Below are positions 1 through 64,000 of a DNA stretch of 64,000 nt, in pieces. Below the pieces are notes generated by a model. It searched no databases. It was not told where the DNA came from and saw only the letters and a program-made list of their open reading frames with translations. The stretch comes from Urechis unicinctus (lineage: Eukaryota > Annelida > Polychaeta > Xenopneusta > Urechidae). The position numbers were made by a program, and so were the translations under genes. Every line of letters begins with the position of its first letter. Position 1 is the stretch's first letter. The stretch is taken from NCBI GenBank assembly GCA_034190875.2, contig CM067344.1:71927309-71991308 (forward strand), in the 5' to 3' direction.

Positions 1-159
1 TATTGCTTTAGCCAAAAGACAAGTTTGGTCGAAGATACTTTCTGGTGTCCCACATCGGAAGGTGTTATTATGAAAAAAGTCAATCAGTGTACGCCGTATT
101 GTGTTTAAGATAAACAAAATGGATTTTGTTTGTATACATTCCAAATTCGCCATTTTCAG

Positions 160-1506
160 GCCCTTTTCACTGCCATCATTGTTGACAATGTCATCGAAAA
201 TCTGCACCCCATCACAAGGAAATACATCCCTGGGAAGACCGCTCTATGTATGATTGTGTCTGCAATCTTCTGTGCACTGGGTCTTTTTATGAGTCTACCT
301 ATGGTCACCAAGGTTTGGGACTCTTTCAAGCCACCCTCACCAAATTTGCATGCTAGTTTTGTGACATGCTTGACCTAGTAATGGAAGTGAAAACCTTTCC
401 AATTCAGCTGACAAGTTTATTGGTTTCATTGTTCATAAATGATTGATTTTTTTCCTCATTGGATGTAATTGAGTCAGTTTCCTCTATGGTGTGTTTAAAG
501 GGAGGCTTCTATCTGCTTGCCCTAGTAAAGACCGAAGTCCTCAAGTTTTTTGGCATCGTGGTCATTATATCAATGGTTGCCTACCTTGCTGCCTTTGGTA
601 AGAGAAAATGTGATGAATGGTGATCCTATGCTACAGCATCTATTAACTATAATGATGTAATTTAGTTCAGTTGATGATTTACTACGGGTGTAATATTTTC
701 CATTTGTGAGCTTTCGGCATCACATTTAAAAGCATCGTCAATATGCGTTGTTCTCATGTGTCATTCTGCTGACCAACGACTGATACAATGACAACAGTAC
801 ACTTGAGTTTTTAAGCAAAAAGGGTAACGAGCTTTCATCATGGAACGGAAGAGGTTATAAGAGACTCGTAATCAGATTGAAGCTATGACCCGAGTTGCTA
901 GTTAAACACCAGCATTTTGTATTAATTTCCTAGTCAAACGCGACACTGACATCTATCAAAAGATAGGCGTCCTTGTGCCTTTCATCTTTTCAAGCCTTCC
1001 AGCTGCTGTGAGTTCCTTCATATAATACCCTACCAAACACTTCATCTAATCGTACCTGTCGTTTTATTCCATAGTACTGCTCTTGACTAATTAGCAGTAA
1101 TCTCCCCTACATTCCTCCACAATTTCTAGGGATTGCTGCTGTATGACATGGAATGGGCCGAAAATGGCACTTTTCAAGTTTGGCTAGAAGATGGTACAGT
1201 GTACAGTTACCCAGCATGGACCACCGCGTTGGATTGGTTAATCACACTTGGACCGCTCGTTTTGGGGCTCGTTGGCGGTGTGATACATACAGCTACGCAG
1301 AGATATGCCCACAATGTAAGTATAACTTCACCAGAATATTTGCAGAGACTTCCTTTATATGCATAATTGATTCAATGTATTCGTCATATTGGTAAAATAT
1401 AACTTTCATTGTTGTTTACAAAACCCAGGAATTGGCTCCCACTTGTTTTGTGCGTCTAACCCAATTGTGTTACCGTTGTCATCTGTTGATATTAAGAATG
1501 CCCTAA
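160..1506 (+). CDS. 3' exons of a divergent SLC6-like sodium/chloride-dependent transporter
   Basis: Four exons with compatible phases are visible: 160-312, 501-597, 934-1007 and 1130-1315. Each is bounded by AG acceptors and GT donors (AAG|GTTTGG, TTTG|GTAAG, GCT|GTGAGT, AAT|GTAAGT). They encode hydrophobic segments in the order expected for the last third of an SLC6 neurotransmitter/amino-acid transporter. The MVTK|GGFYLL junction matches the family's MVTxGG turn between two membrane helices, and YSYPAWTTALDWLITLG matches the segment before the last helix. SLC6 proteins import small solutes across the plasma membrane by sodium-coupled transport. A possible last exon is 1429-1506 (acceptor CCCAG, 25 codons, stop TAA 1504-1506), but only its phase supports it. 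Introns are short, 113-336 bp. The 5' part lies outside the window. No stop interrupts the called exons, so this is probably a functional host gene. The family call rests on pattern recognition without an alignment. Confidence 0.6.
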
Positions 1507-4221
1507 TGGATTTACTTCTTATTCATCTTGGTTCTTATCGAGTTATTTTATGGTTTATACAAGAAACATAATTATGCTTTTTACAGTGCATTAACTGTCT
1601 GAAAAATGGACAACTTTTCAGCAAAATAGATAAAAATTATTTCTACTGTGCAATTTAAAAACGGATACTTCTTTTCCTGATAGCATTCTGTTTGAAACGT
1701 ATTCCGACAAAAATGTGTCACATACTGGCTCCACTCTCCATCTCACCCAAATAAAACTCCTACTACGTTCAATATTTTACACCTTACGCTTAGAAAGTGC
1801 ACGTGCGTTCCAAATAGGCAGGCCCAGTGGGTGCATCTATCCAAGTCGACGAAGAAAGTAGAGAGCCTGTAAGCACCAAGCCACCTGCTAGAATCTGTAT
1901 GACCGAATGTTGACTCAATGACCAGGTAATGACCAACACTACATGTCACAGAAGTTTCACAAGAATCGGACGAATTCCAAGATGGTTTCTGATTGACCAG
2001 AATAGGATGTGTAATTGTTGTTGGCTGTAAGTTAACAGTCCGTGGTACTGTAATACTGGCCTCTTATCAATGTTTGATGATAACTGTGTTTGTTAATGGT
2101 TGAGGTCCAACATAACGTTTATATTTCACACATTGTTTCTGTTTCTTTATGCAAAGTTTGTTATTGATTTAGGCAGGTACATGCCTTTGCAAAGATTTTT
2201 GTTAATGTTGGAAAGTGATTGGTTGCAAATATACAATGCACGTTAATGCTGCCATTGACTGTATTTTTCCCGCTATTGTTAATCAATGCCTCAAAGCCCG
2301 TGCATTTACTTGCCTATCGCTACCACGAAAAATTTACTGTGTTCATCAAATATGATTGTGGGTCTTTACCTGTGATGTCTTTACCAGCTGCAATTATTTC
2401 TTGCAAATGACTAACAGAAGAATTTATTAATTTTCCTGGAAATCTAGCAGATTTATCTAATTTTCTTGAGCTTATTCTTTTACTTTTACTTATACCCAAG
2501 GATTTTTTTAAACAATGGAATATTTACTTATATAAAGTGACAATCTTATTTGTGTTAAAGATGCGATGAAATTTGACCTTATTGTACCGCGCCAATCGAT
2601 CGTTGCAAATAAGACCACATATTTGTCTATGCATAGACGATTTATGCTTTTTTCTTATCACTAAAACCGTAGCCATATCCGGTTGTTTCTTTGTTTTCTT
2701 TTTAAGCGAAGTGTGTACTAAAAAAGCTTACTGATACTTCATGAAGCAGAAGAAATTTAAGCAAGCAGCGTATCTTTGATCATCATGTAAGGTGTGTAAG
2801 CCGTGTACATCTGAATAGTTTTATAATGTGGTTTTTATGACAGGTGTTATATTGCATATTTGTTATTAATAATTGTCAGTTACAAGCTCGTAATAAAGAT
2901 GTTTGAATATTTTACAGCTTGTGTTGTCTCGGAAACGCATTCATTCTGTATTGTTCTAGTGCATTAACCAAGCAAATGAAATTCATAGAAGCTGGCTTCT
3001 GTGTCGTGGGCTGCCTAGCTCAGTATAGGATAAACTTAGATTTGAAAGATTTTCTGAGGAAATTATCCTTATGTAATACTGTTTTGATCAGATTTAATTC
3101 ATAATATTTTAGGATGCGTCATGGCTTCCCATGAAGCATTATCTCTCTGAGTGGGCCAACAATTGATATAATTGAAAACCAATTGTTGGTGTCTGAGATT
3201 GTCTGATGTATTAGCTCGCTGTTCAGGGGCTGTAATTCTTCGTACATCAAACTGCTATTCGTATAAACAGAATGATAAAAAATATTGAAAGCATAATTTT
3301 TACCCCCTTGAATATATTTGCATAGCTTGTTACTGCGTATGGGACGCAGTCTTATGTGAACCCATCATTTGAAACCACACTTGCGTATAATTCAATTATT
3401 CGCACTTCCACTTCACTGTTTTGATCTCATTGGCCCATGAGGTCCGATCATTGCTTTTTATCGCCGGACATCATTTTATTTACAAATGCTGTACAGTCAT
3501 TGCCGTGGGACGCCCTAAGGTTAGGATACTGAAAACCTTATACCGGTCATATGTGATTTCCATTCCCCACAGGCAGCTACGCAACCTCGCGGTAGCATAG
3601 GTCACGTTGGCTGCTGGTCTCGTCGAGTACAAATTGCTGGTATTAGTGTCGCTTGATACGCTGCCATACTCACTGTATTTGGATTGAAGGTGCTTACCGT
3701 AGACACCATGGCATACAAGATATATATATACATGAACCGCGCATTGATTAATCAAATGAAAGCGGTGCCTTACGGATAATGCTGTGTTTGCAATTTGCTA
3801 CGCAAATATTGAATCATATGGTTGAATCGGGGCTATAGCAGATGATCTTGGCTGCAATCATATTATACTTTCAGAATCAGTATAATGTATTTGCAACACG
3901 ATCAGGTACCGACTAATACAAGAATAGTAATTTTGACGGCGATGTATTTACCGAATAAACCCAAAATTTTGTCAAATTTGGGCCATGACAAAATCTTGTA
4001 ACTTCCATCATACAATCTCTTTACCATGAGATACCTATTTTCAATTTTTTGGGCCTAAGCACTGGTATGTTTTTGCTCACATTTTTGAGTTTAAGTGAAC
4101 TTAGTTCCGGAAATGTTACCTAGATCGACACCAGTATAGCTGAGTTTCTTCTAACTAACGTTGCAATATTCAATATTGAGTTTCACTATACTGTTCGACT
4201 CTAATAATATTGTTTACCAAC
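1507..4221. other. Non-coding host DNA between the SLC6-like gene and the Polinton
   Basis: No gene is recognised here. The open frames are short, lack domain signals and are what AT-rich DNA gives by chance. The stretch 3120-3730 resembles dispersed sequences near 35.1-35.9, 42.0-42.7 and 46.8-47.4 kb and is listed separately. Confidence 0.6.
3120..3730 (+). repeat. Diverged copy of dispersed repeat family R1 (3' half)
   Basis: The region around 3540-3670 contains ATATGTGATTTCCATTCCC, then a tract related to GTCACGTTGGCTGCTG and a GCTGATACG-like stretch. The same words occur in the same order at 35.76-35.86 and 47.33-47.43 kb, and partly at 42.56 kb. The copies differ by many substitutions and small indels, so the family is old. 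No coding capacity or terminal structure is visible. Confidence 0.55.
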
Positions 4222-4891
4222 GCCCGAGTAGTATAGGTAATGGGGGTTCCAACACAGGGCCCTCAATCGACGCGCACCCCCAAGCCACCGTCTCCTTATA
4301 CTTGTTCCGATCCTTGTGATACACCTGGTTGTATGCCTCAGCCCTCCTCAGGTCCTCAAAGGCGCACAAACTGAAGACGCAGTCGACAAACACCCCGATG
4401 GTCGCCACCGGACTGTGGTGCAACCCCAACAGAACCTGAGGCTTATACATGTTCGGAATCACCCTGCCAGGACTCCGAATGTAGGGGCGCTTTATCTCGA
4501 GCAGCACAACCTCCTCAGGATGCCCCCGACAGACAGCATCCACCCCACCCCGCAGGATCGGGAGCACACAAAAGCCATCTGGAGAGTAGGCCGTTGCGTC
4601 GCCCTGAATATATACATTGTTTCCGTAGACCTTGATGTCGCACACCTTCTCCAATACCGCAATTGCAACCTCCTCAAAAGTCGTACCCCAGAGGCAGGGC
4701 GCGCTAGAGCGAACACCCTTATTGCTAGTTTTTTCAATCAGCTTCTTGCTATAGCTGCTGAAGTAGTTTTGCCCTATGATAGAGGAGTAGTCACTTCCTC
4801 CTACGCAGCCCTTCCTTGTGGTCTCCCACTGGTCCTTATTTTGCTTGACTCTGGTATGATCGTTGCAGAAAGATTTAATCGCTGCCTCCAT
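4214..4891 (-). CDS. YqaJ/lambda-exonuclease-type nuclease
   Basis: This frame of about 226 codons runs from an ATG at 4891. It shows the ordered signature of the YqaJ/lambda-exonuclease fold: GGSDYSSIIG near the N-terminus, WGTTFEEVA (acidic residue), SPDGF (metal-binding Asp), LLEIKRP (the paired Glu and Lys of the nuclease core) and YKPQVLLGLH (the downstream Gln). Such enzymes resect DNA ends and assist recombination or replication of linear viral genomes. The last codons run through the left terminal inverted repeat, and the stop at 4214-4216 lies in flanking DNA outside the element. The native C-terminus may therefore have been lost or replaced at insertion. The catalytic residues look intact and no internal stop is present. 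The gene diverges from the next one across a palindromic repeat region. Confidence 0.8.
   Translation of the reverse strand: MEAAIKSFCNDHTRVKQNKDQWETTRKGCVGGSDYSSIIGQNYFSSYSKKLIEKTSNKGVRSSAPCLWGTTFEEVAIAVLEKVCDIKVYGNNVYIQGDATAYSPDGFCVLPILRGGVDAVCRGHPEEVVLLEIKRPYIRSPGRVIPNMYKPQVLLGLHHSPVATIGVFVDCVFSLCAFEDLRRAEAYNQVYHKDRNKYKETVAWGCASIEGPVLEPPLPILLGRW
4222..4226. repeat. Left target-site duplication of the outer element
   Basis: GCCCG lies directly before the AGTAGTATAGG terminus and is repeated directly after the right terminus at 29545-29549. Polinton integrases usually leave 6 bp. Here five bases match and the sixth does not on either side. Confidence 0.7.
4227..4258 (+). repeat. Left terminal inverted repeat of the outer element
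   Basis: These 32 bases match the reverse complement of 29513-29544 exactly, and the two ends diverge inward of that. Read on the minus strand, the same bases encode the conserved tail PVLEPPLPILL of the exonuclease frame. Confidence 0.85.
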
Positions 4892-5033
4892 TATACACAG
4901 CAAACACTACTCTTTAAATGGTCGGACAGTCGGTCAATCTGTATCTACCATCAACACTTTTGCACCATCCTCAAGTTCAGTAATACGTTCTTCTGTGTTC
5001 ATACGCTCGTTTATTCAATAGTCTGATTCATAT

Positions 5034-5172
5034 GAGCACGCTATGATGCACGGCCGTGCACGTCATGATTAGTGTGCACGCTATGATGCACGGTCGTGCA
5101 CGTTATGATGGGCATCATAGCGTTTGATGATTAGTGTGCACATTATGATGCACGTTATGATTGGGGTGCACA
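5034..5172 (+). repeat. Palindromic tandem repeats between divergent genes
   Basis: The unit GCACGCTATGATGCACGG recurs from 5036 and 5076, with a degenerate third copy from 5138. The core GCACGGCCGTGC at 5048-5059 is a perfect 12-bp palindrome. ATGATGGGCATCAT at 5106-5119 is another inverted repeat. The block sits between the minus-strand exonuclease and the plus-strand gene from 5507, where a shared control region or replication site would be expected. The function is inferred. Confidence 0.7.
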
Positions 5173-5506
5173 CAGCATATTTAAGCTTATTAGTCTCTGC
5201 AAATGTAATTACCAGAAATCTAAAAAATCTTAAAAACCCCCATTTATTACCCTGTATTGGGAGAGGCATACTAAGATTGTCTCTTAGTATGATACTGCAG
5301 GACTCGAGTGCCACTGTATTTGTGTATCGTGAAGAGGTTACCCGGGGCCTCTATACTGTATACATCTACACCTACTTCCAGTACTCATCCTAGTTATATC
5401 CCCCTCTCCCCTTATAGTGGAGAGGATAGGTTGAGTCACGTAGGGTAGGAGCCGGCCAGATAACAGATAACAGTCCTTCACCGACCCTGAAACACTCGAG
5501 GTACGG
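5173..5506. other. Non-coding spacer upstream of the 5507 gene
   Basis: No gene is recognised. A short inverted repeat (CCTCTCC...GGAGAGG) lies near 5407-5427, with a purine-rich stretch behind it. A 5' leader or promoter of the following gene may lie here, but no clear TATA box is visible. Confidence 0.4.
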
Positions 5507-6223
5507 GTGATCACTCATCATGGAAACTCCCACCTGTACGAATCCGTTAAGCAAGCCTTTGAGAAACCAACCGACGGCTTTGTTTTCCAGGGCGGCAAGC
5601 TACATATTGATTTTATAAAGCAAGACCAGGATGGGGCAAACACTGCCTGGAGTACTTACATACTAGAAAAATCAGTGGGGTTCACTGCCCCAGGTATCAC
5701 ACGGATCAACGACAGCTTTCGGACCTATGTCTGGGCCATTCATAGTGCACAGGCGCAGACCCAATCAGAGATACTAGGTGTTGGCACGTCCTTTGATGCT
5801 CAGAAACAATTTCAGGCTAACGTTGAGTATGCCATCAACTCCCCAGTAGACATTCCCTCATCCATCCGCAGGTATCAGAACGTCCTCCAGAATGCTTCCT
5901 CAAAGGTTGATTATGTGTTTGGAACGGGCCTTTACATGGCTCCGTCGGATGTGAGCCTTGCCATTGGCAACGTTGTCGGGTACAACAACCTGATTACCAT
6001 TGCAACCGAGGAACAACAAATCGGTAGCAATACTGATGTCAACGTGGTTGCCATACCTCCAGATAGAGGAAACTTTGACCCTCAGCCGGCCGTGCCAGAC
6101 CCTCCGCCCACCGCCGAAGACCCTCCTCCCACCGCTCTGCCATCTACGCATGAGGATGAGAAAACCGCTCTTATTGTAGGCGGAATCGTAATAGGCTTAG
6201 CTGTGCTTTGGTTTGCTACGTAG
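5507..6223 (+). CDS. Unknown protein with proline-rich stalk and C-terminal membrane anchor
   Basis: The frame of about 238 codons is open from 5471; the first codon usable as a start is GTG 5507, and no in-frame ATG precedes the conserved-looking part. The body (about residues 1-190) is globular with no motif I recognise. Residues about 195-218 form a repeated proline-rich linker (DPPPTAEDPPPTALP). The C-terminus is a single hydrophobic helix, TALIVGGIVIGLAVLWFAT. A tail-anchored ectodomain on a proline stalk would suit a virion surface or membrane protein, but that is inference. It ends in a 27-bp convergent overlap with the minus-strand gene below. The missing ATG suggests a spliced or lost first exon. 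Confidence 0.55.
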   Translation: MITHHGNSHLYESVKQAFEKPTDGFVFQGGKLHIDFIKQDQDGANTAWSTYILEKSVGFTAPGITRINDSFRTYVWAIHSAQAQTQSEILGVGTSFDAQKQFQANVEYAINSPVDIPSSIRRYQNVLQNASSKVDYVFGTGLYMAPSDVSLAIGNVVGYNNLITIATEEQQIGSNTDVNVVAIPPDRGNFDPQPAVPDPPPTAEDPPPTALPSTHEDEKTALIVGGIVIGLAVLWFAT

Positions 6224-7404
6224 TAGGTCTCGGAGTATCAGTAGGATAACTCCCCCCACCACCACAGCTGTGGCCCATACATGTTCTGCCATCCAACCAG
6301 CCACCTTTGCAGCTGACTTAAGCAGCCATGATACGATGGATCCAATGATTCCTGGAAGAGCAGCTGCTGTCTTACCGGCCAGGCCCTTCAGGACGTTTGC
6401 CAAGGAGTTCAGCTCTTTTTTAATCCATTCCTTTAAGCCGGGCTTATCAGCTGGCGGTGGCGTTGGTGCTGGGGTTGGACTAGTGCTCCCTCTGCCCGTC
6501 AAAGCAACTACCAGGGTCGAGATTGCCAATCCAATCGCAGTGAGGATGGTAGCGATTGTTATGCCTTGCTCCCGGAACAGGGTGCGCACATGCTCAGCTA
6601 GCGTTGTGTCCTCTTTAATAACCCTACTGATTGTTTCCCGGAATCGGTTAATTTGAGACTGTAATATTTTTCGGTTTTCAGAGGCAGCCTCAATACGGGC
6701 ACTGCGAAGATCCTGCATTCAGCAAGCTCATTTGCTTGGAATCTCCATGCTGGATCTCCTTCCCTCTCTGCCTCCTCAAGGCTTGCCACTTTAGCTTCTC
6801 GTCGGGCTTTATCCCTTTCTAACTCACTTATCTTAGCTAGGTTGTTCACCAACTCACCCCTCAGGGTCTGCATAACCTTGTCAAGCCCTACAAGCTCTCG
6901 GAATGTCAGACCATCCGTCTGTGTGCTCACGTCTACTATAGCGTTATGAAGGCCCTCTATGAAGCTTGTCTCTTCCACACCAGGCCCTCTCCCAGCTGTG
7001 GCTTCAGGTCCACTTATTTCCATACCCTCTGAGGCTTTGACGGCTGCTTGGTCAATGACTTGGAGAGCCCGTACTTCCCTTTGCGACACCGCTTTTCGGG
7101 ACCACTCAGTGAACCCCAAACCATCACCAACGGCCTTAGGCCCCCCACCTTTACTAGCTATTGTTTGAAGTGAAAGCGGGGCTTTGGTATAATAATTAAG
7201 TCGGGGTACTACTGTCCTCTTACAAGTTACTTTGTATAAGCGAGAGGGTGTGTGGCCTTTTTCAGCTAATGCATCATAATAATCATTGACAGCGCCTATA
7301 ACGAGTCGGCCGTCCTGCAGTATAGACTGATACACCCCAATGTCCTCTTCTGTAACAGGTGGGAGATGTCTATTGATGACAGCGATGTGTACCAGTGTTA
7401 CCAC
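6197..7404 (-). pseudogene. Coiled-coil and membrane protein of the outer element, frameshifted
   Basis: Two adjoining minus-strand frames appear to be one gene. The 5' part (7404 to about 6720) has a basic N-terminal region and then a charged helix rich in Glu, Arg and Lys (residues about 180-230), as in a coiled coil. The 3' part (6718-6197) continues the helix, then has a membrane segment (TIATILTAIGLAISTLVVAL), a proline-rich linker, an alanine-rich hydrophobic region and a last membrane segment (TAVVVGGVILLILRDLL). A one-base shift near 6718 breaks the frame. I recall similar predicted proteins from marine invertebrate genomes but no assigned function. A role at the virion or cell membrane is inferred. 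The N-terminal end overlaps the truncated capsid gene in opposite orientation near 7366-7404, which suggests a rearrangement there. Confidence 0.6.
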
Positions 7405-8461
7405 GACTTATGGCGGACTGCACAGGAGAGACAGGGCCTCCAGTACCAGGGCATTGACACATCAGATGACAGAAACACAACTAAGATACGAATGGGGACA
7501 GGAGACAAGGATGAGACCCAGAAAGAGACAGGGCCTCCAGTACCAGGGCATTGACACATCAGATCACAGAAACACAACTAAGATACGAATGGGGACAGGA
7601 GACAAGGATGAGACCGAGAAAGAGGACCTGGCCATAGCCTATGTGTATGGTAACAGGTTCTACGTTCCGCTTGACTATAAACTCCTCGAGAGCCACATGC
7701 CATTCTACCAGAGCGCGCTTGATGACAGACTGGAATACGAGCTCACGTTCAACGATTACAACCGTGTGATTCACGCAACAGGCGACACAGACGCCAGCTA
7801 CAAAATTGATGGCATCTCGCTGGAGTATGACATGGTTACCCAACCAGATTTGGCCCGCATGATACGCACCCAGTACACAGGTCGGCTCTCGATTCCGTAT
7901 GACCGTGTACTTCGTCACAGGAAGCTTGTATATAATAAAAGAGATACACTGTGGAACATCAACCTGAACGTGCCGGCTTGCAGCATGAAGGGCATCCTAC
8001 TGCTCTTTGAAGACCCCCAGGGCGCCTCATACGCTAGAAAGACAGAGTCGTTCTACAACCCAAAGATTACAAAGGTCGAGGTGACCATTGAGGGCATCCC
8101 CAATCAGCTCTATGCCCAGGGCATGCGTGGCTACCAGCAGTGGGACGAGGTGAAGAAGGCCTTTGCAGCAACGAGTAAACGAGACCCCAGTGTAGTAATA
8201 GTAGTAAATGACTTGGCATTGTCGGACGTTTCCCTAGGAGAGTACCTAACCAGTAAGTATGCTCTGTGACTCGACTTAAGGACGAGTGATGACGACCAGC
8301 TGCATGGTAGTGGTAGGGCCGTGGAGAATGCGTCTGAGGGTGTCACCATTCAGATCACAAAAAAGGCAGAGGCGGCCGGTGCATTGAACGTCTAAATGTA
8401 TATTGTTATGGATGCACAGCTTAATATTAAAGATGGCAGGTTCGTCAGCGTAGTTTACTAA
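7366..8461 (+). pseudogene. Major capsid protein-like gene of the outer element, truncated and interrupted
   Basis: From ATG 7366 the frame begins MSIDDSDVYQCYHDLW. A 97-bp tandem duplication (7427-7620) shifts it, and the main body runs in another frame to a TGA at 8267-8269. In-frame coding resumes past that stop, meets a TAA near 8394, and ends at about 8461. Recognisable stretches include VYGNRFYVPLDYKLLESHMP and TLWNINLNVPACSMKGILLL. The decayed copy at 56.75-57.76 kb is collinear and extends further upstream, so about 60-100 N-terminal residues are missing here. I assign it as a double jelly-roll major capsid-like protein from its position directly before the packaging ATPase and from recalled similarity to Polinton-like capsid genes. 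The fold itself is not proven by the sequence. Confidence 0.6.
7427..7620 (+). repeat. 97-bp tandem duplication inside the capsid gene
   Basis: The segment starting GAGACAGGGCCTCCAGTACC recurs 97 bp downstream with only a few mismatches (for example GATGAC against GATCAC). Because 97 is not a multiple of three, the duplication moves the reading frame and disables the capsid gene. Confidence 0.9.
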
Positions 8462-8468
8462 CAAGGGC

Positions 8469-9010
8469 TTGATGACCGATGGTCCCTGTTTGGCAATTGT
8501 TTGTTGGCAGACAGGATGTGGGAAAACCGCGTTCATCCTCGACCTACTTGAAGGGCCCTTCTTCGGCGCCTTCGAGCATATTGTAATTCTCTGCCCTACC
8601 ATACGTTTCAACGAGGCCTATCAGACGCGGTCATGGGTATGGCATGATTCAGAGGTGTATGTGGTTGACCCCGGGGAGCGGCTCCATGACCACTTAAGGG
8701 CTTTCTACCACTGCTTTAAGGGCGAGCCTACCCTCTACATTATTGATGACTGTTCGGCAACAAAGGCCCTAACCATGCGCAGCAAAGTGTCTGGGTCCTC
8801 ATCCAGAAATTCAACTCTGTGCTGAAGGATCTACGTGAACAGACCCGTTGGATGGCACTTTTCCACACCAAGGATCGTGACGCCCTACGAGAGAATGATG
8901 TAATTCCGACGACAGAGGAACGTACCACAGTACGCCATCTACTAGCAAAGACCAAGCACGCAAAACTGCTGCTGAAGTCTGATCATCCCACTGGATATGC
9001 CGTCGATTGA
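8469..9010 (+). pseudogene. Packaging ATPase of the outer element, with internal deletion
   Basis: The first frame contains a Walker A loop, WQTGCGKT, and a Walker B strand, TLYIIDD, separated by about 90 residues, as in A32/FtsK-HerA-like packaging ATPases that drive DNA into viral capsids. After Walker B the sequence loses roughly 35-40 bases relative to the copy at 56.3-56.5 kb, near 8776, which shifts the frame. The C-terminal part continues in the next frame from about 8780 to the stop at 9008-9010 (LLAKTKHAKLLLK). A further small shift separates the start from the preceding capsid tail. It follows the capsid gene directly, the usual Polinton order. It cannot make a full protein as read. 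Confidence 0.7.
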
Positions 9011-9105
9011 GGTGATGCTGGGCCGCTGCTTCACTAACCAATTTAGGTTTCTTCCTATGGGGAGCAGTGCGATATATTAGACTTCGAAGGTGTGTACGTA
9101 TATTC

Positions 9106-9663
9106 ATGGATCCTGATACCATTATTGATCAACTCCTTGAACAGGATGCGGTTAGCCCGCCGGCCACAAAGTCGGAGCGAGCAGAACCCCGTTGCACCCC
9201 TGGTGAAGATTTATCTGCTAAGAGAGATAGGCTTGCTGCTGTCATAGCTGGGGGTCAGGCCCGTCAGTACTTCGGCGATCAGCACCTGTCGGCTGCAAAG
9301 ATTGAATCAATGTTCGATGAAGAGATTACAAAGCTCTATGCGAAATATGAGGCTCGGCTGGGCGCTAGCATGACACGGACTCTGGGGCAGTCAGTTCTCA
9401 CACTGTTTTCTAGCCCCCCAGAACATCAGCCAAATCTGATTACGGATCTCGAGACTGACCTGTTTGTCGGGCATGCGCTAAGAACTGCCACATGTGAACT
9501 TTATCATCGCTATGGTATGATGTTGGCTCCGCTTACCGCGGCCCTAACAACCGCCAAGTACTGCCAATTTGGAGCGAGCACCCCAGCGATCCGGGACCGG
9601 CTGTCTGACACCCCTCCTGCAGAGGACCTACCTGGGTGCTGTCAATTGGAGGAACAAAATTAG
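9106..9663 (+). CDS. Unknown outer-element protein (about 185 aa)
   Basis: I start it at ATG 9106 (MDPDTIIDQLLEQDAV) because the upstream codons look unrelated. The protein is largely helical, with a charged stretch (residues about 65-90, including EEITKLYAKYEARLGASM) and a conserved-looking core, TATCELYHRYGMMLAPLTAA. I have seen similar sequences as uncharacterised proteins in marine invertebrates but know no function. It is intact, follows the ATPase, and is followed after 8 bp by another short frame. A structural or scaffold role is possible from position only. Confidence 0.55.
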   Translation: MDPDTIIDQLLEQDAVSPPATKSERAEPRCTPGEDLSAKRDRLAAVIAGGQARQYFGDQHLSAAKIESMFDEEITKLYAKYEARLGASMTRTLGQSVLTLFSSPPEHQPNLITDLETDLFVGHALRTATCELYHRYGMMLAPLTAALTTAKYCQFGASTPAIRDRLSDTPPAEDLPGCCQLEEQN

Positions 9664-9671
9664 TAGGTAAC

Positions 9672-9929
9672 ATGGAGAATGCAAATCAAGAGATAATGGC
9701 GGTAACTAGTGATCATCCTGCGCCTCAACCTCAACCTGTGCCAAAGGAGAAACTTACAAAAGACGCTAAAAAGGTTGAGGCAGACCAAAAGGGCGCTGCG
9801 GCTCGAAAAGCTAATCAAAATAGACTTCTGAGAGAGCTGCGGGAGTCCGTATTACAGTCTGAAAATCGGCCCCCTCCTCCTGCTGACCGGGGGTCCATCG
9901 CATCGGTGGGGTGGGGGTGTTTGGACTAG
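9672..9929 (+). CDS. Small charged helical protein of the outer element
   Basis: ATG 9672 opens a frame of 85 codons. A proline/glutamine-rich N-terminal segment (DHPAPQPQPVPKEK) leads into a lysine- and arginine-rich helix (KDAKKVEADQKGAAARKANQ) and then an acidic/basic helix (LLRELRESVL). The composition fits a nucleic-acid-binding or assembly-linker peptide, but no family is recognised. It lies within a run of same-strand small genes between the ATPase and the membrane gene at 10054. Confidence 0.45.
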   Translation: MENANQEIMAVTSDHPAPQPQPVPKEKLTKDAKKVEADQKGAAARKANQNRLLRELRESVLQSENRPPPPADRGSIASVGWGCLD

Positions 9930-9962
9930 CATTGTATTGTTACAGGCAGAGAGTTGTAGCCT

Positions 9963-9995
9963 CACCCCCCTAAACAGGTTGTGCCTAGGGGGGTG
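9963..9995. other. G/C-rich perfect hairpin
   Basis: CACCCCCCTA (9963-9972) and TAGGGGGGTG (9986-9995) are perfect reverse complements separated by a 13-base loop. The hairpin lies in the 124-bp gap between two plus-strand genes. It could be a transcript 3'-end or an RNA structure; a run of T typical of bacterial terminators is absent. Confidence 0.6.
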
Positions 9996-10053
9996 CCAGC
10001 GAAGTCAGCCCCTCCGGACGCTCATTTAAAGGACCCGTTTTACATGGAATAAG

Positions 10054-10293
10054 ATGACAACACCAATTACTGATGGGAAAATCCTCGTCAACGCGCTGTA
10101 CCACGGTGCAGTTGTTTCCGGTATATCAATAGGTTATGCCAAGCTTGCTAAGATGCTTCTGGGTGGTGGCGTGCCACGTGTTGATTTCACCCTACGCGAC
10201 TTGGCTATGACTATTGCCGATGTATCACTAGCTATGGTCACAAAGGATATGCTAATTAAACAAGGAATCTTACCAGTTGATATACTGAAATAA
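10054..10293 (+). CDS. Small membrane-associated protein of the outer element
   Basis: The 79-codon frame starts at ATG 10054. It has an N-terminal hydrophobic stretch (ALYHGAVVSGISIGYAKLA) and a second amphipathic/hydrophobic helix (LRDLAMTIADVSLAMVTKDM) ending in a short polar tail. Its TAA stop overlaps the ATG of the next gene (TAATG at 10291-10295), so the two were probably translated or transcribed as a unit. It is intact. The family is known to me only as an uncharacterised companion of this element type; a membrane role is inferred from hydrophobicity. Confidence 0.55.
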   Translation: MTTPITDGKILVNALYHGAVVSGISIGYAKLAKMLLGGGVPRVDFTLRDLAMTIADVSLAMVTKDMLIKQGILPVDILK

Positions 10294-10427
10294 TGGCCAC
10301 ACTCGCGTTACTTGTTGGAGGTGCTCTTGTTAACGCCTTTGTATTCTCTGGGAGCAACTTTTTATTCTCTAAATTACAAAGCGGCCAAGTAGACGCGGAA
10401 TGTAAACGCCTTGATATGGCAATCGAG
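10293..10427 (+). pseudogene. 5' part of a membrane-protein gene split by the inner Polinton
   Basis: ATG 10293 opens 45 codons beginning with a hydrophobic segment (LLVGGALVNAFVFSGSNFLF). The frame ends exactly at the target duplication ATCGAG (codons 44-45), where the inner element begins. The matching 3' part is at 24640-24859, and the frame is preserved across the insertion when one copy of the duplication is discounted. The inner element therefore landed in a coding gene. Function is unknown; the ends are hydrophobic and the middle is a charged helix. Confidence 0.75.
10422..10427. repeat. Left target-site duplication of the inner element
   Basis: ATCGAG here is repeated at 24640-24645, directly outside the two inverted termini. 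Confidence 0.95.
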
Positions 10428-10475
10428 AGTAGTATAAAGATGTACCCCTTCATACCCCTTTTTTGACGTCGAACG

Positions 10476-10664
10476 ATGGACGAAGTGGATTGCGTAATAT
10501 ATTTTTCGCTGACGATCGCTTCCGGATATTTCTTTCACCTTTTGGTGACCTTAGCAGGCTCACGCGATGTACGGTATTCGAGTGAGTTCATTTGGGGGCT
10601 ATGTCCTGAGTTGTTTATTGTTTTGGTGACCTTCGACCTCATGGAGGCGCGCTATTTGGGATGA
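10476..10664 (+). pseudogene. Terminal-repeat ORF, left copy (frameshifted)
   Basis: The frame MDEVDCVIYFSLTIASGYFF is identical to the copy in the right terminal repeat at 24331-24591. The extra G near 10660 ends it early (ARYLG stop), whereas the right copy continues 25 codons. Hydrophobic stretches alternate with a few charged residues, so a small membrane protein is possible. It may also be chance coding in a conserved terminus. Confidence 0.4.
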
Positions 10665-10728
10665 GGTCATTCTATTTTTGGAAAGTGTTTCCAACTGCTG
10701 AGCTAAGCTAAGTGAAGTGATGAGGGTG

Positions 10729-10771
10729 TATATAAACAGGCTAGGATGATTTGAGTTCAGTTATAACCATG
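10729..10771 (+). promoter_or_regulatory. TATA-box promoter in the left terminal repeat
   Basis: TATATAAA at 10729-10736 lies 33 bp upstream of the inward-reading start ATG at 10769, with an AGTTCAGTT-like initiator region between. The same sequence, inverted, lies before the polymerase gene at the other end (24306-24313). Confidence 0.65.
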
Positions 10772-11599
10772 GGTGGGAAACGCCAGCTAGAAGCTTTCAA
10801 TGATGTGAGCAAACGCAGTAGACCGATGAGTGATGCGGACTTGTTAAAAGCCGTGGAACAGATTGAATCTGAGCATGTGAAACCTCTATACACACGATAC
10901 TTTGCACAGTATTCGATAGTGGTTTGGAATAAAGATGTAGTGTTTTTGAAAAATAATTTCATGAAATGCCACATAGAGTTGGGGATGAACTGTGTATTGG
11001 ACTGTGGTTACGAAATAGCTGCTGTCACAGAAACTTTGGAACAGATAGAAGCAGGAGAGGAGAGTCGTGCCGAAGTCTCTATTGGTGCAGACGTGACGAT
11101 GAGTGTACGAAATCCGGTCCCTATGGTGCTGATAAAGAAGAGTCACGTGACAATGCGAATGGACGGTTACTCGTGGTATATGTTTGTAGAAGCGTGGGAG
11201 GAGTTAAAACAGCTCTATGGAACCCATGTGGCGAGAGGAAAATTAATGGAGGAATATCTCACGGTGGTGTACACAGACACGCTTGTCGATTTAATAGAAG
11301 CTCTTATACCAGAAAAATGCCATGGATGTCAGATCGACCACCCGAGTCAGCGACAGTATAATCTTTGTTTGATGGCAGAACCTGAAGAACAAGTTCGGAT
11401 GTGTATGGCGGATGCTTTCGAACGTGTTGACGAACAATATGTATCAAGTTTATGGGAATTAAGTATAGCTTTAATCGACCCCTGCCCCTCGCGGTTGGAA
11501 CGTAGCAAATGGTTGTATGTGGACTATAGGAAATATTGGTTGGAGTCGGTGAAATCAGATATTGAAATACGTATAATTAACAGATTGTGTAATAAATGA
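10769..11599 (+). CDS. Accessory protein with shared terminal leader and Cys/His motif
   Basis: I choose ATG 10769 (CCATGG context), just behind the TATA box, giving 276 codons. The first 33 residues (MGGKRQLEAFNDVSKRSRPM...) nearly match the N-terminus of the polymerase at the opposite end of the element because the terminal repeat extends into both genes. KRSRP is a plausible nuclear-localisation cluster. Residues about 190-205 carry CHGCQIDHPSQRQYNLC, a possible zinc site. The same architecture recurs in the broken gene at 12441-13230, so the two are paralogues. Function is unknown. Polintons often have lineage-specific genes at this end. The frame is intact and ends at AATAAATGA, giving an overlapping poly(A) signal. 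Confidence 0.65.
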   Translation: MGGKRQLEAFNDVSKRSRPMSDADLLKAVEQIESEHVKPLYTRYFAQYSIVVWNKDVVFLKNNFMKCHIELGMNCVLDCGYEIAAVTETLEQIEAGEESRAEVSIGADVTMSVRNPVPMVLIKKSHVTMRMDGYSWYMFVEAWEELKQLYGTHVARGKLMEEYLTVVYTDTLVDLIEALIPEKCHGCQIDHPSQRQYNLCLMAEPEEQVRMCMADAFERVDEQYVSSLWELSIALIDPCPSRLERSKWLYVDYRKYWLESVKSDIEIRIINRLCNK

Positions 11600-11703
11600 G
11601 TGAAAATACAGGACTGTGTTTTTTATTTGGAATGTATGTTATAAAGAGTTAAAATTTGCTGGGTGGTCATTTATGGCTAAGATAGTCTGAGAGTGACATC
11701 AAC

Positions 11704-11937
11704 ATGACGGATGCATATAGCAGGTGGTCTGTTTTAAAAGACAAGTTACAGATGCATGCACAACTAACTCGAGAACTGAGAGACAATAAGATCTATAGAC
11801 AAATTAGTATAAATCAACAGCGCTTGATGGTGCAAGGTTACGATTTTGATACGGTGCTTAGTAAAGCGATCGAAGCTAGAGAGTGTTTAATGGATCGTCA
11901 GTTAACTGTGTTCGTATCCGAAGATGAGATGGATTAA
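11704..11937 (+). CDS. Small unknown accessory protein (77 aa)
   Basis: ATG 11704 opens an intact frame encoding a mostly helical, charged peptide (LKDKLQMHAQLTRELRDNK, acidic C-terminus SEDEMD). It sits 104 bp after the first accessory gene on the same strand. Bases 11795-11830 recur with 3 mismatches at 20317-20352, inside a polymerase intron, so part of this coding sequence has been copied elsewhere in the element. No family is recognised. Confidence 0.45.
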   Translation: MTDAYSRWSVLKDKLQMHAQLTRELRDNKIYRQISINQQRLMVQGYDFDTVLSKAIEARECLMDRQLTVFVSEDEMD

Positions 11938-12018
11938 AGTAATTATAAATATCTAATTATAAATATCGGTTAACAACAAGTTTACTGGCAGAAGAGTTTG
12001 AATCTTTAAAGCGACGAC

Positions 12019-12273
12019 ATGGATACTTGTGTAGAATGTGACGAATGTCAGAGAGTCGCTGAGACCCAACAACCATATAGACCCAAGTCACCTGCTCAGG
12101 GTAAACACAGAACCCTGAGGTTACGGCGTTGTCCTCTGTGTCAATGTGGGTTTGTAACGAAGGTGCTTTTGACCCAACACTTGAAATATCACTGTAATTA
12201 TAAGCTCTACATATACAATCGAAACTTAAGGAAAACAACAGGCACAACAAAGCAGAGGAAAGTTGTGACGTAA
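12019..12273 (+). CDS. Small C2H2 zinc-finger-like protein
   Basis: ATG 12019 opens 84 codons. Residues about 38-60 read CPLCQCGFVTKVLLTQHLKYHC, which fits a C2H2 zinc finger spacing (C-x2-C-x12-H-x3-4-H/C). An N-terminal CVECDECQ adds two possible metal-binding pairs, and the C-terminus is basic (KTTGTTKQRK). DNA or RNA binding is the likely role, by family. The frame is intact and in line with the other left-end accessory genes. Confidence 0.6.
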   Translation: MDTCVECDECQRVAETQQPYRPKSPAQGKHRTLRLRRCPLCQCGFVTKVLLTQHLKYHCNYKLYIYNRNLRKTTGTTKQRKVVT

Positions 12274-12440
12274 TCGGAAAGCTTAACTTCCACGCTCGAA
12301 GAACCCCACAACCTGGTGTGCGTGTGATTTACCGGATCTGAAATTAATTCGTCACGTGATCATGAAAAAAAAAAAGCGCTGACATTAGCTCGATCAGGGG
12401 ATAAATAAGCGAACACGGACCGATTTTTGTTTCATTCAGG

Positions 12441-13230
12441 ATGGGTGAGGAGAACAGCGAGCAGTATGATTACATTGATGGACCGTTGTATACCAGTCGC
12501 CGTAGTGGTCGCTTTCAAATCACACAGTGGTGTAGTAACCCAGATGATTTGATCAATGATTTACACATTCGCGATCGATGGTAATAAAATTACCCTCAAA
12601 TGCCTTTCTCAGAAGCAGGACGGCTCTTACATCGCTCACCGTATCGTTGATTGACGTGGAAGCTGGTCAATCAGACGTCGATATGGAGGTCACAGTGTTT
12701 GACAATGCGATTGGTCGAGTGAAAGCCCCAGTCCCCTATATTGAAATTACCCGTGAAAGCGTGACCATGCTCTTTGATAGTTTCAATTGGTGGCAGCTCA
12801 TAAAAGCTTACGAAAATTAACAGCCCGCAGACAAAAGATGGATGACCAAGGAACGTCGCACGATGGGTGGGATATGATAATCAGCCTTTACAGTAATTTG
12901 ATGAAACCGATGCTATCTGACATAGCTCAAGAACCATGCGAAGAATGTGGAACGGGGGTATGTCAAGCCGAGAACCAACAAAAGATGTATTCACATTGCG
13001 TTGGAAGAGCCTTGGATAAGGTGGATGAAAATCACGTCACTTTATTATGGCGCTTGCTGTGTGAGCAACACAATATGACTGAACTATGCCTTTGGCTCTC
13101 TAGAGAATATCGGCATAATATGTTAGGTTTTTGTGTGACCGCCGAACACTGGTCTAAAGTCTTAATGGGGGAACCATATGACTGTAAATATAACAAAATT
13201 ATTAGACGCATGAATATATATGATTGGTGA
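12441..13230 (+). pseudogene. Frameshifted paralogue of the 10769 accessory gene
   Basis: ATG 12441 starts MGEENSEQYDYIDGPLY, but this frame stops at about 12583. The continuation lies in other frames. The segment 12578-12820 (VKAPVPYIEITRESVTMLFDSFNWW) matches VRNPVPMVLIKKSHVTMRMDGYSWY in the 10769 gene. The segment up to 13230 has CEECGTGVCQAENQQKMYSHC, equivalent to its Cys/His motif, and the same DKVDENHVTLLWRL core. At least two shifts separate these parts. An AT-rich TATA-like GATAAATAAG lies about 40 bp upstream. It is a duplicated accessory gene that has lost its frame, or a gene damaged by assembly indels. Confidence 0.6.
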
Positions 13231-13311
13231 TTGAATAAAATGGTAATAATGTACTTGAGTTGAATTTCTTTTTGAGTTCTACTTATCACGACACTATCTA
13301 ACTATCCTATC

Positions 13312-13319
13312 TATAAAAA
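13312..13319 (+). promoter_or_regulatory. TATA box upstream of the packaging ATPase
   Basis: TATAAAAA lies 30 bp before the ATG at 13349, which leaves almost no 5' leader unless transcription starts between them. Confidence 0.5.
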
Positions 13320-13348
13320 GAGGAGGGATCTGTGAATGATAACTTAGC

Positions 13349-13954
13349 ATGAGAATGGATCGAGCCTTAAAACACCCCTTTAGTTGCGTGATGGCTGGTC
13401 CGAGCGGCTGTGGAAAAACTTACTTTGTGAGTGAGTTAATCAAAGGTAGTCACATTGAGCCACCACCCGACCGAATCGTGTGGTGTTTCGGAGAGTGGCA
13501 AGCAATGTACACTCAAAAACCTCACGTGGAATTTGTAGAGGGGTTGAATTTTGAGACAGACCCCCAACAAAGAACCTTGTTGTTCATCGATGATTTGATG
13601 CAAGAAACTGACGAACGCGTCACTCGCCTATTCACCAAAGGGAGTCACCATGGCAATCTTAGCGTGTTGTATTTAGTACAAAATTTATTCGGAAAGAATA
13701 AAGAACATCGAACAATCAGTTTGAACGCTCATTATTTAGTTGTATTTAAGAACCCTCGGGACGCTTCACAAATCATGCATTTAGCCAAACAAATGTACCC
13801 GCGAAACATCAAGTATGTACAAGAAGCCTTTTCGGATGCTACTTCACAACCCCACGGTTATTTGTTTATCGATTTGAAGCAAGAAACGCCAGATCACTTA
13901 CGGTTACGAACTGACATACTACGACCCAATCAAGTTGTATACCTACAGAAATAA
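13349..13954 (+). CDS. A32/FtsK-HerA-like genome-packaging ATPase
   Basis: The intact 201-codon frame has Walker A GPSGCGKT (residues about 17-24), Walker B LLFIDDL (about 75-81) and a downstream sensor-like VLYLVQNLF followed by TISLNAHYLVVFKNPRD, the typical order for the A32-like branch. The enzyme hydrolyses ATP to pump element DNA into the capsid. ATG 13349 is used; a second in-frame ATG follows two codons later. Length fits Polinton ATPases. It is one of the genes in this element without visible damage. Confidence 0.88.
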   Translation: MRMDRALKHPFSCVMAGPSGCGKTYFVSELIKGSHIEPPPDRIVWCFGEWQAMYTQKPHVEFVEGLNFETDPQQRTLLFIDDLMQETDERVTRLFTKGSHHGNLSVLYLVQNLFGKNKEHRTISLNAHYLVVFKNPRDASQIMHLAKQMYPRNIKYVQEAFSDATSQPHGYLFIDLKQETPDHLRLRTDILRPNQVVYLQK

Positions 13955-14003
13955 ATACCGTCGATCATCGGGCGACCGCCATTCTTATCGTTAGACATAG
14001 ACC

Positions 14004-14336
14004 ATGGCAGAGCGTCTCAGAAAACACGCTGATACATTACGAGTAATGGCTAAAGCCAAACCCTCTGTCAATAGGGCTTTGATTCACACGGCTGACAAAG
14101 AATTGATGAATTGTCTATCTGAATGTGCCCTCAATGTTTTAAAAGGAAACGTATCCTTGACTTCAGTTCAGAAGCGTAAATTAACCCGACACAAACAAGG
14201 TCTGCGCGCTTTGATCTCACCTAAAACTAACGTCAAGAAAAAGAAAAGAGTATTACAAACGGCGTTTTTTCTCCCGGCGTTATTAGGACCTATTTTAGGT
14301 ATCGCTGGTCCGTTGTTGGGCAAACTGTTCGGTTAA
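14004..14336 (+). CDS. Small basic Polinton protein with hydrophobic C-terminus
   Basis: The intact 110-codon frame encodes a strongly basic protein. Residues about 40-62 (LSECALNVLKGNVSLTSVQK) look conserved, a lysine cluster, NVKKKKRVL, follows, and the C-terminus is glycine/leucine-rich and hydrophobic (FFLPALLGPILGIAGPLLGKL). The composition suggests DNA-binding core protein with a membrane-active or capsid-interacting tail. Similar proteins recur next to the ATPase in animal Polintons, but I know no proven function. The stop lies just 2 bp before the next start. Confidence 0.6.
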   Translation: MAERLRKHADTLRVMAKAKPSVNRALIHTADKELMNCLSECALNVLKGNVSLTSVQKRKLTRHKQGLRALISPKTNVKKKKRVLQTAFFLPALLGPILGIAGPLLGKLFG

Positions 14337-14338
14337 TT

Positions 14339-14968
14339 ATGGCTAAGAAAATGATGTTGGTTGATCCCCGGGTGTTGTCAAGTACACGTTATGATCAAGC
14401 TCCCACTGTCGACGTGTTATCCAACTTGGATGCTGAGATGAGGGATGTCCTGAATCGTAGTGATTTATCGGAGGAGGCTAAAGTAGAATCTTATAACCAG
14501 ATTTTAACAAAACACCGCGAGTATTACCGCCAGCACAGAACCCCGACACCTCTCACGACCTTACCTAATACCCCGCCCCACACACCCAAACAAGAAGATG
14601 TGTCTATTGCGGAAGTTGTAGAAACCATCCCTGATAAATTTCAGAAAAAAGGGCGTTTGTTATTAGAACGCCTTCGAAAAAACCCAGACGTGGGTTGGAA
14701 TGAACGAGGGGAATTAACGATTAAAGGACAAGCTGTTAGTGGAACTAACGTGGCGGATTTAGTTAACGATGTGTTGAGACGACGTAAACACTTTGAACCA
14801 GAGGGTTGGAAAAGATTTGCCGAAGCGTTGCGAGACTCCAACATTCCCCAAGATTTAGTAGGTCACCCCAATCGATGGAACTATATCCGACAGGGTGCGA
14901 TGCAAATAGATAAAAGACCTGGTGAAGAGGAGCCTGTAACACAAAATTGGACGTCATGGAGAAGTTAA
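14339..14968 (+). CDS. Conserved Polinton protein of unknown function (about 209 aa)
   Basis: ATG 14339 starts an intact frame. The N-terminal half is helical (DAEMRDVLNRSDLSEEAK) with a tyrosine-rich REYYRQH, then a proline-rich linker (TPLTTLPNTPPHTP). The C-terminal domain contains GWNERGELTIKGQAVSGTNV followed by ADLVNDVLRRRK and an aromatic patch. This C-terminal pattern accompanies integrase and ATPase genes in other Polintons as I recall them. Its last 13 bases overlap the start of the integrase, which points to a co-expressed unit. A scaffold or virion role is inferred only from context. Confidence 0.6.
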   Translation: MAKKMMLVDPRVLSSTRYDQAPTVDVLSNLDAEMRDVLNRSDLSEEAKVESYNQILTKHREYYRQHRTPTPLTTLPNTPPHTPKQEDVSIAEVVETIPDKFQKKGRLLLERLRKNPDVGWNERGELTIKGQAVSGTNVADLVNDVLRRRKHFEPEGWKRFAEALRDSNIPQDLVGHPNRWNYIRQGAMQIDKRPGEEEPVTQNWTSWRS

Positions 14969-16001
14969 GTGTGTATTTCGACCCTGAGGCACCGGCTGCG
15001 TATGGAGGGGTGCAGCCATTGGTTAGAGCTACGAAACTCAAAACAAAGGCAGTCAGACAATGGTTGGGCGAGCAAGATGCCTATACATTACACAAACCGA
15101 TTTGTCGTCGATTTCGAAGACGACGTGTCATAGTCGGGGGGATGACCATCAATGGCAAGCCGATTTAGTGGACATAGCTCGCTTAGCCAAACAGAACCAA
15201 GACATGAAATTTCTCTTGACCTGTATCGATGTATTCTCGAAATATGCGTGGGTGATACCACTAAAAAATAAAACGGGAGACAGTTTGATTCGAGCCTTTG
15301 AGAGTATATTAAAACAAGGACGGAAGCCCCTGTGTTTACAGACTGATAAGGGCGGAGAATTTATCAACCGTAAATTTCAGACATTTCTTAAGCAGCAGGG
15401 GATTCGCTTTTTCACCACCCACAACGAAGAAACCAAAGCTAGCATAGTCGAGCGGTTTAATCGTACGTTAAAAACTAAAATGTGGCGTTATTTTACCAAA
15501 CACAACACCAGTGTTTATCTACGGGTTCTGGCTTCGCTGGTGAAAGGATACAACGTCAGCTATCACCGCAGCATCAAGCGCACCCCGATATCGGTCTCGT
15601 TGCGTAATCAAGAAGACACGTGGATGACATTATATGGGGAACGGTCTGATGGGGTTAAACGACCTCGGTATGATATCGGGGATCGTGTCCGCATCAGTCA
15701 AGCACGGGGTAAATTTAAAAAAGGTTACACTTCCAATTGGAGCGAGGAGTTGTTTCGGGTGGAGAGCGTTCACTTAGGCTCCCCTAATGTGTATACGATA
15801 AAGGATGATAATGACGAAGTGTTAGAGGGAACATTTTACGCGGATGAATTACAGAAAGTGAATGACAAAGCATGGTATCCGGTTGAAAAAATTATCAAAG
15901 AACGTAAACGGAAAGGACAAAAACAATACTTTGTCAAGTGGTTTGGCTACCCTGCCAGTTTTAATAGTTGGGTCAGTGGTGTGGAGCTGTATAAAAACTG
16001 A
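14956..16001 (+). pseudogene. Retroviral-type integrase with chromodomain, one frameshift
   Basis: ATG 14956 starts an N-terminal part that runs to about 15135. A run of G at 15136-15141 shifts the frame, and the core continues to the stop before 16001. The catalytic triad is complete: Asp in WQADLVDIAR, Asp in LQTDKGGEF, and Glu in ASIVERFNRTLK, with DD35E-like spacing. An SH3-like segment (YDIGDRVRIS) follows, and the C-terminal residues form a chromodomain (YPVEKIIKERKRKGQKQYFV). The enzyme joins element ends to target DNA; chromodomains can steer insertion to marked chromatin. Only one homopolymer-associated shift separates this copy from an open frame, so either mild decay or a base-calling error is possible. 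Confidence 0.88.
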
Positions 16002-16026
16002 GATCGGGAACAAAAGCTTCATTAGG

Positions 16027-16254
16027 ATGGAAGATCAGAGAAGTGATCGGGTGTTGACCATATTTGGTCGGGATATTCCGAAAGCTGAAATCGTGTTTTT
16101 CTCACAAATCCTCATTTTATATACCATAATCATCGTCAGCATCTACAATCTATCGTCGGGTAAAGGAGATAGTAATTTGTGGACTGCTCTGTTAAGCAGT
16201 AGCTTAGGGTACATTCTTCCCAACCCCACTTTGAAACGTAGAGCGACGTCATGA
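16027..16254 (+). CDS. Small single-pass membrane protein of Polintons
   Basis: ATG 16027 gives 75 codons. A charged N-terminus (EDQRSDRVLTIFGRD) precedes one hydrophobic helix (IVFFSQILILYTIIIVSIYN), then a short loop (SSGKGDSNLWTALLSSSLGY) and a basic tail. The stop overlaps the next start (ATGA at 16251-16254). Such a gene commonly lies between integrase and minor capsid genes. A virion membrane or release role is inferred, not shown. Confidence 0.6.
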   Translation: MEDQRSDRVLTIFGRDIPKAEIVFFSQILILYTIIIVSIYNLSSGKGDSNLWTALLSSSLGYILPNPTLKRRATS

Positions 16255-17036
16255 GTTTCTTTCTGACCCTGCCTTCCAACAGTTCAATGAATTATCACCC
16301 CAACAACACGCTGACACGTTACTTTACTCAATTGCCTAAACCCATACAATTAAAAGGTAATTGGGAGGTGGGATTAGCAGAAATTCAGTACCCTGTTTCC
16401 TGGTACAACATCGGGGAGAACGTGGGTTTTGTCATAGTGGATGAACGAGCCGGGTACCATACGATAGACAGACACTTGGAAGGGGATCCTTTGGTCGAGT
16501 CCTTGGTCGTTCGCCTGACCCCCGGTTCCTACAGTGCCGATCAATTGATAGACGCGCTCAATATGCACATCCGCAAATCGCATCTCAGAGGCGTTGTTCG
16601 ATTTCAATTCAATTCCCACTCACAGACCGTGAATGTAAAAATAACCGACCCCAAACTTCAAGTTGTCATGACCGAAGGCCTTCGTCAAATATTGCAGTGT
16701 GAGGAATGTCTTTCGCTTTACGATTCTCAAACTGATTACAAGCCTAATGTATTTCGAGGGTTGTACGCACTGTACGTTTATTGTAGTATAATTGAATCAC
16801 AAGTGGTCGGTGACACGATGGCCCCCTTGTTACGCACAGTTCCTGTGGACTAAGACCGGGTGCACAAAATGGTGACGCAGACATACGAACAGATATTTTA
16901 TTACCCTGTGGGCACCAAAACCTTTTGTAACATAGAAATTGATATAAGAGACGACACGGGTCAGTCCATAGCATTCGAAGACGGCCATGTGATGGTGACT
17001 TTACATTTCCGTGAAACCAAGAAGAGCTTAATTTGA
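16251..17036 (+). pseudogene. Minor capsid (penton-like) protein, copy 1, with in-frame stop
   Basis: ATG 16251 opens 200 codons, then TAA at 16851-16853 interrupts. The same frame continues without any shift to the natural stop at 17034-17036. The N-terminal MSFFLTLPSNSSMNYHPNN and the EVGLAEIQYP motif identify the single jelly-roll minor capsid family of Polintons, which would form the vertices of the particle. The region after the stop (QIFYYPVGTKTFCNIEIDIR) aligns with the end of the second copy. Two copies lie in tandem, 19 bp apart. As read, this copy would lose its last 60 residues. Confidence 0.75.
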
Positions 17037-17055
17037 GTCTCAAGACATCACCATC

Positions 17056-17876
17056 ATGAGTTTCTTTCTGACCCTGCATTCCAACAGTTCAATGAATTAT
17101 CACCCCAACAACACGTTGACACGTTACTTTACTCGACTCCCCAAAACTGTACAGTTGGAAGGAGCTTGGGAAGTCGGATTAGCGGAAATTCAGTACCCTT
17201 ACACGTGGTACAATGTTACTGAGGACGAGGGGTTTGTTGCCATGGATCGCGTGGCTGGTGCGCTCAATCTCCCCCCGGATGTCTGTTGCAGCGAGCGATA
17301 TGACATTGTGAGTGAATTTGCCGAGGCCCGTCCCAAATATTTCCACATTACCCCTGGTTTTTATACGACCGGATCGTTGATAGAAGCCTTTGCAGCCAAG
17401 TTAAAGGAGCAAAATGAGGAGCGAGTGCGTCTCACCTACAATCGAACACGACATACAGCAACTATGACCCTAGACAATGAGTCAGTTGTAGTTTACATGG
17501 ACGAGGGGTTGCGTCAAAGACTCGGTTTTGAAATGGGGATTTATGAGAATAGTCAAGTCGGTCAGCACATTGTTGACCCTGATCGAGGTTTGTACGGACT
17601 CATGTCTATTGCAATCTCATCGAAGCTCAGGTGGTAGGAGACACCGTGGTTCCCCTTCTGCGTATTATTCCAATCGATCACGATCGTCGCGGGCAGTTGA
17701 TCAACCCCACATATAAAAAGATATTTTATTACCCGATAGCCACCAAGACTTTTTCTATTATAGAAATCGATATAAGAGATGACACGGGTCGACCCATCCC
17801 ATTCGAATCTGGTAAAGTGACAGTGACGTTACATTTCCGTAAACCAAGAAAGCTATATTTTGAAAACCATGGCTGA
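17056..17876 (+). pseudogene. Minor capsid (penton-like) protein, copy 2, frameshifted
   Basis: ATG 17056 begins almost the same 20 residues as copy 1 (MSFFLTLHSNSSMNYHPNN) and keeps EVGLAEIQYP. The centre then diverges strongly, so the duplication is old or selection has split the two. A one-base shift near 17600-17620 moves the C-terminal part (VVGDTVVPLLR to KKIFYYPIATKTFSIIEID) into another frame, ending at 17876. The 3' end overlaps the start of the core protein at 17869. The family forms capsid vertices in related particles. Confidence 0.75.
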
Positions 17877-18276
17877 TATTTATACCCCGTATTACCTGAA
17901 CCAAGCGGGAGGTGGACTCCCTGTGTTTTCCGGTGCCAGAAGTCAACGTGGACATGGACTTGGAAGTGTTCTTGGGGGTCTGGCTAAAATGGCGTTACCG
18001 CTGGTTCGAAAAGTTTTACCTGTCTTTAAAAAACACGCCTTGAAAACAGGAGTGAGGGTGGTTGGAGATTTGTTGGGAGGGAAGTCTCTGAAAAAATCGG
18101 CTAAGAAACGAATGTTACAAACCGGAGAGGAAGTGTTCGATCAAATAGTTCAACCCAAACAACCGCGTCGCCAACCACCCGTCTCTATAAAACGACTCGC
18201 ACGAGGTAGGAGCAGTAGTTCACGCCTTCGCCGTGGAACAACTCGGAGGTTGTCAAAGGATATTGTCGGTAAGATC
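17869..18276 (+). CDS. pVI/X-like virion core protein
   Basis: ATG 17869 encodes a glycine-rich and basic protein. PVFSGARSQRGHGLGSVLGG is followed by an amphipathic helix (LAKMALPLVRKVLPVFKKHA), then KTGVRVVGDLLGGKSLKKSA and a serine/arginine-rich tail (RGRSSSSRLRRGTTRR). This order matches the Polinton/adintovirus core protein compared with adenovirus pVI or pX, thought to bind DNA or disrupt membranes. It has no stop of its own: the frame continues directly into the major capsid start at 18277. Either a stop codon was lost or the products are made as a fusion and cut by the protease. Confidence 0.7.
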
Positions 18277-18987
18277 ATGGCACTGGTACACCCCCAATCT
18301 TGTCCCTGTGTCAAAAGTGAATTAGACCTATTTTCAATTCCCCCAACTCAAAGCAGTGTCGAGCATGGATCGTGGATCGAATTCCATCCGGTAGCTGCTT
18401 TAGGTTCGGGTCCTGTCGAATTCTACATCAGCGGTTCGGGTGATGATTATATCGATCTGAACGACACGTATTTACAAGTGAATGCCAAAGTGATGAAAAA
18501 GGATGGAAGGTTTTGGAGGCTGACAGTGCTGTAGCACCCGTTAACCTATGGTTACACTCACTCTTTTCTAAAGTCGATGTCTCTCTCAGACTTCAATCAT
18601 CATATATACACCCGCAGTTATGCTAATTTATTCATTAGCACTGGACAACTCTACCAAGACGAAGGCAACGCCATAAGTTGGAGCGATTATCCCAACGGCT
18701 ACACACTATTCGCTTTTGATCTGACCCTCGACCTGGCTGATAGCAGCACTCATTTTAATTTGTTGAAACAAGGAAACGTGCGCTTGGAAATGCGTTTTGG
18801 TACGGCCCTAGAACGTACCATTAATGTCATTGTGTATGCCGAATTTGAAAATATGATTCAAATTGACCGAAACTGTAACGTTCTGTTTGATACGCTGCCT
18901 AACAATGGATACCAGGCAATTACACGAGCTCTTACAAAAAGACACTTTCACTCGAGCTACTGTGCGCGGAGTGTTTGCGCGGAATAA
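18277..18987 (+). pseudogene. Polinton major capsid protein, frameshifted and internally deleted
   Basis: ATG 18277 starts MALVHPQSCPCVKSELDLF, the typical beginning of the animal F54H12.2-like proteins identified as Polinton double jelly-roll major capsids. The frame breaks near 18500 and a short segment continues in another frame to about 18585. The next recognisable part (YTLFAFDLTLDL, then TINVIVYAEFENMIQIDRN) belongs to the C-terminal end. Together these cover only about 250 residues. Family members are much longer, so the middle of the protein is missing between about 18585 and 18590. The capsid shell cannot be built from this copy. Confidence 0.8.
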
Positions 18988-19345
18988 ATTTACCCCGCCA
19001 TGTCAACTACCCCAGCGGCTTCGTTTGTAAACACCGATCTCGCTTCCAAAAAAAGGCAAGCACTGGGTCGCTATTTTCATTGATCATAATGAACGAGGCG
19101 AATATTTTGATTCTTATGGACTACCTCCTATTCATAACGTATTTGTGAAGTACATGAACAAACATTGTGTGAGCTGGACTTCTAAGCCATTACATGACTT
19201 CAATTCCAATACTTGTGGACTTTATTGTTTGTATTATTTAAAGAGACGATGTCGTGGAATAAGTTTGAACCAATTGCTGGATGTATTTACCGACGATTAT
19301 TCAACCAACGATAAGCTGGTGACATGTTTAATTCAAGGCAAATAA
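18905..19345 (+). pseudogene. Adenain-like cysteine protease, frameshifted
   Basis: A start at ATG 18905 (MDTRQLHELLQKDTF) overlaps the capsid tail in another frame. The catalytic part runs in frame from about 19055 to the TAA ending at 19345. His is in GKHWVAIF, Asp in EYFDSYGLPP and Cys in NSNTCGLYCLYY, the order of the adenovirus-type maturation proteases that cut capsid and core precursors. At least one shift separates the N-terminal part from the catalytic part; a run of seven A at 19048-19054 is the likely site. The 3' end has AATAAA directly at the stop. It is tail to tail with the polymerase. Confidence 0.82.
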
Positions 19346-19508
19346 ACAACGCGTGTTGAAAATATACGATGTTTTTTATTCTTAGTTTCTCACACAGCAT
19401 TTAAACATCAATTTCTTACAGAGCGCACATCCATCGATTACATAATACCTTAACTTCAATTTATAGCATAATAACACATATCAATTTCTTAAATAGCATA
19501 TTAACGTA

Positions 19509-20355
19509 TCACACATCTAACAGTTTAGTGCTTACACCATCTGCACTCACAATTCTCTTGGGGTAAAAATAACTTAATCCATCTCTAATGTGCGTATACG
19601 AATACATTGTGTTATTGTTAACGCGAAAGCCACGGTTCACACCGCGACCCGATTTTTGTTCTCTCAGCACATTCATATATTTCTCCTTGTTCAGGTCGTT
19701 TTGACGCTTATTGAGTCCTTTACACGAGGTTTTATCCGTAGTTCCATAACAGTAATAGGTTTTACTGCACAGTCCGATAAAACCATCTCCACTCCACTCC
19801 TCTTTAAATAACCCCGGGGTACGTTTATCATATTTTTGGCGGGTCACACAGCACGGTTGAGGTACCCACGGGGTTCCGTTCGTTTTACACTGTATAAAGT
19901 CGTTGTTGTGATCATCACACGCTACAGCTGGCAACCACTGAGGGTAATCTCGGTAAAATTGTTCTTTCATGTTGGGTTTGATGACATCTGTTAGATGACT
20001 ACTACTAAGGGCGATATAACTACTATCAGTGTCCATCTGTACATAGGCAAAATCAGATCTCGCGACATACTTGTCAATAAAATCATAGTAAAATTCAAGC
20101 ATTCTTAATTTGGCGTATTGATAAACAAAATAGCCTATTTGTTGGGGTAAGTTGAGATTTATGAAGGTTTTGGCCATGTCGATTTCAAACAGGTTGGGGG
20201 TTAATTCGTTCAAGGCTATGAATCTTTTGTCGTTGATCAATTTCTGACCCTCTCGGTAGTCGGCGTATCTGACATCACGGTGTTTAGTTTTATCCGTGAC
20301 GCATTTACCTACAAACATAGACAAATTAGTATAAATCAACAACACTTGACGGGTA

Positions 20356-20453
<98 letters not shown>

Positions 20454-23400
20454 CTTTTTTCAAATCATAAATTTGAAATAAATTTGAAAATAACAATTAA
20501 ATAAATATATTTTACAATAATACATTTTGGTATGTTTACCATAGGCCGAATTTCCAAGTAGCTTAAAAGTTTCGGCTATAACGGTCTGACTCGGGTCGAC
20601 ATCACCCCCACGTCTACACACAAACAAGAACATTATCAAAAATAAAATACAACGCTTGAAAGAGTATAACATATAACTCCATTCGTGTATTCGTACATAC
20701 CTGGCGTCTGATACGGTCTCGGCAAATCGTTTGAAACAGGCTGTGGGTTCGTACTCCAGTGTTTGGTATATTTTTGTGATCACCAGACCATGTTCCAAGT
20801 ACCATTTCAGTAGTGGGCTAGCAAGCAATATTTTCACACCTTTGTAGCTCCCTATCAACGTCCGCCATTCCGTCTATATGAAAATAAATAATAAAAATCG
20901 TTATGACATCATAATGATCGCAACAAAATTCCTTATGATCCCCACGCCCCTTGTCACCTTGTGTACTCACTTTCACAATGTCCCGTTGTTCAGCATAGTC
21001 TCGCATAAAGGGTCCGATTTCATCTCGGGTCAGTTCAATGTTTTTGAATATAGGGGTCATCTCACTAAAATAGTCTTTAAGAGTTCTGGTACGTGTATAT
21101 CTACTTCAGCCATTCCAAAAAAGGTTCCGTCACGTATATTGGCTATGAGCTGTTTTTCCGTCAAAGGGGCTCGTGGTGGTTGAGGTCGACTGTACGTGAA
21201 CGGTTTGATGTGAGGGTCTGTTTTCTGTTTTTTCGTCCATTCACAACCCCATTCAACTACGACATTATAGCCTAATCCTCTCAAATACTGGGTATTTCTT
21301 TCTGTTTCGGCATATAAATCACTCATTAGTTTTCCATTGATGGGGCTATGGGTCAATTTCAGACACGGACAACCATGCCATACACATCCGTGAAACTGAT
21401 ATACTGTTTGCGTTTCTTTGCACCAACCGTCTACGGGTAATCGCCGGGCACCTATTCTTTTTTCCCCTCTGTTTAGACGGTGTTGTATTTGATTTTGTGA
21501 GCTGTGTGCTATCCAAGCCAACCATTCGTCCGCTATTCCGCCTTTTCGGGTCTGAATTGGTTTAAAATCAGGCGCGTGACGTCGGGTTGGAAAGTTGGCT
21601 GGCATGGGTTGAGACAAGGCCCACAGATACAAGGCATTGGCATCATAACCCACGATTCCTTCACACAACTTCGCTTCATTTCCGTTCTGTTCACGCCTGA
21701 TGTAAGTTTTTTCTTTTTTTTTGGTAACGATGAAAGATGATTGAGGGTCCGCCCACTATTCCATTTTTTTTTATCAACCAATAGATGTCGTTGTTTTTTC
21801 GTCAGGTAAGGTAAAATAATCTTCCAAGTCTTGAAATAAATATCGCATGGTTAATCCGGGCACTGATATTCCATCCTTCAACATATCTATACCTCTCTCA
21901 CTGTAAAAACGACTCTGTTTCTCTAGGTTTCCAGAAACGGTTCGACATCTAAATTGTTGTAATATATCAAAAAGTCTTTAAAAGTCTGCATATGACCTGC
22001 TTCCCACGCTTCTTGACATTCAGCGTATTGGTCTGCTGTAATGTTTTCTTGTTTTAACGCACTGTAAAAAGCTGCATGGGGTGGTAATTCTGTGTTGTTC
22101 AAACGATCGAGTGTCACCCATTCATACGGGAAATATCCCTTTTCTGTTCGCATTGAAAGGCTCGTAGGTATTTGTCGTATGTATATCCAGGTGCAATAAA
22201 GTTGGTGATATCCAAAAACCGTACATGGTCCGTTTCAATGCACATGAATGAGTTATTTCGTTTGATGGTATACTTGATTGATGAATGTTCTTGCAGGTAA
22301 GTTGTCAACGGTATTTTCACAACGTTGAGGTCATAATTCGATGAGTTGAATCCGACTAACGGTAATACATGTAAATAGTTGTCGAATTTGTTCTGTAATT
22401 TCTGCAATGGATGTTCTCCCTTGACGACCGGGTCCAGTTGATACGCTTCATTGATTTTCTCTTGTAACTGGGCTAGGGCAGCTTCGTATTGAACAAGCAT
22501 CAGTAGATAGGCGGCGTTTGATATCTCCTCTATATACATCATCATCCTGTCAATCAATGTTTGTGCGTTTCCTTCCGTTACAAAGCATTTTGGTTCTGTA
22601 TAATCAGGTACATTGCTGCATACACTCACTGATAACGGTACGTGTTTTTGGTCCCAGGTGACTTTGGGTGAATTGACGGGTAGGTTGTCTTCTCCAAAAT
22701 AACTTTCAAAATCATAGGTGGCTCTGTAAGGGTAAATACCGTCTTCTATTTCGATTCCTTCGTCCCGTAACGCTTCAAAGATAGTGGGTGGTAGATGAAA
22801 AAAACACCGACTGGGTACTTGTATTTCGTTTCCACAGTACATTTGTTTTCGTGGCGATGTAGTTTTTTTCTCACTTTTCCACAGCTTCTGACAGGTACCA
22901 CAAATATATGATTTGCTATAAAGGTCAAAGTTTTTTTTATGTAACTAAAGTGATTTTCGTGCAGGTTCAATTTCAAGGTCGAGGCGAATTTTGTACGCGC
23001 TTGACCAAAGTAGCTACTGAAAACACATATAACAAAACGATCACATCTCATATTTCCATTTCGATATCAAATGATTACATCGTTTATGTTGTTTACTTCT
23101 GTTTAATCACTACAAGACACACTTACTTGATTCTCGTCTAGCGTATACACGGTGACATTCACTTTGAATTGTTTTGCTAGTCTTTTCGACATCTTCAAGA
23201 GGTACACCCGCAAATGTTTTTTTTCTTTTGTTTTGGGTAAGCAGTCTTTAACAATGTTTTTGCTGCATTCTCTAGACTCGTGAATTTCGCTCCTCTGTGT
23301 AAGGCCAGTGCCCTGAAAAAGCACAATCGGTCTTGATACGGTTTACCCGTTTTTAGACTTCGCTCTAACAAGTTGATGGCTCTGTTTGTTTACAGGTGTT

Positions 23401-24273
23401 CCGGCATAATGGGTGGTGGGTAGCCGATCACGTGATCTTCGATTGGGTTCACAAAGATGGTCAAATTAGTCACTTCCTCTACACTCCATTTCGAATCCGG
23501 TCGTTGGTTCTGGGCGTAGGTTAAAATGTCTGTTTGTGTTATTTCATCTATAGCCCTGTCAAAATCATCGACATTCCGTACGACTAGAGGGGTTGGTAGC
23601 ATTCGATGGTTATTGACGGACGAGTGAAAGTACCGCAATTCATCTGTTTCTTTGTGACGTAATAAGAATCCATAACTCTCGTTGATTTTAAAGGCTGAAT
23701 CGCATTCCTCAAATATATACTGGTTGAGGTTGGGCACATCTTCTGATAAACTATAATTGTAAACAGTTTGCAGCTTTCCAAATCGCGTATGAGTCCGTAT
23801 AGCTCTTTCATTCGCAGCCAAGACAGCTTCTGTCGACATAATCATCGATAATCTGTCAATATAAAGATTTCCGTCATTCCTCAATTCTACCGGTAATAGA
23901 CCTATCCTGTAATAGACCTACCCTTAGCGTTGTCGACTGCAGCGCCATTTCCAGTTTGTGTCGGGGGTGTGTGTTGAGCGTTGTTTAACAAATCCAGTGC
24001 TGCATTGACCTGTTCGATTGCATAAGTGTCCATGGCGGCGTGCAAAATATCTTCGTCTCCCGTCAACACTGAAACACACACGCGTAACAAAAATAAATAA
24101 ATAAATAAATGACGTATACGTGGTAATTCTATAATTCAGATATAGAAAATAAAATCATACTCACTGCTTTCCATCTCGATTTGTTCTACCGCTTTTAACA
24201 AGTCCGCATCGCTCATCGGTCTACTGCGTTTGTTCACATCATTGATAGCACCGAGCTGTCTCTTCTCAGCCAT
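19509..24273 (-). pseudogene. Protein-primed family B DNA polymerase with introns and several frame breaks
   Basis: The start is ATG 24273 behind a TATA box in the right terminal repeat. Clear introns are 24164-24069, 23126-23017, 20970-20874, 20700-20614 and 20539-20309; another is likely near 21780-21690. Motifs in order: YDFESYF (exonuclease), a Cys/His-rich FHGCVWHGCPC, GYDANALYLWALSQPMP (motif A), KLLGNSAYG|K (motif B, split by an intron) and YVQMDTDSSYIAL (motif C), all with canonical acidic residues. It would replicate the element from a protein primer. Damage includes a 17-bp tandem duplication near 23890-23920, a stop at 23390-23392, and shifts near 23217-23224, 22929-22936, 22145 and 21930, several in homopolymers. 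Its first 33 residues match the 10769 protein. Confidence 0.88.
20354..20451. repeat. (AT)n microsatellite inside a polymerase intron
   Basis: An uninterrupted AT dinucleotide run of about 97 bases lies within the intron 20539-20309 of the minus-strand polymerase. It makes this intron more than twice as long as the others. Confidence 0.95.
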
Positions 24274-24305
24274 GGTTATAACTGAACTCAAATCATCCTA
24301 GCCTG

Positions 24306-24313
24306 TTTATATA
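24306..24313 (-). promoter_or_regulatory. TATA box of the polymerase gene
   Basis: TATATAAA on the minus strand lies 33 bp upstream of ATG 24273, a mirror image of the arrangement at 10729-10771. Confidence 0.65.
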
Positions 24314-24330
24314 CACCCTCATCACTTCAC

Positions 24331-24591
24331 TTAGCTTAGCTCAGCAAACCATGACGATATATCCGAAGACATAGTGAAATCACTTTCCAAAAATAGAATG
24401 ACCTCATCCAAATAGCGCGCCTCCATGAGGTCGAAGGTCACCAAAACAATAAACAACTCAGGACATAGCCCCCAAATGAACTCACTCGAATACCGTACAT
24501 CGCGTGAGCCTGCTAAGGTCACCAAAAGGTGAAAGAAATATCCGGAAGCGATCGTCAGCGAAAAATATATTACGCAATCCACTTCGTCCAT
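24331..24591 (-). CDS. Terminal-repeat ORF, right copy (intact)
   Basis: The 86-codon frame starts MDEVDCVIYFSLTIASGYFF and ends SSDISSWFAELS. It overlaps the terminal repeat completely and reads inward like the genes behind it. Two hydrophobic patches (YFSLTIASGYFFHLLVTLA and ELFIVLVTF) suggest membrane association. The left copy is frameshifted. Whether it is expressed is unknown. Confidence 0.4.
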   Translation of the reverse strand: MDEVDCVIYFSLTIASGYFFHLLVTLAGSRDVRYSSEFIWGLCPELFIVLVTFDLMEARYLDEVILFLESDFTMSSDISSWFAELS

Positions 24592-24639
24592 CGTTCGACG
24601 TCAAAAAAGGGGGATGAAGGGGTACATCTTTTTACTACT

Positions 24640-24645
24640 ATCGAG
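24640..24645. repeat. Right target-site duplication of the inner element
   Basis: ATCGAG matches 10422-10427 exactly and forms two codons of the interrupted outer gene. Confidence 0.95.
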
Positions 24646-24859
24646 CAGCTTCAATCTGCTCAGGCAGCATGGGCCAAGAAGCGAAATGAGCGCTTAGACT
24701 TCATCAATGAGCAACTCCACCACCAGGGACAAACTGAACTCTGAGCCGCAGCTTTCAGACTTCTACGAGCCCTCAGATGGTCAAAAAGGGCGTGAGGTGG
24801 CGTTCATCATAGTGGGTATGGCTGCGACTGGGCTGGTTGCATACAGGCTTGCTATGTAG
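24640..24859 (+). pseudogene. 3' part of the membrane-protein gene split by the inner Polinton
   Basis: The frame resumes with a charged helix (LQSAQAAWAKKRNERLDFIN) and reaches TGA near 24741-24743. A second frame overlaps from 24743 (EPQLSDFYEPSDGQKGREV) and ends with a membrane helix (VAFIIVGMAATGLVAYRLAM) and TAG at 24857-24859. A shift or small deletion therefore also damaged the gene near 24740, apart from the insertion. The combination of helix and membrane tail recurs in uncharacterised companions of this element type. Confidence 0.65.
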
Positions 24860-24890
24860 GTCATTTTGGAGACTCGGGCTTTAACTTTGT

Positions 24891-25859
24891 ATGGATCGTC
24901 GCATGCAAAAGATCTACTATAGTCCTAATGGCTACTGGAAAGGCATTACAGCTATCAAGAAGCTTGCAACGGAAGCAAGGGTTTCTGAGGAAGTTGCCAG
25001 GGGGTGGCTAACAAAGCAAGCTATATGGCAAATCTACCTGCCAGTGCCCAAACACATTCCCAGACCAAAGTTTGATGTCCCTGTCCCTAACGACGTGCAC
25101 CAAGCCAATCTCTTATTTTTTCCTCATGACGTTGTGAAGCGCCGAACTTACTAGTATGCCATAACTGTGGTGGATGTGGCCTCACGCTACAAGGCGGCCG
25201 AGCCATTGACTACAAGGAAGGCTAAAGAGGTCGCAGGTGCACTCAAAAGAATATACAAGCGAGGACCACTGGTGTGGCCTAAACTACTTCAGGTGGACCC
25301 CGGGCGGGAGTTTATGGGAGCAGTGAATCAGCTGTTAGTAAAACATGGAGTATCAGTCAGACGTGGCCGTATGAATATCCATCAAGACCAGGGTATAGTG
25401 GAGCGCTTTAACCAAAAACTTGCTGAATGACTCTTTGGACACCAGTATGCCATAGAGTTAAGGGGTACTGGAAAACGATCCACTGAGTGGGTCTCTCGAC
25501 TGCAGGCTGTAACCGGTTGACTGGGAAAAACCTAAGGATGTTATAAAGGCAAAACGAGTTGCACACAAGCCCTCTGCAGTCGTACCAGGGCGCCGCTGGG
25601 GGTCAAAGAGCAAAAGCTTCCTTCTGATGTTGGCGTTTGCTACCTCTACCAGCCTGGTGAGGCAGAGCAAGACCGCCGGCAGCGGGCCACTGACCCTGTG
25701 TGGTCAATCAATGTTTACCGGGTTGGACGCTCTGTCACTAAACCTGGTGAGCCTGTACTATACTATTTGTTGGATGGACCGCTCGGTGGCTTTGTGAAGG
25801 AGGAGCTGCTTGTGGTACCGTCCGATACCCAGCTGCCACCAGACGGTATTACCAATTAG
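24891..25859 (+). pseudogene. Integrase of the outer element, catalytic Asp lost and several stops
   Basis: ATG 24891 starts MDRRMQKIYYSPNGYWKG. The first frame stops at TAG 25152-25154. The core continues VDVASRYKAAEPLTTRKAKE with LLQVDPGREFMG (second catalytic Asp) and QGIVERFNQKLAE (catalytic Glu), then meets TGA at 25428-25430. The C-terminal part (GEPVLYYLLDGPLGGFVKEE) is readable to TAG 25857-25859. At the first catalytic position the sequence reads HQANLLFFP: the expected Asp is Asn (AAT). This retroviral-type integrase differs clearly from the inner element's and has no visible chromodomain. It would be inactive. Confidence 0.8.
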
Positions 25860-25880
25860 ATAAAAGAAAGGTCGGCAATA

Positions 25881-26463
25881 ATGGCAGCAACTGGAAAGTG
25901 TCCCTGAATTCTACTTGGGAAGAGACCCCTGTGGTAGTCCCTGTAGGTTTGGCTTTTGTGCAATGCACAGGTTTAAGATTAAGCAGGGGATCGTAAATCG
26001 GTTTTGTGCAGAGTGCCAGAAGGGCATCAGAAATAACCTAAAATTATGTATGGGATGTGGATACGAAAGGGTTAACCACAAGTGCCTTCGTGAGAAGTGG
26101 AAGCTTGAGGGCAGTGAACCTAGTCTCAGGAAGGCCCGGGTAGCGACTCATGTTGAGACTGAGGAAGGCGTACCTTCTCGGACCAAGCCCCCACATCTGC
26201 CGGCTGCCCTGGTCACAGATGGTGGTGCCACACCCCCTCAGGCTAGCAAGACCACTCGGCTCAGGAAGGCCACCCCCAGTCTCACTATAGCCGGCATATG
26301 TGAGAAGGTGGATGACCTCCTGATCACGGAGGGCGAGGGAGAGGTGTCCAGCAGTGATGCGGGAATCAGTGGCCAGTCGGAGGTGGAAGGTGTGGATACT
26401 CCCACGGTTGAATACTATACGCCGGGTGGGAGCATGTTCATCCCATGGCGGAACCGCTTCTGA
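25881..26463 (+). pseudogene. Cys-rich zinc-binding protein of the outer element, frame shifted near the start
   Basis: ATG 25881 begins a frame with TGTCCC that stops after nine codons. One base away, a long frame continues to the TGA at 26461-26463. It has C-x4-C-x4-C near the N-terminus (CGSPCRFGFC), then CAECQKGIRNNLKLCMGCGY, a treble-clef or zinc-ribbon pattern, followed by a long low-complexity acidic and serine-rich C-terminus. Nucleic-acid binding is plausible; no precise family is recognised. The end converges with the polymerase C-terminus on the minus strand, overlapping by about 45 bp. Confidence 0.55.
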
Positions 26464-29301
26464 TCAAACAGCGATTCAAGGTATTGGGCGTGGCGCAGGT
26501 GTTTCTTAACCACAACCTTTTTTACGCCCTTTGCTTTTTTGATTTCCTCCTGGGTGGACATCAGGATGGAGTACATCTTTGGGCGCAGGCCTACATACTC
26601 CTTTGATGGGTACACCGCCGCACTCGTCCTTCATCTTTCCTAGAACCTTCTTGTTCTCCTTGCTGTGGAGCGGGTGGGCTGGGTTGTAGTTGCTGGTGTC
26701 GAATAGGTCACTGTCTTTTTTCATGTCGGCGTAGATGTCTGGTGTGCGGATCTCCAGAAGGAGGGAGTTGGTGTCGATGTAGAGTAGGTTGAGATCGCGG
26801 CCGTACTAGGGCTTCATGGTGTTGTAGTAGAAGTCGTACATGAGGTGCTTGGACAGGTCGAGGATACACATCCCCACGTAGACTCGGCGGTTGAGGACCA
26901 GGTGGGCCTTGTGGATGTGGATGGCGGCTAGGTCGTCGTCAAATATTTTCTGCCAGGCAAAGGAGGGGCTGGCGATGAGCTTCCTTATTTTGTTGCCGTC
27001 TGCAGTACGGACCAGCTTCACGTCAAACCGCTTGCGGAGGTTCTCCATGGTCATACCGAAGACAGAGTTGTTCATTAGTTTGTAGAGGTCCTTCTCAAAG
27101 TCACTGGTTGCGGCCTTGCGTAGTTCGGTATTCTTCCGGATGTATGGCTCCATCCAGGGGCTTTGGGTGAAGGATAGGGCACGGTGGATCTTGGTCAGCC
27201 TCATCCCCAGGGGCAGATGCAGTTTGAGGTTTCTGTAGTGAAGTACGTACTTCTCCTTGTTCCTCAGGTTCGGAACCAGCTTACCCCAGCTGTCCGGTGA
27301 ACTCGTACTTGGGAAGAAGGTTTTGCTGGTAGTCTGACAGCCACTCGCGTTTGGCGTGGTGCCGTCTGACTTCATGCTATGCCGTCCCTGAAGGCCTTTC
27401 TCGATGAAGCTGCTTTGGCTAAGTTCCAGCTCTGAGGCCTCGAGGGAGGCCAGGAGGAGGAACTGTGCGCTGTCTATGAAGCGAAGCTGTCCTAGGGATA
27501 GGGATATGTACTTCTCCATATTGTTGGGTATATAGTTGATGTCCCCCTCTACCTTGCTTGTGCCCTGCATTAGGAGATGGCAGTCATAGCCCCTCAGGTT
27601 ATGGAAGACCATGGGGATAGGGGTTGTCTTGGGACTCAGCCTAAGCTTTAGGTTGCAGGCGTTGTGGGCTGGCCCTCTCTACTTGCCGGTTATGTGGCAA
27701 TGTCACGGACCCAGTCGGTTCCGAGTGGTTTGCTGCAGACGTCGTGTCATTGGGTTGCGTCTTGTGGACTCTGTTGGCTAAGTCTCGGGTCATCCGCATG
27801 GGGACTGGCTTGGAGAGTACTGATTTGATCTTTTTCTCCTCTTGCTGTAAGGCCTTGAGGAACTTCTCCACGGCGTCGCTTCCCCTGCAGATGACTGGGG
27901 GTGAGGTCTTCACGTCGCATCGGACTACTATGTATGGTACCCGCAGCCCTGGGTTCCTGGGTCTTCTGGGTGTTGCAGCTTTTCTGGATTGAGGGCTGGT
28001 CCTGGGAGCTTTACTGTGAGCGCCTCGAAGTCTGCGTAGATGACGTAGGGGGCTGGAAGTTGCTTTTGCCAGTTCTGGAAGGTTAGGATGTTCTTTCCCT
28101 CCTCGGGCATGTCTACTCGCATGGCAGTCTGGCCTATGCCTGCACACTCGGGCTTGTGGGCCAGGAGCAGCTTTTCGGTTGTGTGCCCGTGAAGGCAGCA
28201 CTCGCAGAAGAACTTGCGGCCCTTGTGCTTTGTCTGGTTGTAGAGGAGGCGGTTCAGTTTTTTGATCCAGCTGTAATCTGGGTGTTGCTCCTTTCGATGA
28301 GCATGAGGTTTATGAAGTTGCCGGGGTGTTTGCTAATGCAGTGGACCATGACAGTTTTCCCGTCCCAGCCAAATACGTTCAGGCCTCTGTCCAGAGCGGT
28401 TTTCGATATTTCCGACGTGGGCGACTGGGGTTGGGTAGCACACGCCTGAGCCCTCTAGCTTATCCTTGAGCCATTGGATGTTGTACTTTGATGCCCGCTG
28501 TGGGTTCTGGGCAACTGGGTGGATGGCGCGTCGATGGACCATAGTATGCAATGGTCATCCCGTTCTGCACGTTTATGATGGCCCCCTTGTTTCCTACTGG
28601 TGGTGGTAGGGGGAGGTAGGAACCGCCATTGAGTGGTTGATACTTGGTGATGTCGAACCAGATGGTTTCTACTGCATCGAACATTCACCCAGAACCAAGG
28701 TTTACCCACTTCTCCAGCAACTCCTGGATTTGGGGCCGGCCGGGTCTATCGCGGAGTCAATGTCTTCTTTGCCTAGAACCGTTTGCTGCTTGGTTCGTAG
28801 GACTGGCTCTGTGTACTCAGTGACACCATCTTTGTCAGTCTTGTAGAGACTTACTTTGACTGCGAGCTGGATTTGAGGCAACCTAGCTGGTTCAGCTCCT
28901 CGGCCAGAACTTTACGAACCTGGGGTTGCACTCCTTTCTGGAAGGTAGGTCTGGGGCGTAGGGGTGAGTCTTGGGGACGTTCATGACCCAGCCTTGCAGT
29001 TGGTTGTTGATGGCCCGCTTGGTTCTCCTGAATTTGAGGCGGGGAGTGGGGACTGGTCTGAGGCTTGTTCGGGGAACTGGGACTGGCCTTACGAGGTGGA
29101 GTGGTTTCCTGGAGGCGGGCCTGGGGTGTGGGGCCAGTGCTTTTACCACTTCAGACCAGAGTCGGGGGGATGGAGTCGAGCGGAGGGGTTGGGTCACGGT
29201 CCACCATGGTTCTCAGTCTTGTACGTCCTGTCGAGAGCGTTTTTCTTTTCGAGTGCCGCAAGGGCGACCTTCGAGCGTGGGTAGGGCGTGGATTTCAGCA
29301 T
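26418..29301 (-). pseudogene. Family B DNA polymerase of the outer element, decayed and catalytically altered
   Basis: The start is probably ATG 29301 (MLKSTPYPRSKVALAALEKK). N-terminal and exonuclease parts are readable in pieces (APYVIYADFEALTVKLPGP near 28050, FHNLRGYDCHLLMQG near 27600). An internal deletion removes the region between the exonuclease domain and FIEKGLQG near 27400. Motif B is DLYKLMNNSVFGMTMEN. Motif C reads LLYIDTNSLLLEI, with Asn for the second aspartate of the usual DTDS. Stops and frame changes occur throughout. The family, with its FHNLRGYD and LMNNSVFG signatures, differs from the inner element's polymerase. Replication of the outer element by its own enzyme is no longer possible. 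Confidence 0.82.
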
Positions 29302-29512
29302 AGTCAGCTTGAACTTGTTTCGCGCATGTGTTGTGGGGCGTCATTACTATGATGTGCTGTTAGTCTAAAAGGGCGACAAATTACGAAAAAAGGAAGTCGT
29401 GGCCCCGGGGTCGGCTGCCCTAACTTAGTCTGTTGGAAATATGGTTGCTGACTGGTTGGATGACTCCCTGGTGCGACTCGTGGCCCCCTGCCCCCCGCGA
29501 CTCATTGCTACC

Positions 29513-29544
29513 CCTGTGTTGGAACCCCCATTACCTATACTACT
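29513..29544 (-). repeat. Right terminal inverted repeat of the outer element
   Basis: It is an exact inverted copy of 4227-4258, ending TACTACT. It is followed directly by GCCCG (29545-29549), the partner of the left target duplication. Confidence 0.85.
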
Positions 29545-29649
29545 GCCCGTCGTTAAAAGTTGTGTGGAAAACAGCCAAGCCATCAAGATAACAATAGTTA
29601 ACAAGTCTGCCAGTAGTGCTGTAATATATTTCGTGATTTTAAATCAATG

Positions 29650-29960
29650 ATGGCATGTTTAAACACTGTTTACTCTTACGCGAGGGCTTTTATTGATTAC
29701 ATGTATAATGGATACTATTTTGCACGGTCTCCCATGTTGCTGATTGTCATGTGCAACCGAATGGGAGTGAGTGATAAAAGGGATGTCCTGGATAGGGCTA
29801 CCGAGTTCGGAGCTGCAATAGTTCATACATTCGGTTGATACTATCAAGGGAACCATTAACTATATACATCATATGTAACGATGTCAATGTAACATTACTG
29901 CGTAACGTTTCTATGTATACAAAAAGCCACGTAGCGACAGTCAAACTTCATAAGTGAACA
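29650..29960 (+). repeat. Dispersed repeat family R3, copy next to the Polinton
   Basis: ATAGGGCTACCGAG, then CTGCAATAGTTCATACATTCG and TATCAAGGGAACCATTAACTATATACA recur in the same order near 39.11-39.22 and 43.94-44.07 kb, with substitutions. The copies look old. Confidence 0.5.
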
Positions 29961-30534
29961 GCAAGTCTCAACTGAGTAAAATGCTTAGTATATGCTTCAG
30001 CGAAAATATCATTAAATGGTTGCACCGTCAAAATCAAGCCGAGATGATTAACGAGAAATAACCTCACGTTATCCTTGACAGGAGTGTCTGGGAGGAAAAA
30101 TTGTTAGCTGCCAAAGAGCATCCTTAATTGTTTTACAACAGCATACCCTTTGTTAGCCCCAAGCCCCATGATATCACAGAGCGGTTCAGTGGCGGTGATC
30201 ATCAGGCACAACAAATGCCATAAGTTTTGGCGGCGCCAATACTAAAGCGTTAAGCATGGGCAGCATGAGTGATAATACGATGACGGCTAGAGAGAGGACA
30301 TGTTATAGAAAATGCTCTCATAGTCAGTGCTTTGGGGTTGCAAAGTCGCTTGGATTAATAAAACCATTATTACTTATTCACGGCGGACACTGATGCAGAT
30401 CATTACCTTATTACATTACATTCGCAATAACATTCGACTGGGTTTGAGCGTTGCTCCCGTTACATATCTTGTTTATGTCACAAAGCGCTGGTGTTTCTGC
30501 ATACGCGTAGTTATGTACCTTCTTGCAGAATAAA
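29961..30534. other. Non-coding DNA, no gene seen
   Basis: No domain, splice pattern or RNA gene signal was recognised in this AT-rich stretch. Confidence 0.5.
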
Positions 30535-30895
30535 GGATGACAAAGTAGGTCGTTTGAGAACCCAATTGAATCAAATGGTCAGTTGGTACGTTGGTTGTTG
30601 ACTCCATAGTGGTATTAAACGACTTAGCAGCACGATAACACGATCTGACAGACGCCTAACGTAAAGTCAATTAATTAAAATTGCAGATAGTGGAAAGCGA
30701 GAAAGTGGTCGTATCTTTACACCCATTAGACCCATTATCTACCCACAACTGTCCAATGTCATATCCAATTACTGCACATCGGTACCTAAAAAGCAATATC
30801 TCTCTGGGTGGGCAAACATTGCACCTAACCAATTATCCGCTGCTGAGCAATGCCAGTGACTGTATCATATATAGTTAAGCTTCGAATCAAGTTTC
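30535..30895 (+). repeat. Dispersed repeat family R1, 5' half
   Basis: ATGACAAAGTAGGTCGTTTGAGA at the start recurs at 41.93 kb and, degenerate, at 46.77 kb. Behind it follow a CAATTGAATCAAATGGTCA-like tract, a GTGGTATTAAACGAC-like tract and GCAATGCCAGTGACTGTA (compare GCACAATGCCAGTGTCTGTA at 35.34 kb). Confidence 0.6.
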
Positions 30896-30905
30896 ACATT
30901 CCAGG

Positions 30906-31418
<513 letters not shown>

Positions 31419-34400
31419 GTGTGTGCGTGTCAAGGCGTATCATTCTGTGCAATGGGCTTGCGCGAAACGGAAGGCAATCGGACTCGTTATAATGCTGTAA
31501 TATTACTTCCTGATATTGTGGATATAACTTACATAGAATCATATGATGGTTTCACAAGGACATCATGCTGTCTCCCTTAGCTACTTAATGTCACATCTGC
31601 CTATGGGAACGTTTGAGTAGATTTGCAAAGCATATGCCTTAATGTGGATACATTGGACTTTTTACAGGTCTATAGGAGGTAACTCAGTCACTTACATCAT
31701 GCTGTACGAATGATCTTATTATTGGTTGTTGTATTCAGATATATTCACGAGCATCCTCAAACAGTTGAGTTACAGCTAACATCTTGTTAATAACAATTCA
31801 GTGTCACAAATTTCGTCATCTGTTAGGATTATATGTGATTTACATTTCCAACAAATAGTTGACCAACCCTACAATGTCACAGATACTTTGGTTATGATGA
31901 CCATCTAGCATGAAAAACCATGCCAATTACCTGGCAATGCCAAAGTGTTTACAATGTCATTTGACTAGGTGCTGAGCATTTGATCTGTATTGTTATTTGG
32001 CACTGAATGTTGGGTTGTTATTGCTTTAGATGAAATGGCGTAGCGAATGTAGTAAGTTAATATAACAATTTAGAACGTGAAGATTCTTGTTATGTTTTCA
32101 TGACAAACGCATTGAACATGAGCAATGTTGAGAGTCTATTGTCCTGTGCTCATTACTGGGCAACAGCTTCGCAACGATGTACGTATAATGTGCAGTGGTG
32201 CATGACTATGATTCTTACTCTCAGGCACGCAGATATTGATTGCCTGGATTCTCTTCCCGCTATAAGCATCTCGGAATCTTCTTTTCTTTCGGCCTAAAGC
32301 TAGGACAGTAGCTTGTATGGGCTTGCATTAAAATGAACTCAGCCACAGAAGACGACCAGTCAAATATGATATGATTGGACACAATTGGTCTTGATTGCTA
32401 TTTACAACTTCATGAGTTGTTTGCAATAACCCGTAAAGCGCACATGTATTGATTCTGTACAGTGCTCTCCATTGTGCTAATGGATGATATTCTATGATTG
32501 CTAACACATATGTACGATGATCATTATCTGATGTTTTCGAACGCGAGGTGTGCAAAGTATACGGAAATACTGGTATTTGGAAGAAATATACTTATTTATT
32601 GTGTGATGTTGATATATTAAGCGATCATCTGTTCCAGCTAAAAACATTCCGTATAATCTTATACTAATAAATTTTATCTACCTTAATATTGAGTAGTTAA
32701 TACTGGTTCTTTTGTTTGCCACATGACAGATCTGAATGGACGTTATGAATTTGTCTGGAGGGGGGGGGGTGGGTGGGGAGTAGGGGCATAACTACGCTTT
32801 GGTATTAGAATCTAAGAGACGCATGGGATTAAGGTACCAATCACTAGTCTCTGGTGTTTGGTTAAATATACATAGCTGTCAAAGCGCTAAACTGTATGCT
32901 GTTGATTTTCTGAAAATAGTGGTATTAATTAAAATGTATATAATAGCGATTGTGTAGTGTCATTGCTCTACCACTTGTGTATTTTTGATCAAGTGGAAAC
33001 CTGTTATGGACGCAGTGTCAGATACGTTGAACTATACATGTATCTGTTCATGTTACGCATTTGAAATGTTAATTGTATTTGATCTTTTGTGCCGCCCGAA
33101 TATCAACGTTGCCAACACTCTGGATAATTTGTACAATATTAGTACTTTTGGCAATGAAGAAACGTTCCTTTAAGCTTTCAATAAATTAATGCGGAGTTGT
33201 TGAAGCGGGAAGTGTCTTTGTGGCTGTAGCAATAGAAGATTATACTATATAGTCAGTTTCACAGCTATGTGATATGAAGCCTTTTATAGAGCTGCATGAT
33301 ATACATGTTGTCACATTGAAGAGTAATTAGATGGCGAAAAATGCAGATAAAATAACTGATCGCTTTCCACGCAGTTTATTATCTGTAACCAATCACCAAA
33401 TTTATACCTGTAAATATTAGCTGGAAATATAGCAGGGGTAAATTCAATTGCGTGGACATATTTGAATGTGTAAATATAAATAGTTTGGCTGGATTGTAAG
33501 AAATTCGGTGACAGCTAACTGTTAAAATTATTCATATATTATAAATATATAAGTTATGGTAAACCAGCATTGGGGGTATTCCAATGTGTGGCAATCAATT
33601 TGAAAATGAGGATTTTATGGGATTTTGATATGCAATTATACAACAAAGAAACAACTGAAAATATTTACACTTTTTGTCCAGACAACAATAAATACACTTG
33701 CAATGAATTAGATAATTTGTGGTCATTTAATCATGGTCACTAATGCTGATGATATACGAGTTTGATATACAGTTCGACAAATCTCTGATTGTGAGTCGAT
33801 TCTACGAATTTCGCAAATATTTGGTCAGCGCAAAGCTTTGCTAACAGATGCATCTATTATTTTGGCCACAATGATTGCAAATAATCATGGTAATGTGCAA
33901 CGCATTCCATTCCGATGGTTTGGCGCCTCCGCTATAGCACAGCGCACAACACTGTGTCCATCTAGCAAATGATGTTAGTTTTGCCAAGCCATTAAGCGGA
34001 CAAAACTTAGCTTTCACGTCGTCTTGGGGACGTATTGAACGTTTTCCTCTGCTACGCATAAAAACCTTGCACTTGAAGGAGGCATTCATTCATTTGTTTC
34101 AGATAGTTCAACTTATATCTATATGATGGAGCAATATTTTCTGCACATCAGCTCTGCATGAAATGTGAATAAACATTTGATGATTATTCGGAGCCAATGC
34201 TCCCCTGTGCACTTCAATGACGATTTCTATACATCAACGTCTGTACTTAATAAGGTGACACTCTGCTACGAAGCTTCTTTCCTGGTAGTCGATTCCGTAT
34301 ACTGTATGTACGACATGTTTTCAAATTACTATCCGATAATACCATTATGAGATATTATACTATTAAGATTCTCAGCATGTAATTGTTTGCAGACAAAACA

Positions 34401-35035
34401 GATTAATAGAGTTGCTGCCATCTGCAACTTTTACGAAGCTGTTGCTATACCGTGATCACTGTGCCTTAACTTTGCAAACATTAAACAAGAAACCAACCTA
34501 AGATGTCATCACGCATGTGCCGTCACAGTATTGAAAGCCATTGACACAATTTGATACAGCTATTGACGCCTTTATTGTTGAATGAAATCATCACATAATG
34601 GCATTTGTATGCAGTGATGTATCAATTATCTGAAGACGCTAAAATGTGTTGATGTGATTGTTAGAAAACGGTCAATTGTACTCAATACCAGATTCGTGTC
34701 CAAGTTTATTATATTCGTTAATTGTTGTGCTATTACACTAGACCTTAACTTTACATCTTTATGCCAAGTTTGTTTATGACCTATACAGTAGCATGCCTTG
34801 CAGAAAGTGCAATGTGGATGCTGGTGCTAGATGAAGTAAATGGGTCGTGCCATGAGCGTTGTCACAGGCTGATTTTGTTGTGTTGTTTGTTCATCTATCA
34901 TTGATCATTCGGAGGCTCATTATGAAGTATTCGCTTGAGAGCGGTGATATTAATGTCTTCTTATGTCCAATAATCACCACAACTAACTGTTGGCGTCATA
35001 TGGAGTATCAGCATCGTCGTCTATATTGACCTAGG
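31419..35035. other. Non-coding DNA, no gene seen
   Basis: Only short chance frames are present. CCGTATAATCTTATACTAATAAA near 32650 repeats the piece at 31210 with few changes. A run of G lies at 32760-32770. Confidence 0.5.
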
Positions 35036-35900
35036 GATAAAAACAATGGGCCGGGTGAGGTGCTGTGAGCAGTCAATTGAATCGAATGGTCATATATTTA
35101 TTTACCTCAACCGCAGTATTAAATGCCACACCATTATACCACAATTAGCCAGATGTCTGACTTAAAGTCTAGTATACCGTGCTGCCAATATTGGCAAGCG
35201 GGAATCTTGTCATGACTTGCCTCGCCTTTCAAGTTATCTACCACAACCCACCAGGTTTACGTCCCGATAGTATGCATTGCTTCCTGATTCTGACCGAGTA
35301 GATAAACGATTGCTTTAGATCCAAACCAGTGGTTGCACAATGCCAGTGTCTGTAGCTGTCCAGGTTATATGTTCGGTATATTCAACCCAAGCTTCACGAT
35401 TCTGGTTATCATATTTAGTATTTATTCGCAAATCGAAGTTTACAAAAAGAAGTGATAAATAATAATGTTATGGGTTTAAGCTAAATAGTAGGCAACATTA
35501 AACGCATAATTTTATCCCAACGAGGAAAAACTGCAGCTGTTAAACAAATCTGCTTCTATCCGATATGCTTCTTAAGTTGAAAGCGCGTATTGTATGTTAT
35601 TATGCTGTTTGACTTGATTGCCCCACCACTCAACTGCTGTGATATCATCTGCCCTGGAGGCCTAGCATTTGTTTCATACGCTGGATATGTAATTGGCCGT
35701 GGCTGTATTGCCTTAGCCGTGGGGTACACTCTGGAAAGACCTTAATGACGATGATATGTGATTTCCATTCCCGAAAGGCAATTGACCATCATCCCGATTG
35801 CATAGACCACGCCGGCTGCAGCACCCGCTGATACAAACTGCTAATTTCAGTGTCAGATGATACGGCGCAACAGTTTCTCAATATAGACTGTCGGGACTAT
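35036..35900 (+). repeat. Dispersed repeat family R1, long copy
   Basis: It contains GTGAGCAGTCAATTGAATCGA (shared with 46.79 and 41.95 kb), the CAATGCCAGTGTCTGTA stretch, a GGCAACATTAAAC segment and the 3' words ATATGTGATTTCCATTCCC and GCTGATACAAACTGCTA shared with 3.57-3.65 kb. Confidence 0.6.
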
Positions 35901-38900
35901 AGGTTGCGTCATTACTCACAGACAAAAGATGAAACGAGGAACCACGCAGCGTTATATTGGTTAATAAATATACACTTATGAGTGAATATTAAACGGCTAT
36001 TCTTGAACTTTTAACGAATCGCACAGTGAACGAATAAATGCTATGTTGACATGAATTTGGAAAAGTTAATTGAAAAGATGAAATTGTGGGACGATAGAGC
36101 TATAAATCATATAAATAATATTTTATAGCATTTACTGGACCTGGGCATTTTAATAATTCTATCTCTGTATTATGTGATATTGATTATGATTCTCTTCGTC
36201 TAGCACTAGTAGAATTTATACTCTGCACTGAGCTTAATATTCGTGTAGATGATATGATTTGATGATTCAGCAAGATATATCCTTGAATGTTCACAAATAC
36301 CCGATGTTAATTAATGTGTCGGCACCTACGCGAAACAAAATGCGGCTATAGCTGACTTGCACCTTACACATGGACTGGTTCTTAGTTATGTGACAGCGCG
36401 CAATCTTTAAGACCATTAACGAATGGCCTTATTTGATATCAAAGACGAGATTAAATGATTGGTGAATTCAGTTATTCTGGTCGAATGCGAAACATTGTAC
36501 GAAAAGAGGACAGAAATGGGTTATCAAACATGAAATCAGAACGTCAGAACAATATTGTCTCTGCTTGTTGAAAATAGGTTCATTCGGTTTAAAAGCAAAT
36601 ATCCCTCATATTAACCCTCTCCAAATATTTAAAAAAACCCCTTCGTTTGAGTTCACCAGGTACCGTTGAATTTCTACCTGGATTGGATACTATATAGGCA
36701 TGCTTAACTAAAGTAAAATTAATTTAATGAATTAATTCGTATCTATATACAGAATCGTTCTTGCCTGTCCCAAGGTTCGGGGCTATGATTTGCCATGCCA
36801 GCGCCTGTACATATACTTGGAACAAGTTAACCTAGATCCATATCAACTCCCAAAAGCGAATCTATGGTATGCACAAAAAGGAACAAGACGAAGATCACTA
36901 TAAGCAACATAGATACGCCAAAGTTATATATATCCAATTGTATGCATTACTTTATGATGCGGTGATGATCCAGTGGTCAGGAGTGATGCATAGATGATCT
37001 TGCAAAGGATTACAATTTGAGAGGACGAGTCATAATGTCGTCTCATGGCTTACCATCAACCCCTTTAGACAATCCATGGGATTATTTATAATCATATCGC
37101 TCATTACCGCACTGATAACGCGGTCACAGTGTGCACCCTAACGTATTCATGATAATAAACCATTAACTACACTAATATTCAGAATAAGCAATTGTTTATC
37201 TTGTCCTTATTTTAACTTTACTCCAAAACGTCCACTCAGAGAGCAAGCCCTTACTGAGGCTAATCTGCTCCCGGGGTCTCTGCCCCAATTTAAAGTACAT
37301 AAAATAATTATCTGGCGATTTGTATTCCCAAATGACCGTTAATCTGCGTCACAACCACACAGATAATTTAGCATAAATGCCTATCTGGTAGAAAATCACA
37401 TTCTCAATGGAAAGTGTGTGCAACTGCAGCAGGTTATTGTTTGGTATCATAATATATATCCTTACCACTGCATGCTGATAAATACTGTGGTAATGCGAAT
37501 GCGTGAGAATGACAGAGCTTTTTCAGTACGGATTTAATTCTACATACTTGTACAATGTTGACCACGTCATGTTTACTTTGCCGGTGATATTCTATTCCAG
37601 TTTGGACAAGTGCAAAATACAGCACATTTCAATTCATATTCTCTAGTGCCTCGCCATTCGTGTATTGTGGGTTCATTTACACCCACTTATCATCTCTGGG
37701 ATATTTCTTGTATGGTTATGGGGGTGGTACATTCTCAAAGGAACAAATTTCCATTAATAATTCTCAATGGTTAATAATTCTTGCGTTTCCGTAGACTACG
37801 GCAATGTGGAATCGATACGTGGTATGGTCAAATGATGCTTATTCCTAATTCTTAAGTTATTCTGTGGCCATTACCGGATAACGGTTATTGCAATAACAAG
37901 TGATTAAAAGCACTCGAGCATTTCTTTTAACCGTTTACTTTTAAACAATAAAGGCGACATCCGTTCTTCGGAATCTAGGTGTTAAACACTTGCGCACAGA
38001 ATCATGCTCGCCAGTGCTTTGATATAACTTGTGTAATGTTCCCTTCTATAAATCACACAATAAAACAGTATGATGTAAGTTGTACAAACTAAAGAATTTG
38101 GCTTGTATTGATACATATCATTGTGCTTTACGCACGGCCAATATCTACTATGTTATCCTTTGATTGTCTCCCTTTTCACCAAAGTGACATGAGTATGATA
38201 AATTAAGATTTAAAATGACAAGGTATGACTGACGTAATTAATGCTTGGCAACATTAATGTTCCCTGAGTGCATCGTCATTTTCCGTTATTGCACTAACTT
38301 ATGTTCGGCCTACTTTGGAAGCAAGCCAATCAACTAGAGCGCATTTCAAAGGGGACGCTCACGCATGCGCAATGATCTGCTTCCGTAGCCCGGTCTCGTG
38401 CTATTGTTTGCATTGTTTCACTGGTTATCTAACACTCGCCGTAAAATATTATCGTGAATATATGTATTACATTGAATATTTGTTAAATGTTACATTAATT
38501 AGCTGTATCGCATATAGTGTAATGTTATGTATATTATCAAGAAAGCATAAAGATGTTCTGTAAATTTGAACTTATAATAATTGGCATATCTGTCACTATT
38601 GCATGTGTGCAGTTAAGTTTTGAACAAAACATAATTCCTGGCTAATGACCTGAAATAGGCACCCAAGTGTGATTCAATTTCACTTTTTAATTCTGGCAGC
38701 AACAAACTTCATTCACCTCCTTTTATGTTAAAGTTGTTACATGCATAATGGTATATATGTACAGAATCGTTCATGCTTATACTCGCTTCAAGTTTCAATT
38801 ATCAAAAATGCATGATCCAACGTACATCAACATTGGCGGCGAATACGTAAGAAGTTGTTGTAATCAATGAACTGGAAGGTAATCAACGAGTAGAGGTGAC

Positions 38901-38955
38901 CATTGAACTATGCTAACTTAGCTTCACAAACTCCAGTTTTTCTATCGTTGTGAAG
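35901..38955. other. Non-coding DNA, no gene seen
   Basis: No recognisable coding, RNA or mobile-element signal was found. Confidence 0.5.
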
Positions 38956-39320
38956 GAATCATGTTCATATGTACATTGTTGCCCATGTTATACATACTTG
39001 GTGGATGAAATTCAGTGCCAATTTGGACTACTGGCCGGTTGATATTTGGCAATTTTACTTATCAAAACCTCGGAATAACGCATCGTATCGTATAACAGAC
39101 ATGATGACCCGGATAGAGCTGTCACGGTCAGACACTAGATGCAAAGTTAGCTGTAATAACTCATATTGGCTGTTGTTACGGGGATGGTGTCAAGGGAACA
39201 ATTAACTATATACAGCATATTTTTATTTCACTAATGCAAGTAAATATAGCCACAATCACTGCATTATATACTGAAGTAATAATCAGTTTCCAGTGTACTG
39301 CAATCAAACGGAACGCAATG
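38956..39320 (+). repeat. Dispersed repeat family R3
   Basis: GATAGAGCTGTCACGG, GCAAAGTTAGCTGTAATAAC and GTGTCAAGGGAACAATTAACT recur in order at 29.79-29.87 and 43.95-44.06 kb. Confidence 0.5.
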
Positions 39321-41924
39321 TATTTAATTGGATTTTAATATGCTTGTACCCAGAGAAGAAATACATGCTAGCAGTGTCTTACATAAAAACCGTCTTTGTC
39401 ATTGCAGTGTAAACCCAAAAAATCTTCATGTAAGTAAAGAAATACACATTCTATGAGTATTCCGAGTCAATGAACTGAATAACGATAGCTCGTTATGTTT
39501 CTCTACCCGGCACGAAACTGGGCACAGATAAGCCATACTCTTGCTTAATATATTGATCTCATCTGAAGTTTTCTATTGTATGATGTGGCTATTTAAGAAC
39601 GCAGCCATTGATGAGATTATAGTGATATCGCAGGATGTGGTTATCGCTATTTCAAGTGAAAAAAATATGATCTCTACTAAAATGAACAATGTAATACTTC
39701 TTCCACAACATGACAAGACGATAGTACTGTCTGAAAGTGAAAATAATAGTCAAAGTGGTGTTGCGTATTGAATATGAGACTTATTTGGACATTGCAGACA
39801 AAGCTATGATCGTTTGCTAAGTCATTTTTTCAATGCTGCGCAATTTCTACTAAGCCTGGGATTTAAAACGACCCGTTTGACATCTATGATTTATGAAGAA
39901 TACAAAATGCAAACAATCGAATAACAGCTGGAGTGGCTTAACTCAGCTATATCCAGATAGTCGGAGGCATTAAAAGATATCCACTTACCTACGTAAACTG
40001 ATTTCGCATGGTCTAATAGCACAAAAAAAGCAAATGCCAGCGAATAATCATTAAGATTTCCAGCTATTGTATTCCGTAAAGTGAATGATTACCGTCATTG
40101 GTTTGTCATCTTTTAACAAAAGATGGCAGAGCCGGTTTTGTGCTTAACATATATATTCAGGCTCAATATACAACGCTATGGTAATAATTTCACTGCGTAT
40201 TATCAATAGATAACAAAAGCATTGAAAGAGTATCTCCACCTCCGGAATATGTGCTACCTGGTGATAAGCTAGGTACTCTCTCATAGGAAAGACTTTCCAT
40301 TAATCATTCTCATCGGTAAATCATGTAATTGTGGCGTTTCTTTAGATTAAAGCAAATTGGGTTCTCGTTGTCAGTGACAGAACTTGCGGTATAGTCTAAT
40401 GTCCGAGTTTCAGCTTCAGGTATAGTGTGGTCAATACCGGGAAGATGGCAATCGAAGGTTATGCATCAAATCTGTATCATAGTAGTAATTTATATTACGT
40501 TCTATTGATCCTTGAATAGACAGCCTTGGTTCGGCCAAGAGTATAAAATAAAGAGAAAAGTATTGCACAGTTGTCATCAACCTTTGCAATATCTTAATAT
40601 TTGGCATATTAAAAGGCAAACAAGTTGCTACAATCAAGATGGATATATTTAGGTAGTAGATATACCGTCAACTTTAACGATACCGGTCGCTACTTATCAG
40701 ACATGCGTTGTGATTGATGGTTGGTTCCATAATAGAAAGACAACTTGCATCAAAGAGCCATTGGTCATCATTTTGATCCAAACGCAAATGAAAGAGTGAA
40801 CTTCCTAAAGCTCTATATAATGGTGTCAAATGAATCATTTAAATGGTTCATCAACGAGAGACTCCCATGAGTATAATTTGAAAGACACGTTCATGAGTTA
40901 GAGATGCAGATACTACATTCTGTTACTTTATAAACCTACACTGAATCACATGAAATTTAATTACAATGGGCAATCATATTCAATCGTAAGTTTTTACACT
41001 ATTTATTGCATTATTTGCCATTGTGATACTACTAAATGGATTCCTACTACTGCAAAAACTGTCAAAATTAGGACTGGACATATCGAGATTTTTTGTCTAC
41101 ATATTTCTATTTCATGTCAAATCTCTTGCATTGAAAAGACTTGTACTGTTTTGCATTTTCCTTAATCAAATATTCCTCCGTTGGCGTTTCTGGTATAAAA
41201 ATGATCATTTGATAATTTGAATCATATCAATGAATGATTTGCAGTCACCAGTGATGGTGACCGGCTATTGATTTCGATTACGAGCAAATATATGAGTCTT
41301 AGGATCGATATAGTTATTTCGATATTGTATTTATGTAGATAATTAAATCGAAAATCTCATTTGGCATTATAATAATAATGATATATGTGAAGATATAAAT
41401 TTGAGTACCTTTCAAGCAATAAATGATGTAATTGGTTGCTCTATATATTGACAGGGGCCGAAAGAGTACATAAATGTAATAAAGTCATACATTTGTGCCC
41501 CATGCAAACATTTGTATGAGTATCGGTTTCCATCGCAAAATGATAAACGCTATCAAGGGTGTATATATATCGATGTGTTAAGCCTTTTCATCAATACATT
41601 GTTGAAATAAACTCATTTTATACAATTTGAGTCGATTCAGGCGATTGTAATTGCACCAACTAACATTTGAATAATATATATTACACCACAAAGATAACAA
41701 CCCTTGTCTAAATGAAGATAATCAAAAACCAATTCACCCATGCCGTCTAAAACACCAAATCAATTAAACACTGGGGGGGAGGACGAAGCATTTGCTCACA
41801 TTTGAAGACGCTGGTTGTCGTCTTTGCCTACAAATCAACTCAGCTATTCATAGAAGTCGTAAGGCGCTAGAGTTTCAGCAGAGTATGTATGCGTGTGTGC
41901 GTTTCTGCCTGTATGGATATCAGA
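39321..41924. other. Non-coding DNA, no gene seen
   Basis: Only short chance frames are present; no motif was recognised. Confidence 0.5.
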
Positions 41925-42690
41925 ATGACAAAGTAGGTCGTTTGAGATGCTTTGAGCAGTCGATGGAATAAAATGGTCATGTGGTGAGCCTCTTTCGTAG
42001 CATTAAGTGCCATTACACGATGTGACCTATGTCTGACGTAGAGTCTGGTAAACCGAATTGACGATAAGGGAAAGCTGATAAGCGTGTCGTTTTGCCTTAT
42101 TTGTATAATTCATCTACCAACAATCTTCCACTTCGCGGCTCATTATTATGTATCGGTTACTGCAATATGATCAGGCCGAGTGGACAAAACATTTTCTTGA
42201 TCCAGAACCAGTTGTTGCATATTGTCCGTGTGTGTCGAATATACATGAGTGGTATACTCAAATCAAGCGTGAAAGTTATTATGCGTTGAAGTTGAATGTT
42301 AGGAGACATTAAACCCAGAAATAAATCCGCACGAATATAACTGCCAAGCTAATAGCTATGTGCAATGTTGTAGTTGTCCGATGGTGCCCTGAATTGAAAT
42401 CTTTTTGACTAATATACAATTACACCGATGTGCACAACTGCTCAAATGTTTTAATCTATTTTAGCCTCGAGGTCCTATCACTTGCTGCAGTCGCACCTAT
42501 AATTGGCAACATTCGTCATGGAGTGCATTCAGATTAGGATACTGCAAACCGCAATAACGTTGATATGTGGCTTGCATTCCCCGTGGGTAATTGACTATGT
42601 TCATGATATCATAGGTGACCTTGGTTGCCGTTCTCTTCTAAAACAAATCGTCTATATCTTTGTTACACTGGTTCAGCAACGGTAAGTATG
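41925..42690 (+). repeat. Dispersed repeat family R1, long copy
   Basis: It starts with AATGACAAAGTAGGTCGTTT, almost identical to 30.54 kb, and continues with GAGCAGTCGATGGAATAAAATGG as at 46.79 kb. The 3' part (ATATGTGGCTTGCATTCCCC, then GGTGACCTTGGTTGCC) is a diverged version of the 3.57-kb segment. Confidence 0.6.
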
Positions 42691-43859
42691 GACAGAAAGG
42701 ATAATCGTTGGTGCTAACCCACATAGTCACTATATAAATCGATGGACTACGCAACTAAATAACGTTAGCATAATAACATGCGCTGATAGCGTTGCAGTTA
42801 TGGACAGAACTTACTAATCTCCATTAAATATAGTAATAGCGCACATATGATGTTTACCTTTGCTATGGCAAGAACGGAAATTATTCATGCTGATTTGTGG
42901 CACAGGAACCCTGTGCTTTAAGTTACTAATACAGATTTCCGTGGCCAATACACTGATAGAATGCATCCTCTTTATTGCACACAATAATCTTATAGACAAT
43001 ATGTTTTAATGTATCATTTATATCTCTTCGAATGTACACAAATACCTGATGCTAAGTTCACTTAATCTCTGGACCTATACCGAAATCCATATCAATATCC
43101 ACAGTTTTATACCAATGTACAACATGGTATATTTTGGGTCGTCGGAGAATGATTGGCGATTTGTTCATTTACACCGAATTGGATGACTCAGTATTTCATT
43201 TTCCACAATATGCTTTGTCCATAGTAACAAGAAGATAGTATGTGCGACCAACAGCAGCAACATTTATATTTTCTCCTATATTGGACACCATGTTGGCATG
43301 TCATGCATTCAAATTGGTTATATATGTACAATATTTGTCATGATAATACATATAACTTGTCCAATGACCAATGACCAATGACTTACATTGCAGTGTAAGA
43401 ATGTTACAAACACTATCCGTAGCTTTGTAGTTATTGCCAATAAGTATATCCTGAGACAAGCGTATATATGCAACATATATACATTTAGACGCATGGTTAA
43501 GCAGCTTAGGATCAGTTACATCGAAGTAGCTCGCAATAAATGTTATATAAAGCTAGCGAAAAAAAACCCGTCTTTGGCCTAATAAACCTAGTAAAACGGC
43601 TTAAGAGTAGGATAATGTGATTTGTTAAAAATTCATTTTTTGCATGATCAGTTAGGAGACTTTGTTGACGAGTTGATAAATCATTGTGTTTTTGGCTCTG
43701 TATAAAGGCTTGAGGCTGGGTAATACAAAGGCCATTCGTTACAATGGACGAGATACAGAGATCGGATAAGAAAACCATTATCACATCCACGTAGGACAGA
43801 AACTTTTACACACCAAGGGCTAGTATTGTTCCTCATATGATTGCTTATCTTCAGCGTTC
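42691..43859. other. Non-coding DNA, no gene seen
   Basis: No gene or structured repeat was recognised. Confidence 0.5.
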
Positions 43860-44120
43860 TGCACTACTGCGATCTCTTTTATACTTCCTGTCTTAGGTTT
43901 TTGAAAAACGCATCGCACCCATTGGAATAGTTGATTGATGTGATTGCCCTGATAAAGCTATTAAGGTGAGACACCACATGTAGAGGAAGGCTGCAGTAAT
44001 ACTGATATAGCCGTTTGTAACAAGGCAGGTGTCAAGAGAAGCATTAACTAGTCTTCATATGCAGGGAGGTTTCACGAACCTGAAACAAAAAGGTCAATTA
44101 TAGGGCATTGCTTACAATGC
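43860..44120 (+). repeat. Dispersed repeat family R3
   Basis: GATAAAGCTATTAAGGTGAG, GGCTGCAGTAATACTGATAT and GTGTCAAGAGAAGCATTAACT correspond in order to 39.1-39.2 kb. Confidence 0.45.
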
Positions 44121-46769
44121 CTTTCACAAAATAGCACAAGCTTTTACTTCAACGAGCGCAGTTATTTGTGTGGGTGACAGTGTGCGATGCTATAATTGAC
44201 AATGTTGAGACAGTCCTTTGCAGAGGCAGCGTGATCCTAAACCATAGCACAATTTACGATTGCTACTTTAGCATGAAATATGCTACGCAAATTATATTTG
44301 GCGTGAAAAGTTCTCACAGCTTTACCTTTGAGCTCCTAATAGCACTCCTCCTAGAATATGGCATTAAGACGATTTCGTCAAAATGTAAAAATTGTGTGCA
44401 GATCATTGTATCATATCGTGAATGCAATCAAGTATTGGAATTATATTATGGATTGGGTTTAAAAACTTTAATTATTACCAATGTAAATCCTTGATCTCTT
44501 AATTCACTATTTTGTCGAGTCCCAATTACATGATATTTGAAGACGTCTCGCAAAGTAATCAACTATTTATTGAGGTTATTTCCTTGGTTAAGCACATTAT
44601 GTATGTCGACATTTGGTATCAGTGACTTACATAGAGTAAAACACCTTGTATTGTCAATATATGTAGCTGATCATGAGATCAGAAATTGGGTTTCTTGGGT
44701 TTGCAAATCATATAACTTTACATGTATAGTGCGTCGTGAATGGACCTTGCACGGTATTGCTGTGCCAATTCATTGCATATATAATAGTGTTTGGGCTATC
44801 GAGGTGATTTTATACGCATTCCTTTGAACACAAAGACGAGGCTGTTCCTTGTTATCTTATTATGACAGGTTTGAATCAACAGAACCGGTTAACTGAACTC
44901 GTGTGCATTGTACATGAACCATTAAGCTCAGTCTAGGGAGCGACGAAAGGCAACAGCTTATAAAATAATGTCTCATATCTCCATGTTACATGAACCTCAG
45001 TGGATTCAGGAATACAGTTTATCGCCATTCTCAGTTGACCCTTTTATGAAGCGCCGATGATTTATGACGTAGCGCTACACTGCTTGTGGTTACTTTTTAC
45101 CTTTTTCACGCTGGATTTCAGGAAGAAACACTCTCTGGTGGTCTGAATGTTTGAAATATGTTGTGTGTAAAAGAATACTGCAGTATTTCAATCTTGTATC
45201 TGTGGCGTGCTTCCACAGAACGACCTACTTTGGTAAACCTTTCACGTGATGCTTTTGCTATTTTTTAGTTTGATACAAAGATCTTCAAAAGCCATGGATT
45301 TCGAACTTAACCTATTCACCAATCTATATTTTTTTATATGGGATAGGGATGGCCCGCTAAAATGCATCTTCCCGCCCGTTTTATGTTAATCATAATAATA
45401 CAAACACATTACTTCAATATTTTCCATAAATATATTTGAGGCAATTTTATCTAGGCCATATAAGTTCAATACTAGCATCAAACATGCGCGAAGCAAATTT
45501 CCCAATATTACTTGGCGACATTAAACTATGAGAAATGTATGCAGGTTCAGATAATTGATTTCGTGTAAATGTACAAAACCACAAACATTACCATGTGCTG
45601 GAACTGGCTATTTGTGTTGTTGCTATGATAGATTGTATGCAACACGTGGTATTTTTGCGAAAACGCCTTTTGCTCTGTATGCATGCATCCTAAGGTCTCC
45701 TCTATGACTTCTAATGGCAGCTTTCATTAAGCTTCCACGAATATTAAGTATTTTGGTATTGCGCAGAACGACTCAAACATATTTATTGCACACTAATGCA
45801 TTCCATCCAAATTCAATATATTCTGTCAAAAGAACATATTGATAGGTTCTAGATTGCATATTTGATTTTTATGCCACGGACTGATATAGTTTTGTATTGT
45901 GGTTTCGTGGATACTCTATTAGTTCCGGTTGTTGCAGTAAGCGTAACTCTCAGCTACATGTTCTCTGGGGTATATGCCGGCAGCAATTAAGCTAGGTGCA
46001 AGCTAACAGCGTGACTAATACGGTGTTACTGCTGGGTTGTTGTGATTCTGTGTCTCAGCTGAAACAACGCATCACGGAATAGAGGGATGAACTAATGCAG
46101 CATAGTAAAACGCACAATGCTATGACATGAAATGTTCTATGACAAGTGACGGGGCCGGTTGGCAAGAAAGGTAATGTGACATAACCAAATACGTTGTGGT
46201 GTGATGCAAAGAATTTGATTACAATTGACTGGTTATTTTACCTCCGGTGAGCTTTTGTTTTATACTCCAAATTTCCATCCGTTTGCTTAACGAGATACAG
46301 TGCCGATTATTTAAGAATTTTGTTAACATAAGTAACATTATTCAATACAAATTGAAATTCATATTGATTTCAGCAAGGAGCCGTTATTTGTTCGAAATGT
46401 CAATTCTATCGCAGTGAGCAATTAGTTGATGAATACCGCTCCGTACGTGATGGAATATGATGTTATATCCAGGATAAAGCTACTGAAGCCGAACACCAAG
46501 CGTAGAAGAAATCCTCATTAACTCATAAAGATGGCCGATACCACGTAGATATAGATAAAAGCATTACGCGTATAGAATGCGTTTTATCAAAGTCTAAATA
46601 AAGCTGCATAAATGTAGTATCACTGCATCCTGTTTTTAAGTAATAATAAAAGCATCAAACTTTTCGGAGCATTGTAGCAATAATGAGAAATATTTGACAG
46701 CCTCAGAGAAACATAGGACAAAGAAGGAAGACAATATCTACCGTCTATATATACTAAAGTATATATATA
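44121..46769. other. Non-coding DNA, no gene seen
   Basis: Two chance frames of 108 and 96 codons (44168-44494 and 44537-44827) show no family signature. 46060-46180 shares a degraded segment with 50060-50180. Confidence 0.45.
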
Positions 46770-47440
46770 ACAAAGTAGGTTGAGATTCAGTGAGCAGTCA
46801 ATGGAATAAAATGGTCCTTTGGTGAGCTGGTTTTAGTCTTTGTTGTTGTATTGAGTGCCATACCACGATACCACGATCTGAGAGAGTTAGCCGAATTGCC
46901 GATAGTGCAAAGGCAGAAAAAGTGCGTGTGTGGATAGCCATTCAAGTTAGCTAACCATAACCGTTCAGTTAATATGCATTGATTCCAACACAATTATCTG
47001 GCTTAACGGATAAACATTTGTATTGACTGTGTTTGATATATATATATATGCTTGATATATTGATGTGAAGCTTCTCTGTTCAAGTAATCAACCATGAACA
47101 ATATATGACATTTAACGAATTTGGTCTGGCTCGATGTGACCACTCACTTGAAATCACATATGTCAATATACTGTGTATTAGCATAACCACTTCACCATTT
47201 TGATCTCATTTACCCTAGAGGTCCTATCATTTGCTAAATCAATCTGGGAATGTAATTGGCAAAAGCTATACAGAAGTTGCCATGGGGCTTATTCAGAATA
47301 GGACACCACAAGCCTTAATTAGGGCAATATGTGATTTCCAATACTCACTCACAGTCAGTTCACGAACCTCATGATAATTCGGGTCACGTTGGCTGCAGTA
47401 AACCAATTACATCAGCTGATACGCCCTTTTTACCAACTAC
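46770..47440 (+). repeat. Dispersed repeat family R1, long copy
   Basis: It contains AACAAAGTAGGTTGAGA, GAGCAGTCAATGGAATAAAATGG and, at its end, ATATGTGATTTCCAATACTC with GGGTCACGTTGGCTGCAG, the same order as in the other copies. Confidence 0.6.
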
Positions 47441-50400
47441 ATGTGGATTGAATGGCTTATTATATGCGACATCGCATACAGTCGGTATGTGAACAAACGC
47501 ACTACGCAATTGGATTGCACTTGATTCCTGTGTATGTTTGTTGCGTATTGCAAGTAAGCGTATTCAGCGAGTGTTAAGCCAATACGTTCGATTGCGACAA
47601 CGAGAAGATGCATGCAATATGAATTGTTTAGCAGATACAAATTAGATACACAGCAGCAGAAAATGGTGTAGCTGTATCTAGACAGCAACAATTGCCCAAC
47701 TATTCATATTAGTAAAGCAACATAAACGTGGCTTGCTAATAACAATTTAGGCGTGTCTAAGGATATTAATTTTTCCAAACACGATGATTAATGATAGATG
47801 ACTGCGGCTTAATGGTATTCCATAGCCATGTATAAACATTCGTATATGCTATGTTATAAATCATTATTGTCAATAGACAAAGCAGAAAAGTATTTGTATC
47901 ATAAAACCATACATAACCTTCACACGACTGGTAAACATTCTCAGTTAGTTCGTATCCTTGGTCTTCAATAAACGGAGATCGGTTGAATGACCTACTTATT
48001 TCCTCATGGTATCAGCCAATGGTGCTTCTATGTCTAAACTCATATGGTAAGTAGCGTGTGAATAATCCATCCCGTCGTTCGACAATAAAACGTTAGTAAA
48101 ATGACGGAATGTGGACTTCATGTAACAAATTTCGAATCGAAATATTCATCGGTTATGTGCGAGTTCGACATACCAATGTTTATTATACAAAAGGCTTAAA
48201 GAGCCTTATCGTTTTATCTACAGCGATTACCAAATCTTTGTATTCAGTGGTAACATCAATGGACGCAAATTACTTCAGCAGCTTACACCAGGGCCAATAT
48301 AAGCACAGTCCTAACAGCACAAGCATGTGTCTAACCAACTGCTGAGCATCGTTTGGAGACCTAGCTCATCAAAGATTTATGTAAGTATAATTATTTTATT
48401 GAAATATAAAACCAGAACATAAGCATGTGCTGCACGTTGATTAGCTATCAGATCAATTGTATGGAGTTGAAGTCGATTGTGTTTGTTTTAGTAATGAAAT
48501 ACATGTCGCACATATAATCGACCCCTTTTGTTATAAGAAATTGCTCAAGTGTGTCCTTTAAAAGCGCCTCATTCATTATTAGCAACGTATTTATTAAACA
48601 ACTGCATTTGCATTTGTCTAGTCTAGGCACTTCCGATGAATAAGCCCAAGTGCCATCTTAATCAGCTTGTTGTGTGCGTTAAATACATGCATTGAACTAT
48701 GTTACAATGTTAGTTTATTTGCTGAGGTCCGTCCATAACCCCTCTTACTGCGGTCATCCGATAGAGTATTCAATGTTTATCTAGCCATTCATGGGTAACG
48801 TTTTGGGCATCAATCGTTTTAACACGTTGTGTGGTTCTTGGCTAGTGAACAATAGTGCTCAACAGCCGTGCATGATTAACTGCATATTTCATTGAAGCAT
48901 GAACCTGACCATTTCCTTGTGATTATAAAACACATTGAGGGATTATTTGGAACCACGACATTTGTCAAGAATAGCAATCAGGAGGGCTATAACAGGACAT
49001 GTGCCTCGGCACAGCGGACAAATACTCTTTCCAAGAACCTCATTTGATGTAAAATAAGACATTTGAAATGTGTTTCTCTTTGGCAATTTGCTGTTGTTTT
49101 ATTGATTCATGACGATATGCGATATCTGATTTGATAGTGTGAATAACTGAGAAGGTGGTCACATCATTTCAAGATTAATTATTATCTTGTGCATCATAAC
49201 AACACGAATCGAAAAGAAACGTATCAATCATTGCAACGATAACTTTTGCCTTTTCTTTTGTTGATATGAAATCAGCTGACCAGCAGCGTAAGTGGTTAAG
49301 CATTCTGTATATATTTCAGCTGTAACTGTATTACATGAAGTGGAAATTTCAAGTATTCCGTTGGTGTTGAGGTTTTGCAACACTATAAACAGCTGACAAC
49401 TGCACAATTACACTTAAGCTACTTTGAACTTCAGACAGAGCCAAAGTGTCACCACTGTGAAATTCGAACTGAATTATTAAATCAATGAGACACCAAATTG
49501 TATGTTTCATCACAAAGAGGGATAAGAGAAAGCTGTTTGTATGGTTGAATTTATGGATTACTATGTGGCAATGTACACACGATTAATCGAGCTTATACCA
49601 TTGCACTAAATTTACATCATGCGTCGATGAAAATAACATCAATATTGCACATAAAAGACAGTGTTGAAAAATTATTTCATTTCATTTTTAGCACTCAGCA
49701 TCGTAAATCAGAGGGCGAAATTCTCTCTGTGGTAGATATTCTTCAAAATATTTCTATCAGCATGAAATGGTTTTGATATGCACAATACTGTATTTTATGA
49801 AGACGCTCAACTGTCTCCGCAAATATTGCTCTGTCAGTGGATACAAATAGGCGTTTATAAATTAGAGGCATCATTGAGCATCCAACAAAGTAACAATTAA
49901 ATAACGACATCGCAGCCCCTTACTGGTGCATTCCTTCATGCATAAATAGTTCGACGCTATATAAAGATGCTTCACCTGAGTCTGGGTTTCCTTCTTTCCA
50001 GGCGGCCCGTTGGTTGATGTGATTTGGTTAGCGCGTTGATGAGATTTGGTGTTTCGATAGACTGCTGGAACAATGTACGACGGAATAGATGGAAGAAGTC
50101 TATTGTAATTAATGTAATAGAGTTAAACGTACCATGATGCGGTATGAAGCGTTTTATGGCATGTGACTGGACCTTTTGTTCCCCAATTATAGGTGTTGAT
50201 TGGAAACGGTTTCACAAGCTTTTAGTTCATATGTTGTGTACCATGCAATTGAAACATGGACGCATGATCAGGTTTTGAAAGGGATGCAGTCATTGGATAC
50301 ATGTTGCTTTTTAGGATCCTGCCTTTGACACTTCAGCATTATCAGTCAAGGTCATAATTTGTGCTTAAATATCTATATGATTGCAAAGTTGTCTTGACTG

Positions 50401-50704
50401 TAATAAACATACTTAGTTTCCTACATATGGAAAAGAGCATCATCAGGTGCATGAATCATATCCCTGAAAACCACAGAAGTAGATACAAGATTCGTTACTC
50501 TGAAACCTACTTATGAGGGCGAGTTGTGACGATTGCACAAATGTACATAGATGTGTTTTAAACATTCCATCGTGGCAGTCACTAGAGTGTATAAACAACT
50601 ATGCTCAATACTGTGGCAATTAAGCATCAAATTAAACTACATGGCAGTTATTAAAGCCGATGTTCGTGATTGTCGTTAATCCTGCAAAGTGTAGATAAGC
50701 TCGG
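47441..50704. other. Non-coding DNA, no gene seen
   Basis: Only short chance frames are present; no gene was recognised. Confidence 0.5.
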
Positions 50705-53170
50705 CACTTTAACATATAACCTCCTTCCCTCAAATAAATCTACTAAATGCTATGATGTGAATTACAGTTTCAACATATTGCTTGAAAATTGCATTACCGA
50801 AATTCCTATTTGTAGGTCAAATGTATCGTGGTCATTCTGTCTCTAGCAAACTTGCTTCTCATATTATTTAAGAATTGTATCACAATTTTGCAAAAGCATG
50901 CAGTGTATATGTAGTGCATCTTTGATTTTAATATGATACGGATATATGATCATATATAAGAGCTTTCAAATCCAATGCACAAGTTGTTTGTTCGGAGTTT
51001 CATGATTAGAGTTACTGTCTCTATCAGTCAACTAAAGGAATTGTATAAATTCACACAGATGCGGTTCAATAACTTTCCGTAATTAATGAAAGTCGTCTGT
51101 CCCATTATGATGTCATTATTGTGATGTAATGCTGAAACTAATGTCCGGATACATGGCGTGTATATAGTTGGTTTGTTGAGATGATTATTGATGGCAACCT
51201 GCCAACTGCCAACTGCATAGATAAATTTTGATTTCAATCAAGATCAGAATATAATTACAAATGCCTTGTTAACATGTTTGATTATTCCTAGTCTATGCGT
51301 TGTGGCAACTGATTGACATCGGATTAAACCACGTGAAGCCCTTAATATGTGAGGTAAATATGAAACGCGATACTCTGTGTGTAGATGGTTATCATTTGAT
51401 TTCCAAGTGGTTTTGGGTGCACACTGCACCAGTTCGTGAGCTTTGTCTGTCGTAGGCATTTGATAAACTCGATGCTTCCATTTATAGGTGTATGATTTCT
51501 AACAGAAGCAGATAAATTACAAGAATTCAATAATTAGAATGATCGCAAATTAATGGCGCAGCAGTTTACTGTTTGTACTAAATCCTAATAATTAAATGAT
51601 TAAGCAGCAACTTGTTTGGCTGCTACCAATGTAAATATTTCAATGATAGGCAGTGGTCACCTGTTATACAATAGACAAAACAGATGATGTTCATGATGCA
51701 AGGGTCAATACTGTATATTTAATGTGACCCTACTAACTAAAGACCGTTCCATAAGCTAAACATCGGTCCCATTGCTTACATGAGTCCGATTGACAATCGC
51801 TCTCAGCTCTTTGATTGGCGTCCGAGGAATCATTAAAATAGTCTCAGCAATAAAAGGATGTATTTAGTCTACTTCAAATGTCAACTTTCCGAACTGCAAT
51901 GCAGCTTCTGTAAGTTGTATATTAATATTTATATGCTCTGTTTGGAAGTACTATTTACCACATTTATACTTGCAACATGTCATTAGTTTACCACATCACA
52001 GCAGCACATAGACCATGGGTGTCGCGCACGGAGTTGTACAAATAACAAGTTGCAAGCTTAAAGATAAATCAAACAAAACATCAACGAGAGTAGGGCGAGA
52101 ATTTGAGTAAGATCAGCACAGAGCGCCCCTGAAAATGTTAATTGACAAAAACCTCTGCTACATGCATATCTGTCATTGTATTAATGCGATCCGGAATATG
52201 CTTTTGATACAAAATAGGAGATGCCGAGCGCCGCATTGACCCATTCTTTATTTGCATGCCAAATATTTTGGTATTGTGGTGCGTGTTATACGTATATACT
52301 GATATGATGAATTGATTGACCCTGTAGTTTAAAGGTATTTGACATTGCATAAATATAATGAATATGTATATAATAAGTTTAGATTTGTTGAGACATTGGC
52401 ACGTCGATTATTTGTAATTATTGGTAAATAGATCGCGATGTCGAAGAATAACTCGTGAAATAAACGTATAAAGAGTAGACGCCTTTCTATATGTACAAAG
52501 TCTGTGTAATTAAATGCCTATGGTATTTGATACGCGAAATACAGTCAAGAAGTACGGAAATGATCAAGTAAAAATTAGCAATATTAAAGAATTAGTACTG
52601 TAAATGTAGCTCATTATGTGCAATCGAGTATGATCATTTCAATTTCAACATGAGACATCATTCTAAGAAGATGTTCGGCGATCCAAACATGAACCAATAT
52701 TTAATAAGATCTCCACTCAGAAGACAAGGATCAACCAGGCTTGAACTTTCATTTATTTTGTTAACATTACTTGTCTTCACGGAAGCCGCAGGTAATATCT
52801 ACGTGAAGCTGGATTATACTGTGAACTAGTTTCAACGTGTCAGTTCAAAACCAACAAAAATCGCTACATTACGCAACAAATGGACAAAACGACAATATTT
52901 TGTGCAAACGATAGCAAATGCTCTAGTGGGCGAAAATGGGCATCCCAAATGTTGTTACAATCGCAAGCTAGACAGCTACAATATAAATAATTTATTAACC
53001 CACATGTAGCTTGCGTGAAATAGCAGCAAGGAATCATATCCCTGGTGTAACCCAGCCTGTAAAGCATTGCGATGTTTGCACTTGTCGTGCAAGCTGGGAT
53101 TGTCAAATGGAAACGATTGCTCTCCATTGACCACTGAAGCATCACAAAAGGAACCTTCATTGACAGGCGG
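50705..53170 (+). repeat. Dispersed repeat family R2, copy 1
   Basis: Segments recur in order at 60.86-62.20 kb: CTACTAAATGCTATGATGTGA; GTCATTCTGTCTCTAGCAA; GCTTTCAAATCCAATG; GTCCCATTATGATGTCA; GACAATCGCTCTCAGCTC; and GGTGTAACCCAGCC with GCATTGCGATGTTTGCA. The copies differ by indels of up to about 1 kb. Confidence 0.55.
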
Positions 53171-54209
53171 ATTTATTTTCATTCAATATTCAGCATGATT
53201 TTGGCTGAAGCAAGCCGCATAGATCGATTGGGTTTTTGCTATAGCTACTCAAAAAAAGTCCCATGCTTCGATTGTGCTGTTCACTGACAGGCAGTGATAA
53301 AACGATCGTCAGACGCTGGAATATATATTACCAGTTGAGAACCTGCCCGGCACTTCCTAAATAAATTAGAAGTGTGATTACCACTGCAATCTATGGTCAT
53401 CACAGAACATACCTCTATATTGATCAAGTATAGAGGTTATAACATACCAAGTTATTTACATTCTTCAAACATATTTGTTAATTTTATTGGCGCATTTTTT
53501 GAAAATAGTGAACGTTGTTCTAAAACTAGCCGTTTCCTAGTAATATCCAGCACCAGCTGCTCTACAAGTGCAATATAGATGCAGCTCACACTAATGTTGC
53601 AGAGGTTTCCCAAAATGAATAAACAGGCAAATACGAACGCACAGTATTATGCAACATCCCATAGAGAAATTAAGATCGCGAAATTCTGTTATTTCTCATG
53701 CGTATAGGGATCGGATCGGGTTTCTCGTATACAGACACCGGGTATTTTGTATGTGTATTTGTAAAAAAGATCACATTTTTTATCTCGATGAAGTGAACAT
53801 TGTCGCGACAATATATATCACACTGAAGAGTTCACAGAATTGCTTTTAGATACTTAAGAGTTAATTGTCCATATGGTAACCATGCACGGCAAAGTTGAAG
53901 CCAAACCGTTCTGTGATTGTTGATCCGTATATAATATGCTATACACATAGGTTAATTGGGTTCACGCCATATCCATGTGGGTAACATACAGGAGCTTGCA
54001 AGGCTAATTGTAAAGGCAATTTAGGTTATGTTTAGTGCTCACTTGACAGAGCGGATCGGGTGTCATTTAACCACTCACGGGAACATGGAAAAATACATAT
54101 CAATATTACAATAATCTGTGACTATTTAGAGCAGAAGAGGTATATCTAAGCATTGCCTTGGATCACTAACACATAATATATATATATATCTTAACGTCGA
54201 CTCACCTTC
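53171..54209. other. Non-coding DNA, no gene seen
   Basis: No gene was recognised between the R2 copy and the decayed Polinton. Confidence 0.5.
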
Positions 54210-54219
54210 AGAAATTCTC

Positions 54220-55990
54220 CATTGTCTTAATGAACACGGAGTTGTTCATCAGCTTGTACAGGTCCTTCACAAAGTCGCTGGTGGCAACATTACGCTGGAC
54301 TGTGATCATGCAAATGTAGGACTCCAGGGGCTCTAATTGAAAATGAGCGCACAATGTATCGTCGTAAGCCTCATTCCCAGAGATAGGTAAAGCTTGAGTT
54401 TCCTTTAGTGGACCTCATACTTCTCTTTGTTGAGCAGGTTGGGAACCAGCTTTTCAAACAATGTGATGCTCCCCAAGGAGATTCTTCTGGTAGTCTGACA
54501 ACCATTCACTCTGCAGAGATATTCGCTCAGGGGGTAGTGGATCAGCATGTAGGTATTCCAGATCAACTACGAGTATATATCCGATTTTTGCATTGTCGGG
54601 ATGGGCAGCCACGCAAACCACCCACTCTATGCCTTCAGTGGGTAGGGGCTGGCTCCTCGCTCACACATAGAGGTTGTTATCATCAAGGTACTGGATGTAG
54701 CTCGCTGGTTTATCCTTCCCAAAGCCCTCTGCGTATAGGTTATTAGCTTTAGCATGGCGACGAGATACCATGCTTATCCCACCACGCAGGCCCTTCTCAA
54801 TGAACAGGTGTTTGTCATAGTCGGTGAGTAACTCTAGCTTCACACCTCTGCTCTTAAGCAGCGCGTCTCGTGACAGACCGGGGCTGGTGCAGTACTTGGC
54901 AGGGTGCAGCCCGTACTGTTTCAGGCAGGTCCTGCGTAATATCTCAAACACATTCGCTAGGAGCAGCACGTCTGTGCGCAGGAACAGGTCATGGTAGTAG
55001 CCCATGTTCTTACACACGAACATGTTCCAGAACTTCTGCGCATGTTTATAGTCTGCAGCAGATATGCCTTGCTCAGACAGCTTGCTGTAGAACTCCTGGA
55101 TTGGCGGCAGCGTGGCATCAAACTTATCCCAACCGTCAATAAACTCATAGGAATACACTTCCTCGCGTAGTAGCAGCAGGCGCTTTGTTTCGTCGGGCTC
55201 ATACTTAGCAGTCACTGCAAAGGCGTTTGGGTTGTTTGCAGAGACCAGCTTAACTGTCTGATCGATAGGGATATGTACTTTTTCATGTTGTTTTGGATGA
55301 AGTTGATTTGGTCTCCCACCTCTTGATGCAGGCCATCAAGAGGTGGGAGTCATAGCCCCATAGGTTGTGTAAGACAACAGGCATGGCCGTTCTCTTGGGA
55401 CTAGTCCCCAGTATTTACCTGTTATATGGCAGTGGTCGCTGTCGGAGTTCCTTTTTACACACATGACAGTGAATTGCCGCCTTGGGGCTCTTCTATCCTA
55501 ACGTCTCATGCGCATGGGAGCAGGCTTTGACAGAACTGCTTTGACAGAACTGCTTTGAATTTCTCCACAGAGTTTGAAGCTCTGCTTCCTCCTCTGTACA
55601 CAACAGGAAATTCAGTCTGACCATCACACTTGACAACTACATCGCCGTAACCACATGGCTCATCTTCCTCTGTCTTTTGTGTGTTGCTCAGGTGAGGGCG
55701 TGGAAACTTTACCTTGAGTGCCTCAAAGTCGGCTTAGATAACACAAGGTGATGCCAGCTGCTTGTGCCAGTTCTGGAAGGATAATATGTTCTTCCCTTCC
55801 TCCGGCATGTCAACTCGCACAACAGCCTGCCCTATCCTCACGCAGGGCTTGTGCGCCTGGAGCAGTTTCTCAGTGGTATAACCATGCAGACGAACTTATG
55901 CTGTTTGTGTTTACTTCAATCATTAATTCAAGTTGGTCAATTGTCAGACACTGGGTACCCAGGTACTGACGGACCTGGTCACCCGCTATG
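54220..55990 (-). pseudogene. Family B DNA polymerase remnant
   Basis: The best piece is 55215-54661, an open frame of 184 codons that covers the region missing from the 26.4-29.3 kb polymerase: KFWNMFVCKNMGYYHDLFLR, then FIEKGLRGGISMVSRRHAKA and a motif A version reading YIQYLDDNNLYV. A motif B trace (DLYKLMNNSVFIKTMEN) lies near 54240-54280, and exonuclease-domain traces lie at 55260-55900. Shifts and stops separate these parts. It is a non-functional copy of the outer-type polymerase. Confidence 0.75.
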
Positions 55991-56035
55991 ACCGCAGCAA
56001 GCCTATCTAACTCAGTCCTCTGGGTTCGTCAGCTC

Positions 56036-56140
56036 GCTGAGACTCAGCGATAGGGTCGCTGCAGTGTGCTGAGACTCAGCGATAGGGTCGCTGCAGCGTG
56101 CTGAGACTCAGCGATAGGATCGCAGTAGGCTGAGACTCAG
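56036..56140. repeat. 32-bp tandem repeats with palindromic core
   Basis: Units begin at 56036, 56068, 56100 and (shortened) 56129. Each contains GCTGAGACTCAGC, a perfect 6+1+6 palindrome, and GATAGGGTCGCTGCAG or a variant. They lie between the ATPase and polymerase remnants. Confidence 0.9.
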
Positions 56141-56149
56141 ATCAGTATG

Positions 56150-56720
56150 TTGATCAGTCTTCAGTAGCAGTTTTGCGTCCTTGGTTTTTGCTAGAAGCTG
56201 GCGTACTGCGGCACGTTCCTCCCTTGTTGGGATAACATCATTCATGCAGGACATCTTCGAAAGACTCACGGTCCTTGGCGTGAAAGAGCACCACACAGCG
56301 GGTCTGCTCCTGCAGGTCCTTCAGCACAGAGTTGTACTTTTGGGGGAAGACCCAGACACTTTGCTGTGCATAGCGGCCGCTAAAAGCTAGTTCGGACAAC
56401 ATGTCTTCTTGGTGAGGGTCTTTGTTGCCGAGCAGGCATCAATAATGTACAGGGTAGCCTCACCCTTAAACCTATGACAGAAAACCCTCAAGTAGTCATG
56501 GAGACGCTTCCTTGGATCAACCACATTCACCTCTGAATCAGACCACTCCCATGGCCGTGACTGATAGGCGTTATTAAAACGGTTGGTAGGGCAGAGGATC
56601 ACAATGGTCTCAATGGCACCGAAGAAGGGCCCTTCAAGTAGGTCTGCCCACAAACAATAGCTGAGCAGGGACCATCTGGAATTGTACATAAGACACTTCG
56701 TTGACAAACTTGCCATCCTG
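56150..56720 (-). pseudogene. Packaging ATPase remnant without its P-loop
   Basis: It is collinear with 8469-9010. Walker B (TLYIIDACSATKTLT) is present with the second Asp changed to Ala. The Walker A segment is removed by a small deletion: the sequence passes from GQT directly to the LLEGPFFGAIETIVILCPTN region near 56640. A stop follows near 56387. The C-terminal stretch RQLLAKTKDAKLLLKTDQ is readable to about 56150. Confidence 0.75.
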
Positions 56721-56739
56721 TATGTTAAGCTGTACATAC

Positions 56740-57765
56740 CAAACAAAATACATATAGACGTCCATGCACCAGCCGCCTCTGCTTTTATTCTGATCTAGAT
56801 GGTGATATCCTCAGCCGCATTCTCTACGCGCCTGCTACTACCATGTAGCTGGTCGTCGTCACTCGTCTACAGGGCATACTTGCTGGTTAGGTACTCTCCT
56901 AGGGTCACGTCCGCCAATGCTAGGTCTTTTACAGCTATTGCCACACTGGGGTCTCGTTAACTCGTTGCCGCAAACGCCTTCTTCGCCTCATCCCACTGCT
57001 GGTAGCCACGCCTGCCCTGAGCATAGAGTTGGTTGGGGATGCCCTCAATGGTAACTCCGATCTTAGTAATCTTTGGGGTGGAGAATTACTCTGTCTTCCT
57101 AGCAAATGACGCATTGGCTGGGTCTTCAAAGAGCAGTAGGATGCCCTTCATGCTACTTGCCGGTACGTTCAGGTTGATGTTCCACAGTGTGTCACTATTA
57201 TTGTATGCTAGCTTCATGTGGCGGAGCATACCATTCACACAGAATCGCTAGCCGACCTGTGTACTGGGCGCGGGTTATACGGGCCAGCTCTGGTTGGGTA
57301 ACAATGTTATACACTAAGGAGATGCCATCAATTGTGTAGCTGGCGTCGGTGTTACCCGTAACGTGAATCACGTGACCGTAGTCATTGTATGTGAGCTCGT
57401 ATTCCAGTGTGCCACCATGCGATTAGGGAAGAATGGCATGTGACTCTCCAGGAGTTTAAAGTCTAGTGGGATATAAATTCGGTTGCCATAGACATCAACT
57501 ATTGCCATAGGTTGCCATTACAGTGACATACATCGCTGTCATCGATGGACATGACCTGCCAGAAATCTTGATTGTCATTTTCTTAACCACGGGATGCCCC
57601 AAATTTTGCACAACGCTGCGTGATTGTAAAAGCTAGCCTGGTTGTCCTCGCATCAGTGACGTCTTCTGCACCCAGGTTGGGGAAGCGGACCATCAGTTGT
57701 TGGTTCTGGTCAATAGTGCTTGGCGTCCGTAAGTACTCGTCATGTTGAATGTTATCTTACAAGTA
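56740..57765 (-). pseudogene. Major capsid-like remnant of the outer lineage
   Basis: It aligns with 7366-8461 on the other strand (for example TLWNINLNVPA and MKGILLLFEDP near 57130-57190) and also keeps an N-terminal part upstream of MSIDDSDV (near 57560) that the 7.4-kb copy lacks. It lacks the 97-bp duplication. Stops and shifts occur throughout. Confidence 0.65.
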
Positions 57766-57783
57766 CATCTTTCATAAAATCAC

Positions 57784-58053
57784 ATGGAATTTGACAACCC
57801 AAGATTCGAGGATGTGGATTTGGTAAATGGGGCTTTTGGGAGCGGAGAGGATGAGAATCTGGGGGCATGGTTGCCATCGGATCAGGGGTACACTGCTATG
57901 GACCCAGAGACCCCTCTCCCTACTCAGTTTGGTATAGGAGGGGAAATGGATACCTCGAGTACGACTAGTCCATCATGGTCTATTACTGACATGCTCACAG
58001 GGTTAACAGAAAATCAGTTATGTACACCTCGATCAAGTACCACGCACAACTAG
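57784..58053 (+). CDS. Unknown N-terminal protein fragment next to the fibre-like remnant
   Basis: ATG 57784 opens 89 codons, MEFDNPRFEDVDLVNGAFGS, acidic and rich in glycine, proline and serine, without a known motif. It diverges from the capsid remnant, leaving about 20 bp between the two starts. It may be a separate small gene or the broken N-terminus of the following fibre-like gene. Confidence 0.45.
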   Translation: MEFDNPRFEDVDLVNGAFGSGEDENLGAWLPSDQGYTAMDPETPLPTQFGIGGEMDTSSTTSPSWSITDMLTGLTENQLCTPRSSTTHN

Positions 58054-59190
58054 ATGGTGCGCCCACTTCACTTCTTTCAGAGATATTATAACCACGAGCA
58101 TCGCCAATCCTGTCTCTTAGGGTGTTACTAGCGGAACTGTACATGAGTTGATGGTTCAGTTACGAAATAATAAGGGACGGCTATTGGACAACCACGACCT
58201 TACTGTCAATAAAAACGAGTATTTATGGACCTCAACAGAAAAAGACGGCCCCAGACCTCTCTGAATATGCAACGAAGGCCTTTGTAGTGGATAAATCTGA
58301 CGGTACTATGACTGGAGGTCTTAACATGCAAGGCAAAAAAATACGTCGGCTGCGTTACCCCACATCACCATAGGATGCTGCCACAAACATTATGCAGATT
58401 GCCAAAAAGAGGAGGCCATCAGAGAATCTACCCAGAAACCAATAACTACTCTTTAGGCTGAAGTAAAAAGTAGCCCCTATTTGGATAAAGCAGGAGAACC
58501 TAGGGTTAACATGTGAGTGATTGGTGGCTTACTCGAAAATGATATTGGCTATACCATGCTATCACGAGTATCAATGGACCTCGACATAAAACGTAGAGCA
58601 CTGCCTCTCTTCAGGACCCCAACCTCTCTGAATATGCAGCAAAGATCTAAGTAGATGATAAAATCCTTCGTTTGGTACCTCCAACCCAAAAGGATGCTGC
58701 TAATAAAAAGTATGTTGATGACAAACATAGACTGCAGCACAGGAACATGAGACAATATGTCGACTCACAGACAAAACCCCTCATTACTATTAAGGCAGAA
58801 GCAAGTGGCCTCCTTTGCAGGATATGAGTGGTTATTTGGTGATGGGCCAGGTGTCAAACATCACGAGATTCAAGCTGTGGATATGCCATGTTATCAGGTG
58901 GTAAGATCATTCGTATTGGATGGTCATCTGGTGTGGGCGCTGATACTGATACTGATACTATAACAGTTGTTCCTGTTATAAATGGAACCAACAAAGCGGT
59001 AGGGATTAGTAAGACTGCTGATCGACGGACTGTTGTAATATCTTTAGACCAACTTTTACAGCTGGAACAAGGTAGTGTTATTAACTTTTATACAAGCACT
59101 CCTAATAGAGCGGCGACTTGTTCTGTGGTACCTTTTAGTTACTGTTGCTATGTGTTTTGGTGCAGGTGGCGTAGGTTTAATGTCTAAAAT
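58054..59190 (+). pseudogene. Fibre-like protein remnant with phage-tail-type repeats
   Basis: Two repeats can be read in separate frames: KSDGTMTGGLNMQGKKIRRL with a DAATN near 58300-58390, and DDKILRLVPPTQKDAANKKY with VDDKH near 58650-58730. The pattern M-x-G-x-L-x-M...I-x-x-L...DAA-x-K-x-YVD is known from trimeric tail fibres and similar surface fibres. A C-terminal candidate head domain (GGKIIRIGWSSGVGADTDTD to SVINFYTSTPNRAA) follows at 58888-59130. Several stops and shifts interrupt the gene. Confidence 0.6.
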
Positions 59191-59335
59191 AATAGTCATT
59201 CCTACTGTCACAGTGTTTGGTGCTACTGGGGCCGCTTGTGTGCCACTAAGAATTGCTGGAAAGTTTATCAGAGTGATGTCGTTTTGCGGTCATTTATGCG
59301 CTGTATATACTGGCCTTTTGAATAAACAGAAATGA
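59180..59335 (+). CDS. Small hydrophobic frame at the end of the decayed element
   Basis: An ATG at 59180 gives about 51 codons (MSKIIVIPTVTVFGATGAAC) with two hydrophobic stretches. It follows the fibre remnant directly. It may be a small membrane protein gene or part of a broken frame; no family is recognised. Confidence 0.3.
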   Translation: MSKIIVIPTVTVFGATGAACVPLRIAGKFIRVMSFCGHLCAVYTGLLNKQK

Positions 59336-59340
59336 ACAGC

Positions 59341-60859
59341 GAAGAGCGTATTGCTGAGTTTGAAGGTTCACCAGACAACCCGATAACATAATGAGCAAGC
59401 ATCAGTTCCTTGTAGAGAGGCACCTGGTTATTCCATATCGGAAAACTTAGAATCTGAGGTTGTAAAAGCATTGTACATCGTTTTGAGAATAATTTAGGAA
59501 TAGAATATTTGTTCTAAAATGATGAACAGTATATCATTCATAAACAGTGAGTCAGGAAGAAAATATGCAATGGTTATTGTATCTTTTTTTATGGGACAGA
59601 CAAACAGTTTTCTTATTATGCAAGTCACCGTGTTTAACATAAATGCTCGGTATATTACAGTCCAGCATAACTGGTCCGCTTATTTGTTGTAAATTATACT
59701 ATGTGGCGTGTGAGCTGAATAATGAACGATATTTCACGCATATTATGACCCTATGAGTGTTGCTCTAACGCTTATCGCTGCATGGAGAATTCACTCTTGT
59801 CCGACATAAACCCTCATGCGAAAGTACATTTGCGAATATTTTATTTCACTGGTTTTTACAACCACTATACTATTGTTATCTCTATTACACTCGCGAGTAT
59901 TTGCTGTGTACATATAATTGGCAATGACTTCACAATGGGATACTGCAAATTGTTGATATTATCGTCATCTCGTACAACCTTTTAACCACGGTATATCGAT
60001 TAGATTACTTATCGTATAGGCGATCACATTCAACAGACATATGAACCTGTAGACTATGCAACGGAATATTGTTGACTTTCGGGTGTTATAATATGCACTT
60101 TATTGAATGCTGCGGTGTGGATTCTCAGTTTGGTAGAAATGGTAAATCGTAATTATATGAGGGCACATTGTCTCTTTTCTTAATGATGATGGAAATGTAC
60201 CGTCTGTATTGGTGCATCCATTGTAATGCAAATAAGTAGAAGTTATAACATATTATAGTACGTCCCAGACTCCAGGGGTTTTGCTACGCTGCTCGCCCCA
60301 AAGCCAACCACTAACTAATGATTTAAGTCTGATGCGTCTGAGTATTGAATATTCGCTCAATCAACGCCGAGGACGTGACCAGAAATCACCCTGTCGGGCG
60401 CGGCCCGGTCATAATGTAAATCACGTTATTGAAGCCAGTTGTGCTGTTTTCGTGAATCTTGTATATATGTACAGGTTAAATACTTGAACACATTATTTCA
60501 TCAAGTGAGAGTCAACAATCTGTTCAAAGAATCATTGGCATCGCTTGCCCATGATATGTGGAACAGTCAACGGATACAAATGTCATGGTGGTGCAAAGGA
60601 GCCAGATCGCATTTGTATAACCGCTTGGCTTTTCATATCAAGAAATATTTATCAGCGGTATTTATCGGTGTGCATTTATTCTACTGACGTCGATGACTAG
60701 CAAATGAATATCGTGTGTCTGGTTTATATGTCACTAATAACGTGCTTCACGTGCGTGTTATTCGTTCTTTGAGTTTAAGAGGATACAATGCATTAGTTTA
60801 TTATATATGATGGTAGACGTAATTTTAAGAAATAATTAATTTTGGAACATTTACATTCA
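59341..60859. other. Non-coding DNA, no gene seen
   Basis: AT-rich, with short chance frames only. Confidence 0.5.
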
Positions 60860-62200
60860 AACGGCTAATATATCTTCTAAATGCTTTGATGTGATTTATA
60901 TAATTATATTTCTTGAGATTTGTATCACCCAAGTAACTACTGGAATTTAATGTGTCACGGTAAAATGCATCATGGTCACTATGTCTCTAGTAACCTTTGG
61001 CTTCAAACTCACGGCTTCTCATCTATTAGCTGGATTCAGTGATTTCTTATATTATACAGAGGCATGAATATTTATATGAGCGTTCAAATCCAATGGGTTT
61101 TCACCATAATAGTGTCAATGGTATTAGTTGCGTTTCCTATCATTCAACTATTGGTAGGCTGGAAATGCCCATCAATTACTTTTACTATGCACCCGTCGGG
61201 TTGGCACAATTCGTGTGTCCCATTATGAAGTCAGAATAGTGATGTCAGGCTAATATCATATACAAAACCATCGCACTGCTAGATATATGCCAACCTAGGT
61301 CACGTTTGATCCATCGCACATATTGCACCACAAATTCAGCTAGGATGTCGTATAGCTGTCGGCTCTAGGCAGTGCATTATCTATACCTCTAATGTTATCA
61401 ATTATATCACTATTAAACACTGTTAACAGTATGTTCGTGAAAATAACTTGCAATTGAATGCACGTGATTTATTGTAACTCGTTTTCCAAATGTTAATAAA
61501 AAATATATTGATAGAGTAGTTTTCCTGCTGACGGTGTACAACAGATTGTTCATTTCGAGCGAACGCAAGCAGTTTAAGATATTCTACTTCTCCTTACCAA
61601 ATAACTATCGAGAAGTAGATGATATGTTTATTTGTCAATTTAATTAAGTATGCTGCACACCACAGTCAACTGCTTGCAATATATGTTAGCAATTAATTGA
61701 TCAAGCAACAAAGCATTTTGAAGTGATCAAATTTAATCTTCACGAAGATGGGTAGATGGCCCCATTATAGCTAAGCCACATATTCTAGTGTAGTTAATAA
61801 TAAAACCAGATGCGAAGATGTTTATGCTTAGGTTAATAAAGCAAATTTAATGTGCATCAGTGGACTATGAGACGTTTCATGAGCTTAACATAGCCATTGG
61901 TCTCATCTGCATTCGGAACGCAAATGTGACGCCTATTGACCGTTCCACTCAGCTCCTGAATGCGGACAATAATGTCAGTAAGGAAAGGCTCTATGGAGTC
62001 TTCTTTAAATGACAATTTCCTCAGTCGTCGATGAAGCTTCAGTATATTGTAATTCCAAGGACCGATAACAGCACTTTCAATCAAGTATACAATCATTGCA
62101 ACGAGGGATGTTATCTCAGGTGCAACCCAGCCGACAAGTAACGTAATGCGATTATTGCATATCTCGTTCCAGCTGTGTATTGTTAATCTTAACCGATTAG
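60860..62200 (+). repeat. Dispersed repeat family R2, copy 2
   Basis: It carries CTTCTAAATGCTTTGATGTGA, GGTCACTATGTCTCTAGTAA, GCGTTCAAATCCAATG, GTGTCCCATTATGAAGTCA, a CTCAGCTC block at 61945 and GGTGCAACCCAGCC at 62120, in the same order as copy 1 at 50.7-53.2 kb but more compact. Confidence 0.55.
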
Positions 62201-64000
62201 CCGACCCTTTTTTATCCTCACAAATTATTTCTATTTACCGTCTAGCTACCTTCTGTACCTCATCCTACTTCCTAACGTAAGCACCTTATTGTAGGTTGGA
62301 GCATGTTCAAACTAGCTGCCACTACAGGGACAGTTATGCTGACTGTAACAGTTAATTGACATAGTTTTCCAACTTTCAGCAAAAAAAAAAATTAAGTTTT
62401 TTTATTTTGAAATATTTGCAGTTATATCTTAACAATACATTGACAGTGGCCTAATGAATACATTGCAATATCATGTATGTAATGCGGTCAAGATGGTTGT
62501 TTTATTGGGAGCCTAGTATTAACGGGATAGAAATGTAATGTTACCTTTGTTCGGAGGAACAAATTGAAGATAAATGCTGCAGGCAACGTTTCATGGGGTG
62601 AGTCATCTGTATATTAGGAATTTGACGTACTTGATGACACGTAATTAAGGATGATCCCCAAGCAATGCACAGCGCTGACCTCGATAATTTCTTACTCTTA
62701 GGGTTTGAAGGTTAGAATATGGTTTTATTTTACCAGCTATCAAAACAGTAAACAGCCATATAATCCGCACATTGACGCAATAAGAACTCAGACTTTATTT
62801 AAGCATGGTTACTTAATTTGGTCTATATCAATAACCAGTGCTACTTTGGCTTAGTCGAGTAAGAGGAGGATTGAGTAAACCCCCCAGTGAATGTCAGAAA
62901 TTGCAGCTCTGAAATATTATTGATGTATCTGCGGAGGTTTTTAAATCATGCATAACAGATGTATTCCGGGCTTATTTGACATTTATGAAGGATTTCGGAC
63001 ACTACCGCTTGCTTTAAATGACCACAGCATGCAGCCCAAATTACCTTCTAATAAACATGGCATTTAGACTAGTTAGCTAGCAAGCAGAATGACATTTAAA
63101 TGATTCGTAAATAATAAATTGACTGATGCTAGGTATTGTAATTTATGGAGACGCAAAGCGTTCTACATTTCTAGTCTCCATTCGCCCCTTCGTTGGGTCA
63201 TTCAGTTAACACTAATGAAGAACATGTTTTGCAAGTAAAATCTTCACAAAGCGAAACGGCAGTCCGTCTCTATCCCCACACTACACAGCTGCTCCGACAA
63301 ATCTGATTATATCCCTGACTAGTAAGCAAAACTGACCCTTGATAGGTCCACTCCGTGCGCTGCGGGTATAGTCAAATATTCATACTCAGTACGCTGTGAC
63401 ATGTCCATCGATTGAAAGACTGTGTTCTGCTGCTGGTTAATATGTCATACGTATGTTTAGCACATTTTGGAATGTCGATTTGATATGAATTTTAAGCATT
63501 TTTATTGCAACTATTTGAGTCAAAACAAAACAGAATTTAACGTAATTGCATCGTTGCCAAATACGTATGGCGTATGCCAAATTGCCATGGCACAAAGTGC
63601 TTAATCCAGTGTACCGCATTTATGGAGAACTAGTTAAGAATTAGTTTAGAGTGATTGTGCGATTTATGTTATCTAAAGACCAGGTACCCACATGATATCA
63701 GTTGTGTGCAACAATGGTATGAGGCCAATGTAGCAACGCAGATGAATATTATATCAACTTAGTAGACTCAAATGGTTAAGAGGGCATGCATCAGAAGCTG
63801 ATTGGCATCATGCAACTGACACAAATAACAATGGCTTAATATCGTTTCCGCCTGCCCCAGTTGAATATGATATTGTGTTTTGAGCTGGCATTTCCCCGTA
63901 TTGCAAATAAATGTGTATATTTACAAGGATGTGGCTAATTTCAGATTGTGGTATTGTGATGTTGCTGGTATTAAATAATATTTTGTCAACCATTTCCGAT
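62201..64000. other. Non-coding DNA, no gene seen
   Basis: AT-rich sequence with no recognisable gene. Confidence 0.5.

Follow-up and report, generated by a model that had tools for sequence, protein, structure and literature searches.

The window, that is, the whole 64,000-nt stretch of DNA that was analysed, contains two nested pairs of inverted termini, each bordered by its own direct repeat (Table 1). This arrangement had been proposed in an earlier, sequence-only reading, the coordinates of which were found to be exact, and both the terminal inverted repeats (TIRs) and the target site duplications (TSDs) were confirmed. The GC content is 37-38% in the flanks, 50-53% in the outer element and 42% in the inner one, and a third, decayed copy of the outer family lies at 54.2-57.5 kb of the window. 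As a chance control, five Markov-resampled sequences were scanned, which yielded 13-20 inverted 9-mers bordered externally by a direct repeat of 5-8 nt, the longest arm being 12 nt, compared with 33 nt for the outer pair. The scan needs an exact 9-base seed and so passes over the inner pair, which has its first mismatch at TIR position 8; a repeat finder detected this pair (237 nt, 99%). Aligned over about 465 columns, the inner TIRs are identical at 420 positions and mismatched at 18, with 27 gap positions, and the initial 230 nt contain 2 of the mismatches. Genome-wide, the outer-terminus 24-mer occurs 641 times when 2 mismatches are allowed, against 0 for a control, and inner-type terminus 19-mers occur 58 times when 1 mismatch is allowed, against 2 for a control. 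An unbroken match to the outer right end, extending to the final base, was obtained at 8 of 39 other scored places. Dating of the elements by TIR divergence was abandoned, the length of the outer TIR being insufficient and the inner TIR entering diverged gene copies past about 240 nt.

Table 1. Features of the two elements, in order of position within the window
Feature	Position	Strand	Basis or remark
Truncated YqaJ-type viral recombinase gene	4214..4891	-	Pfam PF09588 E=3.5e-9; last codons are TIR and flank
Outer TSD, left, 5 bp GCCCG	4222..4226		matches right copy
Outer Polinton	4227..29544		
Outer TIR, left, 33 bp, begins AGTAGTATAGG	4227..4259	+	33/33 identical to right TIR
Left-TIR/YqaJ-interior junction	4258..4260		one occurrence in genome; about 2 nt (GG) common to both, by eye
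Outer ORF, 250 aa, hydrophobic C-terminus	5471..6220	+	no Pfam match
Outer major capsid protein candidate	7331..8266	+	relatives; fold of a relative's model
Outer packaging-ATPase fragment	8454..8822	+	Walker-A-like sequence; weak PF04665, below cut-off
Split outer gene, 5' part, 45 codons	10293..10427	+	adjoins inner insertion
Inner TSD, left, 6 bp ATCGAG	10422..10427		matches right copy
Inner Polinton, 14,212 bp	10428..24639	+	TIR pair and terminus words
Inner TIR, left	10428..10866	+	alignment with right TIR
Inner packaging-ATPase-like gene	13349..13954	+	weak PF04665 E=0.0047, below cut-off
Inner rve integrase with chromodomain	15060..16001	+	PF00665 8.3e-12, PF00385 6.3e-10, both above cut-off
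Inner viral-type cysteine protease fragment	19031..19342	+	PDB 6lj9 S273R E=2.6e-4; PF02902 E=0.013, below cut-off
Inner B-type DNA polymerase candidate, broken into open segments (by introns or decay)	19512..23917	-	DTDS-containing ORF
Inner TIR, right	24176..24639	-	alignment with left TIR
Inner TSD, right, 6 bp ATCGAG	24640..24645		matches left copy
Split outer gene, 3' part, 32 codons and stop	24646..24744	+	frame resumes after inner element
Outer rve integrase core	25155..25427	+	PF00665 E=1.8e-7, 31.8 bits against cut-off 32.6
Outer B-type DNA polymerase pieces	26809..28332	-	PF03175 E=7.1e-5 on 26809-27612, 22.3 bits against cut-off 25.8
Outer TIR, right	29512..29544	-	identical to left TIR
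Outer TSD, right, 5 bp GCCCG	29545..29549		matches left copy

Both elements resemble a known kind, the Polintons/Mavericks. In the outer element, the rve-type integrase expected of this group is present at a score slightly below the cut-off; a PDB search returned no polymerase match for the polymerase pieces. The capsid candidate carries a 97-bp tandem duplication in its N-terminal part (7427-7620), and the residues encoded by 7694-8266 have 2885 relatives; a MAG of Thiodiazotropha, a lucinid-clam symbiont, is among them. With a low-confidence model of one database relative (mean pLDDT 47), the first Foldseek matches were the double jelly-roll capsid proteins of PBCV-1, mavirus and an iridovirus (best E=4.2e-5, TM-scores at most 0.35). 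Among viral contigs, no confirmed relatives were found of the outer capsid protein, the inner ATPase or alignment A1, and among genome contigs a single 4.6-kb relative of the outer element was found in a MAG labelled archaeal; this relative is probably animal contamination, and neither part of the split gene described below matched it at E<0.1. The inner element has long TIRs starting with AGT, a 6-bp TSD and an rve-type integrase, all as expected of a Polinton/Maverick, and its integrase has 6513 relatives at E<=0.001, the best being 82% identical; two named relatives come from Littorina and Liolophura, which, like the Thiodiazotropha MAG, gives a hint of a mollusc host. An adenovirus-type cysteine protease is indicated by the match to African swine fever virus S273R, with the Pfam C48 score below cut-off. 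Candidates for its double jelly-roll capsid proteins are the ORFs at 17869-18984, which have no Pfam match, 18577-18984 being also without a PDB sequence match. For the inner polymerase candidate, neither Pfam nor PDB gave a polymerase match, and its DTDS is assumed here to be the polymerase motif.

The two elements belong to different families. The inner integrase combines an rve domain with a chromodomain, the outer one is of rve type, and their aligned cores share 29 identities, with 54 mismatches and 10 gap positions (29/83 aligned residues). An exact 6-bp TSD was present in eight of nine inner-family end pairs (same contig, at most 40 kb apart, window included), seven of the eight being independent as two have common flanks; in the ninth pair the duplication is 6 bp if the left end has one extra AGT and 7 bp if it has two extra bases. 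The outer family departs from the 6-bp TSD of Polintons/Mavericks, since the window copy and 3 of the 22 other end pairs tried (L005/L042, L006/L044 and L095/L096) have a TSD of 5 bp, and no other TSD length was seen in the window or these 22 pairs. The remaining 19 had no exact TSD, but 12 of them are 158-818 bp apart and mostly not simple elements, and the others mostly lack proof that both ends belong to one copy. TIR pairs 227-255 bp apart were also considered as Polinton-derived MITEs and were rejected, since in the 10 fetched one flank was nearly the same and no TSD was present. As two families with 5- and 6-bp TSDs and different integrases occur in one genome, a link between integrase type and stagger becomes testable.

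The inner element interrupts a small gene of the outer one exactly between codons, as the sequence-only reading had stated, with the TSD ATCGAG forming codons 44-45; insertion on a codon boundary is a one-in-three event. The reading frame, which was also said to resume past the insertion, does so for 32 codons and then ends early; past 24731 the window copy is short of about 74 nt that 20 of 29 sister copies carry. In at least eight sister copies the gene encodes 140 aa. The two halves of the gene were searched apart among these copies, an overlap of exactly 6 nt being scored as an empty site, and in 23 of the 29 (the top scorers among 2193 candidates rather than a random sample) the halves adjoin each other and the 6-nt site is present once, its sequence being unchanged in 17 of the 23. 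Exact overlap was absent in the other six, of which L013, L022, L024 and L038 are altered at the site, and one half was not found in L018 and L039. These paralogous empty sites, together with the two TSD lengths, each of which recurs in other copies of the same family, bore out the claim of nesting, which is clear because the traces of both landings are legible, as are many sister copies that lack the interruption. It is thus very probable that two Polinton/Maverick elements of different families lie one within the other, the inner having integrated later into a gene of the outer copy.

It was also considered that the arrangement might be a chimera of separate repeats joined in assembly. Both families are repetitive, as their terminus words indicate, and at C13:4469714-4475397, a right-right element rejected as a candidate for this reason, the flanks are mutually reverse complementary over the 20 bases printed, as from an assembly error or inverted duplication. 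However, a mis-join is not expected to give two junction pairs with matching TSDs of family-typical length, and the window contains no N, so that this explanation is extremely improbable. A second possibility is that the inner element entered an extrachromosomal (viral) outer genome, the composite then integrating as one unit. Virus-like genes are present in both elements, the TSDs would look the same either way, and an allele lacking the outer insertion was not found, its right flank occurring once in the 1.19-Gb assembly, so that no outer-only allele is available. Against this, none of the 29 sister copies has inner ends at the split-gene site, and none of 28 other inner-family ends sampled adjoins DNA matching the outer copy of the window, no second composite thus being seen; entry into a viral genome is therefore considered very unlikely, and insertion into a chromosomal copy is preferred as the probable course.

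The outer ends had likewise been described as readable, which needs correcting for the left terminus; this is not the original one, the 33-bp TIR running directly into the interior of the YqaJ gene at a deletion-type junction. The YqaJ frame extends further in seven sister loci read, and in five sister copies measured the outer terminus lies 490-930 bp further out. Polinton/Maverick TIRs are expected to be 100 bp or longer, and the TIR of a sister copy (L005/L042) extends over about 146 columns; the outer copy falls below this length because its left end has been lost. A different origin of this end would be that the left terminus was rebuilt on a broken genome by copying of its own right TIR (end repair in the course of protein-primed replication), the shortened genome then integrating with no later deletion. 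Left and right TIRs agree at 33 of 33 positions, including those variable among sister copies, the subterminal sequences of sister copies form a few classes that can differ between both ends of one copy (L006/L044), and the TIR-YqaJ junction is unique in the genome. The same outcome would, however, follow from a plain deletion in an integrated copy with a left TIR of the same class, and such a left end exists (L006). Rebuilding of the window's left end is accordingly thought unlikely, and it is similarly doubtful that the outer family in general rebuilds its ends, broken genomes regaining a terminus at an internal break by duplicating the TIR of their opposite end. If true, end rebuilding would give rise to deleted derivatives that can still integrate and to the mosaic of subterminal classes present in the genome; the window copy, in which 33 identical bp adjoin the YqaJ interior, would be this process caught in the act.

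Under the preferred reading, of later insertion into a chromosomal copy and plain loss of the left end, an outer-family element would first have entered host DNA, its rve integrase cutting with a 5-nt stagger (GCCCG). Later, an inner-family element would have entered the outer copy between codons 45 and 46 of the small gene, its chromodomain integrase presumably cutting with a 6-nt stagger (ATCGAG). In an additional event of conjectural timing, the outer copy would have lost the segment from left-TIR position 33 to the middle of the YqaJ gene, leaving the 33-bp TIR. The sequence-only reading had claimed the exact insertion mechanism, which goes too far, as the staggered cut by an rve integrase is inferred. 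Apart from the family contrast, the nesting is of the ordinary sort for an animal genome rich in repeats; it provides a clean natural record of a Polinton of one family integrating into another, backed by sister copies of the disrupted gene. A phrase search of the chiefly open-access literature returned no report of a Polinton within a Polinton, and such a report may exist.

Compared with Polintons/Mavericks as presented in PMC4028283, the likeness lies in the rve integrase, the B-type polymerase pieces, the capsid, protease and ATPase candidates, the AGT...ACT termini, the TIRs and the short TSDs. The differences are the 5-bp TSDs of the outer family, the 33-bp TIR and YqaJ nuclease gene of the outer copy, and its size of about 11.1 kb without the insert, against the 15-20 kb given there for Polintons. 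Intact vertebrate Mavericks, as described in PMC8097293, have the end motif (AGT)2...(ACT)2 and a 6-bp TSD, as in the inner family, whereas in the present case the host hints point to a mollusc and a number of genes are disrupted or fragmented. In PMC12220804, Polinton-like viruses have TSDs of 5-6 bp, and retrotransposons are nested in such viruses or in virophages in cryptophytes, Guillardia and Cafeteria. As in those cases, a mobile element here breaks a gene of an integrated virus-like element; the guest there, however, is a retrotransposon, while here it is another Polinton.

The nested insertion is real. The 1.19-Gb assembly containing the window was searched with a 361-base query starting at the right copy of the inner target-site duplication (TSD), the best 40 of 2193 candidates were scored, and 30 loci were cut out, the window among them, leaving 29 other copies of the outer family (sisters). 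The left (10028-10427) and right (24640-25000) halves of the interrupted sequence were then placed separately in each sister. In 23 of these 29 best-scoring sisters, the halves adjoin and share exactly 6 nt, as for a single target site (in three of the 23, L025, L028, and L029, the left match ends 2-3 nt early and the position was extrapolated). ATCGAG is unchanged in 17 of the 23 empty sites and carries point changes in the other six. The target site is altered in 4 of the 29 (L013, L022, L024, and L038), while the left half was not found at the site in L018, nor the right half in L039. The inner ends had no match in any of the 29 sister loci (about 3.3 kb each). As the two halves adjoin and the inner ends are absent in sisters, the inner element is an insertion into a site that is still empty there. 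The sequence-only reading proposed looking for an empty site in other individuals or species; the uninterrupted sites seen here are in paralogous copies from the same assembly.

The coordinates assigned to both elements in that reading were all correct when rechecked on the sequence, which contains no N. The terminal inverted repeat (TIR) of the inner element aligns over about 465 columns, with two mismatches within the first 230 nt, and was returned by a repeat finder as 237 nt at 99%. Five Markov-resampled windows each contained 13-20 inverted 9-mers bracketed by a direct repeat of 5-8 nt, in a scan that is blind to the inner pair, owing to a mismatch at TIR base 8; the longest inverted arm in these windows was 12 nt, versus 33 in the outer pair. 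Taken as a whole, a Polinton nested within a Polinton is very probably the best explanation, the sisters behind it being a best-scoring sample.

Features of the nested elements, with window positions
Feature	Position	Description
Outer element	4227-29544	Perfect 33-bp TIR; GCCCG direct repeat directly outside
Inner element	10428-24639	14,212 bp; ATCGAG direct repeat directly outside TIR
Split gene, 5' part	10293-10427	Small outer-element gene
Split gene, 3' part	24646-24744	Small outer-element gene
Outer capsid candidate gene, N-terminal part	7427-7620	97-bp tandem duplication, 98% identical
Inner ~200-aa genes	16249-17852	Tandem duplication (ORFs at 16251, 17056); DNA repeats 77-83% identical
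(TA)n run	20354-20450	Long; between two putative inner polymerase ORF pieces; may mark an intron or decay
Third outer-family relative	54215-57463 (- strand)	Decayed; six pieces, 72-87% identity; capsid, ATPase, polymerase remnants
Inner-family TSDs		ATCGAG, CAGCGA, GGTAAT, ATCAGT, ACGGGT, AACCCC, AACGCT (AACGCT twice, duplicated flanks)

The inner and outer elements belong to two families, not one. The inner element carries an rve-type integrase bearing a chromodomain, a cysteine protease fragment with similarity to ASFV S273R (E=2.6e-4), and a putative A32-like ATPase whose match scores under the Pfam cut-off; its minus-strand ORF pieces are presumed, from a motif only, to be a B-type DNA polymerase. 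The outer element encodes a YqaJ nuclease and a capsid candidate with 2885 relatives, together with an ATPase fragment (match under the cut-off), an rve core (slightly under it), and a putative DNA polymerase B piece (PF03175, E=7.1e-5, under it). The first structural matches of a capsid relative's model were the double jelly-roll capsid proteins of PBCV-1, mavirus, and iridovirus; as the model is poor (pLDDT 47) and TM-scores are at most 0.35, these matches support a double jelly-roll identity, short of proof. Alignment of the two rve cores gave 29 identities and 54 mismatches, and GC content is 37-38% in the flanks, 50-53% in the outer element, and 42% in the inner.

The families also appear to differ in stagger length (6 versus 5), as different integrases predict. 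Of 1341 inner-family candidates, the 30 best-scoring ends were read, the window's two included. Nine pairs of these ends share a contig and are no more than 40 kb apart, and eight of the nine have an exact 6-bp TSD. In the ninth, the repeat is CACCAG when one extra AGT is allowed at the left end, and 7 bp long when two extra bases are. One inner-family end, L057 (G000:C8:10956547), reads with one extra AGT unit, as terminus slippage would produce. In the outer family, the window's element has an exact 5-bp TSD (GCCCG), as do 3 of a further 22 end pairs examined (CCTTC, ACATG, and TGTTA); the remaining 19 yielded none.

The split gene encodes 140 aa in sisters and is fully open in at least 8 of the 29. 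Codon 45 is the last one before the insertion, and codons 44-45 form the TSD. It had been claimed that the gene was split between codons with the frame resuming; the codon boundary stands, but carries no weight, as its chance is one in three, and the frame resumes for only 32 codons before a stop. After 24731, the window's copy is missing 73-75 nt that are present in 20 of the 29 sisters, so its split gene was altered twice. Five sisters (L013, L014, L016, L022, and L030) are about as short there, L011, L023, and L034 have other lengths, and L039 lies outside the measured set; the shortening may be common to other copies rather than private to the window.

The outer left end was searched with the first 474 bases of the window's copy, scoring the best 40 of 1515 candidates. 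In the 39 other places, the match begins only at base 29-45 and continues inward. For the right end, one-piece matches through the last base were found at 8 of 39 other scored places. The YqaJ frame runs on beyond the window's break point in all seven sister loci read, where a terminus starting AGTAGTATAGG, or a close variant, is located more distally; in the five measured (L003, L004, L006, L007, and L008), the extra distance is about 490-930 bp. The 27-nt TIR-to-YqaJ junction occurs once in the genome, with no second copy at up to three mismatches, and about 2 nt are shared at the join by eye. These longer left ends and the unique junction indicate that the window's copy lost a left subterminal segment adjoining TIR base 33. 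The loss may date from after integration, or it may have affected a replicating genome, which then rebuilt its end.

The proposed order, outer before inner, holds at the sequence level, but the inner element may already have been present in the outer genome when the latter integrated. The assembly has a single copy of the right host flank, so no empty allele was seen for the outer insertion. With the exact insertion mechanism also claimed, the data are consistent, short of proof. The left-end junction and the 5/6-bp TSD difference merit specialist re-examination.

Genome-wide counts are 641 for the outer terminus 24-mer at up to two mismatches (reversed control, 0) and 58 for the inner 19-mer at up to one (control, 2); these are counts of termini, including some internal copies, rather than of elements. 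Neither the window's outer copy nor the third remnant was matched in the 1.5-kb flanks of the 28 other sampled inner-family ends, indicating no preference for outer-family DNA in this sample. Between that remnant's pieces, no trace of the split-gene and integrase segment was found. Three inner-family termini (G000:C3:8996081, 9003011, and 9009938) share one orientation, are spaced about 6.9 kb apart, and possibly form a tandem array. Outer-type termini occur as inverted pairs in L078-L087 and L089, separated by 227-255 bp; one flank, gagggtcacagcttt, is nearly constant, and a TSD is lacking. Some elements seem to end in a module of about 255 bp between two inverted terminus copies. Outer-type ends at L090/L091 (G000:C13:4469714-4475397) have flanks mutually reverse-complementary over the 20 bases compared, which may reflect an inverted duplication or an assembly artefact. 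A contig of a MAG labelled Diapherotrites archaeon (L001) matches the outer capsid, ATPase, and gene at 9106-9663 (a polymerase-like ORF by eye), and is probably animal contamination.

Polintons are described as 15-20 kb long, with rve integrase, pPolB, ATPase, protease, and capsid genes (PMC4028283), and intact vertebrate Mavericks as having (AGT)2-type ends and 6-bp TSDs (PMC8097293). PLV TSDs are given as 5-6 bp, and retrotransposons are reported nested inside PLVs (PMC12220804). The phrases 'nested Polinton' and 'inserted into a Polinton' were absent from the openly licensed papers searched, where differently worded reports may exist. The nested insertion described here is a well-documented fresh case of a kind already known.
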